DNA from: Streptantibioticus ferralitis
GTDB lineage: Bacteria > Actinomycetota > Actinomycetes > Streptomycetales > Streptomycetaceae
Length of the DNA stretch: 64,000 nt
Reading direction: 5' to 3'
NCBI RefSeq assembly: GCF_029223525.1
Contig: NZ_JARHTQ010000005.1
Coordinates: forward strand, 186,001 to 250,000
Position 1 is the stretch's first letter. The number at the start of each line of letters is the position of its first letter. Below are positions 1 to 64,000 of this stretch, piece after piece. Under the pieces are notes generated by a model. It was not told the DNA's origin. It made no database searches and worked only from the letters and a program-made list of their open reading frames with translations. The position numbers were made by a program, and so were the translations under genes.

Positions 1-178
1 GGTGGTGGGGGCGCGCACATGCGCCGCCACCACCGTCATCTCCACCGCGTCACGGACGGTCGGCGGATGGTTGCGGAGCGCTGTGCGATACGGGAGGTTG
101 TTCCCCGGCGCCGTCCCAAGGAACCCTGGGACGACGGCAGTCGGAGCACACCAACACGATCACGAGGCGGTGCTGACC

Positions 179-745
179 ATGGCGGCGAAGATCCTGCTAG
201 TCACCGGTGACGCGGCGGAGTCACTGGAGGTGCTCTACCCCTACCAACGGCTTCGGGAAGAAGGCTACGACGTCAAGATCGCAGCGCCGAAGCGCAAGCA
301 GCTGCGCTTCGTCGTCCACGACTTCGAGGACGGCTTCGACACCTACACCGAGAAGCCGGGCTACACCTGGCCCGCCGATCTCGCCTTCGCCGAGGTGGAC
401 CCGGCCGACTACGCCGCCTTGGTCATCCCCGGCGGACGGGCGCCCGAGTACCTGCGCAACGATCCCGAACTCCAGCGGATCGTCCGGCACTTCTTCGGTG
501 CCGACAAGCCCGTCGCGCAAATCTGCCACGGCGCGCAGATCTCCGCCGCGGCAGGGGTGTTGAAGGGCCGCCGTACCGCCGCCTATCCCGCCATCGAGCC
601 GGAGGTCGCGGCGGTCGGGGCCCGTTACGAGGACGGCGAGGCCGTGGTGGACGGCGTTCTGGTCTCGGCCCGTGCCTGGCCCGACCACCCGGCGTGGATC
701 CGGGCCTTCATCGAGGTACTGCGCGCCAAGGCGCCGACCGTCTGA
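179..745 (+). CDS. DJ-1/PfpI family protein
   Basis: Protein of 188 residues with the class I glutamine amidotransferase-like (DJ-1/PfpI) fold. Visible are the N-terminal KILLVTGD strand followed by Glu14, the VIPGGRAPEYLR loop near residue 82, and the nucleophile elbow QICHGAQ with Cys116-His117. This family contains cysteine proteases, deglycase-like stress proteins and many members of unknown activity; the sequence does not decide which. The frame stays open upstream to the window edge, but the ATG at 179 is chosen because homology begins exactly there. There is no strong Shine-Dalgarno. It is a single cytoplasmic gene on the same strand as the MarR gene, 92 bp away. Confidence 0.85.
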   Translation: MAAKILLVTGDAAESLEVLYPYQRLREEGYDVKIAAPKRKQLRFVVHDFEDGFDTYTEKPGYTWPADLAFAEVDPADYAALVIPGGRAPEYLRNDPELQRIVRHFFGADKPVAQICHGAQISAAAGVLKGRRTAAYPAIEPEVAAVGARYEDGEAVVDGVLVSARAWPDHPAWIRAFIEVLRAKAPTV

Positions 746-837
746 CCCCTCCCCTCCCCTCCCGCCCGGCACCCGGCCTCGATGGATGATGGACCGGTGC
801 GCAGACGCGTGACGTACGGCGGGAAGGGCGTGGGCAG

Positions 838-1332
838 GTGTCGGACGACACGGGGATCGCGACGGCGGAGCAGGCGGCCAACGACGCACGGGTGCTGGCG
901 TTCGGCCGCCTGCTGGGAGCCGCCAACCGCCTGGAGTACATCCTCGGCCGCGCCATCGAGGAGGAGTGCGGCATCAGCCACCTGATGTTCGAAGTGCTGC
1001 TGATCCTGGGCCGGGCGGGCGGCGAGGGACTGCCGATGCGGAGCATCGCCCAGGAGCAGGTGCTGACCACCGGCGGGGCGACCCGCCTGGTGGACCGGAT
1101 GGAGGCGGCGGGGCTGGTGAGCCGGGAACCGGCGCGGGACGACCGGCGGATGCAACTGGTCCGGTTGACCCCGCTCGGGGAGCGGACCGCGGTGCGGGCG
1201 GCCCGGGTGCATGCGGAGAACGTTCAGCGGTACTTCCTCGACCCGCTGCCCGCGGCGCATCGCGAGCGGTTCGCCGCCGATCTGCGCACCCTCAGCCACT
1301 GCGCTCGCGACATGCTGCCCCGGCTGCGCTGA
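838..1332 (+). CDS. MarR-family transcriptional regulator
   Basis: 164 residues, the usual size of a MarR repressor. The winged-helix core is visible: a helical dimerisation segment at about residues 15-50, the recognition region around LPMRSIAQEQVLTTGGATRLVDRMEAAGLV, split here as LPMRSIAQEQVL then TTGGATRLVDRM (about 65-90), and the wing SREPARDDRRMQLVRLT. The start is the GTG at 838; no better ATG exists. Downstream, beyond an 18-bp palindrome, lies a DsbA-like gene in the same orientation. MarR proteins usually repress themselves or a neighbour and respond to small phenolic ligands or thiol stress, so control of the DsbA-like gene is the simplest inference. Confidence 0.85.
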   Translation: MSDDTGIATAEQAANDARVLAFGRLLGAANRLEYILGRAIEEECGISHLMFEVLLILGRAGGEGLPMRSIAQEQVLTTGGATRLVDRMEAAGLVSREPARDDRRMQLVRLTPLGERTAVRAARVHAENVQRYFLDPLPAAHRERFAADLRTLSHCARDMLPRLR

Positions 1333-1360
1333 GCCCCGGCGCAGGGCCCACCAGCCGGAA

Positions 1361-1378
1361 TACCTGACGAGTCAGATA
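1361..1378. promoter_or_regulatory. Candidate MarR operator palindrome
   Basis: TACCTGACGAGTCAGATA is an inverted repeat (TACCTGAC / GTCAGATA, one mismatch, 2-bp centre). It lies between the marR stop and the DsbA-like start, about 50 bp before that start. Size and symmetry fit a MarR dimer site. That MarR binds here is inferred from position only. Confidence 0.55.
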
Positions 1379-1426
1379 CTGTTCCCTCAGGTGAATCGCG
1401 TCCGCGCCATCCCTCGGAAGGTCCCT

Positions 1427-2038
1427 ATGAAGCTTGTCTACGTCTTCGACGCGTACTGCGGCTGGTCGTACGGGTTCGCCCCCGCCATGAGCGAGATCGC
1501 CCGCCGCCACCCGGCGCTGCCGGTCGAGGTCGTCTCCGGCGGCCTGTTCACCGGCGCCCGCCGGGTACCGATCCGCGAGTTCGGCTACGTACAGGACTCG
1601 AACGCCAAGATCAGCGAGCTGACCGGAGTCCGGTTCGGCGCGGCCTACCAGCGGCTGATCGCCGACGGTTCGTTCGTCATGGACTCCGGGGCGGCCGCCC
1701 GCGGTATGGCCGCACTGCGTACCGCCGCGGCGGACCGTGCCGTGCATCTGGCCGCCGCCCTGCAGGAGGCGTTCTATGTGGACGGCCTGAGCCTGTCGGA
1801 TCCGGCGACGTACCGGAAGATCGCCGAGAGCGCCGGGCTGGACGCGGACGGGGTGGTCGCCGCGCTGCGGTCGCCCGCGGCTCAGGCTGCCGCCGAGGCC
1901 GACTTCCGCCGCTCCCACGAGATCGGCGTGGACGGCTACCCCACCCTGCTCGCCGTCGACGGCGACCGGGGCGCCGTTCTGGCCCGCGGGCACGCCACCG
2001 CGGACCAGGTCGACCGACTGCTGGCCAGGATCGGCTGA
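1427..2038 (+). CDS. DsbA-family (FrnE/HCCA-isomerase-like) thioredoxin-fold protein
   Basis: 203 residues starting at ATG 1427 in KLVYVFDAYCGWSYGF; the frame is open further upstream but homology starts here, and a GGAAGGT Shine-Dalgarno lies just upstream. The thioredoxin fold with inserted helical domain is typical of the DsbA/FrnE group. The active-site position reads C11-G-W-S14, so the second cysteine of CxxC is replaced by serine, as is common in FrnE-like and isomerase-like members. This argues against a simple dithiol oxidase. There is no signal peptide, so the protein is cytosolic. The C-terminal part keeps the cis-proline region (VDGYPTLLAVDG). It is probably controlled by the adjacent MarR. 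Confidence 0.8.
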   Translation: MKLVYVFDAYCGWSYGFAPAMSEIARRHPALPVEVVSGGLFTGARRVPIREFGYVQDSNAKISELTGVRFGAAYQRLIADGSFVMDSGAAARGMAALRTAAADRAVHLAAALQEAFYVDGLSLSDPATYRKIAESAGLDADGVVAALRSPAAQAAAEADFRRSHEIGVDGYPTLLAVDGDRGAVLARGHATADQVDRLLARIG

Positions 2039-2065
2039 GTCACGTCCACGAGGCCGAGGCCCGGC

Positions 2066-2986
2066 TCAGAACACCGAGCAGCCGGTGGCGGTGGTGAAGT
2101 GGTCGAGCGCCACCGCCGCACCGACGGAGTTGCCCGCGGTGTCCAGGCCCGGACTCCAGGCGCACAGTGTGCCCACGCCAGGAATTATGGCGAGGATCGC
2201 ACCGCCCACCCCGCTCTTGCCGGGCAGGCCGACCCGGTAGGCGAAGTCGCCCGCCGCGTCGTAGGTGCCGCAGGTGAGCATCACGGCGTTGACGCGCTTG
2301 GCGTCGCTGCGGGTGAGCAGCCGGGTGCCGTCCGCCCGTAGGCCGTGCCGGGCGAGGAACCCCCCGGCCAGGGCCAGGTCACGGCAGCTGGCGCGCAGGG
2401 CGCAGTGTGCGTAGTAGTGCTCAAGGACCGTCTCGACGGGGTTTTCCAGATTGCCGAAGCTGGCGATGAAGTTGGCCAGCGCGGCGTTGCGCAGTCCGTG
2501 CTCGGACTCGGAGGCGGCGACCTCAGGGTCGGTGTCGATCAGCGGGTTGCCCGACTCGGCCCTCAGGAAGTCGCGTACGGCACCGCTCGCGTCGCCGGTC
2601 AGGCTGTGCAGGACGTCGGTGACCACGATGGCACCGGCGTTGATGAACGGATTGCGCGGTATGCCGTGCTCGGTCTCCAGCTGTATCAGCGAGTTGAACG
2701 GGTTGCCGGACGGTTCCCGGCCCACCCGCTTCCACAGGCCGACGCCGCCCTCCGGGAGGGCCAGCGCCAGGGTGAACAGCTTGGAGACGCTCTGGATGGA
2801 GAAGGGCGTGTCATGGTCGCCTACCCCGTAGAACTCACCGTCGTTCGTCGCGAGGGCCATGCCGAACGCCTGCGGGTCCACCGCGGCCAGCGCCGGAATG
2901 TAGTCGGCGACCCGGCCATGGCCGAGCACCGGCCGGGCCGCCTCCATCGCGTCGTGCAGGATCTGCTGGTAGTTCACGGGGTTCAC
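2066..2986 (-). CDS. glsA: Glutaminase A
   Basis: 306 residues, matching the usual 305-310 of bacterial serine-dependent glutaminases (glutamine to glutamate plus ammonia). The beta-lactamase-like catalytic dyad is the SxxK in FSIQSVSKLF (Ser66, Lys69). Family blocks GNPFNSLIQLE, PRNPFINAGAI, SEHGLRNAALANFIAS and PGKSGVGGAI are all present. The start is taken as GTG 2986 because the preceding codons do not look like family sequence; a GTG three codons later is the alternative. The gene is 61 bp downstream of narK on the same strand, so it could be expressed by read-through from the nitrate operon. It converges with the DsbA-like gene, 27 bp apart. Nitrogen recycling fits the neighbourhood. 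Confidence 0.9.
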   Translation of the reverse strand: MNPVNYQQILHDAMEAARPVLGHGRVADYIPALAAVDPQAFGMALATNDGEFYGVGDHDTPFSIQSVSKLFTLALALPEGGVGLWKRVGREPSGNPFNSLIQLETEHGIPRNPFINAGAIVVTDVLHSLTGDASGAVRDFLRAESGNPLIDTDPEVAASESEHGLRNAALANFIASFGNLENPVETVLEHYYAHCALRASCRDLALAGGFLARHGLRADGTRLLTRSDAKRVNAVMLTCGTYDAAGDFAYRVGLPGKSGVGGAILAIIPGVGTLCAWSPGLDTAGNSVGAAVALDHFTTATGCSVF

Positions 2987-3047
2987 CCGGCCATTGTCGC
3001 TGCCGCGTGCTCCGCCAGCGCATCCCGGGGCACCGCTCACGGTGACC

Positions 3048-4442
3048 TCACACCGAGCGCGCGCCCTCCGGCTCGGCGGCGGCGTCCCCGGCCGGGGACG
3101 CCGAGTGCCGTCGGCAGTACACCGACCATGTGACGCCCAGACACAGCGCGTAGTAGCCGAGGAAGACCAGATACGCCGTGTCGCCGTTGTGCGAGACCTG
3201 GAAGGAGTGGCGGAGGGCGATGTTGACCAGTACGCCGCCGAGCGCGCCCACCGCCCCCGCCAGACCGATCACCGCGGTGGCATGGCGACGCGCGTCGCGT
3301 TCCGCCCGGTGCGGCTCGACGCCCGCGGCCACGGCGGCCCTGGCCCGGTTCTGGAAGATCACCGGAATCATCTTGTACGTGGACCCGTTGCCCACCCCGC
3401 TGAACACGAACAGGGCGACGAAGCCGATGACGAACAGCGGCAGCGAACCCTGCCGGGAGGCCACCAGTACCGTCAGCGCCCCGAGCGCCATGGCGGCGAA
3501 GTTCCACAGCGTGATCCTGGCTCCACCCCACCGGTCGGCCAGCGCACCGCCGACCGGGCGGGCCAGCGAACCGAGCAGCGGCCCGAGGAAGGTCAGGTAC
3601 GCGACCTTCACCGGGGTGTTGAAGTCGTGCTGGAACTGCACCTGGAGCACCTGGCCGAAGGCGAACCCGAAGCCGATGAAGGAACCGAAGGTGCCGATGT
3701 AGAGCAGGGAGACCACCCAGGTGTGGGGGTTCCTGGCCACTTCGCGCATCGCGTGCCGGTCGTCGCGCTGGACGCTGATGTTGTCCATCCGCAGCGCCGC
3801 CGCCAGCGCCGCGAGGACGATCAGCGGAACGTAGACCAGGGGCAGTAGCCGGGGGTGCGCGGCGCCCGCGGTGGCCAGCACCAGCAGGCCCACCAACTGC
3901 ACCGCGGCGACACCGAGGTTGCCGCCGCCCGCGTTGATCCCGAGCGCCCGGCCCTTGAGGCGCTGCGGGTAGAAGGCGTTGATGTTCGCCATCGAGGAGG
4001 CGAAGTTGCCGCCGCCGACCCCGGCCACCGCCGCCACCGCGAGCAGCGTGCCGTAGCTGACGCCGGGACGCAGCACCAGCCCGGCGAGCACCGTCGGCAC
4101 CAGCAGGAGCAGCGCGCTGACCACGGTCCAGTTCCGGCCGCCGAAGACCGAGACCGCGAAGGTGTACGGCAGCCGAAGCACCGCGCCGACCGCCGTGGGG
4201 ACCGCGGTGAGCACGAACTTCCCCGCCGGGTCTATGCCGTACTTCGGGCCGAGGAAGAGCACCAGCACCGACCACAGGCTCCACACCGAGAAGCCGATGT
4301 GCTCGCTGAAGACGGAGTAGACGAGATTGCGGCGCGCCACCTTGGCGCCGGTCCGCGCCCAGAACGCCGGGTCCTCGGGACGCCAGTCGTCGATGGCCCG
4401 GGTCAGCCCGGCGCGCGGCGCGGATGAGGTGAGCGTGGTCAT
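3048..4442 (-). CDS. narK: Nitrate/nitrite MFS transporter NarK type
   Basis: 464 residues with about twelve hydrophobic helices. The two glycine-rich nitrate signatures of the NarK/NasA-porter family are recognisable: GVGGGNFASSMANINAFYP in the first half and FSGVGNGSTYKMIP in the second. It should import nitrate, and possibly export nitrite, across the plasma membrane. The ATG at 4442 overlaps the nirD stop (ATGA), so it is the last gene of the coupled nitrate assimilation operon. The C-terminus is hydrophilic (CRRHSASPAGDAAAEPEG). The frame is open far upstream, but only as a shadow of nirD and nirB. Confidence 0.92.
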   Translation of the reverse strand: MTTLTSSAPRAGLTRAIDDWRPEDPAFWARTGAKVARRNLVYSVFSEHIGFSVWSLWSVLVLFLGPKYGIDPAGKFVLTAVPTAVGAVLRLPYTFAVSVFGGRNWTVVSALLLLVPTVLAGLVLRPGVSYGTLLAVAAVAGVGGGNFASSMANINAFYPQRLKGRALGINAGGGNLGVAAVQLVGLLVLATAGAAHPRLLPLVYVPLIVLAALAAALRMDNISVQRDDRHAMREVARNPHTWVVSLLYIGTFGSFIGFGFAFGQVLQVQFQHDFNTPVKVAYLTFLGPLLGSLARPVGGALADRWGGARITLWNFAAMALGALTVLVASRQGSLPLFVIGFVALFVFSGVGNGSTYKMIPVIFQNRARAAVAAGVEPHRAERDARRHATAVIGLAGAVGALGGVLVNIALRHSFQVSHNGDTAYLVFLGYYALCLGVTWSVYCRRHSASPAGDAAAEPEGARSV

Positions 4443-4819
4443 GAGACCACCCGTACCGGCCAGACGCCGAGCCGCGCGGGGCTTCCGTCGGGGGTCGCGG
4501 CCTCGTCGAGGCACTCCCCGGTGCGCAGGTCGAAGGCCTGCTTGTACATCGGCGAGGCGACCACCGGCGCGGCGCCGCGGCTGCCCATGATGCCCCGGGA
4601 GATCACCGCGGAGCCGCTGAACGGATCGGTGTTGCCCACCGCGTAGAGCAGCCCGGCGCGGTCGCGGAAGAGGGCCACCTGCTCGGCGCCGAGCAGGACG
4701 GCCACCCCGCGGCCGGGAAGCAGGTCCGCGTAGCCGCACACCGGCTTCCACCGTCCGTCGTGCTCGATCTCGACAACCGCCGTCGCGACCGTCGGCCTGG
4801 TCTCGTGCAGGATCGTCAT
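4439..4819 (-). CDS. nirD: Nitrite reductase (NADH) small subunit
   Basis: 126 residues with the Rieske-like beta fold of NirD: WKPVCGYADLLPGRGVAVL, NTDPFSGSAVISRGIMG and SPMYKQAFDLRTGECL. As in other NirD proteins, the CxH...CxxH ligands of a true Rieske cluster are absent, so it is a structural partner of NirB rather than an electron carrier. The ATG at 4819 overlaps the nirB stop, and its own stop overlaps the narK start. Translational coupling on both sides fixes the start and keeps stoichiometry with NirB. Confidence 0.93.
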   Translation of the reverse strand: MTILHETRPTVATAVVEIEHDGRWKPVCGYADLLPGRGVAVLLGAEQVALFRDRAGLLYAVGNTDPFSGSAVISRGIMGSRGAAPVVASPMYKQAFDLRTGECLDEAATPDGSPARLGVWPVRVVS

Positions 4820-7383
4820 CGGGTACGTACCTCCAGTTCGGGACCGGCGACCAGCGCCGGTGCCAGGGTGCGGCCGCCCTCCGCGGGGCGGGCAGGGCGG
4901 ATCTGGTCGCGTTCGGACACGAAGCGCACGGTCGGATCGGGTACGCCGGGGGCGTTGACGAAGGACACGAACCGGCGGACTCGGTCGGGGTCGGCGAGGG
5001 TCGTGGCCCACTCGTCCTGGTATGTCCCGACATGACGGGCCATCAGCTCGTCGAGATCGTCGCAGATGCCGAGCGAGTCGTCCAAGACCACCGAGCGCAG
5101 ATGGTCAAGTCCGCCTTCCAGCCGCTCAATCCACGGTGCGGTGCGCTCCAGCCGGTCGGCGGTGCGGATGTAGAACATCAGAAAGCGGTCGATGGTGCGG
5201 ATCAGCGACTCGCGATCCAGGTCGGCCGCGAGCAGATCGGCGTGCCGGGGCGTCATGCCGCCGTTGCCGCCCACGTACAGGTTCCAGCCCTCGGCCGTGG
5301 CGATCACCCCGAAGTCCTTGCTCTGCGCCTCCGCGCACTCACGGGCGCAGCCGGAGACCGCGGCCTTCAGCTTGTGCGGGGAGCGCAACCCCCGGTACCG
5401 CAGCTCCAGTTCGATGGCGAGCGCCACCGAGTCCTGTACGCCGTAGCGGCACCAGGTCTGCCCGACGCAGGACTTCACCGTGCGCAGCGCCTTGCCGTAG
5501 GCGTGGCCGGACTCGAATCCGGCGTCCACCAAGCGCTGCCAGATCAACGGCAGTTGGTCGACGCTCGCGCCGAACATGTCGATCCGCTGACCACCGGTGA
5601 TCTTGGTGTAGAGGCCGAAGTCGCGGGCGATCCGCCCGATGGTGATCAGTCCGTCGGGAGTGATCTCGCCACCGGGGATGCGGGGTACGACCGAGTACGA
5701 GCCGTTGCGCTGCAGGTTGGCCAGGAAGTGGTCGTTGGTGTCCTGCAGTCCGGCCTGCTCACCGTCCAGTACGTAGGTGCTGCCGAGCGAGGCCAGGATC
5801 GAGGCGACAACAGGTTTGCAGAGGTCACAGCCCTCGCCGGTGCCGTGCTCGTCGAGCACCCGGGAGAAGGAGGTGATGCCCTTGGCCCGGATGATCTCGT
5901 ACAACTCGGCGCGGGTGCGGGTGAAGTGCTCGCAGATCCCGCGCGCCACCTCGACTCCGGACGCAGCGAGCTCCTCCTCGACTATGCCGGTCATCAGTTT
6001 GACGCAACTTCCGCAGCCGGTACCGGCCTTGGTGCACTTCTTCACCTCGGGCACGCTGGTGCAGCCCTGTTCGCCGACGGCCGCGCGGATGGCGGCCTTG
6101 CTGACGTTGTGGCACGAGCAGACCACCGCCTCGTCGGGGAGCGCGCCCGCTCCGGGGGCGCCGACGGAGGCGGGCAGCAGCAGCTGCTCGGGCGGGGCGG
6201 GCAGTTCGGCGCCGCTGGCGGCGAGCGGACGCAGCACGCTGTAGGCGTCGGCGTCGCCGACCAGGACTCCGCCGAGCAGCGCACCGTCGGCGCCGATGAC
6301 GAGCTTCTTGTACACCCCCGCCCTGCTGTCCGTGTAGAGCACGTCCAGCGCTCCGTGCGTCGTGCCGTGTGCGTCCCCGAAGCTGGCCACGTCCACGCCC
6401 AGCAGCTTGAGCTTGGTGGAGGTGTCGCCTCCGGTGAACGAACCAGCTCCGCCGGTGAGATCGAGGGCCGCCGCCTCCGCCATTGCGTACCCCGGGCCGA
6501 CCAGCCCGTAGACCCGCCCGTCGGCGGCCTGTGCGCACTCACCGATGGCCCAGATGTGCGGATCGCTGGTGCGGCACCGCTCGTCGACGGTGATACCGCC
6601 GCGCTCGCCCACCGACAGGCCGCAGTCCCGGGCGAGTTGGTCGCGCGGCCGCACGCCGGCTGAGAACACCACCAGGTCCGCCGCGAGTTCGGTGCCGTCG
6701 GACAGCTGCATGGTGCGCACCGCGCCGTCGTCGTCCACGTCGACGGCCTGGGTGCCGGCGCCGGTGTGCACGATGACGCCCAGTTCCTCGATCTTGCGGC
6801 GCAGGACCGCTCCACCGCCGTCGTCCACCTGGATCGCCATCAGCCGTGGAGCGAACTCGACCACATGGGTCTCCAGTTCCATGGCCCGAAGTGCGCCCGC
6901 CGCCTCCAGTCCGAGCAGTCCGCCGCCGACGACGGCGCCCACCCGGGCGGTCGCGGCGGCCTCCTTGATCCCGGCAAGGTCCTCGATGGTGCGGTACACA
7001 TGGCAGCCGCGCGCGTCATGGCCGGGAACCGGCGGTACGAACGGATAGGAGCCGGTGGCCAGCACCAGCGCGTCGTACGGCAGCAGTTGCCCGGAGCGGG
7101 TGGTGACGGTGCGGCGGTCGCGGTCCACGGCCACCGCGGGGTCGCCGAGCCGCAGGTCGATGCCGTGCTCGTCGATGAACGACGCCGGGCACAGCGACAG
7201 CTCCTCCGCCGAGGTGCCGGAGAACCACGACGTCAGATGCACCCGGTCGTAGGCGGGGCGCGGCTCCTCGGCGAGGACGGTCACCCGCCAGTCCCAGGCC
7301 GCCCCGTCCTGGGCGAGGAACGCCTCCAGGAAGCGCTGCCCGACCATGCCGTGGCCGATGAGTACCAGGTCCTTCTTCACCAT
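4816..7383 (-). CDS. nirB: Nitrite reductase (NADH) large subunit
   Basis: 855 residues, the usual NirB size; reduces nitrite to ammonium in the cytoplasm with NADH. In order: FAD/NAD-binding oxidoreductase domains (KKDLVLIGHGMVGQRFLEAF; second dinucleotide fold at GAVVGGGLLGLEAAG), a BFD-like 2Fe-2S cysteine region (VVCSCHNVSKAAI ... KCTKAGTGCGSC), a second cysteine pair (GEGCDLCKPV), then the sirohaem/4Fe-4S half with Cx5C in SCVGQTWCRYG and Cx3C in SGCARECAEAQ. The ATG at 7383 overlaps the end of the upstream FAD-reductase gene by seven bases, and its stop overlaps the nirD start. All catalytic and cluster residues I can check are present. Confidence 0.95.
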   Translation of the reverse strand: MVKKDLVLIGHGMVGQRFLEAFLAQDGAAWDWRVTVLAEEPRPAYDRVHLTSWFSGTSAEELSLCPASFIDEHGIDLRLGDPAVAVDRDRRTVTTRSGQLLPYDALVLATGSYPFVPPVPGHDARGCHVYRTIEDLAGIKEAAATARVGAVVGGGLLGLEAAGALRAMELETHVVEFAPRLMAIQVDDGGGAVLRRKIEELGVIVHTGAGTQAVDVDDDGAVRTMQLSDGTELAADLVVFSAGVRPRDQLARDCGLSVGERGGITVDERCRTSDPHIWAIGECAQAADGRVYGLVGPGYAMAEAAALDLTGGAGSFTGGDTSTKLKLLGVDVASFGDAHGTTHGALDVLYTDSRAGVYKKLVIGADGALLGGVLVGDADAYSVLRPLAASGAELPAPPEQLLLPASVGAPGAGALPDEAVVCSCHNVSKAAIRAAVGEQGCTSVPEVKKCTKAGTGCGSCVKLMTGIVEEELAASGVEVARGICEHFTRTRAELYEIIRAKGITSFSRVLDEHGTGEGCDLCKPVVASILASLGSTYVLDGEQAGLQDTNDHFLANLQRNGSYSVVPRIPGGEITPDGLITIGRIARDFGLYTKITGGQRIDMFGASVDQLPLIWQRLVDAGFESGHAYGKALRTVKSCVGQTWCRYGVQDSVALAIELELRYRGLRSPHKLKAAVSGCARECAEAQSKDFGVIATAEGWNLYVGGNGGMTPRHADLLAADLDRESLIRTIDRFLMFYIRTADRLERTAPWIERLEGGLDHLRSVVLDDSLGICDDLDELMARHVGTYQDEWATTLADPDRVRRFVSFVNAPGVPDPTVRFVSERDQIRPARPAEGGRTLAPALVAGPELEVRTR

Positions 7384-8615
7384 TGCGCGGCTCCTTGCGT
7401 GATCAGCAGGTGCAGGGGGTCAGCGGGCAGCGGGTCGTCCCGCTCGTACGCCCGGGTCAGGGCGCCGACCGTGCCCAGGTCGCCCAGGAGGATGCCGCCG
7501 ACGAGCCGGTCGCCGCGCAGCACGAGCTTCTTGTACGAGCCGCGGGTGGCGTCGGCGAGCCGGAGGACGTCGGTGCCGGGCAGGTCCTCGCCGACCTCGC
7601 CGAACGCGGCGTACTCCAGCGGCCCCGCGGTCAGCCGGGCGAGCGGCCGGGAGCCGGTGTACCGGGCGGCCGGGTCCGCCCCGGACAGCCGGGCGGCCAG
7701 CACATCGGCCTGCTCCCAGGCGGGTCCGGCCAGGCCGTGCACGGTGCCGCGGTGCTCGGCGCAGTCCCCGATCGCGTACACCCCGGGCGCGGAGGTGGCG
7801 AGGCAATCGTCGACCACCACCCCCCTGCGCACCGCCAGCCCCGCGCTGTGGGCCAGGCCGGTGCGCGGCCGGGCGCCGCAGGCGATCACCACCAGATCAG
7901 CGGCGAGCACATAGCCGTTGGCGAGTTCCACTCCGGTCACCCGCCCATCGCCGTGCAGTGCCCGGGCGCGGTTGCCGGGGTAGACATCCACCCCGAGTGC
8001 CAGCAGGCCGCGCCGCAGCGCCTGGCCTGCCTGCTCGTCGAGGTGTCGCTCTATCAGATGGGGCGCCTGGTGGACGATCTCCACGGGCAGCCCGAGCGCG
8101 GCTAGCGCGCGGGCGGCGCTCACCCCGAGCACCCCGCCCCCGATGACCACGGCGCGCCGGGCGCGTACCGCGTCCTCGGCGAGCCGGGCGCAGTCGGCGA
8201 GGGTACGGAAGGAGTGCGCCCCGGCGGTCAACTCGCCGTCCGCATAGAGGCCGCGCAGCGGCGGCAGCACCGGGTTGGCGCCGGTGGCCAGCACCAGTTC
8301 GTCGTATGCGGCGCTCTCGCCGTTCGCCAGGCGCAGGGTACGCCCGCGGACGTCGATGGCCACCACCTCGGTTCCGGTGCGCAGTCGGGCGCCGGGCTCG
8401 CCGTACGGCAGGGTGATCGCCTCCGGGTCGTACCGCCCGGTCAGCACGTCGGCCAGCAGCACCCGGTTGTAGGCGGGGCGGGCTTCGGCGCCGTAGAGCG
8501 TCAACTCGGCCTCGCCGCCCGACTCCAGGAACTGCTGGGCGAAGCGGGCCGCCGCGAGTCCCGCGCCGACCACCGCGATCCGTCGGCGCCGGGCGCCGTT
8601 CGACACCGCGCTCAT
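7377..8615 (-). CDS. FAD/NAD(P)-dependent oxidoreductase, nitrate reductase electron-transfer partner
   Basis: 412 residues of the pyridine nucleotide-disulphide oxidoreductase class II type: N-terminal FAD motif RIAVVGAGLAAARFAQQFL, second Rossmann motif AVVIGGGVLGVSAARALAAL, and the FAD-binding GVYAIGDCAEH. It resembles the first half of NirB. It lies between nasA and nirB with ATGA overlap to nasA, so it probably passes NAD(P)H electrons to NasA (NasB role); that is inference from context. It lacks the extra iron-sulphur domains found in some NasB proteins. The start at 8615 is fixed by the overlap; the frame upstream is a nasA shadow. Confidence 0.85.
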   Translation of the reverse strand: MSAVSNGARRRRIAVVGAGLAAARFAQQFLESGGEAELTLYGAEARPAYNRVLLADVLTGRYDPEAITLPYGEPGARLRTGTEVVAIDVRGRTLRLANGESAAYDELVLATGANPVLPPLRGLYADGELTAGAHSFRTLADCARLAEDAVRARRAVVIGGGVLGVSAARALAALGLPVEIVHQAPHLIERHLDEQAGQALRRGLLALGVDVYPGNRARALHGDGRVTGVELANGYVLAADLVVIACGARPRTGLAHSAGLAVRRGVVVDDCLATSAPGVYAIGDCAEHRGTVHGLAGPAWEQADVLAARLSGADPAARYTGSRPLARLTAGPLEYAAFGEVGEDLPGTDVLRLADATRGSYKKLVLRGDRLVGGILLGDLGTVGALTRAYERDDPLPADPLHLLITQGAAQW

Positions 8616-10693
8616 GACGCCGCCGCCCGCTCCACGCTCACCGCGCACACCTTGAACTCCGGCATCCTGGAGACGGGGTCCAGGGCCGGATTGGTCAGCG
8701 AGTTGGCCCGGCCCGCGCCGTCCCAGTGGAACGGCATGAAGACGGTGTCCGGGCGGATGGCGTCGGTCACCCGGGCCGGGGCGACCGCGCGGCCGCGGCG
8801 GCTGCGCACCGTCAGCAGTTCGCCGTCGGTGACGCCCAGCCGCTGCGCCAGATGCGGATGCAGTTCCACGAACGGTCCCGGCGCGGCCTCGTTGAGCTCG
8901 GGGACCCGGCGGGTCTGCGCTCCGCTCTGGTACTGGGAGACCACCCGCCCGGTGGTGAGGTACACGGGATACTCGTCGTCCGGCTCCTCCGCCGACGGCC
9001 GGTGCGAGACGGCGGCGAACCGGGCCCGGCCGTCGGGCGTCGCGAAGCGGTCCAGGAACAGACGCGGGGTGCCCGGGTGGTGCTCGTCGGGGCACGGCCA
9101 GAAGACGCCGTCCTCGGCGCGGATCCGCTGGTAGCTGATGCCCGCGTAGTCCGCGGGTCCGCCCGCGCAGGCGCGCCGCAGCTCCTCGAACGCCTCCTCG
9201 GGATCCTCCGGGAAGCCCTTGTCCACGCCGAGCCCGGCGGCCAGTTCGCGCAGCACGTGCAGATCGGTGCGTACGCCCTGCGGCGGGGTCAGCGCCGCCT
9301 GGCGCAGGATCACCCTGCCCTCCAGATTGGTCGTGGTGCCGGTCTCCTCGGCCCACTGCGCGGACGGCAGGACGACATCGGCCAGCCGTGCGGTCTCCGA
9401 GAGCACGACATCGCTGACGGCGAGGAAGTCCAACTCCCGCAGCCTCTCGGCCACATGGCCCGCGCGGGGGGCGGACACCACCGGGTTGGAGCCCATCAGC
9501 AGCAGCGCCCGTATACCGCCGTCCTGTCCTGCGGTGTCCAGGAGTTCATAGGCGGAACGGCCCGGTCCGGGCAGCTCGTCGGGGTCGATCCCCCATACTT
9601 CGGCGATGTGCGCACGGGCCGCCGGGTCCTCGATGGAGCGGTAGCCGGGCAGTTGGTCGGCCTTCTGGCCGTGTTCGCGGCCGCCCTGCCCGTTGCCCTG
9701 GCCGGTCAGGCAGCCGTAGCCGGAGCCCGGCCGCCCTGCCTTGCCCACCGCCAGGCACAGGTTGATCCAGGCGCCGACCGTGTCGGTGCCCTTGCTGTGC
9801 TGCTCGGCGCCCCGTGCGGTGAGCACCATGCCGGTCTCCGCCTGCGCGAACATCCGCACCGCCTCGCGCATGGCGGGCACCGATACCCCGGTCAGCCGCT
9901 CCACGCGCTCCGGCCAGTGGGCCATGGCCGACGCCGTGGCCGGTTCGAAGCCGCGGGTGCGGGTGCTGACGAACTCCTCGTCCACCAGCCCTTCGGCGAT
10001 CACCAGATGCAGCATCCCCAGCGCCAGCGCGAGATCGGTGCCGGGCACCGGCCGCAGATGGAGGTCGGCCAGTTCGGCGGTGCGGGTGCGGCGCGGGTCG
10101 ATGACGATCAACCGCCCGCCGTTCTCCCGCAGTTCCCGGAAGTAGCGCAGCGCGGGCGGCATGGTCTCGGCCGGATTGCCGCCGACCAGGATCACGCAGC
10201 CGGTGCGGGCGATGTCCGCCAGCGGGAAGGGCAGACCGCGGTCGAGTCCGAAAGCGGCCTTGTGCGCGGCGGCCGCGGACGACATGCAGAACCGGCCGTT
10301 GTAGTCGATGTTGGCGGTCCGCAGCACCACCCGGGCGAACTTGCCGAGCAGATAGGCCTTTTCGTTGGTCAGCCCGCCGCCGCCGAAGACGCCGACCGCA
10401 TCCCGGCCGTGCCGCTGCGCGGTGCGCCGCAGGCCCTGCGCCACCCGGTCCAGCGCCTCCGGCCAGGACGCCTCCCGCAGCCTGCCCCGGCGCCCGTCGC
10501 GTACCAGCGGAACCGTCAGCCGGGCCGCGGGCGAGAGCACCGCGGCGGCGGTGCGGCCCTTGCCGCACAGTGCCCCGCGGTTCACCGGGAACTCGGGCCG
10601 CTCCAGGATCTGCACCGCACCGCCGCGCTCGGCACCCAGCCGCATACCGCACTGCAGCGAGCAGTACGGGCAGTGCGTGTCGGTCGTCGTCAT
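8612..10693 (-). CDS. nasA: Assimilatory nitrate reductase catalytic subunit
   Basis: 693-residue molybdopterin oxidoreductase. The N-terminal 4Fe-4S motif is Cys8, Cys11, Cys15 and Cys43 (HCPYCSLQCGM ... GALCGKG), as in Nas/Nap-type bis-MGD enzymes. Mo-bis-MGD domains follow (NGRFCMSSAAAAHKAAFG, VGGNPAETMPPALRY, GMVLTARGAEQHSKGTD), then a C-terminal molydopterin dinucleotide-binding beta-barrel (VYLTTGRVVSQYQSGAQTRR, VFMPFHWDGAGRAN). There is no twin-arginine signal, so it is cytoplasmic and assimilatory. It has no C-terminal BFD 2Fe-2S extension such as Klebsiella-type NasA carries. It is the first gene of the five-gene operon and diverges from nnaR; the intergenic region holds a GlnR-type box. 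Confidence 0.92.
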   Translation of the reverse strand: MTTTDTHCPYCSLQCGMRLGAERGGAVQILERPEFPVNRGALCGKGRTAAAVLSPAARLTVPLVRDGRRGRLREASWPEALDRVAQGLRRTAQRHGRDAVGVFGGGGLTNEKAYLLGKFARVVLRTANIDYNGRFCMSSAAAAHKAAFGLDRGLPFPLADIARTGCVILVGGNPAETMPPALRYFRELRENGGRLIVIDPRRTRTAELADLHLRPVPGTDLALALGMLHLVIAEGLVDEEFVSTRTRGFEPATASAMAHWPERVERLTGVSVPAMREAVRMFAQAETGMVLTARGAEQHSKGTDTVGAWINLCLAVGKAGRPGSGYGCLTGQGNGQGGREHGQKADQLPGYRSIEDPAARAHIAEVWGIDPDELPGPGRSAYELLDTAGQDGGIRALLLMGSNPVVSAPRAGHVAERLRELDFLAVSDVVLSETARLADVVLPSAQWAEETGTTTNLEGRVILRQAALTPPQGVRTDLHVLRELAAGLGVDKGFPEDPEEAFEELRRACAGGPADYAGISYQRIRAEDGVFWPCPDEHHPGTPRLFLDRFATPDGRARFAAVSHRPSAEEPDDEYPVYLTTGRVVSQYQSGAQTRRVPELNEAAPGPFVELHPHLAQRLGVTDGELLTVRSRRGRAVAPARVTDAIRPDTVFMPFHWDGAGRANSLTNPALDPVSRMPEFKVCAVSVERAAAS

Positions 10694-10823
10694 GCAGTGA
10701 GCGTCGCGTCGGGCCGTTACGCGGCCGGGTCACCTGTGTTGCGGTGACGGTACGGCCTGCTCACACCGCAGTCGGGAGGGGGTGAGAGGACGGACATCTT
10801 CCGTAACGCCCGGGGGCCCGCCC

Positions 10824-10861
10824 CTAACGCTCATGTGACCGGTCGGTAATCAGTACGTAAC
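10824..10861. promoter_or_regulatory. GlnR box (four half-elements)
   Basis: Four 5-mers recur every 11 bp: CTAAC, GTGAC, GTAAT and GTAAC, each separated by six bases. This is the spacing and composition of the actinobacterial GlnR site (gTnAc-n6-GaAAc repeated). It lies in the nasA/nnaR divergent region, ending 23 bp before the nnaR ATG and about 130 bp before the nasA ATG. GlnR activation of nitrate assimilation and nnaR is known in Streptomyces; binding here is inferred from the match. A further GTAAC at 10803-10807 and an inverted GTCAC/GTGAC pair at 10729-10748 lie nearby without the right spacing. Confidence 0.75.
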
Positions 10862-10884
10862 GCGGCTGGCTGACCCTGCACCCC

Positions 10885-12021
10885 ATGGGAACTGGCACGA
10901 CGGCACCACTGCAACCAGGACCGCTGACCGGGTTCACCGTCGGGGTGACCGCGACGCGCCGCCGCGAGGAACTCGTGGCACTCCTGCAACGCCGGGGCGC
11001 CCGCGTGGTCGAGGCGCCCACCATGCGCATCATGCCGCTCGGCGATGACACCGCACTGCGCCAGGCCACCGAGCGGTGCCTGACCGCGCCGCTCGACTAC
11101 GTGATCGCCACCACCGGCGTCGGCTGGCGGGGCTGGATGAGCGCGGCGGACGGCTGGGGCCTCGGCGGCGGTCTCGCCGAGGCCTGCCAGGGCGCGGTCG
11201 TCCTCACCCGGGGCCCGAAAGCCACCGGCGCGGTGCGGGCCAGCGGTCTGCACGAGGCGTACTCACCAGGGTCCGAGGCCAACGACGAGTTGCTCGCCTG
11301 GCTGCTCGCCCGTGACGTGCGCGGCCGTCGGATCGCCGTACAGGAGCACGGGATGCCGCTCGACGGCTTCAGCGCCGCGCTGCGCGAGCGCGGTGCCGAG
11401 GTCATCGCGGTTCCGGTCTACCGCTGGGGACCGCCCGAGGACCCGGAGGCGGTACGGCGGCTGGTGGAGTTGACCGTACGACGCGAACTGCACTGTCTGA
11501 CCTTCACCAGCGCCCCGGCGATCGACGCCCTGCTGGCGACCGCGGACGCCCTGGACCGCCGGGCCGAGGTGCTCGCCGCGCTGCGGGACGACGTGCTGGC
11601 GGTGTGCGTCGGCCCGCTGTGCGCACGGCCGTTGCGGGAGGCGGGCGTCGAGGCGGTGTGGCCGGAGCGCGGGCGCCTCGGCGCGCTGGTACGTACGCTC
11701 GCCGAGGCGCTGCCCGCCCGCGGTCGCCGCGAGTTGGTGAGTGGCTCGCTGCATGTGGCGCTGCAGGGTGGGGCGGTGTTCCTCGACGGCGAGCCCGTGG
11801 GGTTGCCGCCGGTGCTGGCGGCACTGCTGCGGGCGCTCGCCGACAAGCCGGGACGGGTGGTCAGCCGGGCGGAGTTGCTGCGCCGGGTGTGGCCCGCCAC
11901 GCGGGCCGACGAGCACGCGGTCGACGCCGCGGTGGCCAGGCTGCGCGCCGCGCTCGGTCCGCACGCGGCGCTGGTGCGTACCGTCCCCAAGCGCGGCTAC
12001 CTACTGGCGGTCACCCTTTGA
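10885..12021 (+). CDS. nnaR: NnaR-type regulator: HemD-like domain plus winged-helix DNA-binding domain
   Basis: 378 residues. Residues about 12-260 have the uroporphyrinogen-III synthase (HemD) bi-lobed fold (FTVGVTATRRREELVALLQRRGARVVEAP; FTSAPAIDALLATAD). Residues about 280-378 form an OmpR/PhoB-type winged helix (ELLRRVWPATRADEHAVDAAVARLRAAL, then RTVPKRGYLLAV, quoted in two parts here as ELLRRVWPATRAD and VRTVPKRGYLL). This fusion is the known actinobacterial nitrate/nitrite assimilation regulator NnaR, a co-activator with GlnR. Divergence from nasA and the GlnR box support that identity. Whether the HemD part still makes uroporphyrinogen III is not visible. A hairpin terminator follows at 12089. 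Confidence 0.88.
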   Translation: MGTGTTAPLQPGPLTGFTVGVTATRRREELVALLQRRGARVVEAPTMRIMPLGDDTALRQATERCLTAPLDYVIATTGVGWRGWMSAADGWGLGGGLAEACQGAVVLTRGPKATGAVRASGLHEAYSPGSEANDELLAWLLARDVRGRRIAVQEHGMPLDGFSAALRERGAEVIAVPVYRWGPPEDPEAVRRLVELTVRRELHCLTFTSAPAIDALLATADALDRRAEVLAALRDDVLAVCVGPLCARPLREAGVEAVWPERGRLGALVRTLAEALPARGRRELVSGSLHVALQGGAVFLDGEPVGLPPVLAALLRALADKPGRVVSRAELLRRVWPATRADEHAVDAAVARLRAALGPHAALVRTVPKRGYLLAVTL

Positions 12022-12088
12022 ACCGCACCTCGCGGCCGGTTCGCCCCACCGCCGTCGTCGCTCGCAGCGCGGGCGGCAAGCTCCCCGG

Positions 12089-12116
12089 GGGTGTCGGGGA
12101 CTTGCCCCCGACACCC
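12089..12116 (+). terminator. Hairpin terminator after nnaR
   Basis: Perfect 11-bp stem GGGTGTCGGGG / CCCCGACACCC with a 6-base loop. It sits between nnaR and the convergent permease gene, so it may serve both directions. There is no T tract, which is usual in Streptomyces. Confidence 0.7.
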
Positions 12117-12208
12117 TCTGCCGCCACGACGGCGGGCAACCCCCTCGATGTGGACCGGCGGTGGTGAACCCGCCGTAGCCCAACGAGGAATCCGCGCCGG
12201 AGAAGGCG

Positions 12209-13648
12209 CTAGTCGAGGTCGGCCACGATCGACCCCACCCGCTCCCCCAGTGTGCGATCGCGCGCGTTGAGCACCAGCGCGTAGACCAGTGCGATCGCGA
12301 TGATGGCGCCGCTGATCGGCGGAAAGGTGTCGAAGGGCGCGGGCTGGCCCGGCTTGACGAGCTGGTAGAGCGGGTAGCCGATGGCCGCGACACCGACGAG
12401 CGGCAGGATCAGATGCCGGACCACCGAGAACATCTCACGGTGGTGGCGCCGGTAGTACACCGGAAGGGCGAGGTTGGCCGCCAGCCAGGTGACCACGATG
12501 AGGATGGTGCCCAAGGTGGCCGACTGCCCGAAGTAGGTGACCGGGTCGATGTTCCAGCCCCAGCCGAAGGCCAGTCCGAGCGCGACGGCGAGATAGACGA
12601 CGAAGCTCACCCACGGGGTACGGGTGTGCGGGGTGACCTTGGCGACGACGGACGGCAGCAGGCCCTCCCGGCCGGAGTTGAAGATCAGCCGGGACTGGGA
12701 GTTGGCCGCCGAGATCAGTGATCCGGTGATCGAGGTGAACCCCGCGAGGTAGGCGAGGAACGCACCGCCGCCGAGGATTCCCAGGGCGACGTCGACGAAC
12801 GGCACATCGGACTTGGCGAGGGCGGCGGTGTCGTAGTCGAAGCCGACCACCGTGACGTAGGCGAACAGCAGATAGCTGACCGTCATCGCGGCGATGGAGA
12901 GGTAGATCGCCCGAGGCACCGCACGGCGCGGGTCGTTGGTCTCCTCGGCGAGCGCCGCCGAGTTCTCCCAGCCGATGAACAGGAAGACGGCGAGCGGGAA
13001 TCCCAGGCCGAGTCCCTTGAATCCGCCCGCCAGTCTGCCCGGGTCGAAGGGAGCCATCGTCAGATGTCCGCTGTGCCGGACCAGCACCCACACGCTCACC
13101 AGGACCAGCAGCCCCATCTCGAAGGCGAACAGCGCACCCGCCCACTTGGTGGAGACCGATACCCCCTTGACCACCAGCACGAAGGAGGCCAGCGTCAGGA
13201 GCGCGGTGAACCACTGCCAGGCGATGTGCACCCCGGTGTAGTGCGCGATGATGGTCGATGTCCAGCCGCCCGAGATGGCCACCACGGCGGAGATCGCGAT
13301 GATGTAGCCGAGCGACACCACGATCGTCGTGGTGATGGCGGCGACCGGACCGAACGTCTTGCCGATGAACGTGATGAACGAACCCGTGGACGGTATGGAC
13401 CGGGAGAACTCGGCGAGGGTGTTGCCGAGCAGGGCGACCACGACCGCCGCCGCCAGGATCGTCAGCGGGGAGGCGACCCCCGCCGTCTGCGCGATCAGCG
13501 CGAAGCCGAAGAAGAAGCTCATCGCCGGTCCGATGTTGGCCATGGTGGACGCGGTGATGTCGGCCAGGCCCAGTGCGCCGCGGCGCAGGCGTTCCGGTTG
13601 GACCGAGGTGGCGGGGCCGCCGCCCGTTCCCGACGCTGTGGTGTGCAC
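12209..13648 (-). CDS. APC-superfamily amino acid permease
   Basis: 479-residue membrane protein with about twelve to fourteen hydrophobic helices. The N-terminal APC signature GLADITASTMANIGPAMSFF is clear, followed by the long helix SPLTILAAAVVVALLG and the loop FIGWENSAALAEETNDPRRA, typical of the APA/APC family. The GTG at 13648 is preferred because AAGGAGA lies four bases upstream; the frame is open a further 63 codons without family sequence. The gene diverges from a 5-oxoprolinase, so import of pyroglutamate, glutamate or a related amide is a reasonable guess from context; the sequence does not show substrate specificity. Confidence 0.85.
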   Translation of the reverse strand: MHTTASGTGGGPATSVQPERLRRGALGLADITASTMANIGPAMSFFFGFALIAQTAGVASPLTILAAAVVVALLGNTLAEFSRSIPSTGSFITFIGKTFGPVAAITTTIVVSLGYIIAISAVVAISGGWTSTIIAHYTGVHIAWQWFTALLTLASFVLVVKGVSVSTKWAGALFAFEMGLLVLVSVWVLVRHSGHLTMAPFDPGRLAGGFKGLGLGFPLAVFLFIGWENSAALAEETNDPRRAVPRAIYLSIAAMTVSYLLFAYVTVVGFDYDTAALAKSDVPFVDVALGILGGGAFLAYLAGFTSITGSLISAANSQSRLIFNSGREGLLPSVVAKVTPHTRTPWVSFVVYLAVALGLAFGWGWNIDPVTYFGQSATLGTILIVVTWLAANLALPVYYRRHHREMFSVVRHLILPLVGVAAIGYPLYQLVKPGQPAPFDTFPPISGAIIAIALVYALVLNARDRTLGERVGSIVADLD

Positions 13649-13955
13649 GGCTTCTCCTTGGTCGAGGGATGCGCAACCCACCGGGCGCCTTGGCGGCCGC
13701 ACGGTCCATGGGCGCGGAAGGAGAGTGCCACTGCCGCCCGAACGCCCCTTGCGAGCCGCGCGAGCCGTGAGCCTCATGGCCTGAAAATACCCACCGACCG
13801 CCCGGTTGTACCTGATGACCAGCCCCCTTTGGCCCAAGGATCACAGGGCGCCGACCGGTGATCCACGGCGGAACGGAGGGTGTGTCGGCCGCCTTGATCG
13901 GCCGCGGTGCGCCGCGATCGTTTGCGATAGATCGCGACGGGGAAGGGGAACCGGC
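13649..13955. other. Divergent promoter region, permease / 5-oxoprolinase
   Basis: 307 bp between two divergent starts. It should hold both promoters. I see short overlapping frames but no coding sequence I can support, and no convincing operator. An ATCGCGA-rich stretch near 13916-13937 (GATCGTTTGCGATAGATCGC) is the only local symmetry. Confidence 0.5.
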
Positions 13956-16900
13956 GTGGCAGGTGCGGGTTGGCAGTTCTGGGTGGACCGAGGTGGCACG
14001 TTCACCGACATCGTCGCCCGCGGCCCGGACGGCCGGGTGACCACGCACAAGCTGCTGTCGGAGAACCCTGCCCGCTACCGCGATCCCGCGGTCGCGGGCA
14101 TCCGCACGCTGCTCGGACTCTCCGCGGACGATCCCGTTCCAGCGGATCGGGTCGACGCGGTACGGATGGGTACGACAGTGGCGACCAACGCGCTGCTGGA
14201 GCGCAAGGGCGAGCGGACCGTACTGGTCATCACCAAGGGGTTCCGCGACGCGCTGCGCATCGGCTACCAGAACCGGCCGCGGATCTTCGCCCGTGAGATC
14301 GTCCTCCCCGAGTTGCTGTACGACCGGGTCATCGAGGCCGACGAGCGGATCACGGCGGACGGTACGGTGCTGCGCGCGCCGGATCTCGACCGGCTGGGCG
14401 AAGAACTGCGGCAGGCGTACGACGACGGCATCCGCGCGGTCGCGGTGGTCTGTCTGCACAGCTATCTGCACCCCGCCCACGAACAGGCGATCGGCAAGCT
14501 GGCCGAGCAGATCGGCTTTCCCCAGGTGTCGCTGTCCAGTGAGGCCAGCCCGCTGATGAAGCTGGTACCGCGTGGCGACACAGCGGTGGTGGACGCGTAT
14601 CTCTCCCCGGTCCTCCAGCGGTACGTACGGCAGGTCGCGGAGCAAATGCGGGGCGTGCGGCTGATGTTCATGCAGTCCAGCGGTGGGCTGGCGGAGGCCG
14701 GGCACTTCCGGGGCAAGGACGCGATCCTGTCGGGTCCGGCCGGGGGCATCGTCGGCATGGTCCGGATGTCGCAACAGGCTGGATTCGAGAAGGTGATCGG
14801 CTTCGACATGGGCGGCACGTCCACCGATGTGTCGCACTTCGCGGGCGAGTACGAGCGGGTGTTCAACACTCAGGTGGCGGGCGTCCGGTTGCGTGCCCCG
14901 ATGCTGGACATCCACACGGTGGCGGCCGGAGGCGGGTCCGTGCTGCACTTCGACGGCAGCCGGTACCGGGTCGGCCCGGACTCGGCGGGGGCTGATCCGG
15001 GACCGTCCTGCTACCGCGGCGGCGGCCCGCTGACCGTCACCGATGCCAATGTGATGCTGGGCCGCATCCAACCCGAGCACTTTCCCCAGGTGTTCGGGCC
15101 GGACGGCGACCAGCCGCTGGACGAGGACATCGTGCACCGGTTGTTCACCGAGCTGGCCGCGGGCATCCGGGCCCGGACCGGCGACGAGCGCTCGGCGGAG
15201 CAGGTCGCCGAGGGATTTCTGCAGATCGCCGTCGCCAACATCGCCAACGCGGTCAAACGCATCTCCGTACAGCAGGGCCACGATGTCACCGAGTACGTAC
15301 TGACCACGTTCGGCGGCGCCGGAGGCCAGCACGCGTGTGCCGTCGCGGACTCCCTCGGCATCCGCACGGTACTGGTGCCGCCGATGGCGGGTGTGCTCTC
15401 CGCGCTCGGCATCGGCCTGGCCGACACCACCGCCATGCGGCAGCAGTCGGTGGAGGTACGGCTGGCGCCCGACGCGATGGAGCGGGTGCGTTCGGTGGCG
15501 GCGGGGCTGGAGTCGGCGGCGCGCGGTGAACTGCTCGACGAGGACGTGCCGGAGGGGCGGATCCGGGTGACCCGCCGCGCCCATCTGCGCTACGACGGTA
15601 CCGACACCGCCGTGCCGGTCGAACTGGCGGAGCCGGACGAGATGGCCGCCGCGTTCGAGGAGAGTCACCGGTCCACCTACTCGTTCCTGATGGACCGTCC
15701 GATCATCGTCGAGGCGCTCTCGGTCGAGGCGACCGGGCTCACCGAGCGCCCCGACCTGGACCACCTCGGCCCGTCGGCCACCACCCCGGAGTCCGAGGAG
15801 ACCGCCACCGCCCATATGTACACCGGGGACGCCTGGCGTGACGTACCGCTACGGCAACGGGAGCGGATGCGCCCCGGTGAGACCGTGACCGGCCCGGCGA
15901 TCATCACCGAGGCCAACGCCACCACCGTGGTGGACGACGGATGGCGGGCGTCGGTAACGCCGTTCGGACATCTCCTGGTTGAGCGGGTGCACGCGCGCGC
16001 CGAGGCGGCGGTGGGAACCGAGGCCGACCCGGTCATGCTGGAGATCTTCAACAATCTCTTCATGTCCATCGCCCAGCAGATGGGCGCACGGCTGGAGTCG
16101 ACCGCGCAGTCGGTCAACATCAAGGAGCGGCTGGACTTCTCCTGTGCCCTCTTCGACCCGGACGGCAATCTCATCGCCAACGCACCGCACATTCCGGTGC
16201 ACCTCGGCTCCATGGGCACCAGCGTCAAGGAAGTCATCCGGCGCCGCACCGGAACCATGAAGCCGGGCGACGCCTATGCGGTCAACGACCCCTACCACGG
16301 GGGCACCCATCTGCCCGACATCACCGTGGTGACCCCGGTCTTCGGTTCCGGAGCGGACGGTCGGCAGCGGATCCTGTTCTTCGTCGCCTCCCGCGGCCAC
16401 CACGCGGAAATCGGCGGAATCACACCCGGCTCCATGCCCGCCAACAGCCGCGAAATCCACGAGGAGGGCGTGCTGTTCGACAACTGGCTGCTGGTCGAGA
16501 ACGGCACGCTGCGCGAGGCGGAGACGCTACGGCTGCTCACCGGGGCGCCGTACCCGTCCCGCAACCCGGCCACCAACCTCGCGGATCTGCGCGCCCAGAT
16601 CGCCGCCAACCACAAGGGCGTTGACGAAGTCGGCAAGATGATCCGGCACTTCGGTCTTGACGTGGTGCAGGCGTACATGCGGCACGTGCAGGACAACGCC
16701 GAGGAAGCGGTGCGACGGGTCATCGACGCGCTGGACGACGGTGCCTACCGCTACGAGATGGACTCCGGCGCGGTGATCTCGGTACGTGTCCAGGTGGATC
16801 GTGAACGGCGTTCGGCGACCCTGGACTTCACCGGCACCTCCGGGCAACTCGACACGAACTTCAACGCGCCGTCGTCGGTGGTGACGGCCGCCGTGCTCTA

Positions 16901-17561
16901 TGTCTTCCGTACGCTCGTCGCCGATGACATCCCGCTCAACGACGGCTGCCTGCGCCCGCTGCGCATCGTCATCCCCGACGGCTCCCTGCTCGCACCGGTC
17001 TACCCGGCGGCGATCGTCGCCGGAAACGTGGAGACCTCGCAGGCGATCACCGGTGCGCTGTACGCCGCGCTGGGTGTGCAGGCCGAGGGGTCCGGGACCA
17101 TGAACAACGTCTCCTTCGGCAATGAGCGGCACCAGTACTACGAGACCGTCGCGTCGGGCTCCGGTGCCGGTGCCGGGTTCGACGGGGCGCCCGTGGTGCA
17201 GACCCATATGACCAACTCCCGCCTGACCGACCCCGAGGTCCTTGAGTGGCGCCTCCCCGTACTGCTGGAAGAATTCGCCATCCGGCCGGACAGCGGCGGT
17301 GCGGGCCGCTGGCGCGGCGGCGATGGAGCGGTGCGCAGGATCAGGTTCTGTGCGGCGATGACGGTCAGCACCCTGTCCGGCCATCGGCGGGTGCCGCCCT
17401 ACGGGCTGGCCGGGGGCTCTTCCGGATCGCTGGGGGTCAACCGCGTCGAGCGGGCTGACGGCACGGTCACACATATGGCCGGGTGCGACTCGGTCGATGT
17501 GCGGCCGGGTGATGCGCTGGTGATCGAGACACCGGGTGGCGGCGGGTACGGCTCACCCTGA
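13956..17561 (+). CDS. ATP-dependent 5-oxoprolinase (fused HyuA-HyuB)
   Basis: 1201 residues. Residues 1 to about 680 are the hydantoinase A/oxoprolinase half: N-terminal [32 protein letters not shown] and [12 protein letters not shown] are the actin-like ATPase signatures. From about residue 690 the HyuB half begins ([39 protein letters not shown]; later [12 protein letters not shown] and PGGGGYG at the end). A single fused chain of about 1200-1290 residues is the layout of true 5-oxoprolinases, which open pyroglutamate to glutamate with ATP; separate subunits are more usual for hydantoinases. The GTG at 13956 follows GGAAGGGGAA. A hydantoin or N-methylhydantoin substrate remains possible. 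The divergent permease is a likely partner. Confidence 0.85.
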
Positions 17562-17590
17562 AGCCGTTCAGCCCGACACCCGTCCAGGCG

Positions 17591-18040
17591 TCAGCTCCAC
17601 AGCGGGTACGTCATGGACCTGGGCGTGTCCGCGGGCCTGGCTCCCGGGTAGGTGATGGTCAACCTGGCGTACTGCCAGTGCTGTGACTGGCCGTTCCACC
17701 GCCGTACCCGGTCGAGCCGCACGCCGGCCGGGTAGCTGTGGAACTTGCCCGCCGCACAGTAGGGCTTGCAGTCGTTCACCACGTCCCGCCCGGTGGCGGT
17801 GGCGGCGTTCTGCCCCCACCGGGACCAGTGCAGTGAGGTCAGGTAGTTGTTGCCGTCGGCGCAGGCGATCAGGAAGGTCGCGGGGCGGACTTGCGGATGG
17901 TAGAAGCAGTCGACGACTACGCGGGTAGGCGATTGCGGGCGGGCGATCGCAGACGCGGAAGCGGACGACGGGGCGGCGACGGCCGCGAGCGCCGTACCAG
18001 CACAGACCAGGATTGCTGTCTTTGACATGCGACTTTGCAT
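17591..18040 (-). CDS. Small secreted protein
   Basis: 149 residues with a Sec signal peptide: positively charged MQSRMSK, hydrophobic core AILVCAGTALAAVAAP, and a SASASA cleavage region near residue 30. The mature part has four cysteines (DCFYHPQ, LIACADGNN, DCKPYC), suggesting two disulphides, and several tryptophans. I recall similar small secreted Streptomyces proteins with the QVRP...ACADGN motif but no assigned function. The ATG at 18040 follows GAGGAG; a second ATG four codons in is possible. It converges with the oxoprolinase gene, 29 bp apart. Confidence 0.75.
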   Translation of the reverse strand: MQSRMSKTAILVCAGTALAAVAAPSSASASAIARPQSPTRVVVDCFYHPQVRPATFLIACADGNNYLTSLHWSRWGQNAATATGRDVVNDCKPYCAAGKFHSYPAGVRLDRVRRWNGQSQHWQYARLTITYPGARPADTPRSMTYPLWS

Positions 18041-18368
18041 GTTCGCTCCTCAACCGCTCCGGCGGAGCTCGTAACGGCTGTTGTCTTGTCGACGCTACGA
18101 CCGTCCGGGGGGATGTACCACTCGTACGGGTCACAGCTTCGCAACACGGTCACGGCCGGCGCCAGTCATGGCCGCTCCCCGCTCCGGCCACCGGCCCCGC
18201 GCGGCTCGGCCGGCAGACCCTGCTGCCCGGCCGGCATCTCGGTCAGGATACGCCGCGCGGCCCGCATCAGCTCCGCCACGTCCCCGCCCGCGAGCTCGTG
18301 GACAGCCGCACACCCGGCGGCCTTCCCGCCGAGCGGAGGCGGCTGGCGGCAGCCGCTACCGTCGGTCC
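18041..18368. other. Intergenic region
   Basis: 328 bp between the divergent secreted-protein and phosphoesterase genes. Open frames here have no recognisable sequence and lack ribosome sites. It presumably carries both promoters; I see no repeat or strong palindrome. Confidence 0.4.
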
Positions 18369-18872
18369 ATGCGTCTGCTCCTGACCTCCGACACGCATCT
18401 GCCTAAACGCGCCAGGCGACTCCCGGAGGAACTGCTGGCACAGATGACGCTCGCCGACGTGGTGATCCATGCCGGGGACTGGGTCGACGCGGCCACCCTC
18501 ACGCTCTTCGCGTCCCGGGCCAAGCGGCTGATCGGCGTGTACGGCAACAACGACGGCGCCGAACTGCGGGCCCGGCTGCCGGAGGTCGCCCGGGCCGAAC
18601 TGGACGGGGTGCGGTTCGGCGTCGTCCACGACACCGGCCCGGCGCGCGGGCGGGAGCGGCGCTGCGCCGAGCGGTTCGCGGACCTTGACGTGCTGGTCTT
18701 CGGGCACAGCCACATCCCGTACGACACCACGGCCCCCGGGGGCCTGCGGCTGCTGAACCCCGGGTCGCCGACCGATCGGCGGCGCCAGCCCTTCCACACC
18801 TACATGACCGCCGTGACGGACGCCGGACGCCTCACCGAGGTCGTGCTGCACCGGCTACCGCCGCACCGGTAG
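18369..18872 (+). CDS. YfcE/MJ0936-type metallophosphoesterase
   Basis: 167 residues, the size of the small single-domain phosphodiesterases of this type. The five metal-ligand motifs appear in order: SDTHLP (Asp-x-His), IHAGDWVD (Gly-Asp), YGNNDG (Gly-Asn-Asn/Asp), VVHD (His) and FGHSHIP (Gly-His-x-His). It should cleave phosphodiester bonds with two divalent metals; the natural substrate is unknown. The ATG at 18369 is where homology starts. It is a lone cytoplasmic gene. Confidence 0.88.
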   Translation: MRLLLTSDTHLPKRARRLPEELLAQMTLADVVIHAGDWVDAATLTLFASRAKRLIGVYGNNDGAELRARLPEVARAELDGVRFGVVHDTGPARGRERRCAERFADLDVLVFGHSHIPYDTTAPGGLRLLNPGSPTDRRRQPFHTYMTAVTDAGRLTEVVLHRLPPHR

Positions 18873-19154
18873 CCCTGGCCGCCGCGCCGCTGGAGGGCAG
18901 AGGCGCGAAAACGCGTTGCCTCGCTCGCCGGGTCTCCCGATGGTGTGTTAGCGGTGTTCTCGCGGCCCCAGGGTCAACTTCTCGCCCGGCAGTGGTCGTT
19001 GGAAACCGGCGACGGCTGGAGGACTGGTCACTTTTGAACAATAGTCAACAGCTCCCACAAGATCGCCGTCCGTGCGCGGCCACACGACAAAGGTGCGAAA
19101 CTCAGGACATCGCGGTTACACCCTGCGTTCTTGATGTGCTCAATGGGAGGTGCC

Positions 19155-19391
19155 ATGGACCAACAACCCGCCGCATACGAGCTGACCTTCCCGCAAAGTG
19201 AGGAGGAGGGAGCAGCCGACACGGTGGTGGTCCGCCGTACCGAGACCGCCGGTCCGGGCGGCAGCGCGGTGTACACGGACGACAGCGGCATCATCCGGGC
19301 CGAGATCAGCGAAAAAGGAGAGGTGAGAATGCTCGCCAGCGGCGGACGCCAGGCGCTGAGCCGCCCCACGAGCGCCCGTCCGCTTGACTAG
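19155..19391 (+). CDS. Small conserved actinobacterial protein (DUF6296-like)
   Basis: 78 residues without signal peptide or membrane segment, acidic N-terminal half (FPQSEEEGAADTVVVRRTE). The ending IIRAEISEKGEVRMLASGG resembles, from memory, small Streptomyces proteins labelled DUF6296, whose function is unknown. GGGAGGTGCC lies directly before the ATG at 19155, which fixes the start; an in-frame ATG at 19131 lacks one. A very strong hairpin terminator follows 16 bp after the stop, so it is a single-gene transcript. Confidence 0.65.
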   Translation: MDQQPAAYELTFPQSEEEGAADTVVVRRTETAGPGGSAVYTDDSGIIRAEISEKGEVRMLASGGRQALSRPTSARPLD

Positions 19392-19407
19392 TGCCGCGGA
19401 CACGAAA

Positions 19408-19456
19408 CGGGCTGCGCCCGGACCTCCGCGGTGCGCGGAGGTCCGGGCGCAGCCCG
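19408..19456 (+). terminator. Perfect 23-bp stem-loop terminator
   Basis: Positions 19408-19430 and 19434-19456 are exact reverse complements, separated by a 3-base GTG loop. The arms begin CGGGCTGCGCCCGG and end CTCCGCG. The stem is GC-rich and followed by AAATCC. It follows the small DUF6296-like gene. The length and perfection are well above an average terminator, so a regulatory RNA or dsDNA-binding role is an alternative. Confidence 0.8.
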
Positions 19457-19616
19457 AAATCCCCCCGGCCTCGGTGCCGGCCGCAACCGGCAGGCACTCA
19501 GGCGGAATGCCGTTCGGCGGCGCTCACCGCCGGCTTCTGACGACCGCTCGAAAATCGCCACCCCGCCAGTCGGTCACACGTTCGCCACTCGTACATGCTT
19601 ACGCATCTCGCGCGGC

Positions 19617-19910
19617 TCACACGCGCGCACCCTGAGCCCGTCCGGCCGTCGACGGCTCGCTGATCGTGATCTCCACATCGACGTCCAGGGCGGTGGCCAC
19701 CGCGGCTATCGACCTCAGCGTCAGGTTCTCGTCACCCGACAGGATCTGACTGATGCGCCCGGGCGACACGCCCATCCGCTCGGCGAGCTCCCTTCGGGAC
19801 AGCTCACGTTCCACCAGCAGCTCCGCGAGCGACGCCGTCGCCTGGCGGGCCAGTCGCGCACCGGCTGACTCGGCCGCCCCACCGCGATCCGTACAGTGTC
19901 GCCACGACAT
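19617..19910 (-). CDS. XRE-family helix-turn-helix regulator
   Basis: 97 residues. The HTH is clear in residues about 30-75: LAELLVERELSRRELAERMG, then VSPGRISQILSGDENLTLRS, followed by IAAVATALDVDVEITIS. The recognition helix SPGRISQIL and the trailing ALDVDVEI pattern are like antitoxin or HigA/SinR-type regulators. No partner toxin-like gene is adjacent. The N-terminal 25 residues (MSWRHCTDRGGAAESAG) are not typical, and translation may begin later at an internal codon. The long upstream region contains two hairpins that could be operators. Confidence 0.75.
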   Translation of the reverse strand: MSWRHCTDRGGAAESAGARLARQATASLAELLVERELSRRELAERMGVSPGRISQILSGDENLTLRSIAAVATALDVDVEITISEPSTAGRAQGARV

Positions 19911-20311
19911 AACGTCACCCCAAGAACACTGTGTTGCCGGGTGTTACCCGGCGAGAACAGCATGCCATCGCCAGGCCCGGCGAATAACAGCGTTTCGGCC
20001 AAAGCTCCGCGCCCCGCAGAGGCATGACCGCGACCGGTAACCGGCTGGCGCACGCGGCGCGCTGTCGAGCCGCCGCGGTCGGCCGGCGCTCCGCAACAGG
20101 GACGCGCGGCGTCATCACCGACCGGGCGTCGGCGCGATCCGCGAAAGAAGCCGCACAGAAGAATCCGCGCAAAAGAAAAATAGTCGCGCTCGGGGCCTGG
20201 GAAATCCCAGAAGCAACCTCACCGAAACGAATTCCCCCGTGGATCCGGCGGGTTGCCACCCCGAGCGCGACTGACTTCACTATGTCAAAAAACCCGTCAA
20301 CCCGCAAGGAC

Positions 20312-20344
20312 GGCCCCGTTTCTCACGCTGCGAGAAACGAGGCC
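20312..20344. repeat. Hairpin A (GTTTCTC/GAGAAAC)
   Basis: CGTTTCTC at 20317-20324 pairs with GAGAAACG at 20332-20339 around a 7-base loop; flanking GGCC on both sides (20312-20315, 20341-20344) extends the stem after one mismatch. It shares the TTTCTC/GAGAAA core with hairpin B downstream. Terminator or regulator site cannot be told apart from sequence alone. Confidence 0.55.
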
Positions 20345-20380
20345 AAACGGAATCCCCTGTTTCGGACATAACGATTCCAC

Positions 20381-20403
20381 GCTTTCTCGCCCTGCGAGAA
20401 AGC
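20381..20403. repeat. Hairpin B (GCTTTCTCGC/GCGAGAAAGC)
   Basis: Perfect 10-bp stem with a CCT loop, 86 bp before the quinone reductase start. It has the same TTTCTC/GAGAAA core as hairpin A, 37 bp further on. The pair looks like duplicated operators or stacked RNA structures. Confidence 0.6.
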
Positions 20404-20489
20404 GGCCTCCGGACCCGCCGGTGGCCCGTGGCAGGTCATGACCTAGCCTGTCGGGGCGGGCACTCCGCAACGTCCAGCCAAGGAGAGAC

Positions 20490-21437
20490 ATGCGCGCGAT
20501 CACCATGCGTCGGTTCGGCGGGCCCGAGGTGCTCGAACTCACCGAGGTGCCCGATCCCCAGGCCCGCGCGGGCCACCTTCTGGTGGATGTCACCCGAGCC
20601 GGAGTCAATTACGCTGACGTACACGTCCGCGGAAACACATATCTAGCCCCGATTTCGCTTCCCTATATTCCCGGAAATGAAATCGTGGGCATTACCGCGG
20701 ATGGCCGCCGCATCGCCGCCCTCACCATTGGCGGCGGCTACGCGGAGAAGGCGGTCGTACACCGCCGGGTCGCCTGGGACATCCCCGATGACGTCACCGA
20801 CGACCAGGCGGCGGCGCTGGCGCTGCAGGGCAACACCGCATGGCATCTGCTCTTCACCGCCGCCCAGTTGACCAGCGGTCAGAGCGTGGTCATCCCGGCC
20901 GCGGCGGGCGGCGTGGGGTGTATCGCCGTCCAGCTGGCGAAGCAGATCGGCGCCAAGGTCATCGCGCTGGCCAGCACCGAGGCCAAACGGCGGTTGGCCA
21001 TGGACCTCGGCGCGGACGCCGCCCTTGACTCGTCCACCACCGTAGGCCTCACCGAGCGGATTCTGGACGCGGCGGGTGGCCCGGTACACGCGGCCCTGGA
21101 GATGACCGGCGGACCGACCCTGCAGGCGACGCTGGCCGCGGTGGCGCCGCGCGGCCGCCTGGCGGTGTACGGGTACGCCTCGGGCGAATCCGGCACCGTG
21201 CCGACCCAGCTGCTGATGCAGAAGTCCATCAGCGTCTCCGGATTCTGGCTGCCGCACCTGTACTCGGACCGCAACGCACTCCCCATGAGCATGAAGGCGC
21301 TGACCGCCGCAGTGCGCTCCGGCGACCTGCGGCCCGTGATCGGCGGCGCCTACCCGCTGGCCCAAGCCGCCCAGGCACACCGCGATCTGGCGGCCCGTAC
21401 CCAGACCGGAAAGCTGGTTTTGACCACGGCACCGTAG
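20490..21437 (+). CDS. NAD(P)H:quinone oxidoreductase (zinc-free MDR family)
   Basis: 315 residues of the medium-chain dehydrogenase/reductase superfamily, quinone reductase branch. Visible are the GroES-like N-terminal domain (GPEVLELTEVPDPQARAGHL; VDVTRAGVNYADVHVRG), the nucleotide-binding motif VIPAAAGGVGCIAVQLAKQ and the C-terminal HRDLAARTQTGKLVL ending. The cysteine and histidine zinc ligands of alcohol dehydrogenases are missing, as expected for QOR-type enzymes. AAGGAGAG lies before the ATG. Its natural substrate (quinones, enones) is not readable from sequence. The adjacent hairpins may control it. Confidence 0.85.
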   Translation: MRAITMRRFGGPEVLELTEVPDPQARAGHLLVDVTRAGVNYADVHVRGNTYLAPISLPYIPGNEIVGITADGRRIAALTIGGGYAEKAVVHRRVAWDIPDDVTDDQAAALALQGNTAWHLLFTAAQLTSGQSVVIPAAAGGVGCIAVQLAKQIGAKVIALASTEAKRRLAMDLGADAALDSSTTVGLTERILDAAGGPVHAALEMTGGPTLQATLAAVAPRGRLAVYGYASGESGTVPTQLLMQKSISVSGFWLPHLYSDRNALPMSMKALTAAVRSGDLRPVIGGAYPLAQAAQAHRDLAARTQTGKLVLTTAP

Positions 21438-21580
21438 GATCGGGCCATCCGTGGGCACCCCTCACCACGATGCCCGCCTTGGCCGAATCCCGACGGCTGA
21501 CCGGGCGGGATACGTGGAAGGCTGTGTCCCCGCGGGGGACCGGGGGACACGGCCAGAGCGAGTAGAGGCGGGCTCACTGC

Positions 21581-22417
21581 ATGAACAGGCACAGTGCGCG
21601 GGACGGTCGGACGGCATCGGGCGGCACCAGCCACGCCGAGCGGGTCTTCCGGGTGCAGCGGGCCTTCGCCGAGCTGGGCGGCACCTCGCACGGCCCCGGC
21701 GAACTGGCCAAGGTCACCGGACTCGACGACTCCGCGGTGCACCGCATTCTGCAGTCCGGCGTCTACCAGGGGAACTTCGTCCGGGTCGGGCGCGGCCAGT
21801 ACCAACTCGGCCTTTCGGCGGCCAAGTTGGGCCTGCAGGCGCTGGCCCACGGCCCCGAGGGCGACGCCGGGCAGGCCGTACTCCAGGAGCTGCGGGCACG
21901 GACCGACGGCGGTCTGGCCTTCCTCTACATGCTCGCGCCCTTCGGAGGCGCCCAGCGCCAGTGCATCGACATGGCCGTGGGCGACTCCGACCTGGTCGAG
22001 CTGGGGATGACCCCGCGCGATGTGCTGTCGGTGACCCGCTCGCTGCGCACCGGTGCCTCCGGCCGCACGATCCTGGCCTACCTGCCCGACACGATTCAGG
22101 CCAGGGTGCTCGCCGAACCCGTCCCCGAGGAGGCCGGCCCCGGTGTGTTCCGGAACAACGACGAGCTCCTGGCCTCGCTCGCCGAGGTGCGGGACCAGGG
22201 CTTCGCCCTCGGCCAGCAGGAGTGCATGGCCGGTTGGAACTCGTGCGCCGCGCCCATCATGTGGGACGACTCCATCATGGGCGCCGTGCTGCTGCTCAAG
22301 CCGGTGAGCGAGATGCCGCGTGCCCCGCAGAGCGTCATCGACGCCACCAAGGTGGCCGGTGCGGGACTCAGCCGTCTCGCCTGCGGGCCGTGGCCCTCGA
22401 CGGTGCAGCGCCCTTAG
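21581..22417 (+). CDS. IclR-type transcriptional regulator
   Basis: 278 residues. The N-terminal winged helix is visible at about residues 20-75 (RVFRVQRAFAELGGTSHGPG, LAKVTGLDDSAVHRILQSGV, YQLGLSAAKLG), followed by a GAF-like effector domain with FLYMLAPFGGAQRQCIDMAV, ASGRTILAYLP and ECMAGWNSCAAPIM. This matches IclR architecture, though the N-terminus is longer and more polar than usual. No operon partner is obvious: it is 143 bp after the quinone reductase and 62 bp before the cyclophilin. Ligand unknown. Confidence 0.8.
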   Translation: MNRHSARDGRTASGGTSHAERVFRVQRAFAELGGTSHGPGELAKVTGLDDSAVHRILQSGVYQGNFVRVGRGQYQLGLSAAKLGLQALAHGPEGDAGQAVLQELRARTDGGLAFLYMLAPFGGAQRQCIDMAVGDSDLVELGMTPRDVLSVTRSLRTGASGRTILAYLPDTIQARVLAEPVPEEAGPGVFRNNDELLASLAEVRDQGFALGQQECMAGWNSCAAPIMWDDSIMGAVLLLKPVSEMPRAPQSVIDATKVAGAGLSRLACGPWPSTVQRP

Positions 22418-22479
22418 GGTGACGGCGCACGCCCCCTGATCGAGTGCCGCGAGTGCCACAGACCACGGAGGTCCGTCAC

Positions 22480-23163
22480 ATGATGCGCAAGCACTGGGTT
22501 CCCGTCGCCGCGGCGGCGTCCATCGTTCTCACGCTGACCACGGTCGCGGCCGCGGACGCGCAGACCGGCGTGCGCCGGTCCGCGGCGGCCAGGCCCACCG
22601 CGGACGGGTGCGGCTACACCAAGGCGGTGCCCGCCGACAGATTCAAGGGCATACCCGCCTTCGACCCCGCCGCGGCCGCTCGGCCGTACTCCGCAACACT
22701 GCGTACCAGCCAGGGCCGTATCACCTTCCGGGCGCTGACCGACAAGGCGCCGTGCACCACGTTCTCCTTCCGCTTCCTCGCCCAGCACGCCTACTTCGAC
22801 CGGACGCACTGCCACCGGCTCACCACACAGAAGATCTATGTGCTGCAGTGCGGTGACCCGACGGGCACCGGCAGCGGTGGGCCCGGCTACTCCTTCCGCG
22901 ACGAGAACCTGTCCGGCGCCACGTATCCGGCGGGCACCGTGGCCATGGCCAACTCCGGCCCGAACACCAACGGCAGCCAGTTCTTCGTGGTCTGGAAGGA
23001 CACCAAGCTCTCCCCCGCCTACACGCCGTTCGGCCAAGTGACCGGCGGCATGGACGTGTTGCGGAGGATCGCCGCCGCGGGCGAGGACGACCAGAACGGC
23101 CCGGGCGACGGCTTCCCGACCCTGCCGGTCGACATCGACCACGTACGGATCGCTCCGCGCTAA
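22480..23163 (+). CDS. Secreted cyclophilin-type peptidyl-prolyl isomerase
   Basis: 227 residues. A signal peptide (MMRKHWVPVAAAASIVLTL, cleavage near AADAQT) directs export; no lipobox cysteine. The cyclophilin core is clear: TLRTSQGRITFRAL, APCTTFSFRFLAQHAYFDRT, CHRLTT, LQCGDPTGTGSGGPGYSF, AMANSGPNTNGSQFFV. The canonical active-site FHRV-type motif reads THCHRLTTQKIYVLQCGD, with Arg retained and the PGFMxQxGD Gln/Phe region altered to YVLQCGD. It should assist folding of secreted proteins. GGAGG before the ATG at 22480 fixes the start; a GTG 36 bases upstream is less likely. The 3' end overlaps the convergent DoxX gene by 4 bp. Confidence 0.88.
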   Translation: MMRKHWVPVAAAASIVLTLTTVAAADAQTGVRRSAAARPTADGCGYTKAVPADRFKGIPAFDPAAAARPYSATLRTSQGRITFRALTDKAPCTTFSFRFLAQHAYFDRTHCHRLTTQKIYVLQCGDPTGTGSGGPGYSFRDENLSGATYPAGTVAMANSGPNTNGSQFFVVWKDTKLSPAYTPFGQVTGGMDVLRRIAAAGEDDQNGPGDGFPTLPVDIDHVRIAPR

Positions 23164-23597
23164 CGCCGCCGACCGCAGCAGCGTCCGGTCAGCCCGTCGA
23201 GGAGCAGGGACAGTCCGATGCCGACCAGCCATACGTCCTTGGCCAGCGGCAGCCCCTGCTCCGTCGGGCGAAGGCTGCCCTCCTCCCGCATGCCGGGCGT
23301 GCGCAGGTAGAGGCCCAGCGTGCCCAGCGAGAACGCGGTCAGGCCCGCACCGGCCACGGCGGCCGGCACCACCGGGACCAGCAGCGCCGCGCCCAGTGCG
23401 AGCTCCCCGGCGGACAACAGGCGGACGAAGCGCTGCGGGTCGAGTTTGCCGAGGAACGGATAGCTGCCGGTGGCGAAGCCGTGCAGGTTGCGCGCGGTCT
23501 CCTCGTCAGCCCCGCGTTTGCCGAGCCCGGAGTTCAGGAAGAAGGCCCCGGCGGAGAGCCGTAGCGGCAACTGGCGGCATGCGGATCGCGAGTCCAT
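23160..23597 (-). CDS. DoxX-family membrane protein
   Basis: 145 residues with four predicted helices: LPLRLSAGAFFLNSGLGK (DoxX-type first helix), LLSAGELALGAALLVPVVP, AGAGLTAFSLGTLGLYL and LAKDVWLVGIGLSLLLDGL. DoxX proteins are small plasma-membrane proteins linked in some bacteria to thiol or quinone redox; function here is unknown. The ATG at 23597 follows GAGGAGG. It converges with the cyclophilin and is divergent from the protease-kinase operon. The last residues are arginine and cysteine rich (GRCCGRRR). Confidence 0.82.
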   Translation of the reverse strand: MDSRSACRQLPLRLSAGAFFLNSGLGKRGADEETARNLHGFATGSYPFLGKLDPQRFVRLLSAGELALGAALLVPVVPAAVAGAGLTAFSLGTLGLYLRTPGMREEGSLRPTEQGLPLAKDVWLVGIGLSLLLDGLTGRCCGRRR

Positions 23598-23796
23598 GGC
23601 AGGCCTCCTCATGACACGTCCGCGTTCCACGGTAGTAGCGGTCCACGCCCGCCGCATGGCGAGCGCCCTCGCCCTGCCGGGAGCCCGGTGACGGGCCGCG
23701 CGGGCGCGCGCCGCGGCGACACACTGCGTGAGGTCAGGTGGCCGTGTGTGTCGGAAGTGCTGACGGCATGGGCGGCTTTGCGTACCCTGGTGTGCC

Positions 23797-25485
23797 ATGG
23801 GGGACCAGGGGGAGCTCCCCGGCAACTTTGGTGCCAGGCCGCCGGGTTGGGCGGTACGCGTCCGCCGTGACGACGGGTCGATCGCGGGGGCGGGCATCTT
23901 GCTGGCCGCGGACCGGGTGCTGACCTGCGCCCATGTCGCGCCCATGGACCAGCGGTTCACCCTGGAGTTCGTCGGGGAACCGGATGCGGAGCCGGTACGG
24001 GCCGAAGTGCTACCCGACTGCTGGGTTCCGGAGACCCTGGACTCGGACGGGGATCCCAGCGGAGACGTCGCCCTGCTGCGGCTGGCCGAACCGCGGCCGC
24101 GGGTGCGGCCCGCCTCCCTCTACCGGCTGTCCCCGACACACCGGACCGCCCATATGTACGGCTTCCCGAAGGACTACAGCGGCGGCATCTACTTCCGCGC
24201 CAATGTCGTCGGCGGTACCGGCCGGGACGGCCAGGTCCAGCTCAGCCCCGTCCGCCGCAACGAACTGGTCCGGCCGGGGTTCAGCGGCGCCGGGGTGGTG
24301 GACGACCAGACCGGCCAGGTCATCGGCATGGTGCTCAGCCGGGTGCGGGAACGGGACGGCTCGGGCTTCTCGTTCATGAGTCCCACCGAGACGATCGTGC
24401 AGCATCTGCCGCGGGTGGCGCAGTGGACGCACGGGCTGTCCGCGGTCGACGAGTCGCTGGTGTCCGGCAACGGTGAGGAACCGCTCGACCAGCCGTTCGC
24501 GGAGCGGTTGGCACGCTGGTTCGAGGGGCACGGCCGCCCGGTGAAGATCAGCGTCGTGGCCGATGAGCGCGGCCCCCGGGCCGCCACGTTGCGCCGCGCC
24601 ATCAAGCTGGCCGACCGCGAGTTGCGCAGCAGCGCCTCGACCGGCCAGGCATCGCAGCACCCGCCTTCGACCATCCCGCCCGCGGGCGGTCTCGACCTCG
24701 CGGTCGACGCCACCGACCGCACCGTCGCGGAGGTCGCCGAGCGGATCGCCGCGCGGACCGGGCTCGGCGTACGCGCCGGGCAGGCCCCCGCCGACCGGAT
24801 CCGCGCCGGCGCGGTGACGCTCAGCATCGTCGTGGTCGGGGTGGACCGGGCCGCCGACCCGGCGGCGCTGCTCGAACTGCTGGGCGTACTGGCCGAGCAC
24901 GACAGCCGACTGCTGCTGGTCTTCCGGGACCCGCACACGGCCAGCCGCCACCAGGCCGAGTCCGAACTCGTCGTACGTCCCTGGCGGGAGCGGCTGACCC
25001 GGCTGTGCGAACGGTTGGCCGAGATCACCGATCGACTCGCCGGTGAACTGCGTGAGCGGATGAGTCAGGTGGTGTCCGACACCCGCCGGGCCACCGACGT
25101 GCTGGTCAAGGCGTACGCCTTGCGCGAGCATGTGAGCCGGCTCGCCGACCCGCCCCTCGACCCGGAGCAGGCGGTGGATCTGGCCCCCTACGAACGCGCC
25201 GCCGCGCGGGCGGTCACCCGGCTGAACCAGATGATCGAGCACCTCGACGAACTGATCCGGCAGCGCGAGGAGTTGCGCGGCAGGCTCAAGTCCTACCAGG
25301 TGCTCGCCCAGGAGGGCTCCGACCGGGAGGACCTGGAGGGGTCGGCCCGCTATCTGGCGGCGTACCACCTGCTGTACCGCGCCCCCTGCGACATCACTGC
25401 CGCGCAGGCGGCGGTGGACCGCTACACCCGGTACGTGGACGGCCTGCCGGACCAACCAACCGAGGTGGGTGGTGAAGCGCCATGA
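23797..25485 (+). CDS. Trypsin-like serine protease with C-terminal helical region
   Basis: 562 residues without signal peptide, so apparently cytosolic. Residues about 15-210 form a trypsin-like domain with triad His46 (LTCAHVA), Asp90 (SGDVALLRL) and Ser163 (RPGFSGAGV). The middle (about 240-390) looks like a separate alpha/beta domain (VKISVVADERGPRAATLRRA; AVTLSIVVVGVDRAAD) reminiscent of the effector-associated segments seen beside trypsin-like domains in bacterial conflict and signalling systems. Residues about 400-540 are helical, Arg/Glu-rich and likely coiled coil (RLTRLCERLAEITDRLAGEL; LIRQREELRGRLKSYQ). The stop overlaps the kinase start (ATGA), so it is the first gene of the PknG-like operon. 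A role in processing or relaying kinase signals is inference. Confidence 0.8.
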   Translation: MGDQGELPGNFGARPPGWAVRVRRDDGSIAGAGILLAADRVLTCAHVAPMDQRFTLEFVGEPDAEPVRAEVLPDCWVPETLDSDGDPSGDVALLRLAEPRPRVRPASLYRLSPTHRTAHMYGFPKDYSGGIYFRANVVGGTGRDGQVQLSPVRRNELVRPGFSGAGVVDDQTGQVIGMVLSRVRERDGSGFSFMSPTETIVQHLPRVAQWTHGLSAVDESLVSGNGEEPLDQPFAERLARWFEGHGRPVKISVVADERGPRAATLRRAIKLADRELRSSASTGQASQHPPSTIPPAGGLDLAVDATDRTVAEVAERIAARTGLGVRAGQAPADRIRAGAVTLSIVVVGVDRAADPAALLELLGVLAEHDSRLLLVFRDPHTASRHQAESELVVRPWRERLTRLCERLAEITDRLAGELRERMSQVVSDTRRATDVLVKAYALREHVSRLADPPLDPEQAVDLAPYERAAARAVTRLNQMIEHLDELIRQREELRGRLKSYQVLAQEGSDREDLEGSARYLAAYHLLYRAPCDITAAQAAVDRYTRYVDGLPDQPTEVGGEAP

Positions 25486-27734
25486 CCTCGTGCGAACACC
25501 CTGCCTGCGAGGGCCGGTTGATGGCCACCGGCTTCTGCGACACCTGCCGACGGCGTCCACCACGGTCCGCCGTGCCCGCCCAACGGACCGCCGCCGACCG
25601 GCGAGCGGCCGAGGCCGCCGGCTCCGCCACGGATGACCACGGCGCCGTCCTCGACCGTGATGGGCTGCTGGAGCTGCCGACGGTCAGCCCGCCCGACCCG
25701 GCGGACGTCATCATCCGCGACCCCCAGCCGCCCACGCACGGGCGGCGCTGCGGCGCGGACGGCTGCACCGAGTTGATCGGCATCGGCTACGGCAGACAGC
25801 CCGCCCGCAGCCGGGGCTTCTGTCCCAGGTGCGGTACCGCCTACTCCTTGGTACCCGAGTTGCACCCCGGTGACCTGGTCGACCACTACCGGGTGGTCGG
25901 TTGCCTGGCATGCGGCGGCCAGGGCTGGATCTATCTGGCCGAGGACATACGTCTGCAGGGCCTGCGCGTCGTCCTCAAGGGGCTGATCAACACACGTGAC
26001 GAGGTCTCACATCGCAGCGCCGCCGAGGAGCGCCGCTCCCTGGCCACGCTCCACCACCCGGACATCGTCAGCGTCATCACGGACGTTCAGCATCTGGGCC
26101 CCGGCGCACGGGAGCCGACCGGATACATCGTCATGGAGTACATCGGCGGGCGTTCTCTGCAGCAACTCCTCGAATCCCCAGGCCTGGAGGGAATCTTCGG
26201 CGGCCCGATGCTCTTCGACCATGTCATCACCTACGGCTGCAAGATCCTCGGGGCACTGGAGTACCTGCACGGCCGGGGACTGCTGTACTGCGACATGAAA
26301 CCGGCCAATGTGATCCACTACGACAAGGAGATCAAGGTCATCGACCTGGGCGCGGTGCGGCGCGTCGACGACCACGACTCCGTACTGGTGCACACGGAGA
26401 AGTTCGCGCCGCCGAAGGCGGAACGCGACCGGGGAGACTTCGACGTCGACACCGATCTGTACACGGTCGCCCGGACCCTGGAGTACCTGGCCGAGCACGC
26501 GGTCCCCGCCACCGGGCTGGCCGACCGCTCGTTCCGGCTGGTGATCGACCGGGCGAAACACCAGGACCGCACGGCGCGCTTCGGCTCGGCCGCGGAGATG
26601 TCCCGGCAGCTGTGGGAAGTACTGCGGGAGAACCGCGCGCTGGCCCGTCATGAGCAATACCCGGAGCGCTCCACGCTGTTCACCCCCACCGCCGTGCTGT
26701 TCGGCTCCCGGCTGGGGGCGGTTCCGCCGCTGAGCCACTGGACCGAGCGCACCGGCGGCCAGCCCCTGCGGCTGGACATCGACCCGCCCGACCCGGTCGA
26801 GGCGGCCCGCGGGCTGCCGATCCCGATCCCGCGCCCGGACGATCCCGCCGCCCCCCTGCTGACCAGCCTGGCCGCGGACAACCCGGAGCGCATCGAGGAG
26901 CGGGAGAACGAGGATCGCGGGTTCCAGACGGTCGAGGTCGCGCTGTGGCTGTGCCGCGCCTACCTACAGCGCGGCGAGCCGGGGCAGGCGGACCACTGGC
27001 TGGGCGAGGCGACGAAGCGGTTGGGGCCGGATGCCGCCGGGTACGACTGGCGGCTCGCCTGGCACCGCGGCGTACTGCGCCTCGGCAGGCGTGACGTCAG
27101 CGGCGCCCAGGAGGAGTTCGGCGCCGTCTACGGCACGGTGCCCGGGGAGTACGCACCCAAGCTGGCCCTCGGCTACTGCGCCGAGTGGCGGCGCAAGGAC
27201 GAGTCGGGGGCGGATGCCAGGTCCTACTACGAGGCGGTGTGGCAGCGCGACCGGTCGCAGGGCAGCGCGGCCTTCGGGCTGGCCCGTGTCCACCTGCGCC
27301 ACGGCGACCGGGCGGGCGCCGTCGGGATCCTCGACCAGGTACCGAAGACCTCCCGGCACTACGACGCGGCCCGGATCGCCGCGCTGCGGGTGTACGCGGG
27401 ACTGCTCGCCGACCGCGCGCCGACCGTGGACCAGCTGCGCGAGGTGGTCGAGCGGCTGCCGGAACTCGACCTGGACGGCGGCGAGGCGGACGGCGAGTCC
27501 CGGGAGCGGCTGGTGGCGGAGATCCGGGAGACCGTGTTCGCGTCCCGCCCGGTGGCCGGCTGGGGCGAGCGGTTTCCCGGTGGCCGGCTGTTCGGCCCGG
27601 ACGGCACCGACAGACAGCTGCGCGAGCTGCTGGAGGAGTCGTTCTGGAAGCTGGCCGGGCAGGCGAGGACCGCGGACGAGCGCGCGGAGCTCATCGACCG
27701 GGCCCACGGCATACGGCCGATGAGCACGTTCTGA
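25482..27734 (+). CDS. PknG-type serine/threonine protein kinase
   Basis: 750 residues. Two cysteine sets of zinc-ribbon type precede the kinase: Cys4/9/19/22 and Cys90/95/114/117, each Cx4C...Cx2C; mycobacterial PknG has one rubredoxin-like set. The segment VPELHPGDLVDHYRVVGCLA matches the PknG linker. Kinase motifs: glycine loop CGGQGWIYLAED, Lys166 in VVLKGLI, catalytic YCDMKPANV (Asp271, Lys273; the usual HRD replaced by YCD as in PknG-like kinases), and DLG (288-290) in place of DFG, a PknG hallmark. Residues from about 470 are TPR-like helices (CRAYLQRGEPGQADHWLGEA). No transmembrane helix. It should phosphorylate Ser/Thr targets; mycobacterial PknG targets the FHA protein GarA. It overlaps the protease gene upstream and is followed by the vWA gene. 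Confidence 0.9.
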   Translation: MTSCEHPACEGRLMATGFCDTCRRRPPRSAVPAQRTAADRRAAEAAGSATDDHGAVLDRDGLLELPTVSPPDPADVIIRDPQPPTHGRRCGADGCTELIGIGYGRQPARSRGFCPRCGTAYSLVPELHPGDLVDHYRVVGCLACGGQGWIYLAEDIRLQGLRVVLKGLINTRDEVSHRSAAEERRSLATLHHPDIVSVITDVQHLGPGAREPTGYIVMEYIGGRSLQQLLESPGLEGIFGGPMLFDHVITYGCKILGALEYLHGRGLLYCDMKPANVIHYDKEIKVIDLGAVRRVDDHDSVLVHTEKFAPPKAERDRGDFDVDTDLYTVARTLEYLAEHAVPATGLADRSFRLVIDRAKHQDRTARFGSAAEMSRQLWEVLRENRALARHEQYPERSTLFTPTAVLFGSRLGAVPPLSHWTERTGGQPLRLDIDPPDPVEAARGLPIPIPRPDDPAAPLLTSLAADNPERIEERENEDRGFQTVEVALWLCRAYLQRGEPGQADHWLGEATKRLGPDAAGYDWRLAWHRGVLRLGRRDVSGAQEEFGAVYGTVPGEYAPKLALGYCAEWRRKDESGADARSYYEAVWQRDRSQGSAAFGLARVHLRHGDRAGAVGILDQVPKTSRHYDAARIAALRVYAGLLADRAPTVDQLREVVERLPELDLDGGEADGESRERLVAEIRETVFASRPVAGWGERFPGGRLFGPDGTDRQLRELLEESFWKLAGQARTADERAELIDRAHGIRPMSTF

Positions 27735-27800
27735 CGGGCAGTTCCAGCACCTGAGGAGGCGAGGAGTACGGACACGGCCGGTACGGATCGCGAGTGCACC

Positions 27801-29219
27801 GTGGATCTGGCGCTCAGTCAGTGGAAGTTCCTCTCCGTGCGGGCGAGGGACCACGGCATGCACGCCATCTTGACGGTGAAGGTGAGCGGGGCGGCCGGGC
27901 TGTCCGGTGCGGCCGGTCTCGCCGAGGTCCTGGTGGTGGACTGCTCGGACTCGATGACCTGGCCGCAGTCCAAGTTCCGAGCGGCCAAGAACGCCACCGC
28001 CGCGGCGCTGCGGCTGCTGCCGGACGGTACGCGCTTCGCCGTGGTCAAGGGCACCCATGTCGCGGAGATGGCCTACCCGGACACCGCGTCCATGCCGGTC
28101 GCCGGTCCCGACCGGCGGGCCGCGGCACAGGAGAGGGTGCACGGCCTGGTCGCGTCCGGCGGCACCGCGATCGGCACCTGGCTCGACCTGTCCCGAGAAC
28201 TGCTCGACGGCCAGGCCGCGCCGATCCGGCATGTGCTGCTGGTCACCGACGGCAAGAACGAGCATGACGAACAGCGCCCGCTGGACGAGGTACTGGCGGC
28301 CTGCGAGGGGCGGTTCATCTGTGACGCCTGGGGCATCGGCGACGGTTGGAACGCTCACGAGCTGATCCGTATCGCGAGTCGCCTGCACGGCAAGGCCGAC
28401 GCCGTGCGCGAGGAGTCGCAACTTCCGGTCGCCTACGAGAAGTTGATGCGCGACATGCTGGCCAAGGCCATCCCGGAGCTGCGGATCCGGGTGACCGCGA
28501 TGCCCGGAGCGCAGATCCGCTTCTTCAAGCAGGTGTACCCCACCGAGATGGACCTCGCGAACAGCGGCCACCCGTCCGGCGATGGGAGCGTCGAGTACAC
28601 CACCCGTGCCTGGGGCGACGAGTTCCGCCGCTACCACGTGTGTCTGTCCGCCGACCCGGCCGACCAGTTGCGCGAGGAGGACCTGCAGCTGGGCTTCGTC
28701 GAAGTGGCCGCCGGCTCGGCGCGGTTGCGGTACCCCGAGCCCGTGCCCATTGTCGTCCAGTGGACCGACGACCCGGTGGCCGCCACCCGGACGGACCGTC
28801 AGGTCGACCACTTCGACCAGTGCGAGCAACTCGCCAGGACCGTGGAGCGGGCGTACCAGGCCTTCCGGTCCAAGGACCGCGAGCAGGCGCGGCAGGAACT
28901 CGGGACCGCCGTCGCACTCGCCCATCAGCTGCGAGACGACCGCCAACTGCGCCAGCTGGCACGGCTGGTGGACATCGTCGACGGACCGGCGGGCCGGGTG
29001 CGGCTTCGCGCCGAACTCGCGGACATCGACTTCCAGCACCTCATCACGGCCAGCACGCACAGCACCTACGGGCCGGATCCCGAACCTCCGTACGACCCGG
29101 GCGACTTCGGCTCGGGCGGCTCGACCGCCACCCGGTCCTGCCCCGACTGCGACGCCCTGTCCCCCGCCCACGCCGGTCACTGCACCGGATGCGGTCGCGG
29201 GTTCCGGGAGCGGCCGTGA
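27801..29219 (+). CDS. vWA-domain protein with C-terminal zinc ribbon
   Basis: 472 residues. The von Willebrand A domain covers about residues 40-210; its MIDAS is intact: D47-C-S49-D-S51, Thr in GGTAIG, and Asp in LLVTDGKNEH. A beta-rich middle (about 230-330) and a helical stretch (about 335-400, RTVERAYQAFRSKDREQARQ) follow. The last 30 residues form a zinc ribbon (SCPDCDALS ... HCTGCGRGF), echoing the Cys knuckles of the kinase. The GTG at 27801 is the first normal start in frame but has a poor ribosome site; a GAGGAGGCGAGGAG run lies 35-47 bp upstream, so initiation may be non-canonical or leader-coupled. The gene overlaps the membrane protein gene (GTGA). Probably a metal-dependent scaffold or adaptor. 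Confidence 0.82.
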   Translation: MDLALSQWKFLSVRARDHGMHAILTVKVSGAAGLSGAAGLAEVLVVDCSDSMTWPQSKFRAAKNATAAALRLLPDGTRFAVVKGTHVAEMAYPDTASMPVAGPDRRAAAQERVHGLVASGGTAIGTWLDLSRELLDGQAAPIRHVLLVTDGKNEHDEQRPLDEVLAACEGRFICDAWGIGDGWNAHELIRIASRLHGKADAVREESQLPVAYEKLMRDMLAKAIPELRIRVTAMPGAQIRFFKQVYPTEMDLANSGHPSGDGSVEYTTRAWGDEFRRYHVCLSADPADQLREEDLQLGFVEVAAGSARLRYPEPVPIVVQWTDDPVAATRTDRQVDHFDQCEQLARTVERAYQAFRSKDREQARQELGTAVALAHQLRDDRQLRQLARLVDIVDGPAGRVRLRAELADIDFQHLITASTHSTYGPDPEPPYDPGDFGSGGSTATRSCPDCDALSPAHAGHCTGCGRGFRERP

Positions 29220-30154
29220 GCACCACCCGGCGCGATCTGACCCGGCGGCTCCAACTGCTGCTGGCGCTCACCGTGGTGGGTACCGCCGTGCTCTTCGCGT
29301 CCTACCAGGGGGTGCACAGCGACGCGGGCGCGCTGCGCACCACCAGCAAGACGGCGGTCCTGGCGGTGGACACGGCGGAGTACGCGCTGAACCAGGCGCA
29401 ACGGGGGGCGGGTTCGGGGGCGGCCGACAGCGATGACTTCCAAACCCAGGTGTCGGTGGCGGGGCAGAGCCTTTCGCAGGCCGCGGCCAGCAACGTCCGA
29501 GGGCTGGAGGGCAGGCAGACCCTGCAGACGGTGGCCGGGCTGATCGTGGTCTACACGGGTTGGGTGCAGAAGGCGGACCAGGAGCCGCAGGGCTCGATCC
29601 TGCGCACCGCCTATCTCGGCTACGCCCGCAGTGTGCTCACCAACAGTGCGGGCACCGGCATCATCGACCGCCTCGACCAACTCCAGAGCCGCCAGCTCGA
29701 CGAAGTGCGCCGGCAGTCGTCCTTCGGCTGGCCGCTGTGGTTGGGGTGGGGCGCGACGCTGGTGTTGTTCGCCGCCTTGAGCGTCGGTGTGCTGGAGGCC
29801 CAGTTGTTCCTGCGGCGGCGGTTCCGGCGCCGGTACAACCGCCCGCTGGTGGCGGCCACCGTGCTGCTCGCCGCTCCGCTGGTACTCGGGCTGTTCACCT
29901 GGCAGACCCATGCCGCACTGGGAAGGGCGCACACCGCGCTGCTGGCGAAGGCACACAGCGCACTGCCACCGAGGCCGTCGCTCACCGCCTCGGACATCAG
30001 CGACGCCGAGGAGAGGGTGGGCCGGGACATGCGGGGCACGGCCTTTCGTACCGCCACCGCCTACGGGATACCGTTCGGCGGCGCCATGGTCGCGGTCCTG
30101 GTCTTCTGGGGGCTCCAACCGCGCATCAGCGACTACGGGTTCAGGTCCCGATGA
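29216..30154 (+). CDS. Four-helix membrane protein, GlnX-like
   Basis: 312 residues starting at GTG 29216 (GTGA overlap with the vWA stop). Predicted helices at about 12-30, 172-198, 210-229 and 283-301. Between helices 1 and 2 is an extracytoplasmic domain of about 140 residues, helical and polar (QTQVSVAGQSLSQAAASNV), and a shorter loop lies between helices 3 and 4. This layout resembles GlnX, which connects an external binding protein with PknG in mycobacteria and corynebacteria, and the helical external segment recalls chemoreceptor-type sensors. I do not see clear sequence identity with GlnX from memory, so the relation is by architecture and gene order. Confidence 0.65.
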   Translation: MSTTRRDLTRRLQLLLALTVVGTAVLFASYQGVHSDAGALRTTSKTAVLAVDTAEYALNQAQRGAGSGAADSDDFQTQVSVAGQSLSQAAASNVRGLEGRQTLQTVAGLIVVYTGWVQKADQEPQGSILRTAYLGYARSVLTNSAGTGIIDRLDQLQSRQLDEVRRQSSFGWPLWLGWGATLVLFAALSVGVLEAQLFLRRRFRRRYNRPLVAATVLLAAPLVLGLFTWQTHAALGRAHTALLAKAHSALPPRPSLTASDISDAEERVGRDMRGTAFRTATAYGIPFGGAMVAVLVFWGLQPRISDYGFRSR

Positions 30155-31428
30155 GCAGGCCGGAGCCGCGGACGCTGGCCATAGTCGCCGTGTGCCTGGC
30201 GCTGGTCGCCGGAGCCGTGGTCGTACTGAGTTCCCTCCGGCCCCAGCCGTCCATCACGGTGCTGGCCAACTGGAGCGGGGACAACGAGGCGCTCTTCAGG
30301 ACGTCTGTGATCGCCCCGTTCGAGAAGAAGTACGGCGTCCACGTCATCTACCAGGGGACCACCGCGGAGAGCCAGGTGCTGAAGGCCGATGTGGAGGCCG
30401 GGACCCCGCCCGACATCGTGGTACTGCCCGGCCCCGGCGAACTGGCGGACTACGCCCGGATGGGAAAGCTGCAACCGGTGGAGGACCTTGTCGACCAGCG
30501 GGGTTACAGCCAGGGCAGACAGACCTGGATGTCGCGGCTCGATGTCGGTGGCGGAGGTTCCCACAACTACTGGTTCCCGCTCAAGACAGACCTCAAGAGC
30601 ATCGTCTGGCACCCGTCTTCGGTGCCCGGCGACCGCCTGACGGCCGCGAAGACAGCATCCCGCGACTGGTGTCTGGGCATGGGCTCCGACGCGACCTCCG
30701 GCTGGCCGGCCACCGACTGGATCGAGGACATCCTGCTGCAGCAGTCGGGCTGGCAGGTCTACCAGCAGTGGGCGACCGGCAGGATCCGCTGGCAGGATCC
30801 GCATGTCGAGCAGGCGTGGCGCACCTGGCAGCAGATGGTGGGCGCCGGACAGAACGCACAGACCGAGCGGGCCCTGAGGAACGACTACTCGGCCGCTTCG
30901 GCGGGCGTGACCGCCAATCCGCCGATCTGCCGGCTGGAACACCAGGCCTCGTTCATCCGCACCGACCCGCCCTGGAGGAACGGGAAGGGCGACTTCGTCG
31001 CCTCCGCGCAGCTCATCCCGCATGCGCGGCCCTCTCGCACCTGGGAGGTCTCCGGTGACCTGGCGGCCATGTTCCGCCGCACCACGGGCACCGCCGACTT
31101 CGTCAGATACCTGGCCTCGAAGGACACCCAGCAGACGTGGAGCCTGCAGCAGCACGGCTTCTCCGCGGACACCGACGTGCCAGTCAGCGCCTACGGCGGC
31201 GACCAGACGACACACAAGCTCGCCGAGACGCTTCGCGACTCGACGGCGGTCCACTGCTTCGACGGATCCGACGCCATGCCGCCGGCGATGCGCGATGCCT
31301 TCGTGCAGGCCGCGCTGACCTTCCTGGCCCGCCCGGACACCCTCGCCACCCAGCTCGGCACGCTCGACGCCGTACAGCGCTCCCAGCCGAAGACCACCTG
31401 GCTCCAGTCGGTGTGCGACCGGACCTGA
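30151..31428 (+). CDS. Extracellular solute-binding protein (family 1 type), membrane-anchored
   Basis: 425 residues. The N-terminus has one hydrophobic segment (LAIVAVCLALVAGAVVVL) with no lipobox, so it is either a signal peptide or an uncleaved anchor. The rest is a periplasmic-binding fold of the family 1 (carbohydrate-type) class: ITVLANWSGDNEALFRTSVI, PFEKKYGVHVIYQGTT, GTPPDIVVLPGPGELADYA. No ABC permease or ATPase gene lies nearby, so it is more likely a ligand sensor than a transporter part. It starts with ATGA overlap to the membrane protein. In the PknG-GlnX-GlnH arrangement this would occupy the GlnH place, although the fold subfamily differs from amino-acid-binding GlnH. Confidence 0.8.
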   Translation: MSRPEPRTLAIVAVCLALVAGAVVVLSSLRPQPSITVLANWSGDNEALFRTSVIAPFEKKYGVHVIYQGTTAESQVLKADVEAGTPPDIVVLPGPGELADYARMGKLQPVEDLVDQRGYSQGRQTWMSRLDVGGGGSHNYWFPLKTDLKSIVWHPSSVPGDRLTAAKTASRDWCLGMGSDATSGWPATDWIEDILLQQSGWQVYQQWATGRIRWQDPHVEQAWRTWQQMVGAGQNAQTERALRNDYSAASAGVTANPPICRLEHQASFIRTDPPWRNGKGDFVASAQLIPHARPSRTWEVSGDLAAMFRRTTGTADFVRYLASKDTQQTWSLQQHGFSADTDVPVSAYGGDQTTHKLAETLRDSTAVHCFDGSDAMPPAMRDAFVQAALTFLARPDTLATQLGTLDAVQRSQPKTTWLQSVCDRT

Positions 31429-31536
31429 CGGACCAGGTCACTGCGCGGTGTGCGCCGCCCGCACCGGACGCGTCGCTGCCGGTACGGCGGTATACAGGAA
31501 AGGGCGGGGTCCGCGCGTCCCTGAGGAGGGGTGCAC

Positions 31537-33387
<1,851 letters not shown>

Positions 33388-33411
33388 CGGGCGTGACCTC
33401 GCTCACGCCCG
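33388..33411 (+). terminator. Hairpin terminator after GH15 gene
   Basis: CGGGCGTGA / TCACGCCCG, 9-bp perfect stem with a 6-base loop, starting right at the stop codon of the GH15 gene. It marks the boundary before the biosynthetic cluster. Confidence 0.65.
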
Positions 33412-33528
33412 GCTGATCGAACGCCCCGTCAACCGCTGCTCAGCAGCGGCTAGTTGGCGTTCGGTCAGCGGTTTGGCAGGAATCATCAACAGACTGTCAT
33501 TGCGGCCGTCTCCGGTCGCATACACGCT

Positions 33529-34557
33529 GTGATCGTGATCCAGCGACGTGTGGTGGTCGTGGTCTACTCCGGCGTGCAGGCGCTGGATGTCACCGGGCCC
33601 ATTGAAGTGTTCGACACGGTGAACCGCCGGTTAGCCGATCAGGGGGTCGGCTACCGCATCGAGTGCGTCTCCGCCGAGGCGCCCCTGGTGCGGACCTCCG
33701 CCGGGCTGGTGATCGAGGCCGCGCCGCTGGACGAGGGGGCGGGTCCCATCGACACCCTGCTGGTCCCCGGCGGCTGGGGCTTACGGGAGGCGTTGCGGGA
33801 TCGGGAGTTGATCTCGTGGATCGGCCAGGCCGCGGCCCGGTCGCGCCGGGTCGCCTCGGTGTGCGGTGGGGCCTTCCTGCTGGCCGAGGCGGGGCTGCTG
33901 GACGGTCGGCGGGCCACCACGCACTGGGCGTACTGCGAGCAGTTCGCCCGCCGCTATCCGCGGGTGACGGTCGACTCGGGGCCGATCTTCGTCTGGGACG
34001 GCCGCTATGTGACGTCCGCGGGAGTGTCCACCGGCATCGACATGGCCCTGGCCCTGGTGGAGGCCGACCACGGCGCCGCGGTGGCGCTGGAGACGGCCCG
34101 GTACCTGGTGCTGTTCTTCAAACGGCACGGCGGGCAGTCGCAGTTCAGCGCGGTGCTGGACGCGCAGTTGGCCGACCGGCTGCCGATCCGGGCCGCTCAG
34201 GAGTGGGTTCTGGGGAATCTCGAACACCCGCTGCCGGTAACGGAGTTGGCGCGGCGGGCCAGTATGAGCCCGCGCAACTTCGCCCGGGTGTTCCGCCGTG
34301 AGGTGGGGACGACGCCGGGCCAGTACGTCGAGCGCATGCGGATCGCGCGGGCCCGCGAGCTTCTGGAGACCACCGAGCTGCCCGTCAGCCATGTCGCCCG
34401 GCGCTGCGGATTCGCCGCCGCCGAGACGTTCCTGCGGTCGTTCAACCGCGCCGTGGGGCTCACCCCGGGCGAGTACCGGCAGCGCTTCCAGGTCCTGACG
34501 CCCGCGGGTGTCATCGTCGCGCCGGGCCACAGCGGCCATGCGGAGGTGGGCTTGTGA
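33529..34557 (+). CDS. AraC-family regulator with DJ-1/PfpI domain (two TTA codons)
   Basis: 342 residues. Residues about 1-175 are a class I amidotransferase-like sensor domain (VVVVVYSGVQALDVTGPIEV; ASVCGGAFLLAEAGLL with the elbow cysteine; HWAYCEQFARRYP), the rest a double HTH of AraC type (RRASMSPRNFARVFRREVG, then CGFAAAETFLRSFNRAVG). This GATase-AraC fusion is common in actinomycete pathway regulators. Codons 33631-33633 and 33781-33783 are TTA, rare in such genomes and read only by the bldA tRNA, so translation is probably tied to development. Start GTG 33529; a GTG two codons later is an alternative. The stop overlaps the start of the ThDP enzyme, so this regulator heads the first cluster operon. 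Confidence 0.88.
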   Translation: MIVIQRRVVVVVYSGVQALDVTGPIEVFDTVNRRLADQGVGYRIECVSAEAPLVRTSAGLVIEAAPLDEGAGPIDTLLVPGGWGLREALRDRELISWIGQAAARSRRVASVCGGAFLLAEAGLLDGRRATTHWAYCEQFARRYPRVTVDSGPIFVWDGRYVTSAGVSTGIDMALALVEADHGAAVALETARYLVLFFKRHGGQSQFSAVLDAQLADRLPIRAAQEWVLGNLEHPLPVTELARRASMSPRNFARVFRREVGTTPGQYVERMRIARARELLETTELPVSHVARRCGFAAAETFLRSFNRAVGLTPGEYRQRFQVLTPAGVIVAPGHSGHAEVGL

Positions 34558-36266
34558 CCGCGGCCGACCAGGTACGCCTGGTCGACTACCTGGCCGCGGA
34601 GTTGGGCCGAGCCGGGATGCGGTACGTCTTCGGTGTCGGCGGTGCGAACATCGAGGATCTGTACGACGCCGTGCACGGCACCTCGGGGGTGGTGCGTGGC
34701 GTGGTGGCGAAGCACGAGTTCTCCGCGGCGACCATGGCGGACGGCTACGCCCGCGCCACCGGCCGGATCGGCGTGGTCGCCGCCACGTCCGGCGGCGGGG
34801 CGATGAACCTGGTGCCGGGGCTGGCGGAGGCGTACGCCTCGCGTGTTCCGCTGCTGGCGCTGGTGGGGCAGCCGCCCACCGGGCTCGACGGGCGCGGGGC
34901 GTTCCAGGACTCCAGCGGCAAGGGCGGCTCCTTCGACGCGGCGGACGTCTTCGCGCCGGTGTCCCGGTTCTGTGCGCGGGTGACCGAACCGGAGGCGTTC
35001 CCTGGGCTGTTGGCGCGGGCGATCAGCGCGGCGCGCAGCGATCCCAAGGGCCCGGCGGTGCTGCTGCTGCCCAAGGACGCGCAGCAGGCGCTCCTCACGG
35101 CGCCCAGCACACGGGTGGCGGCACCGGAGCCCACGGCGCCGCGGCCGGATCCGTCGGCCCTGGATCGCGCGGTGCGGCTGCTGCGCGGCGCGAACCGCGT
35201 TCTGCTGATCGCCGGGGAGGGGGTGGCCGCGGCCGGTGCGCGGTCGGAGTTGGCCGAGCTGGCGGGGCGGTTGGCGGCGTGGGTGGCGGTCAGCCCGGAC
35301 GCCAAGGACGTGTTCGACAACCGCGACCCCCGGTTCGTCGGAGTGGCCGGGGTGATGGGACATCAGAACGTCGAGGACTGCCTGCGGCGGGCCGACGCCT
35401 GTGTGCTGGTCGGCACCCGGCTGCCGTTGATGGCACGCGGCGGTCTGGACCCCGCGTTGCTGGGCACCCCGGTGGTCTGCGTGGACCCGGAGCCGCCGTT
35501 CGTACCCGGTATCGCGCTGCCGGGGGACCCGCGCGCGACGCTGCGTACGCTCGTCGACCGGCTGGAGCGGCGGCCGCGGGTGCGACCGGCGCATGCCGGT
35601 CCGCGGCCCTTGACCGTGCCGCGGCTCGATGCGGCCGCCACGTCCTACGCCGATGCGCTGGCCGCGATCGGGGCGGCGCTGCCCGAGGACGCCCATGTCT
35701 TCGTGGACGCCGGGAACATCGGGGCCAGCGCCATCCATCTGCTGCCCGCGCCGCGCGACGGCCGCTTCGTGGTGGCGGTGGGCATGGGCGGCATGGGCTA
35801 CACCTTCGGTGCGGGCATCGGCGCGGCGCTCGCCACCGGACGCCGCACCTACGTACTGGCCGGGGACGGCGCGTTCTTCATGCACGGCATGGAGGTGCAC
35901 ACCGCGATCGAGTACGCCGCTCCGGTCACCTTCGTCATCCTCAACAACAACGCGCACGCCATGTGCGTGACCCGCGAGCAGTTGTTCCAGGGCGGCGCCC
36001 GCGCCGAGAACGTCTTCCGGCCGTCCGACATAGCCGCCGGCGTGGCCGCCATGTTCCCGGGCCTTGAGGTGACCCGGGCGCGATCCGCCCGCGAACTGCG
36101 CCAGGCACTGCTGTGCAGCAACACCAGTGCCGGTCCGGCCCTCGCCGCCATGGACTTCGACCACCGGGAAGTCCCCCCGTTCCTTCCCTTCCTGACCGCA
36201 GCTGGTCAGGATTCCGTCCACACCGAGGAGAGCACAGATGACCGCGGACCCCTCCACGTTGGCTGA
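34554..36266 (+). CDS. Acetolactate synthase-like thiamine diphosphate enzyme
   Basis: 570 residues with three-domain ThDP decarboxylase/carboligase layout. The catalytic glutamate is in VAKHEFSAATMADGYARATG; the middle domain spans about 190-320; the ThDP-Mg motif is GDGAFFMHGMEVHTAIEY followed by LNNNAHAM (GDG...NN). It is probably cytosolic and could catalyse acyloin or C-C bond formation from a 2-oxoacid, or decarboxylation. A distinct ilvB role is unlikely, because there is no ilvN neighbour and it sits in a cluster. The GTG start overlaps the AraC stop, and its own 3' end overlaps the SRPBCC gene by 29 bp. Confidence 0.85.
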   Translation: MTAADQVRLVDYLAAELGRAGMRYVFGVGGANIEDLYDAVHGTSGVVRGVVAKHEFSAATMADGYARATGRIGVVAATSGGGAMNLVPGLAEAYASRVPLLALVGQPPTGLDGRGAFQDSSGKGGSFDAADVFAPVSRFCARVTEPEAFPGLLARAISAARSDPKGPAVLLLPKDAQQALLTAPSTRVAAPEPTAPRPDPSALDRAVRLLRGANRVLLIAGEGVAAAGARSELAELAGRLAAWVAVSPDAKDVFDNRDPRFVGVAGVMGHQNVEDCLRRADACVLVGTRLPLMARGGLDPALLGTPVVCVDPEPPFVPGIALPGDPRATLRTLVDRLERRPRVRPAHAGPRPLTVPRLDAAATSYADALAAIGAALPEDAHVFVDAGNIGASAIHLLPAPRDGRFVVAVGMGGMGYTFGAGIGAALATGRRTYVLAGDGAFFMHGMEVHTAIEYAAPVTFVILNNNAHAMCVTREQLFQGGARAENVFRPSDIAAGVAAMFPGLEVTRARSARELRQALLCSNTSAGPALAAMDFDHREVPPFLPFLTAAGQDSVHTEESTDDRGPLHVG

Positions 36267-36891
36267 CATCCCCGGGCTGATCCGAGTGGAGAACACCAGC
36301 CCGCAGGAACTGGCCGCCCACTGCGCGCGGATGACCCAGGAGGCCTATCCGCACGAGCAGGTCTACGGGCGGTACTGCACCATCGAGGAGTACGTCGACT
36401 GCCCGCCGGAACAGGTCTACGACTACCTGCGCCAAGGACACCACCTGGAGGAATGGACCTGCAGCCTGCGGGACTTCGGGCCGACCGGGACCCCGGGGCT
36501 GTGGCTCGGCCGCGACCTGCTGGAGCCGGGCACCGGCATCTACTGCAAGGTGGTGGCCAACTCCGAGGCGATGACGGTGGATTACCACTGCGCCTGGGAC
36601 CAGGCCGAAACACTGTGGATGGTCTATCTGATGCGGGTGGTCCCGGCGTCACTGGTGCTCGGCAAGCCGGGCTCGGTCATCACCTGGACCAACTGCCGCC
36701 ATCCGTACTACGACGCCAACCCGTACCCGGAGCGGGCACCGCGCCCGGACCGGCGATGGGTGGGCGAGTACTGGGACCTGTTCTACGCCGGTCACACGGT
36801 GGAGATGCACAACCTCAAGGCGATCCTGGAACACCGCCATGGACACGGCCTTCCGGTCAGCGTGCCGCCGGTCCGGGCGGTGGCCCGGTGA
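36238..36891 (+). CDS. SRPBCC/START-like fold protein
   Basis: 217 residues. The pattern YVDCPPEQVYDYLRQGHHLE near residue 50 followed by LEEWTCSLRDFGPTG and later beta strands resembles the SRPBCC (Bet v1/polyketide cyclase-like) superfamily, whose members bind hydrophobic ligands and sometimes act as cyclases, aromatases or hydroxylases. No catalytic motif is decisive. GAGGAGAGCACAG before the ATG gives a strong ribosome site. It sits between the ThDP enzyme and ketosynthase III, overlapping both, so it likely acts on or carries the acyl intermediate made by them. Assignment is by fold pattern only. Confidence 0.55.
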   Translation: MTADPSTLADIPGLIRVENTSPQELAAHCARMTQEAYPHEQVYGRYCTIEEYVDCPPEQVYDYLRQGHHLEEWTCSLRDFGPTGTPGLWLGRDLLEPGTGIYCKVVANSEAMTVDYHCAWDQAETLWMVYLMRVVPASLVLGKPGSVITWTNCRHPYYDANPYPERAPRPDRRWVGEYWDLFYAGHTVEMHNLKAILEHRHGHGLPVSVPPVRAVAR

Positions 36892-37904
36892 CGTCGGTCA
36901 GCCTCACCGATGTGTCGGGCTACCTGCCGGGCGAGCCGGTGCCCGCCGAGTTCTACACCGGCTACCCCGGTGCGGAGGACAAGCTGCGGGACAGCCCGAT
37001 GTTCAAGGTTCCGCCGTTCCGGCACCATGTTGCCGCAGCCGAGACCAACGTCGACATGATCGAGCGTGCGGTCCAGCCGCTGATCGAACGGCACGGCCGG
37101 AACGCGATCCGCGGCGTGGACGTACTGCTGGTGCACAGCCAGCTGCCGGACGTGCCGTTCGTGGGCGCGGGCACCGAAGTGGCCCGCCGGCTCGGGATGG
37201 CCCCCGAGTGGCTGGTCGACGTGGCCAACGCCGGGTGCGCCTCGTTCGTCCATATGCTGGGGCTGGCCCGGCAGATCCTCACCACCACGACGGCGAAGAC
37301 CGCCCTGATCTGCAACGCGCAGAGCGCCGCGGGCCAGTTGTTCACCCAGTCCGAGGTGCGCGGGCTCGCCCAGGCCGCGATTCCGGGCGACGGCTGCGGC
37401 GTGGGATACGTCACCGCCTCAGGCCCGAGTCCCGTGCTGGGCGTCCGGGTCCGGCACATCGCCGAGTACGCGGGTGACATGACGATGGTGCGCGACGACG
37501 GCCGCCGGTACTGGGAGCCGGGCGAGGCACAGCTGCGGATCGGCTTCACCGAGACCGGGGTCAGCAAGGTGCTGGACCGTGGCAACCGGCTGGTCCCCGA
37601 AGTGGTCACGGAACTGTGCCGACAACTCGGCAGGGACACCGCGGACATCGACACGCTGGTCACCAACCAGCCCAACAGGATGTTCCTGCGCAACTGGCGG
37701 GACGCGTTGAAGCTGCCGCCCGAGCGCCATCCGGACACCTTCGACCGCTGCGGCAACCTCTTCGGCGCGGCCATCCCGATCACGTTGGACCACGCCGTCC
37801 GCTCGGACGGGATCAGCGACGGCGCGCTGGTCGTCCTCGGCGGCTTCGCGCACGCTGGGGACTTCGCCGGGGCGGCGGCCATCGAGTGGCACACCGGCGG
37901 ATAG
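36888..37904 (+). CDS. Ketosynthase III-like enzyme 1 (altered active site)
   Basis: 338 residues of the beta-ketoacyl-ACP synthase III family. Cys117 lies in VANAGCASFVHML, and the C-terminal Asn290 in FDRCGNLFGAAIP. The position normally held by the catalytic His of the (H)QAN motif reads TNQPN (Asn260). A C-N-N triad would probably not support the usual decarboxylative condensation in the standard way, so the enzyme may use a different acyl transfer, or a non-decarboxylative chemistry with the ThDP enzyme product. GTGA overlap with the SRPBCC stop. It closes the first cluster operon. Confidence 0.85.
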   Translation: MTSVSLTDVSGYLPGEPVPAEFYTGYPGAEDKLRDSPMFKVPPFRHHVAAAETNVDMIERAVQPLIERHGRNAIRGVDVLLVHSQLPDVPFVGAGTEVARRLGMAPEWLVDVANAGCASFVHMLGLARQILTTTTAKTALICNAQSAAGQLFTQSEVRGLAQAAIPGDGCGVGYVTASGPSPVLGVRVRHIAEYAGDMTMVRDDGRRYWEPGEAQLRIGFTETGVSKVLDRGNRLVPEVVTELCRQLGRDTADIDTLVTNQPNRMFLRNWRDALKLPPERHPDTFDRCGNLFGAAIPITLDHAVRSDGISDGALVVLGGFAHAGDFAGAAAIEWHTGG

Positions 37905-37958
37905 CCGACGTGGCGCTGGCCACATCAGCCATGAACTTTGGGCAACCCTTTCGTCACG

Positions 37959-37975
37959 CCTCGTAGTCTACGAGG
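37959..37975. promoter_or_regulatory. Perfect 17-bp palindrome upstream of PucR regulator
   Basis: CCTCGTAG-T-CTACGAGG, eight-base arms around one central base, ending 44 bp before the PucR ATG and 55 bp after the first ketosynthase stop. Symmetry and position fit an autoregulatory or cluster operator. Which regulator binds is unknown. Confidence 0.6.
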
Positions 37976-38019
37976 GCGACCCGTCGATGTTCGGCGGGCC
38001 ATGGCGCAAAGGAGCACAG

Positions 38020-39348
38020 ATGTCGGTACCCGCGCACATCGCCTCGGTACGGGCGATCACCTCCGCCACCGCCAACGACGCGCAGGGCCAGTCGGACGTG
38101 ATACCCATGCCTCGTGCCCGGCCGTCGGACGGGCATGAGACGGTGGTCCCGGCCCTGGCCGAGATGCTGATCCGGCAGGCCCCGCAACTCATCGAGCAGC
38201 TCATGGAGTTGGCCGCGAGCCGGGATGTCGAGCACTTCCAGCAGTTGTCCGCGGCCGACATCCGCCGCTCGCTGCGCGAGCATGTGCTGGGCTTCCTGCG
38301 GTTCCTCGCGGACAAGCCCACGGCGGACGCCGATCCGCTCACCGTGCCCATGTCCTGGGGCCGGTACCGTGCCCAGGAGGGGGTGCCTCTGGAGTCCATG
38401 CTCCGCGTCCACCGGCTGGCCGCGCGGTTACTGTGGGAGAAACTCTTCGACGGGGCCCGGGCCAGGTCACCGGAGGTGCTGCAACGGCTCCTCGACGAGA
38501 GCGGACCGGTGTGGGACGTACTGGACAGCTACTCGCTGGCGCTCGTCGAGGGGTACCGCTCGGCGGAGTCGGACGCCCGCCGCCAGGACGCGGCACGCAG
38601 GGACGCGCTGTTCGACGCACTGATCGAGGGGCGCGGCGTCGAGCCCGCGGTCGCCGCGGAGGCACGGGTCGCGCTGGGCCTGCCGACCCGCGGCCGGTTC
38701 GTGGTCGTCGCACTGGACGCGGACACCGGCGGCTCGTCCCGGACGCTGTGCTCCGCCCTGCCCGCGCACGCCGTGCAGGCCGTCTGGCGGCTGCGTTCCG
38801 ACCGGGAGATCGGCGTACTGGAGTTGGGGCGCACCCCGCTGCGGCGGTTGGTCGACTGGCTCTCCGTCGATCCCGGGCACCGGGTGGGGATCTCCGGCGA
38901 GGTCGACAGCCTCGCCGACATCGCCACCGCCTACCACTTCGCCGAGACCGCGCTGCAGACACTGCGCTACGGGACCACCGGGGTGGCGGCCTTCGACGAC
39001 CGGCTGTTGGAGGCCTTCGTGGTGACCAGTCCGCACGTCGCCCAGCGGCTCGCCCGGCGCGCCTTCGGCCGCCTGCTGGACTGCCCGCCGGATGAGCGGG
39101 ACGTACTGCTGACCACGCTGGACGCCTGGTTCCGCTGCGGATGTTCGGCCGCCAAGGCCGCCGAGCGGCTGCACTGCCATCGCAACACCGTGCTCAACCG
39201 GCTGCGCAGGGTGGAGGCGCTCACCGGCAGCAGCCTGGACGACGACCGCTATCAACTCGCCTGCCAGATGGCGCTGGTGGCGGTGCACACACTGCCGCTG
39301 ACCACACCCGCGCGGACTTCGGCGCAGACTTCGGCGGAGACCGAATAG
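38020..39348 (+). CDS. PucR-family transcriptional regulator (one TTA codon)
   Basis: 442 residues. The C-terminal HTH of PucR/CdaR type is visible in CSAAKAAERLHCHRNTVLNR followed by LRRVEALTG, preceded by a GGDEF-like degenerate middle domain (about 220-330, GVAAFDDRLLEAFVVTSP). The N-terminal half is helical (PQLIEQLMELAASRDVEHFQ), like the RsbR-type N-terminal domain of several actinomycete PucR proteins. AAAGGAGCACAG precedes the ATG at 38020. Codon 38428-38430 is TTA, so bldA dependence is likely, as for the AraC gene. It lies between the two cluster operons, with a perfect palindrome upstream, and probably controls the second operon. Confidence 0.88.
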   Translation: MSVPAHIASVRAITSATANDAQGQSDVIPMPRARPSDGHETVVPALAEMLIRQAPQLIEQLMELAASRDVEHFQQLSAADIRRSLREHVLGFLRFLADKPTADADPLTVPMSWGRYRAQEGVPLESMLRVHRLAARLLWEKLFDGARARSPEVLQRLLDESGPVWDVLDSYSLALVEGYRSAESDARRQDAARRDALFDALIEGRGVEPAVAAEARVALGLPTRGRFVVVALDADTGGSSRTLCSALPAHAVQAVWRLRSDREIGVLELGRTPLRRLVDWLSVDPGHRVGISGEVDSLADIATAYHFAETALQTLRYGTTGVAAFDDRLLEAFVVTSPHVAQRLARRAFGRLLDCPPDERDVLLTTLDAWFRCGCSAAKAAERLHCHRNTVLNRLRRVEALTGSSLDDDRYQLACQMALVAVHTLPLTTPARTSAQTSAETE

Positions 39349-39510
39349 TCCGGCCGGATCCGCTGGTGGGTGCAGATGTCACGCAACCGCTTGTTGTGCT
39401 CGGTGCACAGTCGGGCCCCAGCAATCCGCAGCAGGCGGCTATCGACGCGGCAGGGAGCCAGACGGAAGCATGGAGCAGGGGGCGCGAGGGCGCAAGGGTT
39501 TGACGCCCTC

Positions 39511-39537
39511 CACCGGAAGACCATGGGCTTTCCGGTG
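39511..39537. promoter_or_regulatory. Inverted repeat upstream of second ketosynthase
   Basis: CACCGGAA and TTCCGGTG are perfect 8-bp arms around an 11-base loop, about 90 bp before the ketosynthase 2 start. It lies in a 277-bp gap after the PucR gene that otherwise holds nothing I can support as coding. It could be an operator or a terminator of the PucR transcript. Confidence 0.4.
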
Positions 39538-39625
39538 AGCCTATACCGATGGTCCCGTCCGCGATGGAGCAGACGGTGCGACCGCGGCAGGCACATGGTT
39601 CGTTACGGGGGGCTGGGAGTTGTCA

Positions 39626-40612
39626 GTGACGGATGTTTTCGTCGACTCGTTCGTCTACTCGCTCGGCGAACGCAAGATACACGTCAATGAAACGGCGGCG
39701 GCCGGCCGGTTGATCTCTTCCGCGCAGGACCTTGAGTCCGCGGGCTTCCGCTGGCATCACGTGTGCGAACCCGGGACCACCGCCTACGACTTGGCGAAGG
39801 CGGTCACCGGAGAGCTCGCCGACTCCGATCGGCTGGGCGACGTGGACGCCATCGTCTACGCCACCTGTCTGCCGCTGAACGGCAACGCCGGTGACCCGCG
39901 GGAGTGGGAGCGCACCAGGGACGTCAAGTACCTGATGGACTTCCCCGCCAGTCGGCTGCAGGCCGACTTCGGGCTGCACAACGCCGTCGTCATCGGTCTC
40001 AACCAGCAGGCCTGCACGGCCATGTTGGGCTCCGTCCGGCTGGCGCAGGCGATGCTCCAGGTGGAACGTGACTGGAACCGGGTGCTGTGTGTGACGGCCG
40101 ACCGGTTCCCCGAGGGGGCCAAGTACGAGCAGGCGTACAACCTGATCTCGGACGGCGCCGCCGCATGTGTGGTCAGCCGCCAGCCCGCCGCCTTCCGACT
40201 GGTGACGGTGCATCAGATAACCAATGGCGGGCTCGGCCAGGCCGGTGACGACGAGACGGTGGGCAGCTACTTCGCCTACACCCACCGACTGGTCCGGGAG
40301 ACCCTGGAACGTGCCGGGCTGACCGCCGCCGACCTCGACTGGGTGGTCACCCAGAACACCAATGACAAGGCCTGGCAGATCCTGGCCCGGCTGCTGGGGG
40401 TGGGCTTCGAGAAGGTTTTCTTCTCGTCCATGCCCGACGTCGGCCATGTCATCTCCGCCGACAACATGGTCAACCTCGCGGAGCTGCTCGCCACCGGGCA
40501 GGTGTGCCCGGGCCAGCGCATCGCCCTCATCATGGCCGGCTTCGGGTTGAACTGGCAGTGCGTGATCCTCGAGGCCACCGAAGCGGTGGCCACCGCCGCT
40601 GCCCGGGACTGA
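39626..40612 (+). CDS. Ketosynthase III-like enzyme 2 (rearranged active site)
   Basis: 328 residues, thiolase fold of the KAS III/HMG-CoA synthase group. Cys130 is in GLNQQACTAMLGSV. The HQAN position reads VTQNTN (Gln243 where His is expected), and the GNTSAAS position reads DVGHVISADN (His274 where Asn is expected). So both remaining triad positions differ from FabH, and from ketosynthase 1. Such sets occur in acyltransferase-like members that transfer acyl groups to amines, alcohols or carrier-bound substrates instead of condensing malonyl-ACP. GTG 39626 is preferred because GGGAG is well placed before it; TTG 39620 is the alternative. First gene of the long second operon. Confidence 0.82.
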   Translation: MTDVFVDSFVYSLGERKIHVNETAAAGRLISSAQDLESAGFRWHHVCEPGTTAYDLAKAVTGELADSDRLGDVDAIVYATCLPLNGNAGDPREWERTRDVKYLMDFPASRLQADFGLHNAVVIGLNQQACTAMLGSVRLAQAMLQVERDWNRVLCVTADRFPEGAKYEQAYNLISDGAAACVVSRQPAAFRLVTVHQITNGGLGQAGDDETVGSYFAYTHRLVRETLERAGLTAADLDWVVTQNTNDKAWQILARLLGVGFEKVFFSSMPDVGHVISADNMVNLAELLATGQVCPGQRIALIMAGFGLNWQCVILEATEAVATAAARD

Positions 40613-40659
40613 CCCCGGGACCCCGGACACCCGCCACCCCTCCATCGTATGAGGACCGC

Positions 40660-41580
40660 TTGAGTACTTCGAACGTCCCGAAAGCCCAGCTGGCCGAGGC
40701 GCTCGCCTCGCTCGGCCCCACGGTCAGCAGGCTCAGCCATCTGTCACAGCGCTCATACCAGAATCCGTACACCGAACTGCAGGTATGGCCGGCGGAAGTC
40801 CGGCCGGAGCAGGAGTGGTTCAGCAGCCCCGAGTATCTGAGCCTGTACGGCACGGAGTACTGGGAGCGGTTGGACGAGCCCACTCGGTGCCGCCTGGCCT
40901 TCCATGAGGCCGCCAACTTCTACAGCCTCAACATCCACGGTGAGAAGTCCCTGATGCAGGGCCTGGCCGAACGGCTGTACCGCAAGGACCTGTTGGATGT
41001 GTCCGAGTACCTGCACCACTTCCTGGACGAGGAGAACAAGCACAGCATCTACTTCGGTGGCTTCTGCACCCGGTACTCACGGGTGTACCGCAGCCGCCAG
41101 TTCTCCTTCGAGGAGTCCCATGACTCCCGGCCGCGCGACATCGAGGACTTCCTCTTCTTCGCCAAGACCATGGTCTTCGAGGAGATCGTGGACAACTACA
41201 ACTGGGTGCAGTCCAGGGACTCCCGGCTGCACCCGGTGGCCCGGTTCATCAACCACAACCACCACTTCGAGGAGTCGCGCCACCTGATCTTCGGCCGCCG
41301 TCTGGTGACGGCGCTGTGGGAGGCGTGCGCCCCGTCCTGGGGCGAGGACACGGTGGCGGAGCTGCGCGGCTATCTGCGGCAGTACTTCACCGCCTCCTGG
41401 CGCGAGTACTACAACCCCGACGTCTACGCGGACGCCGGACTCGAAGATCCGTGGGAGATCGCCGAACGAGCATGGTCCGCACCGGCGCAGCGGGAACACC
41501 GCCGCGAGGTGTCGAGGAAGGTCGTCGGTTTTCTCATCTCGACAGGCATTCTCGACAAGGAGCCCGCCGATGCGTTCTGA
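40660..41580 (+). CDS. AurF-like non-haem di-iron oxygenase
   Basis: 306 residues. Di-iron ligand motifs resemble the AurF/CmlI (p-aminobenzoate N-oxygenase) family: a helix with HEAANFYSLNIHGEKSLM, then FLDEENKHSIYFGGF (ExxH), MVFEEIVDNYN (Glu) and NHNHHFEESRHLIFGRR (HxxxExxH). Characterised members oxidise amines to hydroxylamine, nitroso or nitro groups; others hydroxylate carbon. TTG 40660 is chosen because GAGGA lies four bases upstream and homology begins there. The stop overlaps the carrier-protein start region. Together with the amino-acid carrier pair it suggests oxidation of a carrier-bound amino acid or of an amine made from it; this is inference. Confidence 0.85.
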   Translation: MSTSNVPKAQLAEALASLGPTVSRLSHLSQRSYQNPYTELQVWPAEVRPEQEWFSSPEYLSLYGTEYWERLDEPTRCRLAFHEAANFYSLNIHGEKSLMQGLAERLYRKDLLDVSEYLHHFLDEENKHSIYFGGFCTRYSRVYRSRQFSFEESHDSRPRDIEDFLFFAKTMVFEEIVDNYNWVQSRDSRLHPVARFINHNHHFEESRHLIFGRRLVTALWEACAPSWGEDTVAELRGYLRQYFTASWREYYNPDVYADAGLEDPWEIAERAWSAPAQREHRREVSRKVVGFLISTGILDKEPADAF

Positions 41581-41830
41581 GCAGGAGATTCGTGACAGCC
41601 TGCGGTCCTGGGTGCTCACCAAGGCCGCTGACCGGGACAGTGCCGCGATCACCGACCAGACCGCCCTGTTCGAGGAGCGGTACCTCAGGTCGGTGCATCT
41701 GCCCGAACTGCTCCTGCTACTGGAGAGACTGCGCGGCGCACCGATCGATGTGGAGGACCTGAATCCAGGGGACTTCCGCGACATCGACTCGATGGTGCTG
41801 CGGTTCGGCAACGCCGGAGCGACGCCATGA
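41570..41830 (+). CDS. Small carrier protein, likely aminoacyl carrier
   Basis: 86 residues with acyl-carrier helices. The usual DSL at the start of helix II is replaced by YLRSVHLPELLLLLERLRG, where Ser41 would accept phosphopantetheine without a preceding Asp. This form is known from carrier proteins served by aaRS-like amino acid:carrier ligases. A second DSM near residue 74 is too near the C-terminus to be the attachment site. The start overlaps the oxygenase 3' end by 11 bp, and its stop overlaps the ligase gene (ATGA). Strong AAGGAG ribosome site. Confidence 0.78.
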   Translation: MRSEQEIRDSLRSWVLTKAADRDSAAITDQTALFEERYLRSVHLPELLLLLERLRGAPIDVEDLNPGDFRDIDSMVLRFGNAGATP

Positions 41831-42762
41831 CGGCCGCACCGGCGCCGGCCGTCGATCCGGTACGGTCGGCGGAGCTCGCCCAACTCGGCCTGTCCTGGCA
41901 GCCATCCGGTCAGGCGGCGCTACGCGGGCCGCTGCTGCGGCTCGCTGAGGAGTGCGACCGTGCCTTCGTCACACTCGCCGGGATCTGGCAGGCCGACGAG
42001 GAGCGGCATCCCGCGTCGCTGCCCGCCGAGCGCCTGCAACGGGTCGACTACCTGCGCTCGTTCCCGCACCAGGCGACCTTCGCCGCACGGCTGGCTCCCG
42101 AGGAGCCGAACCTCGACGCGTTCCTGGACGGCCCGGTCCTCGACGAGGGCGGCACCATCGCCGTCACCGAACTGGCGCCGGTCTCCCAGGTGCTGACCCC
42201 GGCGGCCTGCTACCACGTCTTCAGCGACCACCTGGGCGAGTCGTTCGACGGACCGCGCTACCTGACGACCCGTAACACCTGCTTCCGGCACGAGCGGTAC
42301 TACGTACCACTGCGCCGGTTGAGCAGCTTCACCATGCGGGAGGTCGTCTGCCTGGGCACCAGCGCCGAGATCGTCGACTTCCTGCAGCGGGCCAGGGCGG
42401 CCCTCGACGCGTTCTTCGAACTGGTCGACCTGCCGCTGGAGTGGCTGACCGCGACCGACCCGTTCTTCCGGCCGCGCGCCAATCCGCGGTACATCATGCA
42501 GCGCGTCGAGCCGGTGAAGCACGAGGCCACCTACGGCGGTGATCTGGCCATCGCCTCGATCAACCGCCACCACGACCATTTCGGCGTCAACTTCGAACTG
42601 ACCCGGGGCGGAGAACCGACCCACAGCGGCTGTGTCGCCTTCGGCATCGAACGCTGGCTGTTCGCCATCACCGACCGCCACGGCACGGACCCCGCCGGCT
42701 GGCCGAGGCTGGAGGACGCCGCGACCAAGGTGCGGTCAAGCCTGGGGGGAGGCAGGACATGA
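41827..42762 (+). CDS. Aminoacyl-tRNA-synthetase-like amino acid:[carrier protein] ligase
   Basis: 311 residues resembling the catalytic core of class II seryl-tRNA synthetase but without the tRNA-binding arm. Motif 2 is NTCFRHERYYVPLRRLSSF and motif 3 is CVAFGIERWLFAI. Cys128, Glu172 and Cys269 match the zinc-ligand pattern of the carrier-protein ligase family (Bll0957 type), which activates small amino acids such as glycine or alanine and loads them on a freestanding carrier. The neighbouring carrier gene is the expected partner. The activated amino acid is unknown. It is coupled by ATGA to the carrier upstream and to the reductase-like gene downstream. Confidence 0.85.
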   Translation: MTAAPAPAVDPVRSAELAQLGLSWQPSGQAALRGPLLRLAEECDRAFVTLAGIWQADEERHPASLPAERLQRVDYLRSFPHQATFAARLAPEEPNLDAFLDGPVLDEGGTIAVTELAPVSQVLTPAACYHVFSDHLGESFDGPRYLTTRNTCFRHERYYVPLRRLSSFTMREVVCLGTSAEIVDFLQRARAALDAFFELVDLPLEWLTATDPFFRPRANPRYIMQRVEPVKHEATYGGDLAIASINRHHDHFGVNFELTRGGEPTHSGCVAFGIERWLFAITDRHGTDPAGWPRLEDAATKVRSSLGGGRT

Positions 42763-43862
42763 GGGGAACCACGCTCATCACGGGCGCGGACGGCTATCTG
42801 GGGCGTCGGCTCACCGCCGCGCTGCTCGCCGACGGCGACGACGATCTCATCCTCGCCGTGCGCGCCAAGGACAACGCCGAACTGACCGCCAAGCAGGACC
42901 GGTTGGCCCGGCAACTCGGTCAGGACGCGGTGGGCCGGACGAGAGTCACCGCGGCCGACCTCTCCTTGGACGACGCGCTGCTGGACATCGACACCCGGGC
43001 GATCACCCGTATCGTGCACGCGGCCGCCGTCACCCGTTTCAACGTCGAGCGCGACATCGCGCAGCGCGTCAACGTGGACGGCACGGTGCGGCTGCGGGCG
43101 TTCGCGGCGCGCTGCGACAATCTGCAGCGGCTGGCCATGCTGTCCACCCTGTACGCGGCGGGCCGCCGACGCGGCGACATCCACGAGGAGCGGTTCGACG
43201 ACGCCGGTTTCGTCAACCACTACGAGTGGTCGAAGTGGGCCGCCGAGGACCATGTACTGGACGCCGTCGGCGACCTTCCGGTCTCCGTACTGCGGCTGCC
43301 GACGCTCATCGCCGACGACGACAGCGGCCAGGTCACCCAGTACAACGCCTTTCACAACACCCTGAAGCTCTTCTACTACGGGCTGCTCTCGCTGCTACCG
43401 GGGGACGGCACGACACCGCTGAGCCTGGCCACGGCGACGTTCACCACCTCGGCGGTCACCAGGCTGCTCGATCCCGCGATCGCCGGCGGCATCTACCACA
43501 TCTGCCCCGACCCGGCCGACACGGCGACGCTGGACCAGCTCATCGACATCGCCTTCACGGTCTTCGAGCGTGACGCGGGCTTCCGGCGGCGCGGGTTGAT
43601 CCGCCCGCTCCCCTGCGACCAGGAGAGCTTCGAGGATCTGCTGGACGCCGCCGACCTGCTGCGCGGCGGCCCGATCCATCAGTCGCTCTCCTCGGTCTCG
43701 CCGTTCGCCCACCAGCTGTACCTACCGAAGACCTTCCGCAACGACGCACTGCGGGCCGCCTGGCCCGGCTACGCGGCCCCCGACCCGATCGCGCTGGCGG
43801 AAACCACCTGCATACGGCTCATCGAATCAAAGTGGGGCCGCCGGACCCAGGAGACACCGTGA
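42759..43862 (+). CDS. Thioester reductase-like extended SDR protein
   Basis: 367 residues. The N-terminal dinucleotide motif TLITGADGYLGRRLTAALL and the catalytic NHYEWSKWAAE (YxxxK) identify an extended short-chain dehydrogenase; the segment IVHAAAVTRFNVERDIAQR and the later VLRLPTLIADDDSG resemble the NAD-binding-4 domain of thioester reductases (NRPS/PKS R domains, carboxylic acid reductases). It may release a carrier-bound acyl or aminoacyl chain as aldehyde or alcohol. Epimerase-like function cannot be excluded. It starts within the ligase 3' end (ATGA) and ends overlapping the ferritin-like gene. Confidence 0.78.
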   Translation: MRGTTLITGADGYLGRRLTAALLADGDDDLILAVRAKDNAELTAKQDRLARQLGQDAVGRTRVTAADLSLDDALLDIDTRAITRIVHAAAVTRFNVERDIAQRVNVDGTVRLRAFAARCDNLQRLAMLSTLYAAGRRRGDIHEERFDDAGFVNHYEWSKWAAEDHVLDAVGDLPVSVLRLPTLIADDDSGQVTQYNAFHNTLKLFYYGLLSLLPGDGTTPLSLATATFTTSAVTRLLDPAIAGGIYHICPDPADTATLDQLIDIAFTVFERDAGFRRRGLIRPLPCDQESFEDLLDAADLLRGGPIHQSLSSVSPFAHQLYLPKTFRNDALRAAWPGYAAPDPIALAETTCIRLIESKWGRRTQETP

Positions 43863-44446
43863 CGCTTTCCGAGAACGACCTGTGGCTGCTCAGCTTCTAC
43901 CGCTCCTCCGAGATCAACGGCGCCCTGTTCTTCGGCCGGGTCGCCCGTACCCTGCGCGGCGGCCCGCTGCAGGCCGATGTGACCCACCACTTCGCCGACG
44001 AGGCCAACCACGCCAAGTACTGGACGCGCTGCATCGAGGACCTCGGCTACAACGCCGAGAAGCTGTCCGGCGCCTACCAGGACCAGTACCTCGAAGCCGT
44101 CGGACTGCCCGCCAACCTCATGGAGGTCATGGCGATCACCCAGGTCTTCGAGAAGCGGGTGATCGGCCAGTACCACCGCCACCTGCGGGCGCCGGACACC
44201 CATCCGCGGGTGCGGCAGACCATTGAGACGATCATGGAAGACGAGCGCTGGCATGTGAAGTACGTACGCGACGCGCTGCAGGAGATGGCGCAGAAGTACG
44301 GCCAGGAGCTGATCGACGACACGCTCGCCCGCTTCACCGCGGCCGACGAGGAGGTCTACGCCAAGACGCTTGCCGAGTACGGCGAACGCATCGTCTTCCT
44401 CGGCGACGGACCTGTCGACCTCAGCGTTCCCGCCGCCGAAGTATGA
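43859..44446 (+). CDS. Ferritin-like di-iron protein
   Basis: 195 residues forming a four-helix ferritin-like bundle. Metal-ligand candidates: Glu in FYRSSEINGALFFG, ExxH in FADEANHAKYW, Glu in ITQVFEKRVIGQY and ExxH in IMEDERWHVKYVRDAL. That is a complete ExxH...ExxH di-iron set. It is more like small di-iron oxygenases (for example MiaE-like or amine-modifying enzymes) than iron-storage ferritin. A second di-iron enzyme next to the AurF-like one suggests two oxidation steps on the same intermediate. GTG 43859 overlaps the reductase stop (GTGA), and its stop overlaps the PPTase start. Confidence 0.8.
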   Translation: MTLSENDLWLLSFYRSSEINGALFFGRVARTLRGGPLQADVTHHFADEANHAKYWTRCIEDLGYNAEKLSGAYQDQYLEAVGLPANLMEVMAITQVFEKRVIGQYHRHLRAPDTHPRVRQTIETIMEDERWHVKYVRDALQEMAQKYGQELIDDTLARFTAADEEVYAKTLAEYGERIVFLGDGPVDLSVPAAEV

Positions 44447-45318
44447 CCGTGCGGGTGCTCGCCGTGTGGACGCGTCAACCGCTGGTCGTGGACGCGCTGA
44501 CCTCCCGGGAGCGGGAGCGGCTCGCCGCCCTGCCGCAGCGGGTACGGCGGCAGTGGCTGATCTCGCGGCACGCCCTCCGGCTGCTGCTGGGCGTACTCGG
44601 GCTGCCGCTCGACACGACCCGGTACGCCTTTCCGCACCGCCGGTTGTCGCTGACGCACATCGAGGGGGCGGCGGTGGCGGCGGGCGCGGTGCGCGACACA
44701 CGGCAGTTGGCGGGCGTCGGGGTCGACCTCGAAACCGACCGGGAGGCGCGGGTGGACACCACTCGCTTCTTCCTGGACGAGCGCGAGCGGTCCTGGCTCG
44801 CCTCGCTCCCCGACACGGCGAGGGCCACCGAGCAGTTGCGGCTGTGGACGGTCAAGGAGGCGCTGTTCAAGGCCGATCCGGACAACCGGCACACCGTGCT
44901 GCGCGACTACACCACCCTCGACGCGGCGGCGCACCGCGGCCGCGCCCGCACGCGGCAGCACCGCGAAGCGGTCTTCGGCTATGCGAGCACCCGGCTGCGC
45001 GACGCGCAGTTGTCCATTGCCGCGGCGTTCCACGGCGAGACCCGCACACCACAATCCATCGCACCAGGAAGAGAGACACCCGTGCCATCCGTGATCACGT
45101 TCGACGAGGTCGCCGACCGCATCAGCTCCACGCTGTCCATACCGGTGGAGAAGCTGACCCCGCAGACCACCCTGCGGGAACTCGCCGCCGACAGCTTCCT
45201 GCTGGTCGAGATGGCGGTCGACCTGCAGGAGGAGTTCGACACCATCTTCACCCAGAACGAGCTGCGTGAGATCACCACGCTCGGCGAACTCGCCGGGCTG
45301 GTGGGCGCGAAGGTCTGA
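44443..45318 (+). CDS. Phosphopantetheinyl transferase fused to an acyl-carrier domain
   Basis: 291 residues. Residues 1 to about 205 are a Sfp-type PPTase: SRHALRLLLGVLG, GVGVDLETDREAR (Asp95, Glu97) and LWTVKEALFKADP (Trp135, Lys138, Glu139). Residues about 215-291 are a normal carrier domain with TPQTTLRELAADSFLLVEM (Ser251 in the DSF motif). No stop separates them. An in-frame GTG at 45082, preceded by AGGAAGAGAGA, could also start a freestanding carrier of about 78 residues inside the gene. So the cluster has a second carrier and its own activating enzyme. The PPTase probably primes this domain and the small carrier. ATGA overlap with the ferritin-like gene. Confidence 0.85.
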   Translation: MTVRVLAVWTRQPLVVDALTSRERERLAALPQRVRRQWLISRHALRLLLGVLGLPLDTTRYAFPHRRLSLTHIEGAAVAAGAVRDTRQLAGVGVDLETDREARVDTTRFFLDERERSWLASLPDTARATEQLRLWTVKEALFKADPDNRHTVLRDYTTLDAAAHRGRARTRQHREAVFGYASTRLRDAQLSIAAAFHGETRTPQSIAPGRETPVPSVITFDEVADRISSTLSIPVEKLTPQTTLRELAADSFLLVEMAVDLQEEFDTIFTQNELREITTLGELAGLVGAKV

Positions 45319-45408
45319 CCCGGACCGTCTCGCCTCCTCCCGCCCACTGGGCTCTCGCCCGCCGCAGTCCCCTACCCGCCGGATTCCCCCCTCTCACCGG
45401 AGCTAGGT

Positions 45409-47703
45409 ATGTCGGAACGTCTGATCCGCGTGATCGAAAGATTCCGCTGGCCGCTGCTGGCCGTATGGCTGGTGGCGCTGGTCGCCGCCGGGGTGGCCGC
45501 GCTGCCCATCGCCGACCGGCTGAGCGGCGGCGGCTGGTACGTACCCGGCTCCGGCTCGCAGAAGGCGATCACCGCCACCCAGTCGGGTTTCACCGACCGC
45601 GGCGCCAGCGATCTGACCCTGGTGGTACGGGACGAGCGCAACGCGGCCGGAACCCCGGCGTTCGACCAGCGGGTGGGCCAGGCCATGCGGCAGGTCATCG
45701 GCGACAAGCGGCTGGAGGCCAAGGGGAGTTACGGCTGGCTCAGCCTGTCGCCGACGTCCCGCGGGCAGTTCGTCGGCAAGGACCGGCACACCGCCACCAC
45801 CCTCGTCGGGCTGAAACTGGACGACGGTACGGCCCGTCGCGTCCTACCGGATGTGCAGAAGGACATCGACCACCGCTTCGCCCCGCAGGGGCTACGGGTT
45901 TCGCTGGTCAGCGCCGGAACGCTGTGGGGAGAGATCAACACACTCAGCCAGAAGGGCCTGCAGACCGCGGAACTCATCACGTTCCCGCTGCTGTTGGTGA
46001 TTCTGCTGCTGCTGTACCGGGGCATCGCCTCGGCGGTGGTCTCCTTCGTGGTCTCCGCGACGGCTATCGTCTTCACCCTCGGGCTGATGTCCGTACTCGC
46101 CCAGCACTTCGAGTTGTCCATCTTCGTGGAGAACGCGGCCACCATGATCGGCCTGGGGGTGAGCGTCGACTACTCGCTGTTCGTCATCTCCCGCTACACC
46201 GACGAACTCTCCCGCGGGCGGGATCGTACGGCCGCGCTCGCCGCGACGTTGCGCACCAGCGGCAAGACCGTCACCTTCTCCGGGCTCATCGTCATCCTGG
46301 CCATGTCCAGCCTGTTCCTGGTGGACCTCAACGTCATCCAGTCGATCGCGCTGGGCATCCTCGTGGTGGTGGCGTTCGCGGTGCTGGCCGCCGTCCTCGT
46401 GCTGCCGCTGGTCCTGCTACTGCTGGGAGATCGGATCCTGTGGGGCCGACTGCCCATGCAGCGGCGGACGCCCGAGGAGCAGGGGCGCCGCTGGCGCAGC
46501 GTGGCACGGCAGATCATGCGCCGGCCCGTGCTGTTCCTGGTGGTGGCGATCGCCGCCATGCTGGCGCTCGCCTCGCCGTCACTGTCGTTGCGCACCTTCA
46601 CCCCGGACGCGCGTATCGTGCCCGAGTCGTCTCCGGTCCGCCAGGGATACGACGCGATGCGCGAGCAGTTCGGGCCGGGCACCGCCTCGCCCAACGAGGT
46701 CGTCATCACCTCGGACACCCCGCTGAACACCTCGTCGGACAGCGGGCGCATCCTGGCGCTACGGGACCAGTTGGCCAGGCTCCCGCACGTCACCGGCGTC
46801 AACTCGCCGGTGGACGCGCTACGGGCGGTCAGCCCCGGTCGCCCGTTCGCCGCGCTGGACAGCGCGGCCTTCAACCGGCTGCCCGGCGACGCCCGGGTCA
46901 CCATCGACCACTTCGTATCCGCCGACCGACGCACCATCGTGCTGGAGGTCATCGCGGACGACTACGCCTCCAGCGCCCCGTCCCGCGACCTCGTCACCGC
47001 CATGCGGTCCACCGTGGACACCCTCGGTGCGCCGGGGCTGCACGCCGTGGTGGGCGGCGAGACCGCGGAGGGCATTGACGCCAACTCCGCGATCTCGGAA
47101 CGGCTGCCCGCGGTGGTCGCGGTCATGCTGGTGGTGATCTACCTTCTGCTGCTGATCACCTTCCGGTCCGTACTACTGCCGATCAAGGCGATCCTGATCA
47201 ACCTGCTGTCACTCGGGGCCACTTACGGCGCCCTGGTGCTGGTGTTCCAACACAAGTCCGGCGCCGGCCTCTTCGGCTTCCAGGAGTTCGGCTATCTGCA
47301 GAACTTCGTTCCCATCCTGCTGCTGGCGATCCTGTTCAGCCTGAGCACCGACTACGAGGTGTTCCTGCTGCACCGCATCCGCGAGGAGTACGACAGCGGG
47401 GCGGACAACACCACTAGCGTGGCCAACGGCATGGCCCGTACCGCGCCGTTGATCTCCGGTGCTGCCGTGCTGATGGTCGCGGTCTTCGGCGCCTTCGCCT
47501 TCACCGGCATCATGCCCATCCAGCAGCTCGGGTTCGGCCTCGCCATCGCCATCGCGCTGGACGCCACCATCATCCGGCTGGTCGTGGTGCCCGCCGCCAT
47601 GCAGCTGATGGGCCGCTGGAACTGGTGGCTGCCCGGTCGCCCCGACCGCCCCTCCCCCGTCGTCAGGACCCAAGAGTCCGAAGAGTCCGTCGTCCGGTCG
47701 TAA
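45409..47703 (+). CDS. MMPL-family transporter
   Basis: 764 residues with the RND/MMPL layout: one N-terminal helix (PLLAVWLVALVAAGVAALPI), a large extracytoplasmic domain, six helices, then a second repeat of the same plan. Family blocks GLGVSVDYSLFVISRYTDEL and LFSLSTDYEVFLLHRIREEY are in the paired halves. Such proteins export lipids, siderophores and other amphipathic products by proton motive force. Placed after the assembly genes, it is likely the exporter of the cluster product. The start ATG has GGAGCTAGGT upstream; 90 bp separate it from the PPTase-carrier gene. Confidence 0.9.
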   Translation: MSERLIRVIERFRWPLLAVWLVALVAAGVAALPIADRLSGGGWYVPGSGSQKAITATQSGFTDRGASDLTLVVRDERNAAGTPAFDQRVGQAMRQVIGDKRLEAKGSYGWLSLSPTSRGQFVGKDRHTATTLVGLKLDDGTARRVLPDVQKDIDHRFAPQGLRVSLVSAGTLWGEINTLSQKGLQTAELITFPLLLVILLLLYRGIASAVVSFVVSATAIVFTLGLMSVLAQHFELSIFVENAATMIGLGVSVDYSLFVISRYTDELSRGRDRTAALAATLRTSGKTVTFSGLIVILAMSSLFLVDLNVIQSIALGILVVVAFAVLAAVLVLPLVLLLLGDRILWGRLPMQRRTPEEQGRRWRSVARQIMRRPVLFLVVAIAAMLALASPSLSLRTFTPDARIVPESSPVRQGYDAMREQFGPGTASPNEVVITSDTPLNTSSDSGRILALRDQLARLPHVTGVNSPVDALRAVSPGRPFAALDSAAFNRLPGDARVTIDHFVSADRRTIVLEVIADDYASSAPSRDLVTAMRSTVDTLGAPGLHAVVGGETAEGIDANSAISERLPAVVAVMLVVIYLLLLITFRSVLLPIKAILINLLSLGATYGALVLVFQHKSGAGLFGFQEFGYLQNFVPILLLAILFSLSTDYEVFLLHRIREEYDSGADNTTSVANGMARTAPLISGAAVLMVAVFGAFAFTGIMPIQQLGFGLAIAIALDATIIRLVVVPAAMQLMGRWNWWLPGRPDRPSPVVRTQESEESVVRS

Positions 47704-47727
47704 CCGCCAGAAAGGATCCACCCTCAC

Positions 47728-48351
47728 GTGGATGACTCCGCCCTTCTCCTGCTGCTGCTGAACTTCATCTTCATCGGTGCCCTGCCACGGCTCTTCTTCC
47801 GCTCGGACGGCACCTTCAATCTGAAGTGGTGGCTGACCGCCGCGCCGTTCTTCCTGTGCCCGCTCTACGTCGCGGCGGCGCTCGCCGTCGGCTGGCAGCC
47901 GTTCGTCTCGGGCAGCCTGCTCACCGGACTGACGCTCGTCGCCGTGCTGTTGAGCGTGGGTTCCATCGCCCTGATCTTCATGACGCTGGGCACCCACCGC
48001 ATTCCGCTGGCGCTGTGGCACCAGGAGAACGACGCACCCCGGCACATCGTGACGTACGGCGCCTACCGGCGGATCCGGCACCCCTTCTACTCCTCGTTCC
48101 TGCTGGCCTTCCTGGCGAGCCTGTTCGCCTTCCCGCACTGGGGCACGCTGGTGTTCGCCGTCTACGGAGTGGTGTCCCTGAACACCACTGCGGCGCGCGA
48201 GGAACGGCGTCTGAGCTCCTCCGAGTTCGGCGCGGAGTACCGCGGCTACATCACGCAGACCGGCCGTTTCTTCCCCCGCCTGGGCAGGATTCCGGCCGCG
48301 GCGCAGGCCGCTCAGCCGGTGGAGAACGCCGCTCAGGTCATCGAGCGATAG
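47728..48351 (+). CDS. ICMT/PEMT-like integral membrane protein
   Basis: 207 residues with about five hydrophobic helices. The end carries the isoprenylcysteine carboxyl methyltransferase-like signature: YGAYRRIRHPFYSSFLLAF, then AREERRLSSSEFGAEYRGY. Members of this group methylate lipids or peptides with SAM at the membrane, but many are uncharacterised and some act in steroid or fatty acid metabolism. It may methylate the cluster product. Start GTG 47728 follows AAAGG with 13 bases between; an alternative is not apparent. It is 24 bp after the MMPL gene. Confidence 0.75.
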   Translation: MDDSALLLLLLNFIFIGALPRLFFRSDGTFNLKWWLTAAPFFLCPLYVAAALAVGWQPFVSGSLLTGLTLVAVLLSVGSIALIFMTLGTHRIPLALWHQENDAPRHIVTYGAYRRIRHPFYSSFLLAFLASLFAFPHWGTLVFAVYGVVSLNTTAAREERRLSSSEFGAEYRGYITQTGRFFPRLGRIPAAAQAAQPVENAAQVIER

Positions 48352-48364
48352 GACGGTTCCCGAC

Positions 48365-50026
48365 GTGTCACGTCTCATTTCCTGGCTGACGCAGCCTCAT
48401 CCGGAGCGCGGGGTGCACTTCGCCACCGACTCGGGCGACTGGGAGTTCGTGCCGTACCGGGAACTGGCCGCCTCGGCCCGCCGGGTCGCCGCCGAGATGG
48501 CGGCGGCCGGGGTGCGCCCCGGTGACGTGGTCTGCCTGATCCTGCCCAGTGGACGCGACTGCCTGGCCGCGCTGTTCGGTGCCTGGGCGGCCGGGGCCAC
48601 CGTCTCCCCACTGCTCCCGCCGTCCTTCCAGTCCGAGGGCGAGTACGTCGAGTACGTCTCCGGAATCCTCCGGCAGGCCGAGCCCGCCCTGGTGGTCGTC
48701 GCCGAGGAGTTCAGGTCGCTGGCGGCCGACGCGATGGTCCGGGCGGGCCGGTCGGACGCGCCGTGGATTCCCCGTGAGGGAACCATCGAGGCCCCCATCC
48801 CGGACAGCGCCCGGACCGGGATCGCGCTACTGCAGTTCACCTCGGGCTCCACCGGCCGGCCACGCGGTGTCCGGGTGTCGTGGGACAACCTCGCCGCCAA
48901 CTACGCACTGCAAAGCCGCATGATCGGCTGGCGGGACGGGGACGGCTTCGCCTCCTGGCTGCCGCTCCACCACGACATGGGTCTGATCGGCTGTGTGCTG
49001 TTCCCCTTCGCCTCGCAGAGCCCGCTGTGGCTGATGCGGCCAGAACAGTTCATCCGCGATCCGGGGCGCTGGCTGGCCTGTTTCGCCCCGGGCAAGGCGG
49101 CGCACTCGGCCTCGCCGTCGTTCGCCTTCGCCTATGCGGCGCGCAGGGTCCGGCCGCAGCGGCTCGCCGAGTTGGACCTGTCCGGCTGGCGCAGTGTGGT
49201 GGTCGGTGCCGAGGTGGTCGACCCGGCGGCGCTGGACACGTTCGCCCGGTTCGCCGAACCGGTGGGCTTCGCCCTGGGCACCTATCTGCCCTCGTACGGA
49301 CTGGCCGAGAACACGCTGGCGGTCACCGGCGCCGAGGCGCCGATCGTGGTGGTACGCCCCGAGTGGTCCTCGATGCGGCTTGGCGAGCCCGTGCGGATCG
49401 AGGCGGCGGGCAAACTGGGCGACCAGCCCATCGAGCCGGGCTCGGGTTGGCTCGTCGGCCATGGCGCCCCGCACCACGAGGACGGCGTGGGCCTACGGAT
49501 CCTCGACGAGGAGGGGCAGCCGCTACCGGACGGCCACCTCGGCGAGGTCGCCGTCACCGGCACCTCGGTGACCCAGGGGTACCACGGCGGCCGGGACGGG
49601 GGGTCCACCCGGTTCGTCGACGGTGAACTGCGCACCGGGGACGCGGGGTTCGTGCACGACGGAGAGCTGTTCGTGCTCGGCCGGATGGGCGACAGCCTCA
49701 AGCTGCGCGGACGCAGTGTGTACGTCGACGACCTTGACGCGAAGGTCGCGGCGGCCGCCGGGCTCGACAAGGACCGCACGGCCGTGGTGGCCGTCAACGA
49801 CCACGGACGCGCCGGGTTGGCCGTCTTCGTGGAGGCGGCCCCCGGCCCCTGGACGGACGCGGTGACCGAGATGCTGCGCGGCGAGCTCGGGCCGGATCCC
49901 TCACTGACCCTCGTCGCCGGGCGACGCGGCCTGCTCAAGCGGACCACCAGTGGAAAGCTGCGGCGACGGCACATGTGGCAGCTTCTGCAGGAGGGCAGGT
50001 TGAAGTCGGTGACCGTCATCCACTAG
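48365..50026 (+). CDS. Fatty acyl-AMP ligase-type adenylation enzyme
   Basis: 553 residues of the ANL superfamily, FAAL-like. Adenylate motif LQFTSGSTGRPRGVRVSWDN, FAAL-typical WLPLHHDMGLIGCVLFP, and catalytic lysine in KRTTSGKLRRRHMWQ. It should activate a fatty acid as acyl-adenylate and pass it to a carrier protein, probably the carrier domain fused with the PPTase. No signal peptide; cytosolic. GTG 48365 starts 13 bp after the ICMT-like gene. The 3' end overlaps the convergent symporter by 11 bp, which marks the right edge of the cluster. Confidence 0.87.
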   Translation: MSRLISWLTQPHPERGVHFATDSGDWEFVPYRELAASARRVAAEMAAAGVRPGDVVCLILPSGRDCLAALFGAWAAGATVSPLLPPSFQSEGEYVEYVSGILRQAEPALVVVAEEFRSLAADAMVRAGRSDAPWIPREGTIEAPIPDSARTGIALLQFTSGSTGRPRGVRVSWDNLAANYALQSRMIGWRDGDGFASWLPLHHDMGLIGCVLFPFASQSPLWLMRPEQFIRDPGRWLACFAPGKAAHSASPSFAFAYAARRVRPQRLAELDLSGWRSVVVGAEVVDPAALDTFARFAEPVGFALGTYLPSYGLAENTLAVTGAEAPIVVVRPEWSSMRLGEPVRIEAAGKLGDQPIEPGSGWLVGHGAPHHEDGVGLRILDEEGQPLPDGHLGEVAVTGTSVTQGYHGGRDGGSTRFVDGELRTGDAGFVHDGELFVLGRMGDSLKLRGRSVYVDDLDAKVAAAAGLDKDRTAVVAVNDHGRAGLAVFVEAAPGPWTDAVTEMLRGELGPDPSLTLVAGRRGLLKRTTSGKLRRRHMWQLLQEGRLKSVTVIH

Positions 50027-51593
50027 GGACGTCCGCCTCTCTGAGAGCGCCGACCAGCGTCCGCCAGCGGACCCGGCTCCCCAGCCAGCCGCTGAGGAAG
50101 CCCACCGGCACCGAGACGATCCCGGTGGTCTGCAACGGGAACCAGTGGAAGTCATGGGTGGGGAAGAGGGCGTGCGGCGTACCGGAAACGGCGCTGGAGA
50201 ACGTCATCAGCAACACGACGCACGCCGTACCGCCGAGCAGTGTGCACAGCAGTCCAGCGCGGGTGAAGCCCTTCCAGAACAGGCTGTAGACCAACGCGGG
50301 GGCCACCGCCGAGGCGCCGATGCAGAACGCGGTGGCGATCAGCACCTGCAGGTTCCAGTTGCGTACCAGCGCGGCGAGCACGATCGCCACCAGGCCGATG
50401 CCGAGGATCGTCCAGCGGGCGACGGCCAACTCGCCGCGCTCGGTGGCCTGCCCGCGGCGTACCGTACCGGCGAACAGATCGTGGGCGACCGAGGTCGCGG
50501 CGGCCAGGGTCAGTCCGGCGACCGAGGTGAGCAAGGTCATGAAGATCGCACCGCCGATGGACGCGAACAGCACGGCCTCGCCGAGCGAGGGGTAGTCGGC
50601 GCCCAGCGCACGGGACAGCAGCATCAGCGAGGTGCTGCCCTGCGGGTCGTTCGCGGTGATCATCTGGTTTCCGACCAGCGCGGCCGCCGCGGTACCCATC
50701 ACGGTGACGAACAGGGCGATGACGACGGTCGACCCGACCGCCCAGGACGTCGAACGGCGCACCGCGGAGGCGTCGGCACCGCTGTGCACCCGCATGGTGA
50801 CGTGCGGCAGGCAGGCGGCTCCGAGGACGACGCTGATCTGCGCGCTGAGGAAGTCGAGTCTGCCGCGGGCGCTGGGGCCGAACTCAAGCCCCTGGCGCAG
50901 ATACGCGTCTCCCGCTCCGCTGCCCTCCCGGGCGGCGGACAGCAAGGCGGTGGGGCTCCAGTGGAAACGGCTGAGCACCAGCAGGGTGATGGCAAGGCTG
51001 GCGCCGAACAGCATGACCATCTTGATGATCTGGACCAGGGCGGTTCCCTTCATGCCCCCGACCGCGGCGTAACCGATCATCAGGGCGCCGACCACGCAGA
51101 TGCAGGCCGCCTTCGCCCCGTCCGCCGAGATGCCCAGAATGAACGTCAGCAGCGATCCGGCCACCGACAGTTGGACGAGGAGGAAGGGCAGCGAGGCGAC
51201 GAGCGTGACCGCGCACGCGGCCCCGCGCACCGCGCGGCCCGGCATGCGACGGGCCAGCACATCGCCCATGGTGAACTTCCCCGCGTTCCGCAGCGGTTCG
51301 GCGAGCAGCCGCATCAGCAACAGCAGGGACAGTACGGTGCTGAGCACCAGGACGACGCCGTCGTAGCCGCTCAGTGCGACGATTCCGGAAGTGCTCAGGA
51401 CGGTGGCGGCGGAGACGTAGTCGCCCGCGATGGCCAGTCCGTTCCGCGGTGGCGTCAGGGTGCGGTAGCCGGTGTAGAAGTCCGCAAGGTCATCGGGTTC
51501 CGAGCCGGCCAGGATGCACAGCAGCATGGCGAGCGTGGCCAGTACGGAGAAGATCACGAGTGCGGCGGTCTGAGCCGAGTTGGAGTTGGTCAT
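50016..51593 (-). CDS. Sodium:solute symporter (acetate/monocarboxylate type)
   Basis: 525 residues with thirteen or so helices of the SSS family. DFYTGYRTLTPPRNGLAIAG and GDYVSAATVLSTSGIVALSG match ActP/MctC-like carriers, which import acetate, propionate or pyruvate with sodium or protons. The DUF485 gene before it (ATGA overlap) is the usual partner of this class. A supply of short acids for lipid building near the cluster is conceivable but not shown. ATG 51593 lies in the DUF485 stop. Confidence 0.88.
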   Translation of the reverse strand: MTNSNSAQTAALVIFSVLATLAMLLCILAGSEPDDLADFYTGYRTLTPPRNGLAIAGDYVSAATVLSTSGIVALSGYDGVVLVLSTVLSLLLLMRLLAEPLRNAGKFTMGDVLARRMPGRAVRGAACAVTLVASLPFLLVQLSVAGSLLTFILGISADGAKAACICVVGALMIGYAAVGGMKGTALVQIIKMVMLFGASLAITLLVLSRFHWSPTALLSAAREGSGAGDAYLRQGLEFGPSARGRLDFLSAQISVVLGAACLPHVTMRVHSGADASAVRRSTSWAVGSTVVIALFVTVMGTAAAALVGNQMITANDPQGSTSLMLLSRALGADYPSLGEAVLFASIGGAIFMTLLTSVAGLTLAAATSVAHDLFAGTVRRGQATERGELAVARWTILGIGLVAIVLAALVRNWNLQVLIATAFCIGASAVAPALVYSLFWKGFTRAGLLCTLLGGTACVVLLMTFSSAVSGTPHALFPTHDFHWFPLQTTGIVSVPVGFLSGWLGSRVRWRTLVGALREADVPSG

Positions 51594-51952
51594 CGGTACG
51601 ACTCCACGGGCTCACCGAGTTCACCGCCGTGCGGATCTCCCCGGCAGTCGGTGCGCGGACCGCGGGTGGCCAACGCGAAGAACCCGACGAACTGCAACAG
51701 ACCCAGTAACACACCGACGTTGAACAGGCCCGGCACCGGAAGGCTCATCAACTCGCCCAGGTACGAGGAGAGCAGGACGTAGAGCAGGAAGCCGCCGAGC
51801 GCGGCCATGCTCGGCGTTCTGCCCAGCCACGCGTACCCGGTACGCAGCGCGGCGACCACGGTCGTCGTGGTGGGCATGGGCTTGTGCTGAACCGCGCGGT
51901 GCCGTCCCCGCCCGTTCTGGCGCAGGGACAGCAGTTCGTCGAGATAGGTCAT
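51590..51952 (-). CDS. DUF485 membrane protein
   Basis: 120 residues with two central hydrophobic helices (LGGFLLYVLLSSYLGELMS; LLGLLQFVGFFALATRG), the usual layout of DUF485 proteins that precede SSS acetate carriers. Function is unknown; a regulatory or assembly role for the carrier is assumed. The ATG at 51952 follows GGGAGGT. Overlaps the symporter start (ATGA). The N-terminus is basic and hydrophilic. Confidence 0.82.
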   Translation of the reverse strand: MTYLDELLSLRQNGRGRHRAVQHKPMPTTTTVVAALRTGYAWLGRTPSMAALGGFLLYVLLSSYLGELMSLPVPGLFNVGVLLGLLQFVGFFALATRGPRTDCRGDPHGGELGEPVESYR

Positions 51953-52492
51953 CGCTCGACCTCCCGTTGTATCCGGCTGTATCGGCTCCCCGGTACACAC
52001 AGCACCGATCCAGTCCCGGGGGAGGCGGGCTGGACGGTGCTGTGTGACCGTTCAATACGGCCCGGCCTCGGACGCGGTTCACTGAAACACATTCCATTTA
52101 CTGTCTCTTTGCCGGTTGGCACGGACTTTGGCTGGAACCGCGGGGAGAATCGTGTCGCATCCTCCCGAAATTCTCCAGGACGCCGGGTAACCCCTGGCGG
52201 TGAATCTGCACGCCGGGCAAGCCGTCATCCCATTGATATGTACTCGCGCTTGTGGTTAACCTTCGCGGTACTCCGGGGTAACTCCCCCGAAGTGAGGGGC
52301 ACTTGGATGTTCCCGGTCCCCGCAGGCTTTTCCTATTCCGATCTCCGCACCCCGTGATCGCCAACTAAGGCATGCCCTACCGGGTCGCCTTCCATGCACG
52401 CACTGCGCACGCCATGCAGGCGGCGCGCCGCCCCCACGGCACGTCGCGACCGCCGCACTGCCACTGACTGCCCCGCTGAGGAGCGTGTTGCC
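51953..52492. other. Intergenic region before ECF sigma gene
   Basis: 540 bp with lower GC patches. It contains repeated GGTAAC-type words (GGGTAACCCCTGG near 52185, GGGGTAACTCCCCC near 52274) that could be sigma-factor or regulator targets. No frame here looks coding. Promoters for the symporter pair and the sigma operon must lie here. Confidence 0.45.
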
Positions 52493-52726
52493 ATGTCCCC
52501 CCACCAGCGCTGCGGCTCCACCGCGGCATCGGCGTCCGGATCCCGTCTGGCGGCTGGTATCGCCGACGCCTTACCCGGTGTCCCTTTTGACGAGGGCGTA
52601 CACCAATTCGCCCGGCTGGCCGCACCGCCGCACACCCGCTGCCAGCCCCTCTGGCATATCACCGCCGATAAAACGGCGGACCAGTTGACGGGCATCGGCG
52701 TACCGGGAACGGCGGGTGAAGGCTGA
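52493..52726 (+). CDS. Possible small protein upstream of sigma factor
   Basis: 77 residues from ATG 52493 (MSPHQRCGSTAASASGSRL...). GAGGAG lies 9 bp upstream. Its stop is only 3 bp before the ATG of the following sigma gene, so it could be translated with it. No recognised domain, no signal peptide, two cysteines. Codon use fits a real gene moderately. It may be a leader or small regulatory protein, or not coding at all. Confidence 0.35.
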   Translation: MSPHQRCGSTAASASGSRLAAGIADALPGVPFDEGVHQFARLAAPPHTRCQPLWHITADKTADQLTGIGVPGTAGEG

Positions 52727-52729
52727 CGT

Positions 52730-53278
52730 ATGCTAATCCAACGCAGACGGTCAAAACGTTCTCGTACCGCGAACGAGGAATCCGACTTGGTCAGACGGCT
52801 CTACCGCGAGCACGCCGCCGCGCTGCTGAGCTATGTGGTGACGCTCACCGGCGGTGACCGGCACTGGGCGGAGGACGTCGTCCAGGAGACCCTGCTACGG
52901 GCATGGCGGCACGCGGCCCAACTCACCGATCCGGCCCGCAGTGCCCGCCCCTGGCTCGCGACCGTGGCACGGCGCATCGTGATAGACGACTACCGCAGCC
53001 GCCGGTCCCGTCCGCAGGAGATGGGTGACAAGGCGCTGGAACTCCTTCCCGGGCCGGACGAGTTCGACCGCGCGCTGTCCGCCATGACCATTTCGGACGC
53101 GCTGGCCACCCTGACCCCGGCGCACCGCGAGGCCATCGTGGAGTCATACCTGGCGGGGCGCACCATCCAGCAGGCCGCGGCGGTGCTCGGCATCCCCAAC
53201 GGCACCGTGAAGTCAAGGGTGTACTACGGGCTGCGCGCACTCAGGCGCACGCTGGAAGAGCAGGGGGTGCCCGGATAG
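52730..53278 (+). CDS. ECF RNA polymerase sigma factor 1
   Basis: 182 residues. Region 2 is visible in LVRRLYREHAAALLSYVVTL and DVVQETLLRAWRHA; region 4 in LATLTPAHREAIVESYLAGR and VLGIPNGTVKSRVYYGLRAL. Typical ECF sigma size. No anti-sigma gene is directly paired on this strand; the nearest is the convergent anti-sigma gene 13 bp away, which belongs to the second sigma factor. The ATG at 52730 is chosen; a TTG at about 52786 with GAGGA upstream is an alternative. The basic N-terminal stretch (MLIQRRRSKRSR) is unusual. Confidence 0.87.
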   Translation: MLIQRRRSKRSRTANEESDLVRRLYREHAAALLSYVVTLTGGDRHWAEDVVQETLLRAWRHAAQLTDPARSARPWLATVARRIVIDDYRSRRSRPQEMGDKALELLPGPDEFDRALSAMTISDALATLTPAHREAIVESYLAGRTIQQAAAVLGIPNGTVKSRVYYGLRALRRTLEEQGVPG

Positions 53279-53291
53279 CCCCGGCGGTCGG

Positions 53292-53975
53292 CTATTCGGG
53301 TACGGAGACAAGCCGATGACCGTCGAACGTCTCCACGTCGAATCTGCTGACGTCGCCCGGCGACATCGCGATGGCACCCGGAATCGTGAGGTTGCCGCGG
53401 TACTTCGCGGTCCAGCTCGCCGCGACCTGGCGTTCGCCGTGCCGTCCCACCGCGACCAGTGAACAGCTGGAGCCCGGTGGCGCGTTGTGCAGGGCGAGGG
53501 TCAGCCGACTGCCCCAGGCCACCGGCTGCACCGATACGGAAGCGCCCACGCCGGTCGTACCGTCGGTGGCCGACGCCACATGGGCGGGGGCGGCTTGCCC
53601 GCCTCCGCTCAGCGACCACGTAGTGCCGATCCCGGCCAGCACCGACACCCCCAGCACGGCCGCGACCATGGTGCCGCGGCGGTTTCTGCGCCGCCGTCCC
53701 CGCCGCCGCAGCCGTCCGAGGGGCATGCACTGGCTGGGGACAGGGGCGGCGGCCGAGGCCGAGGCGGAACACACCGCCTCGGCCTCGGCCTTCGACACCA
53801 GTCCGAGGAGCTGGGGTACTCCGGCCAGCTCGTCGTACTCCTGGCGGCAGTTCGGGCAGGCGGCCAGATGGTGGCGCACGTCGAAGGACTCGCCCGTGGT
53901 CAGCGCGCCCAGCACAAAGGCGCCGAGCGAGAGCCGAACCGGCTCGCACTCCTCGTGGGTTCCGGAGAACGTCAT
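53292..53975 (-). CDS. Zinc-finger anti-sigma factor
   Basis: 227 residues with the ZAS-type motif HHLAACPNCRQEYDEL near residue 37 (H...CxxC). A membrane helix lies at about 102-120 (MVAAVLGVSVLAGIGTTW), followed by an extracytoplasmic domain of about 100 residues. This is the usual membrane anti-sigma layout. ATG 53975 overlaps the stop of the second sigma gene (ATGA), so it is co-expressed with it and probably inhibits it. An Ala/Glu-rich linker separates finger and helix. Confidence 0.87.
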   Translation of the reverse strand: MTFSGTHEECEPVRLSLGAFVLGALTTGESFDVRHHLAACPNCRQEYDELAGVPQLLGLVSKAEAEAVCSASASAAAPVPSQCMPLGRLRRRGRRRRNRRGTMVAAVLGVSVLAGIGTTWSLSGGGQAAPAHVASATDGTTGVGASVSVQPVAWGSRLTLALHNAPPGSSCSLVAVGRHGERQVAASWTAKYRGNLTIPGAIAMSPGDVSRFDVETFDGHRLVSVPE

Positions 53976-54505
53976 CGGCTCAACCCTCGCTCCTCACATT
54001 CGACACGCAACGCGCGAACCGCGTAGTAGGCCCGGGACTTGACCGTGCCCGGTGCGATCCCGAGCGTTTCGGCGGCTTCCGCGACCGAGCGCTCTCGGTA
54101 GTACAGCTCCAGCAGCACCGCACGGTGGTCCGGGCTCAGCCCGGACAGCGCGTCGGCGAGCTGCCAGGACAACAGGGTGCGGGCGAACGCCTCGTCGGGG
54201 CCGGGAGTTGACGAGGGCTGCAGCATCAGCGACTCGTCGCCCACCTCGGCGGGGCGTGCCCGGCGCATCCGTTCCTGGTCGATGACCAGGTTGCGTGCCA
54301 CGGTGAACAGCCATCCCCGAGTCGACCCGCGCTCCGGGTCCAGCGCGCCGGAGCTGCGCCAGGCCCGGAGCATGGTCTCTTGCACCACGTCCTCCGCGCG
54401 CTGCCGGTCGCCGCTGGTCAGCCGGAGTACGTATCTCAGCAGCGAACCGGCGTACGTGTCGTACAGCGTTCGCAAGGTCTCGTCGTCCGCGGTCCGGGAA
54501 CCCAT
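53972..54505 (-). CDS. ECF RNA polymerase sigma factor 2
   Basis: 177 residues with ECF regions 2 and 4: LYDTYAGSLLRYVLRLTSG, EDVVQETMLRAWRSS, LSPDHRAVLLELYYRERSVA and LGIAPGTVKSRAYYAVRAL. It is similar to sigma factor 1 over both regions, suggesting related or cross-regulating sigmas. It is coupled to its anti-sigma downstream (ATGA). The sortase and its substrate lie upstream on the same strand, possible members of its regulon. Confidence 0.88.
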   Translation of the reverse strand: MGSRTADDETLRTLYDTYAGSLLRYVLRLTSGDRQRAEDVVQETMLRAWRSSGALDPERGSTRGWLFTVARNLVIDQERMRRARPAEVGDESLMLQPSSTPGPDEAFARTLLSWQLADALSGLSPDHRAVLLELYYRERSVAEAAETLGIAPGTVKSRAYYAVRALRVECEERGLSR

Positions 54506-54518
54506 CCATCCCCCCGCG

Positions 54519-54629
54519 TCATCCGCGGGGTGCGGCGGCGAAGGTCGCGGCGGTCAGAAGACCGCCGCCGCTGGTGACGGTTACCGGGTTGTTTATGCGG
54601 GCGTAGCCGGCCGCTGCGCGCATGGACAC
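54519..54629 (-). CDS. Possible 36-residue leader peptide
   Basis: GTG 54629 (AGGAG seven bases upstream) or ATG 54623 starts a frame MSMRAAAGYARINNPVTVTS and ends at 54519, 13 bp before the sigma factor 2 start. The product is Gly/Ala/Thr-rich. It could be a leader or small secreted peptide. Too short for statistical support. Confidence 0.3.
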   Translation of the reverse strand: MSMRAAAGYARINNPVTVTSGGGLLTAATFAAAPRG

Positions 54630-54669
54630 TTGTTCACTCCTATCTCCCCGCCTGCCGTGGAAATTCCGG

Positions 54670-55374
54670 TCAGGCCGATGCCGACGTGGCCGATACCAGC
54701 GACGCATAGACGACGACATTGTCCGGATAAGCGTGTGTCGTCGTGTTCTTCGTGCCACCACAGGTAATGAGCCGGAGTCCGGCGTGGTCGATGTTTCCGT
54801 ACACGGCTTGGCTGGGGAACTTCTCCTTGGGGTATTCGGCGGTCTGGTCCACCGAGAAAACGGCAACACTGCCGTCCGCTCTGGACACTTCCACCCGGTC
54901 GCCGGTGTGCAGTGCGGCCAGCCGGAAGAAGACGCCGTCGCCGAAATTACCAAGGGTTACGTGGCCGAGTATGACGGAAGGGCCGAGTTGTCCGGGGGTG
55001 GGTGAGAACTGATACCAACCGGCCGGCGAGTTGCTTTGAATGGGCGGAACTTGAACGGTTCGGTCCGGATTCAGTCCCAACTGCATCAGCGAGGTGTGCA
55101 CACCGATCGACGGGATGTCCAGGCGCACCGGGACCGATCTGGCCATGGTCAGCCCGCCCGGCGGCTTCGCCGAGGAGCCGGGGGCGGAGCTGGCCGGTCC
55201 GGAACTCCCCGGGTTGCTGACCGACGCGGGGGGCCGAGACGCCGCTCGCCAGTCCGCGTAGCCGAATCCGAGCCCGACCGCTCCGGCCATCGCCATCACC
55301 GCTGCCGCCGTGGTGGCCAGACGGCCCCCGCGGCGACCCGGCGAAGTTCTGGCCCTGGCGGAGTGCCGCGTCAA
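54670..55374 (-). CDS. Sortase (class E/F type)
   Basis: 234 residues. TTG 55374 overlaps the substrate gene stop. An N-terminal membrane helix (LATTAAAVMAMAGAVGLGFG) anchors it. The sortase fold has VRLDIPSIGVHTSLMQLGLN, the catalytic His138 in SVILGHVTLGNFGDGVFF and Cys205 in LRLITCGG. The Arg expected near the C-terminal strand is not obvious (TTTHAYPDNVVVYASLV). Class F sortases have this short layout and often a YxDNVVV ending. It probably links the neighbouring APNTG protein to the cell wall. Confidence 0.83.
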   Translation of the reverse strand: MTRHSARARTSPGRRGGRLATTAAAVMAMAGAVGLGFGYADWRAASRPPASVSNPGSSGPASSAPGSSAKPPGGLTMARSVPVRLDIPSIGVHTSLMQLGLNPDRTVQVPPIQSNSPAGWYQFSPTPGQLGPSVILGHVTLGNFGDGVFFRLAALHTGDRVEVSRADGSVAVFSVDQTAEYPKEKFPSQAVYGNIDHAGLRLITCGGTKNTTTHAYPDNVVVYASLVSATSASA

Positions 55375-56042
55375 CGGCGGGCCCTGGCCCGGCGCCGAAG
55401 CAGCAGGCCAGCGCCGCCCGCACCGAGCAGCAGGCCGCCGACGGCGCCCGCGGTGGCGTAGCCGGGAACGCCGGAGGAGACCGCTCCGGTGTTGGGTGCG
55501 CCGCTCGGCATGGTGCCGATCTGCCCGGGGGCCGTGGACATCGAGGACGAAGGCATCGGCATCATCCCGGAGGCCGGCTGCGATGCCGACATCGTGGGAC
55601 GCGGCATCGTCATGGACTGGCTGGGCTTGGGGGTTGGCTTCATTCCGCCGGTGCCCGCTATCACCACCACGATCTGCGTGGTGACGCGTACCCCTCCGCA
55701 CCGCGCCACCACGTCGGTCCTTCCCGGTTTGGCGTGCGAGGATATCTTCGCCCAACCCGAGAAATTCATGGGGTTGGTGGACGTCATGGACGCCGAACCG
55801 CCGGATCCGGTCATGGCGGTGTACTGGTCGTTCATCCTCGGGGAGAACGCGGATGAACCCACCCACTGCAATGCACTGCCGTTATTTGGGCAAGTGCCCA
55901 TGATATGCACTGTCTGCCCTACGCCGACCGTCGTCGGCGAGGCGGTGATCTGCCCCATTCCGACGCCGGCGAAGGCGGGTGCGGCGCTGACCGCCACGGC
56001 TGCTCCAGCCGCGGCCAGGACCGCTAGGTGAGAAATGCGCAC
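55371..56042 (-). CDS. Probable sortase-anchored surface protein
   Basis: 223 residues. A signal peptide (VRISHLAVLAAAGAAVAVSA, cleavage after AFA) is followed by a beta-rich domain (ITASPTTVGVGQTVHIMGTC, with two Cys), a Pro/Ser/Met-rich stalk (KPTPKPSQSMTMPRPTMSAS) and a C-terminal sorting signal: GAPNTGAVSS, hydrophobic GAVGGLLLGAGGAGLLL and RRRARARR. The pentapeptide is APNTG rather than LPxTG; actinobacterial sortases accept LAxTG-like forms. Start GTG 56042 with GGAGGAG upstream. It precedes the sortase by overlapping codons, an enzyme-substrate pair. Confidence 0.8.
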   Translation of the reverse strand: MRISHLAVLAAAGAAVAVSAAPAFAGVGMGQITASPTTVGVGQTVHIMGTCPNNGSALQWVGSSAFSPRMNDQYTAMTGSGGSASMTSTNPMNFSGWAKISSHAKPGRTDVVARCGGVRVTTQIVVVIAGTGGMKPTPKPSQSMTMPRPTMSASQPASGMMPMPSSSMSTAPGQIGTMPSGAPNTGAVSSGVPGYATAGAVGGLLLGAGGAGLLLRRRARARR

Positions 56043-56241
56043 GGGGCCACTCTCCTCCACACTTCTTTCGCTGCCCCGGGCTAACTCCCCGTCGGATTAC
56101 CGATCTTGCCGAGGCGCGGATGACGGTAACAACACGTAGGGGGCGTGGTTCCGGTTCAATTCCGCGATGGCCGGACGGATTTCTTTCCGATCGCTTGACC
56201 CGGCCGCCGCGACCGCGGGCGGCCAATGAATCCGCATCGTT

Positions 56242-59013
56242 CTAGGTCAGCGGCAGTTCGGCCCAGATGACCTTGCCCCCGCTGGTGTACCGGGTGCCCC
56301 AGCGCTCGGCGAGCTGGGCGACGAGGAACAGACCACGGCCGCCCTCGTCCATGGTGGCGGCGTAGCGCAGATGCGGAGAGGTGCTGCTGGCGTCGGAGAC
56401 CTCGCAGATCAGGGTGCGATCGCGGATCAGCCGGACCTTGATCGGGCTGGTGGCGTAGCGGATGGCGTTGGTGATCAGCTCGCTGAGCACCAGCTCCGTG
56501 GTGAACACCGCCTCGACCAGCCCCCACCGCGTCAGCTGCTCGGTGACCTGCGCGCGCACTCCGGCGACGGCCGCGGGGTCGAACGGCACGTCCCACTGGG
56601 CGATCTGATCGGCACCCAGGAACTGCGGGCGGGCGACCAGCAGCACGATGTCGTCGCTCTGGCGCGCTGGCAGCAGTGCGTCCAGCACCGCTTCGCAGGT
56701 CTCCTCCGCCGGGCGGTCGGCATGGGCCAGGGCCTCGGTCAGCAGATCGAGGCCGACGCCGATGTCCCGGTCGCGCTCGTCCACCAAACCGTCGGTGTAC
56801 AGCACCAGCTGGCTGCCCGGCTCCAGCCGCAGTTCCGCCGTCTGGAACGGCAGACCGCCCAGGCCCAGCGGCGGGCCGGCGGGCAGGTCGGGGAACCGCA
56901 CGGTGCCGTCTGGCGTCACGAGCGCGGGCAGTACGTGGCCCGCACGGGACATCGTGCAGTACCCGGAGACCGGATCGTAGATCGCGTACAGACAGGTGGC
57001 CCCGGTGATCGCGCCCTCGCCGCCCCTGGTCGCCTCGTCCCGGTCGATCCGGGTGACCAACTCGTCCAGGTGATTGAGGAGTTCGTCGGGCGGCAGGTCC
57101 AAGGTGGTGAAGTTGTGCACCGCGGTACGCAGTCGGCCCATCGTCGCCGCGGCGTGCAGACCGTGGCCGACCACGTCGCCGACCACCAGCGCGACCCGGG
57201 TTCCCGGCAGCGGGATGACGTCGAACCAGTCTCCGCCGACCCCCTCCTGTGCGGGCAGATAGCGGTAGGCGACGTCGACGGCGCTCTGCTCGGGCAGACC
57301 GCGCGGCAGCAGGCTGTGCTGCAGCGTCACCGCCATCTTGTGCTCACGGGTGTAGCGGCGGGCGTTGTCTATGGACACCGCCGCCCTGATGACGAGTTCC
57401 TCGGCGAGCGAGACGTCGTCCTCGTCGAAGGGGTTCGGATCCCGCGAGCGCCAGAAGCTGACCACCCCCAGCACCACGCCCCGGGCGTTCAACGGCACCG
57501 TGATGAGGGAGTGGACCCCGTAGTCGAGCAGCCTTCTGGCCCGCACCGCGTCCTGCGCCTTCCACCCCGTGGCGAGCCGCAGATCGGGCTCGATCACCGA
57601 CGACCCCCTGCCGAAGCCGCGCGCCTGCGGGGTGGACCGGGCGAACTCGATCACGGTGCCCACCGGGTAGAAGGGCTGGCCCTTCCGGACGCCCCCGAGC
57701 GCGGCCCGCACCATCTGCACGCTCTCGTCGACCTCCGGCTCCTCGCCGCGCAGCACCGGCTCCGCCAGGTCGACTGTGACGAAGTCGGCGAACCGGGGGA
57801 CGGCCACCTGCGCGAGTTCCTCCGCTGTCCGCTGGATGTCGAGGGTGGTGCCGATGCCCACACCGGCGTCGTACAGCAGTTTGAGGCGCTTTCGGGCTGC
57901 TTCGGCCCGGCCGGACAGCAGCCGCAGCTCCGTGGAGTCCCGCAGCGTGGCGACGCTGCCGGGCGGGCCTCCGTTGCGGTCGGTGGGCCGGTTGTTCACC
58001 GCCAGCAGACGGTCCCCCGACTGCAGCATCTCGTCGGTGGCCACCCGCCCGGAGGCCAGCAGTTCGGCCATGCGGGGAGCGATGCCGAGTTCGCCGACCT
58101 GTCGGCCCTCCGCGTTCGGCGGCAGGTCCAGCAGCCGGATCGCCTCGTCGTTGGCCAGCATCAGCCGACCGTTGCCGTCGACGATGATCACGCCTTCGCG
58201 CACCGCGTGCAGCACCGCGTCATGGTGCTCGTACATTCGGGTCATCTCGGCCGGTTCCAGGCCGTGCGTCTGACGCCGCAGCCGTCTGCTGACCAATGCC
58301 GTTCCCCCGGTGGCCAGGGCCAGCGCCACGGCGGCCGCGCTGAACAGGATCGGCAACTGTCGGTTCACCGCGCCGCTCACCTTGCTGATCGTGATTCCGG
58401 CGGACACCAGACCCACGATCTTGCCGTGCTGGTCGGTGACCGGCACCACGGCCTGCTCCAGGGGGCCTATGGTCCCGTTGATGGTCTCGGTGACGGTCTG
58501 CCCGGCGAGCGCGGGCCCGATGTTGCCCACGAACTTCTTGCCGATGCGGTTGGGGATGGGGTGGGTGTAGCGGATCCCCTGCTTGTTCATCACCACGATG
58601 AAGTCGACCCCGGTATCGATACGGGCCGCCTCGGTGAGTGGCTGGAGGATGGCCGTCGGGTTCGGGGACTGCAGGGCGGGCACGATGCCCGGCGAGTGCG
58701 CGAAGGTCTGGGCGACGGCCACCGAGCGGTTGCTGGCCTCTCGCTGGCTGTCATGCTGCGCCTGCAGGATCAGCTCCGCACCGGCCGCCAGGACGAGCAG
58801 CAGGACGATGATGACCTGCAGCACGAACACCTGGCCGGAGACACTGCGCATCGGGCGCAGCGACCCGTGGCGCCGCGTCGCCTGCGGCGCCTGCTGTTCG
58901 TAGCGATCTTTCCGCTCACGCTCTGTATGCACGCGCTCACGCCGACTCCAGGGGCGCCGACCGCGGAACGCAGGGGCCGACACGGCCCAGGGTCGGCCCT
59001 CACCTCGGGCCAT
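56242..59013 (-). CDS. Membrane sensor PP2C/SpoIIE phosphatase with PAS, GAF and ATPase domains
   Basis: 923 residues. In order: N-terminal helix (FVLQVIIVLLLVLAAGAELI), extracytoplasmic CitA/DcuS-like PAS sensor (about 85-220, DFIVVMNKQGIRYTHPIPNR), second helix (ILFSAAAVALALATGG), cytoplasmic PAS (REGVIIVDGNGRLMLANDEA), GAF (about 375-540), SpoIIE/PP2C phosphatase (GGDWFDVIPLPG, VVGDVVGHGLHAAATM, VLYTDGLVDERD) and a C-terminal HATPase_c_2 anti-sigma-kinase-like domain (LSELITNAIRYAT, EGGRGLFLVAQLA). So one chain has both phosphatase and kinase-like parts, as in many Streptomyces regulators of the partner-switching type. The sensor suggests detection of a small carboxylate; the partner anti-sigma antagonist is not in this window. 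The ATG at 59013 is uncertain by up to 27 codons. Confidence 0.87.
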   Translation of the reverse strand: MARGEGRPWAVSAPAFRGRRPWSRRERVHTERERKDRYEQQAPQATRRHGSLRPMRSVSGQVFVLQVIIVLLLVLAAGAELILQAQHDSQREASNRSVAVAQTFAHSPGIVPALQSPNPTAILQPLTEAARIDTGVDFIVVMNKQGIRYTHPIPNRIGKKFVGNIGPALAGQTVTETINGTIGPLEQAVVPVTDQHGKIVGLVSAGITISKVSGAVNRQLPILFSAAAVALALATGGTALVSRRLRRQTHGLEPAEMTRMYEHHDAVLHAVREGVIIVDGNGRLMLANDEAIRLLDLPPNAEGRQVGELGIAPRMAELLASGRVATDEMLQSGDRLLAVNNRPTDRNGGPPGSVATLRDSTELRLLSGRAEAARKRLKLLYDAGVGIGTTLDIQRTAEELAQVAVPRFADFVTVDLAEPVLRGEEPEVDESVQMVRAALGGVRKGQPFYPVGTVIEFARSTPQARGFGRGSSVIEPDLRLATGWKAQDAVRARRLLDYGVHSLITVPLNARGVVLGVVSFWRSRDPNPFDEDDVSLAEELVIRAAVSIDNARRYTREHKMAVTLQHSLLPRGLPEQSAVDVAYRYLPAQEGVGGDWFDVIPLPGTRVALVVGDVVGHGLHAAATMGRLRTAVHNFTTLDLPPDELLNHLDELVTRIDRDEATRGGEGAITGATCLYAIYDPVSGYCTMSRAGHVLPALVTPDGTVRFPDLPAGPPLGLGGLPFQTAELRLEPGSQLVLYTDGLVDERDRDIGVGLDLLTEALAHADRPAEETCEAVLDALLPARQSDDIVLLVARPQFLGADQIAQWDVPFDPAAVAGVRAQVTEQLTRWGLVEAVFTTELVLSELITNAIRYATSPIKVRLIRDRTLICEVSDASSTSPHLRYAATMDEGGRGLFLVAQLAERWGTRYTSGGKVIWAELPLT

Positions 59014-59257
59014 AGCCCCTGTTTACACTGCTGGCCCCCGAGAGGCGAACCGTGAGCGCCGGTAGTTCCGACGGATCCCCCTCGGGGTGCTGACGGATTG
59101 GCACCGCCCGCCACGACCGGACCGCATGCGGTTACCAGCCAGTAGATTTGGCTGATCACCGTCTCACCACCGCTACTTGGCCCCCCCTAGGCTCCGAGCA
59201 CCACACCGCCGTACGCGTGCCGCAGGGGCACCACGGTCCGAGCCTGATGGGACACCG

Positions 59258-60937
59258 ATGACGCGATCCGGCCCCACCCGAGAACGCCGCAACCGCGACC
59301 AGCACCGCGTCCGCCGCTGGGTGACAAGCACCGTGGCCGTCACGGCACTTGCGCTCAGCGGCACCTTCGCCGCCTCCCCGGCGTCCGCCACCCCGCACTC
59401 CGGACACCAGGCAGCCGCCGCGAACGCCGCCGGGTCCTTCCGACTGGCCGACATCCCGATGAAGGACGGCGTCGTCCTCAAGGCCGATGTGCTCACCCCC
59501 GCCGCCGGTACGCCCGGAGCGGACGCGCACGGCCGCTATCCGACGATCGTGGAGCCCGCCTCCTGGGGACAGAACGACCTGGAGTTCCTCGCGCAGAGCA
59601 GGAAGCTCGCCGCTGACGGCTATGTCGTCGTCACCTACACGGTGCGCGGCTTCTGGCTCTCCGGCGGCCAGGTGGACGTCGCGGGGCCCAAGGACGTGGC
59701 CGACATCTCCTCCGTCATCGACTGGACCATCGCCAACACCCCGGCCGACCCGCAGCGCATCGGCATGACGGGCCTGTCGCTGGGGGCCGGGATGTCGCTG
59801 ATGGGCGCCGCCTTCGACCCGCGGGTCAAGGCGGTGGCCGCGATGAGCGCCTGGGGCGACCTGGTCAACGCACTCTACAGCGGGCAGACCCGGCATGTGG
59901 GGGCGGTCGGCATTCTGACCGCGGTACAGATCCCGACCGGCCGCCAGAGCCCGGAAACCCACCAGGCGATCAGCGACATGTTCGACAACCAGAACATCCC
60001 GGAACTCATCAAGTGGGCCCGGACCAGGTCCCCGGGCAGCTATGTGGACCGCATCAACGCCCACCACACCGCGGTGTTCATCGCCAACGCCTGGACCGAC
60101 AGCATCTTCAACCCCAGCCAGGTCGCCGACTTCTACCAGAAGCTGACCGGCCCCAAGCGGTTGGAACTGCGTCCCGGCGACCATGCCACCCAGGAGATCG
60201 GCGGCATGCTGGGCCTGAAGAACGCGGCCTGGGACGACGGACGCAAGTGGTTCGACCAGCATCTGAAGAACAGCCCCGGCGACCGCCAGCCGCCGGTGCA
60301 ACTGCAGGTCAGGGAGAACGCCGGCCAGGAGGACTACCCCAGCTGGCAGGCGATCAGCTCCCGGACCCAGCGGCTGCGGCTCGGCCCGGCGAACGCCCTG
60401 GGCACCGGCACCCTGGGCGGTGCGGGCGGCACTGGATGGCGAACGTCCATCGTCGGCGGCGTGGATTCGGGCGCCGACTCCGGCATCACCGAACTGTCCG
60501 GCGGGCTCGACCAGTTCCTGGGCATCCCACCGACCGTCGAGGTCCCGATGCTGCCCCGCGCCGTCGCCGCGGTCTGGCAGTCCGCGCCGTACTCCGACGT
60601 ACAGCACATCCGCGGTGTGCCCAGGTTCCACACCACGGTCACCTCGTCCGCACCGAAGGGCACCGTGTTCGCCTACCTCTACGACGTGAACGCGCTCGGT
60701 CTCGGCAAGCTGATCACCCACGCCCCGCAGAGCTGGTCGGGTACCACGCCGGGACGGGCCGTCCCGCTCGACATCCAGCTGTTCGCCACCGCCTACGACC
60801 TGCCCGCCGGGCACCGGCTCGCGCTGGTCCTGGACACCAAGGACCCGATGTACGGCAGCGACACCACGCTGGGCAGCCGGGTGTCCTTCGGTTCCCCGGC
60901 GAACGACCCGTCCGAGCTGACGCTGCCACTGCGCTGA
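59258..60937 (+). CDS. Secreted S15-type alpha/beta hydrolase (X-Pro dipeptidyl-peptidase/CocE-like)
   Basis: 559 residues. The signal peptide is twin-arginine-like in charge (RRWVTSTVAVTALALSG) with ASA cleavage region. The alpha/beta hydrolase core: IPMKDGVVLKADVLTPAAGT, nucleophile in GMTGLSLGAGMS, Asp in FIANAWTDSIF and His in LRPGDHATQEIG, followed by a C-terminal jelly-roll (VPLDIQLFATAYDLPAGHRL). This is the S15/CocE layout. Substrate may be proline peptides, acyl esters or beta-lactam derivatives. Start ATG 59258. The 244-bp gap to the divergent phosphatase holds the promoters. Confidence 0.85.
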   Translation: MTRSGPTRERRNRDQHRVRRWVTSTVAVTALALSGTFAASPASATPHSGHQAAAANAAGSFRLADIPMKDGVVLKADVLTPAAGTPGADAHGRYPTIVEPASWGQNDLEFLAQSRKLAADGYVVVTYTVRGFWLSGGQVDVAGPKDVADISSVIDWTIANTPADPQRIGMTGLSLGAGMSLMGAAFDPRVKAVAAMSAWGDLVNALYSGQTRHVGAVGILTAVQIPTGRQSPETHQAISDMFDNQNIPELIKWARTRSPGSYVDRINAHHTAVFIANAWTDSIFNPSQVADFYQKLTGPKRLELRPGDHATQEIGGMLGLKNAAWDDGRKWFDQHLKNSPGDRQPPVQLQVRENAGQEDYPSWQAISSRTQRLRLGPANALGTGTLGGAGGTGWRTSIVGGVDSGADSGITELSGGLDQFLGIPPTVEVPMLPRAVAAVWQSAPYSDVQHIRGVPRFHTTVTSSAPKGTVFAYLYDVNALGLGKLITHAPQSWSGTTPGRAVPLDIQLFATAYDLPAGHRLALVLDTKDPMYGSDTTLGSRVSFGSPANDPSELTLPLR

Positions 60938-61050
60938 TCCGCGGTGCCGGAAGTCGTCCCCGGCCATGACACTGATGTGGCGGGTGTGACCGCCCTGGTT
61001 CTCCTACGATGGGGCTGCTCAGAACACCCCAGTAGATAAGGGCAGTTGAC

Positions 61051-61872
61051 ATGGTCGAGGACGTTTCCGAGGTGGACCAGACGAAGCCGAGCATCGCCCG
61101 TGTCTACGACTACCTGCTCGGCGGCAAGGACAACTACGCGGTGGACCGGGAGATCGGCGACAAGTTCGTCAACGATCTGCCCGGCTCGGTCGCCATCGCG
61201 CACTGCAACCGCCAGGCCCTGGTGCGCGCGGTCCGCGACATCGCGCTGCACACGGGGGTGCGGCAGTTCATCGACATGGGCAGCGGGCTGCCGACCGCCG
61301 ACAACGTCCACCAGGTGGCCGGGCGGCACACCCCCGACGCCCGGGTGATCTACGTGGACAGCGATCCCATCGTCCTCGCACACGGCCGGGCGCTGCTGGA
61401 GGAGAACGACAACACCAGGGTCATCCGCGCCGATGTGCGCGACCCGCAGGGCATCCGGCAGCACCCGGACACCGTCGAGCTCATCGACTTCGACCAGCCG
61501 GTCGCGGTCGTCTTCAGCGCCGTACTGCACCACCTCAACGACGACGAGGACCCCGCCTCGGTCGTCCGCTACTGGCAGGACCAGGTGCCTTCCGGCAGCT
61601 GCTTCTTCATCAGCCACTTCCGTAGCGGCCACAACCCGCAGACCGCCGAGGCCGAGCGGGTGCTCCAGGCGACGTTCGGGCGCGGCCGGTGGCGCAGCGA
61701 CGAGGAGATCCACGACCTCTTCTGCGGTATGGAGATCCTGCCGCCCGGTGTGGTCGCGGCCGCGCACTGGCGGCCCGACACCACGGACGGCGTGTCCCAC
61801 GTGGGCGCCGCGCGGCGTGAACTCACCGTGTGGGAACAGCTCATCGTGGCAGGACTCGCCACCAAGCCGTAG
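61051..61872 (+). CDS. SAM-dependent methyltransferase (DUF574/Methyltransf_19 type)
   Basis: 273 residues. The family N-terminus KPSIARVYDYLLGGKDNYAV and SAM motif IDMGSGLPTADNVHQVA are clear; later VVFSAVLHHLNDDED and VWEQLIVAGLA. These proteins are numerous in Streptomyces and their targets are mostly unknown. The ATG at 61051 follows GGGCAG with modest spacing. A strong terminator hairpin follows at 61889. It is a single-gene transcript. Confidence 0.86.
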   Translation: MVEDVSEVDQTKPSIARVYDYLLGGKDNYAVDREIGDKFVNDLPGSVAIAHCNRQALVRAVRDIALHTGVRQFIDMGSGLPTADNVHQVAGRHTPDARVIYVDSDPIVLAHGRALLEENDNTRVIRADVRDPQGIRQHPDTVELIDFDQPVAVVFSAVLHHLNDDEDPASVVRYWQDQVPSGSCFFISHFRSGHNPQTAEAERVLQATFGRGRWRSDEEIHDLFCGMEILPPGVVAAAHWRPDTTDGVSHVGAARRELTVWEQLIVAGLATKP

Positions 61873-61888
61873 CGGCTCGCACGCGCCG

Positions 61889-61934
61889 GTGCGGCCCTTC
61901 TCCCCTGCCACCGGTAGGGGAAGGAGGGCCGCAC
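61889..61934 (+). terminator. Rho-independent terminator with T tract
   Basis: GTGCGGCCCTTCTCCCCT pairs with the reverse complement in AGGGGAAGGAGGGCCGCAC, one bulge, followed by TTTT at 61935-61938. It ends the methyltransferase transcript. Confidence 0.8.
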
Positions 61935-61936
61935 TT

Positions 61937-62350
61937 TTGTTGTCTCGGTACCGGGCCGGAAATGGTTCGGAGGGCGTTACGGAGCGTTCCGTTCCACCGC
62001 CGCGGCTGCCGAACAGCCATGAGTCGCTGGTCCTTCCCGCGACCGCGGACGGCATCGATCTGTCCGCGCTGACTGCCGAGTTGAACCGCCGGGGCGTGCG
62101 ATCCGTGCTGTTGGAAGGCGGGGGTCGGCTGGCGGCCGCGTTCGCCGCACAGGACCTGCTGGACCGGGTCGTCGCCTATGTGGCCCCGGTTCTGATCGGT
62201 TCCGGCGGGCGCACGGTGCTCGACGACTTCGGGGTCCGATCGCTGGGCGAGGCACGGCGGCTGCGGCTGGACTCGGTGGGACGGCTCGATGACGACGTGC
62301 GGCTGGTACTGCGCGCCCGCCCCCTGGCATCTGATCGGGAGGACGCATGA
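61937..62350 (+). pseudogene. Truncated RibD C-terminal (DHFR-like) domain
   Basis: About 137 codons. From about 62010 the frame matches the second part of the RibD_C/dihydrofolate reductase-like fold (LVLPATADGIDLSALTAELN; RGVRSVLLEGGGRLAAAF; APVLIGSGGRTVLDDFG). The N-terminal third, including the start strand and nucleotide-binding region, is missing. The only in-frame starts are TTG codons at 61937 and 61940, lying at the terminator T tract. Likely a remnant, although its stop overlaps the flavodoxin-like start (ATGA), so it may still be translated. Confidence 0.65.
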
Positions 62351-63633
62351 CTACACACGTCGCGATCGTCTACCACAGCCGGTCGGGCACGATGCGGCGG
62401 CTGGCCCGGCACGCGGCGACGGGCGCCCGGGCCGGTGGCGCGACGGTGCGGCTGCTACGGGTCGCGGACCAGGCCGGCGGCGCCCGGTCCGACGCTCCCG
62501 CGGAGTCGCCCGCCACACCCGAGGACCTGCTGTGGGCGGATGGCCTGGTGCTGGCCACGCCGACGTACTTCGGCAATGTCTCCGCCGCGTTCAAGCGGTT
62601 CCTGGACTCCACCGACAAGGTGTGGACCGAGGGGCGGCTGACCGACCGGGTGGTGACCGGTATGACCTCCGCGACCTCGCTGCACGGGGGTCAGGAGGCC
62701 ACGCTGCTCGCCTTGTACCAGACGGCGTACCACTGGGGTTCATGGGTGGTGGGCGCCGATCCCGCCGACTCCGCGTTTCCCGGCACCGGTGGCAATCCCT
62801 ATGGGCTGTCGGTGAGTTACCGCCGGGGCCGGGTCACGGAACCAGTGGAGTCGCAGGCCGCCTGGGCGCTCGGCAGACGGCTGGCCGACATCACCGCGCG
62901 GTCACGGCCCCGGACCGAACCGGTTCCGCCCGGCGTCGGCCGTACGAAGGTGGCGGTGATCCATCACGCGGGCGACGAGGCCACCCGGCTGCTGGCACAG
63001 GAGTGCGCCGCGGGCGCCCGCGAGTGCGGCGCCGAGGTGCGGCTGCGCCGGGTGGCCGACCCCGTGGTGCGCACCTGGCGCAGCGGTGCGCCCCCGGCCG
63101 TCCCCGTCAGCGCGGCGGACATCGACTGGGCCGACGCGGTGGTGTTCGGAGCGCAGGCACGGCTGGGCACGATGGCCGCCCCGCTGGTGAGCTTCGTACA
63201 GTCCCTGCTTCCACCGTCCGGTGCGGGACCGCTCGCCGGGAAGCCGGTCAGCGGCTTCACCTCCGTCCCCTATCCGCACGCAGGCAGCGAGACCGCTCTA
63301 CTGTCACTGCATCAGATGCTGTTGCACTGCGGCGCGGTGGCGGTGCCGCCCGGCTATACCGATCCCGCGGTGCGGGCGGCGGGCGGCAACCCCTACGGGA
63401 CCTCGCACGCACTGTCGGCCGGACCGGATCCCACGAGACAGGCCATGGCCGCGGTCCGCCACCAGGGTCGCCGTATGGCGCTGGTCGGGGACCGGCTGCG
63501 CGGACGGGCGGTGGCGGCACTACCGGCCGGCTCGGCGCCCACCCGCATCGTCCCCGGAAGCATCGTTCCGGGAAGCATCGTTCCCGGGAGCATCGTTCCC
63601 GGGAGCATCGTCCCTGGAAGGGAAGCGAGTTGA
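62347..63633 (+). CDS. Tandem flavodoxin-like (WrbA/NAD(P)H dehydrogenase-type) fusion
   Basis: 428 residues with two flavodoxin folds. Domain 1 (about 1-185): HVAIVYHSRSGTMRRLARHA, ADGLVLATPTYFGNVSAAFK, TSATSLHGGQEATLLALYQT, GNPYGLS. Domain 2 (about 200-375): KVAVIHHAGDEATRLLAQEC, ADAVVFGAQARLGTMAAPL, SVPYPHAGSETALLSLHQML, GNPYGTS. The FMN phosphate loop SRSGTMRR is normal in domain 1 but HAGDEATR in domain 2 lacks the Ser/Thr run, so domain 2 may not bind FMN. The C-terminus carries five IVPG-type repeats. Start ATG overlaps the RibD remnant stop; its stop overlaps the next methyltransferase TTG. Confidence 0.82.
   Translation: MTTHVAIVYHSRSGTMRRLARHAATGARAGGATVRLLRVADQAGGARSDAPAESPATPEDLLWADGLVLATPTYFGNVSAAFKRFLDSTDKVWTEGRLTDRVVTGMTSATSLHGGQEATLLALYQTAYHWGSWVVGADPADSAFPGTGGNPYGLSVSYRRGRVTEPVESQAAWALGRRLADITARSRPRTEPVPPGVGRTKVAVIHHAGDEATRLLAQECAAGARECGAEVRLRRVADPVVRTWRSGAPPAVPVSAADIDWADAVVFGAQARLGTMAAPLVSFVQSLLPPSGAGPLAGKPVSGFTSVPYPHAGSETALLSLHQMLLHCGAVAVPPGYTDPAVRAAGGNPYGTSHALSAGPDPTRQAMAAVRHQGRRMALVGDRLRGRAVAALPAGSAPTRIVPGSIVPGSIVPGSIVPGSIVPGREAS
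63547..63621 (+). repeat. Five 15-bp tandem repeats (IVPGS)
   Basis: Units of about ATCGTTCCCGGGAGC start at 63547, 63562, 63577, 63592 and 63607 with one to three changes each, encoding IVPGS four times and then IVPGR. They form the C-terminal tail of the flavodoxin fusion. Recent slippage expansion is the simplest origin; the low divergence supports that. Confidence 0.85.
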
Positions 63634-64000
63634 AGACACGGCGGCACCAGCAGTACGACGCCATCGGCGAGTCCTACGAGGGTTTCAAGACCCTGCCGCT
63701 GGCCCGCTATCCGGAGCAGCACAGCTTCCTGCGGATGCTCGGCGACGTGACCGACCGCTCGGTGCTCGACCTGGCGTGCGGCACCGGCTTCTACGCCCGG
63801 CAGATCAAGCGGCTCGGCGCGGCGGGCGTGCTCGGACTCGACATCTCACCGCAGATGGTGGGTGCCGCGCGGGCCATCGAGTGGCGGGCACCGCTGGGTG
63901 TGCGCTACGCCGTCGCCGATGCCACGGACCTTCCGGGTATCGATCGCTTCGACGCGGTGACCGCCGTGTATCTGCTCAACTACGCGGACAGCGAGCAGGC
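63630..64000 (+). CDS. SAM-dependent methyltransferase, 3' end beyond window
   Basis: Open from TTG 63630 (overlapping the flavodoxin stop) to the window edge, at least 123 codons. The N-terminal YDAIGESYEGFK and the SAM motif LDLACGTGFYARQIKRLG mark a class I methyltransferase of the ubiE/Methyltransf_25 type; DATDLPGIDRFDAVTAVYLL follows. GGAAGGGAAGCGAG serves as ribosome site. Substrate unknown. Confidence 0.75.
   Translation, partial: MKTRRHQQYDAIGESYEGFKTLPLARYPEQHSFLRMLGDVTDRSVLDLACGTGFYARQIKRLGAAGVLGLDISPQMVGAARAIEWRAPLGVRYAVADATDLPGIDRFDAVTAVYLLNYADSEQ

Follow-up and report, generated by a model that had tools for sequence, protein, structure and literature searches.

A predicted carbazole-assembly cassette and an adjoining orphan gene core, possibly for an N-oxidised lipo-amino acid, in Streptantibioticus ferralitis

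Introduction

A run of closely spaced genes on a contig of Streptantibioticus ferralitis combines enzymes of fatty acid activation with enzymes of amino acid activation and nitrogen oxidation, which raises the question of whether they serve one pathway and what that pathway makes. The genes lie at 33.5-50 kb of the window, the whole stretch of 64,000 nucleotides that was analysed. A preliminary description, made from the sequence letters, had read them as a single cluster that joins a fatty acid to a small amino acid and oxidises the nitrogen. All gene families that it named, including two KAS III-like proteins, are present (Table 1) and, apart from the small carrier, were recognised by Pfam and NCBIfam scans and by comparison with the PDB, together with four genes that it had passed over, namely those for the CqsB2-like protein, the isoprenylcysteine-methyltransferase-like protein, the PucR-type regulator and the FtrA-like AraC regulator. 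A single pathway was not supported by this closer view, in which the genes split into two systems. System A (34554-37904) is a predicted carbazole-assembly cassette composed of a ThDP enzyme, a CqsB2 homologue and the first KAS III, whereas system B (39620-50026) is an orphan core that is separate from the cassette. Several neighbouring genes of the locus overlap by a few bases, and the regulator gene with which it opens runs into the beginning of the ThDP gene. The scanned ORFs that flank the locus have the appearance of ordinary chromosomal genes, and no tRNA gene was found in the window.

Table 1 Features of the locus, with positions in the window
Feature	Position	Strand	Basis
FtrA/AraC-type regulator with DJ-1/PfpI domain	33454..34557	+	PF01965, PF12833; NF006902 FtrA 241 bits
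Acetolactate-synthase-like ThDP-dependent enzyme	34554..36266	+	Pfam TPP domains; PDB BbmA 8xod/8x3x E ~4e-62
CqsB2-like Bet v1/SRPBCC carbazole synthase, 217 aa	36238..36891	+	PDB 6ipv CqsB2, E 9e-51
KAS III-like enzyme a	36888..37904	+	ACP_syn_III_C 7e-20; best PDB 3gwa E 1e-14
PucR/CdaR-type regulator	37987..39348	+	HTH_30 2e-20
KAS III-type acyltransferase b (putative)	39620..40612	+	Pfam; model pLDDT 89.8
AurF-type di-iron N-oxygenase	40660..41580	+	PF11583 119 bits vs cut-off 29.6 (longer ORF scored)
Small carrier protein, 86 aa	41570..41830	+	Ser41 in 18/18
tRNA-synthetase-like amino acid:carrier ligase, 311 aa	41827..42762	+	PDB 3mey Bll0957 E 4e-30
Free-standing thioester reductase (SDR)	42759..43862	+	NAD_binding_4 3.5e-29; TIGR01746 1e-24, below cut-off (87 vs 213 bits)
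Ferritin-like di-iron protein	43832..44446	+	model pLDDT 86.8
PPTase fused to acyl carrier protein	44443..45318	+	ACPS and PP-binding domains
MMPL/RND-type exporter	45409..47703	+	MMPL 7e-90
Isoprenylcysteine-methyltransferase-like membrane methyltransferase	47728..48351	+	NF040696 6e-16, below cut-off (59 vs 160 bits)
Fatty acyl-AMP ligase (FAAL)	48365..50026	+	AMP-binding 2e-47; PRK09192 FAAL 9e-87

The carbazole-type cassette

The CqsB2-like protein shares 86 of 195 aligned residues (44%) with CqsB2, and four of the five catalytic residues are identical (Y144, Y172, H206 and E209), the fifth, E105, being replaced by Asp. The ThDP enzyme is probably the counterpart of CqsB3/NzsH; a literature search on BbmA and CsmA, its top PDB chains, gave no paper that was apparently about either. 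KAS III a starts with a GTG at 36888 that overlaps the stop of the CqsB2-like gene and is probably the counterpart of CqsB1/NzsJ; it keeps the Cys and the Asn, with Asn also in place of the His of the HQAN motif. The adjoining of a ThDP enzyme, a CqsB2-type synthase and a KAS III-like enzyme is reminiscent of CqsB1-B3 and NzsJ-I-H of carquinostatin and neocarazostatin biosynthesis, a likeness that for CqsB1 and CqsB3 rests on gene family and adjacency, the sequence comparison covering CqsB2. A trio of the CqsB1-B3 type is also reported from Streptomyces cattleya (PMC7466098). Such a cassette would be expected to work with a Trp aminotransferase (CqsB7) and an ACP (CqsB6). Unlike in the carquinostatin and neocarazostatin systems, no Trp aminotransferase or prenyltransferase was detected by Pfam in the 40 scanned ORFs of the window, and an aminotransferase may be encoded in another part of the genome. 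It is proposed that a ThDP-catalysed acyloin step would be followed by condensation by the KAS III and ring closure by the CqsB2-type enzyme to give a carbazole-type skeleton.

Conservation of the core

The six central genes of the core occur in the same order at 17 of 18 named loci, the exception, L136, being an incomplete contig. Among the Actinomycetota the core occurs in streptomycetes, Micromonospora, Mangrovihabitans, a Nocardia MAG and Mycobacterium simulans, while the copies from outside this phylum all lie on MAG contigs, labelled Melainabacteria, Proteobacteria and Marinimicrobia. Such recurrence of the whole group across genera and phyla is far beyond chance. The pairwise identities of seven core proteins co-vary (Spearman 0.79-0.94, 120-153 pairs), and this co-inheritance suggests a single product. 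Shared gene order and correlated identities both support a core that is conserved as a unit. The MMPL gene adjoins the core in L135 and L137 too. Full-text literature searches aimed at the gene set found no cluster matching the core, which agrees with the preliminary description, whose author knew of no characterised counterpart. Residue checks covered the window and every named locus with the gene, usually 18 rows and 19 for the ferritin-like protein; alignments A5, A7 and A8 took in 14, 13 and 12 of the 17 named loci with the gene, and the residue check was repeated on all of them.

The amino acid branch

The AurF-type protein, whose TTG start at 40660 was picked from the start of a homologue, scores well above the PF11583 cut-off and carries E94, E136, H139, E185, H212, E216 and H219 (numbering of 40627-41580) in 18/18 rows checked and in 17/17 rows of A8. 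These correspond to the six metal ligands and seventh His described as typical of N-oxygenases (PMC12154687). At a threshold of E 0.01 neither the protein nor its clade profile had a match in the PDB, so that it is placed far from the solved AurF and CmlI enzymes. Azoxy, nitro and hydroxylamine products are indistinguishable by sequence, and a hydroxamate or oxime would be the best-precedented chemistry for AurF-like enzymes acting on α-amino acids (PMC10616846, PMC11659414).

The 86-residue carrier has no Pfam or NCBIfam match, and neither it nor the AurF-type or ferritin-like protein has a match in PHROGs. The adjacent ligase aligns to 3mey over residues 58-294 and comprises the catalytic core alone, without a tRNA-binding domain, which together with the neighbouring carrier gene likens it to the Bll0957 amino acid:[carrier protein] ligase. 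Its zinc site, C128, E156 and C269, is present in 18/18 rows checked and in 17/17 rows of A3, and aligns with what we take to be the zinc ligands of Bll0957. The ligase scores 134 bits against the NCBIfam equivalog NF005479, where the cut-off is 357, and is therefore a relative and not the same enzyme. Among 86 sampled strong ligases (at least 300 bits) 76 have an AurF homologue and 83 a carrier encoded in the same orientation at a distance of up to 3 kb, compared with an AurF homologue in one of 28 weaker ligases (100-300 bits). Since this ligase class usually stands beside an AurF homologue and a carrier, N-oxidised amino acid units are probably the output of many Streptomyces clusters that have yet to be read. 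The sequence thus speaks for two of the activities suggested in the preliminary description, namely amino acid loading, by a ligase with an intact zinc site and its carrier, and N-oxidation, by an AurF-type enzyme with all seven ligands.

The acyl branch

KAS III b retains C132, H276 and D281 in 18/18 rows, and the position of the HQAN His is T, P or A in 18/18. Aligned with FabH, it lacks the His/Asn pair that decarboxylating KAS III enzymes carry, and the same pattern emerges from the alignment with ChlB3. The residues of KAS III b agree with those of the acyltransferases ChlB3, CerJ and DpsC, for which the rule is presumably that the Cys is kept, the HQAN His is lost, the Asn becomes His and an Asp follows five residues on. 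ChlB3 also ranks first by Z (34.3) against the KAS III b model, a rank that is not proof of the acyltransferase type since the best PDB rows, FabH enzymes and many other KAS III proteins among them, are tied within 1 Z unit.

The acyl carrier protein is fused to its PPTase in the window, and in the Marinimicrobia MAG (L137) the two are separate genes that flank the ferritin-like gene. An AMP-ligase matching the FAAL of the window is present in 15 of the 18 named loci, with identities of 30-31% in L127 and L128 and of 21-28% in the MAGs L132, L134, L135 and L137, where owing to this low identity it may not be a FAAL. For the core of the window, FAAL and ACP support the activation of a fatty acyl group, again in keeping with the preliminary description. 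A review of FAAL enzymes makes no mention of di-iron enzymes, thioester reductases, KAS III, N-oxygenases or hydroxamates (PMC11837247).

Release, tailoring and export

In each of the 18 rows that extend far enough, the thioester reductase has G9/G12/G15, Y155 and K159; the L136 copy is cut short. Its gene is adjacent to the ferritin-like gene in 12 of the 18 named loci, with one PPTase gene between them in the other six. The ferritin-like protein contains E27, E57, H60, E107, E138 and H141 in 19/19 rows checked and in 20/20 rows of A6; these four Glu and two His, on a ferritin fold, are as expected of an aldehyde-deformylating oxygenase (ADO), to which it may or may not belong. By sequence it matches ADO at E 0.11, and its profile retrieves only designed proteins from the PDB (best E 9e-4). 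The structural model appears closest in fold to ADO (VIA Z 19.2), level with an Arthrobacter protein of unknown function (19.2) and about 2 Z units above bacterioferritin (17.1), while Foldseek places phenylacetyl-CoA monooxygenase subunits close behind ADO (E 1e-3). The membrane methyltransferase has a match in 16 of the 18 named loci, with 41 invariant residues over 16 aligned rows.

Relation to known systems

The nearest known logic to that of the core is found in lipothrenin and fragin/valdiazen biosynthesis. The lipothrenin (lit) cluster of Streptomyces aureus LU18118 (ON169987) shares with the core a KAS III, a FAAL, an ACP and an AurF-like enzyme, LitN, without which N-hydroxylation of N-acyl-threonine is abolished in the deletion mutant, the product of the cluster being an N-hydroxylated N-acyl amino acid; the KAS III LitB is dispensable there and determines the type of chain (PMC10616846). 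LitK (85 aa) and the essential LitL (311 aa), both listed as of unknown function, match the carrier and ligase of the window in size and are candidate homologues (PMC10616846). The lit gene table contains a 326-aa ribonucleotide-reductase-like protein, LitE, but no thioester reductase, ICMT-like methyltransferase or 200-aa ferritin-like gene, and its GMC, acyl-CoA dehydrogenase, GDSL and ThiF genes have no Pfam match in the ORFs scanned at 33.4-50.0 kb (PMC10616846). In a Streptomyces search, no lit-like arrangement with AurF at most 4 kb downstream of the ligase was present in the 117 loci examined. In locus L082 an AurF gene lies about 5 kb downstream.

Fragin also bears a fatty acyl group, and the product of PvfB is at the level of the oxime. 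In the fragin/valdiazen (ham) system the AurF-like HamC is reported to oxidise valine while it is bound to an NRPS whose last domain is a reductase (PMC11659414). Both ham and pvf thus share with the core a carrier-tethered amino acid, AurF-like oxidation and a reductase, but unite these functions in a single NRPS protein where the core has a tRNA-synthetase-like ligase, a free carrier and a free reductase; they use a condensation domain in place of the KAS III, and the part of the report cited names no ADO-like enzyme (PMC11659414).

The cyanobacterial AAR/ADO pair resembles the core in that an acyl-thioester reductase is encoded near a ferritin-like di-iron enzyme, here one whose nearest fold seems to be that of ADO. 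It differs in that AAR belongs to another reductase family than the thioester reductase of the core, and in that the core substrate is probably an aminoacyl thioester. The nocuolin A cluster was considered as a match and ruled out, being a PKS/NRPS system with different genes.

Proposed pathway and alternatives

From the computed gene families, the intact metal, serine and nucleophile residues, the lost condensing residues, the conserved gene order and the separateness of the two systems, we infer likely substrates, an order of N-oxidation and acylation, a role for the ferritin-like enzyme, a methylation step and a type of product. On balance we lean towards two adjacent systems, of which system B would be an undescribed pathway to an N-oxidised lipo-amino acid. 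The ligase would activate a free α-amino acid, with its amine held on the zinc site, and load it onto the 86-residue carrier, where oxidation of the nitrogen by the AurF-type enzyme would most likely go as far as a hydroxylamine. The FAAL would load a fatty acid onto the PPTase-fused ACP, and KAS III b would transfer the acyl group to the nitrogen without decarboxylative condensation, giving a hydroxamate. The thioester reductase would then free the chain as an aldehyde on which the ferritin-like enzyme may act, and the product would be capped by the membrane methyltransferase and exported by the MMPL protein. A more far-reaching version, which we consider doubtful, is an undescribed pathway spanning several phyla in which the ligase-loaded amino acid is N-oxidised on its carrier by AurF, the non-condensing KAS III forms a hydroxamate or a C-C bond, the free reductase releases an aldehyde and a dedicated ADO-like di-iron enzyme splits off, as formate, the carbon that had been the carboxyl group.

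The two systems could instead form one hybrid pathway, in which the carbazole KAS III receives a long acyl chain from FAAL and ACP, and core and cassette jointly build a single alkyl-carbazole or lipid hybrid in Streptantibioticus. The cassette does immediately precede the core, in the window as well as in its two genus mates, and carbazoquinocin biosynthesis is said to use an acyl-ACP without a β-hydroxy group (PMC7466098). This reading is nevertheless unlikely in view of how the genes are distributed. The genus mates are the only two of the 18 named core loci with the cassette, and at the 16 others no match to the ThDP enzyme, the CqsB2-like protein or KAS III a was found within about 10 kb at most on either side (L133 and L136 offering far shorter flanks). 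Of 394 Streptomycetaceae genomes, 39 carry the CqsB2-like gene and 10 the system B ferritin-like gene, and the two are linked in only three, all of the window's genus, a fourth genome (G054) having them on separate contigs. Moreover, the ThDP-CqsB2-KAS trio stands alone, with the ThDP gene directly upstream of the CqsB2-like gene, in 3/3 loci (L217-L219) drawn from the 36 genomes with an unlinked CqsB2-like gene.

Within system B, oxidation by AurF might proceed to a nitro group or oxime that acidifies the α carbon, to which KAS III b would join the fatty acyl group without malonyl-type decarboxylation, in line with its retained Cys and missing His/Asn pair. This C-C bond is improbable, as the residue pattern of KAS III b aligns with that of ChlB3, whose class of KAS III acyltransferases makes esters, and as the carrier-bound aliphatic α-amino acid cases of which we know stop at hydroxylamine or oxime. 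The nitro level itself has a precedent in AurF and CmlI, which are reported to take aryl amines that far (PMC12154687). The position of the reductase and ferritin-like genes side by side or one PPTase gene apart, and the ADO-like predicted fold, with AAR-ADO complex entries among the matches of the model, would also suit a hydrocarbon route in which both enzymes act on the fatty chain as in cyanobacteria and the amino acid branch leads to a separate product. We give this little credence, given that the reductase is a homologue of the thioester reductase domains of NRPS release, that its gene sits after those for carrier and ligase, and that the co-inheritance of the seven proteins suggests one product. 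Least probable is a valanimycin-style azoxy or other N-N product with the ligase as seryl donor. VlmB is among the structural matches of the ferritin-like protein (8wvr, rank 46, E 0.037) and the ligase is SerRS-like, but it belongs with enzymes that load a carrier, has one of its own and is not a tRNA synthetase, and the family matches of the cluster, on which the comparison with valanimycin was based, include no aminotransferase or amine-forming decarboxylase.

Implications

The core constitutes one block with a linked history across actinobacteria and MAGs of distant phyla, for which no described product was found. Its ferritin-like enzyme might bring ADO-type di-iron aldehyde chemistry into an amino acid pathway, and if formate were indeed lost the product would be an N-oxidised lipid that no longer resembles an amino acid. 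The ligase module, in turn, offers a testable role for LitL, the unexplained but essential protein of the lit cluster.

Two gene sets in the region

The genome carrying the window is 8.8 Mb in size, and the window corresponds to G000:C66:186001-250000. Every gene family listed in the preliminary description was borne out by Pfam and NCBIfam, but the single pathway that it drew from them gives way to two systems. The scanned ORFs of the upstream flank (a trehalase, a solute-binding protein, a VWA protein and a PknG-like kinase) and of the downstream flank (a monocarboxylate symporter and sigma factors) look like ordinary chromosomal genes.

Coordinates of the two gene sets in the window
System	Feature	Position
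Carbazole-type cassette	ThDP enzyme	34554-36266
Carbazole-type cassette	CqsB2-like protein	36238-36891
Carbazole-type cassette	KAS III-a	36888-37904
Core	KAS III-b, AurF, carrier, ligase, reductase, ferritin-like protein, PPTase-ACP, MMPL, ICMT-like methyltransferase, FAAL	39620-50026

The middle protein of the cassette, absent from the preliminary list, is a homologue of CqsB2 (PDB 6ipv, E 9e-51; 86 of 195 aligned residues identical). Its gene lies between those of the ThDP enzyme and the first KAS III, the position that a CqsB3/CqsB2/CqsB1 or NzsH/I/J set would predict. A carbazole review, in its accessible text, names five catalytic residues of CqsB2, Y144, Y172, H206, E209 and E105, and also places the trio in Streptomyces cattleya (PMC7466098). 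In the alignment the first four are identical and E105 is replaced by Asp.

Among 394 Streptomycetaceae genomes a CqsB2-like gene (E <=1e-50) is found in 39 (44 rows minus five with E >1e-4). The core ferritin-like gene, at an identity of at least 63%, occurs in 10 of the 13 genomes with any match, the remaining three holding fragments (G218) or weak matches (G229, G276). The two genes adjoin in only three genomes, all of the same genus as the window, and in G054 both are present on separate contigs. The order ThDP enzyme, CqsB2-like protein, KAS III is kept in all three readable cassettes from other genomes (L217-L219), which represent three of the 36 genomes where the two genes are unlinked. 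Conversely, the cassette accompanies only two of the 18 named core loci (L120 and L121, both from the window's genus), and searches of the DNA fetched around the other 16 gave no match at E 1e-3 to the ThDP enzyme, the CqsB2-like protein or KAS III-a. Carbazole assembly is therefore the best assignment for the ThDP enzyme and the first KAS III.

Distribution and probable co-inheritance of the core

The 18 core loci were obtained by scanning the named genome collection from the ferritin-like protein. Seven hosts are Streptomyces or Streptantibioticus relatives (83-97% identity), and the other actinobacterial hosts are S. bohaiensis, Mangrovihabitans, Mycobacterium simulans, a Nocardia MAG and Micromonospora. 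The remainder are MAGs called as Melainabacteria, Woeseiaceae, Proteobacteria (three contigs, two from one MAG) and Marinimicrobia. Two genus mates of the window (G001 and G002) carry the core.

In 17 of the 18 loci the genes run from KAS III-b through AurF, carrier, ligase and reductase to the ferritin-like protein; the exception is L136, whose contig starts within the reductase gene. Reductase and ferritin-like genes are present in all 18, adjoining in 12 and separated by a PPTase gene in six. A PPTase or ACP match is likewise found in every locus, weakly in L131, where the PPTase is a separate gene according to Pfam; ICMT matches occur in 16 and AMP-ligase matches in 15, some gaps in these counts being contig ends (L130, L133, L136). 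In the Marinimicrobia MAG separate PPTase and ACP genes flank the ferritin-like gene, with an MMPL protein after this stretch and the AMP ligase and ICMT ahead of it. As co-inheritance would lead one to expect, sequence identities between pairs of loci correlate across seven core proteins (Spearman 0.79-0.94).

Several variants were observed. L042 and L043 (G120 and G090) carry two ferritin-like copies, and nearby proteins resemble, as judged by eye, P450 and type I PKS. The core in L040 (G078) is apparently decaying, its FAAL match beginning only at residue 223 and its run from KAS to ferritin-like gene having no adjoining PPTase-ACP, MMPL or ICMT match. In M. simulans (L129) a condensation-domain protein follows the core and the MMPL match is at 30% identity.

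Conserved residues and structure models

Residues were compared in the window and in every named locus holding the respective gene. C128, E156 and C269 of the ligase, positions aligned with Bll0957, are present in 18 of 18 rows, and an alignment that combines core loci with other loci of the module keeps them in all 17 of its rows. Ser41 of the carrier and all seven ligands of AurF are equally invariant (18/18 each), and Y155 and K159 of the reductase are kept in each of the 18 rows that extend this far, L136 being truncated. All 19 rows of the ferritin-like protein retain four Glu and two His. The extra His of AurF is described as typical of N-oxygenases in the accessible part of PMC12154687; in the ferritin-like protein it is replaced by Ile.

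The ferritin-like model (pLDDT 86.8) is nearest by Foldseek to aldehyde-deformylating oxygenases (ADO; best E 4e-4), followed by phenylacetyl-CoA monooxygenase subunits (E 1e-3). VIA-align likewise places ADO closest (Z 19.2, rmsd 2.8, 184 residues), level with a functionally uncharacterised Arthrobacter protein, and gives bacterioferritin Z 17.1 over 144 residues. For a four-helix bundle such a likeness is suggestive rather than decisive. The boldest reading of the core, of fairly low probability, includes a deformylation step.

KAS III-b keeps Cys132, His276 and Asp281 in 18 of 18 rows, at positions aligning with the acyltransferase ChlB3 and with FabH enzymes, and the His position of the HQAN motif is occupied by Thr (10), Pro (7) or Ala (1). 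This Cys-His-Asp triad, known from CerJ/DpsC-type acyltransferases, argues for acyl transfer over decarboxylative condensation. ChlB3 ranks first against the model (pLDDT 89.8; Z 34.3), with NatS, FabH, PqsBC and others within 1.

The ligase-AurF-carrier module

The module is common. Profile searches covered 117 loci, three without a ligase, picked from earlier matches mostly by rank and some also profile rows, and thus represent a sample and no census. Among 86 ligases scoring at least 300 bits, a same-strand AurF homologue lies no more than 3 kb away in 76 and a same-strand carrier in 83; for the 28 ligases of 100-300 bits the corresponding numbers are one and 14. The ligase family itself (E <=1e-40) is found in 111 of 392 genomes within the genus of G025. 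Many genomes hold a weaker class of ligase loci that has no nearby AurF but does have a KAS III-like gene at a distance of a few kb (for example L071, L072, L075, L079, L083 and L091). In the genome of the window three further AurF homologues lie elsewhere, on contigs C22 and C77 (L001, L002, L004), the two on C22 being encoded on opposite strands and separated by about 0.4 kb.

Proposed pathway

The best-fitting scheme for the core, in which each single step is predicted, has the ligase placing an amino acid on the carrier and AurF oxidising its nitrogen, before or after acylation. FAAL and the ACP would provide the acyl group and KAS III-b would make the N-acyl bond. The reductase would then free the product as an aldehyde on which the ferritin-like enzyme would act, and the methyltransferase would cap the product for export by MMPL.

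Partial precedents come from the accessible accounts of two clusters. In fragin/valdiazen biosynthesis HamC oxidises valine bound to HamD, which terminates in a reductase domain (PMC11659414). In the lipothrenin (lit) cluster deletion of the AurF-like LitN eliminates N-hydroxylation of N-acyl-threonine, and the authors prefer oxidation at the amide stage (PMC10616846). The lit KAS III is non-essential and determines chain type (PMC10616846), which cautions against calling KAS III-b amide-forming from the gene list alone.

By their published descriptions, as far as accessible, the lit, ham and nocuolin clusters differ from the core in gene content. A literature search on the core gene set, with MIBiG and subscription papers beyond its reach, found no described cluster containing it. 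Judged from its genes, the core is rated as a putative N-oxidised lipo-amino acid biosynthesis, a known type of pathway.
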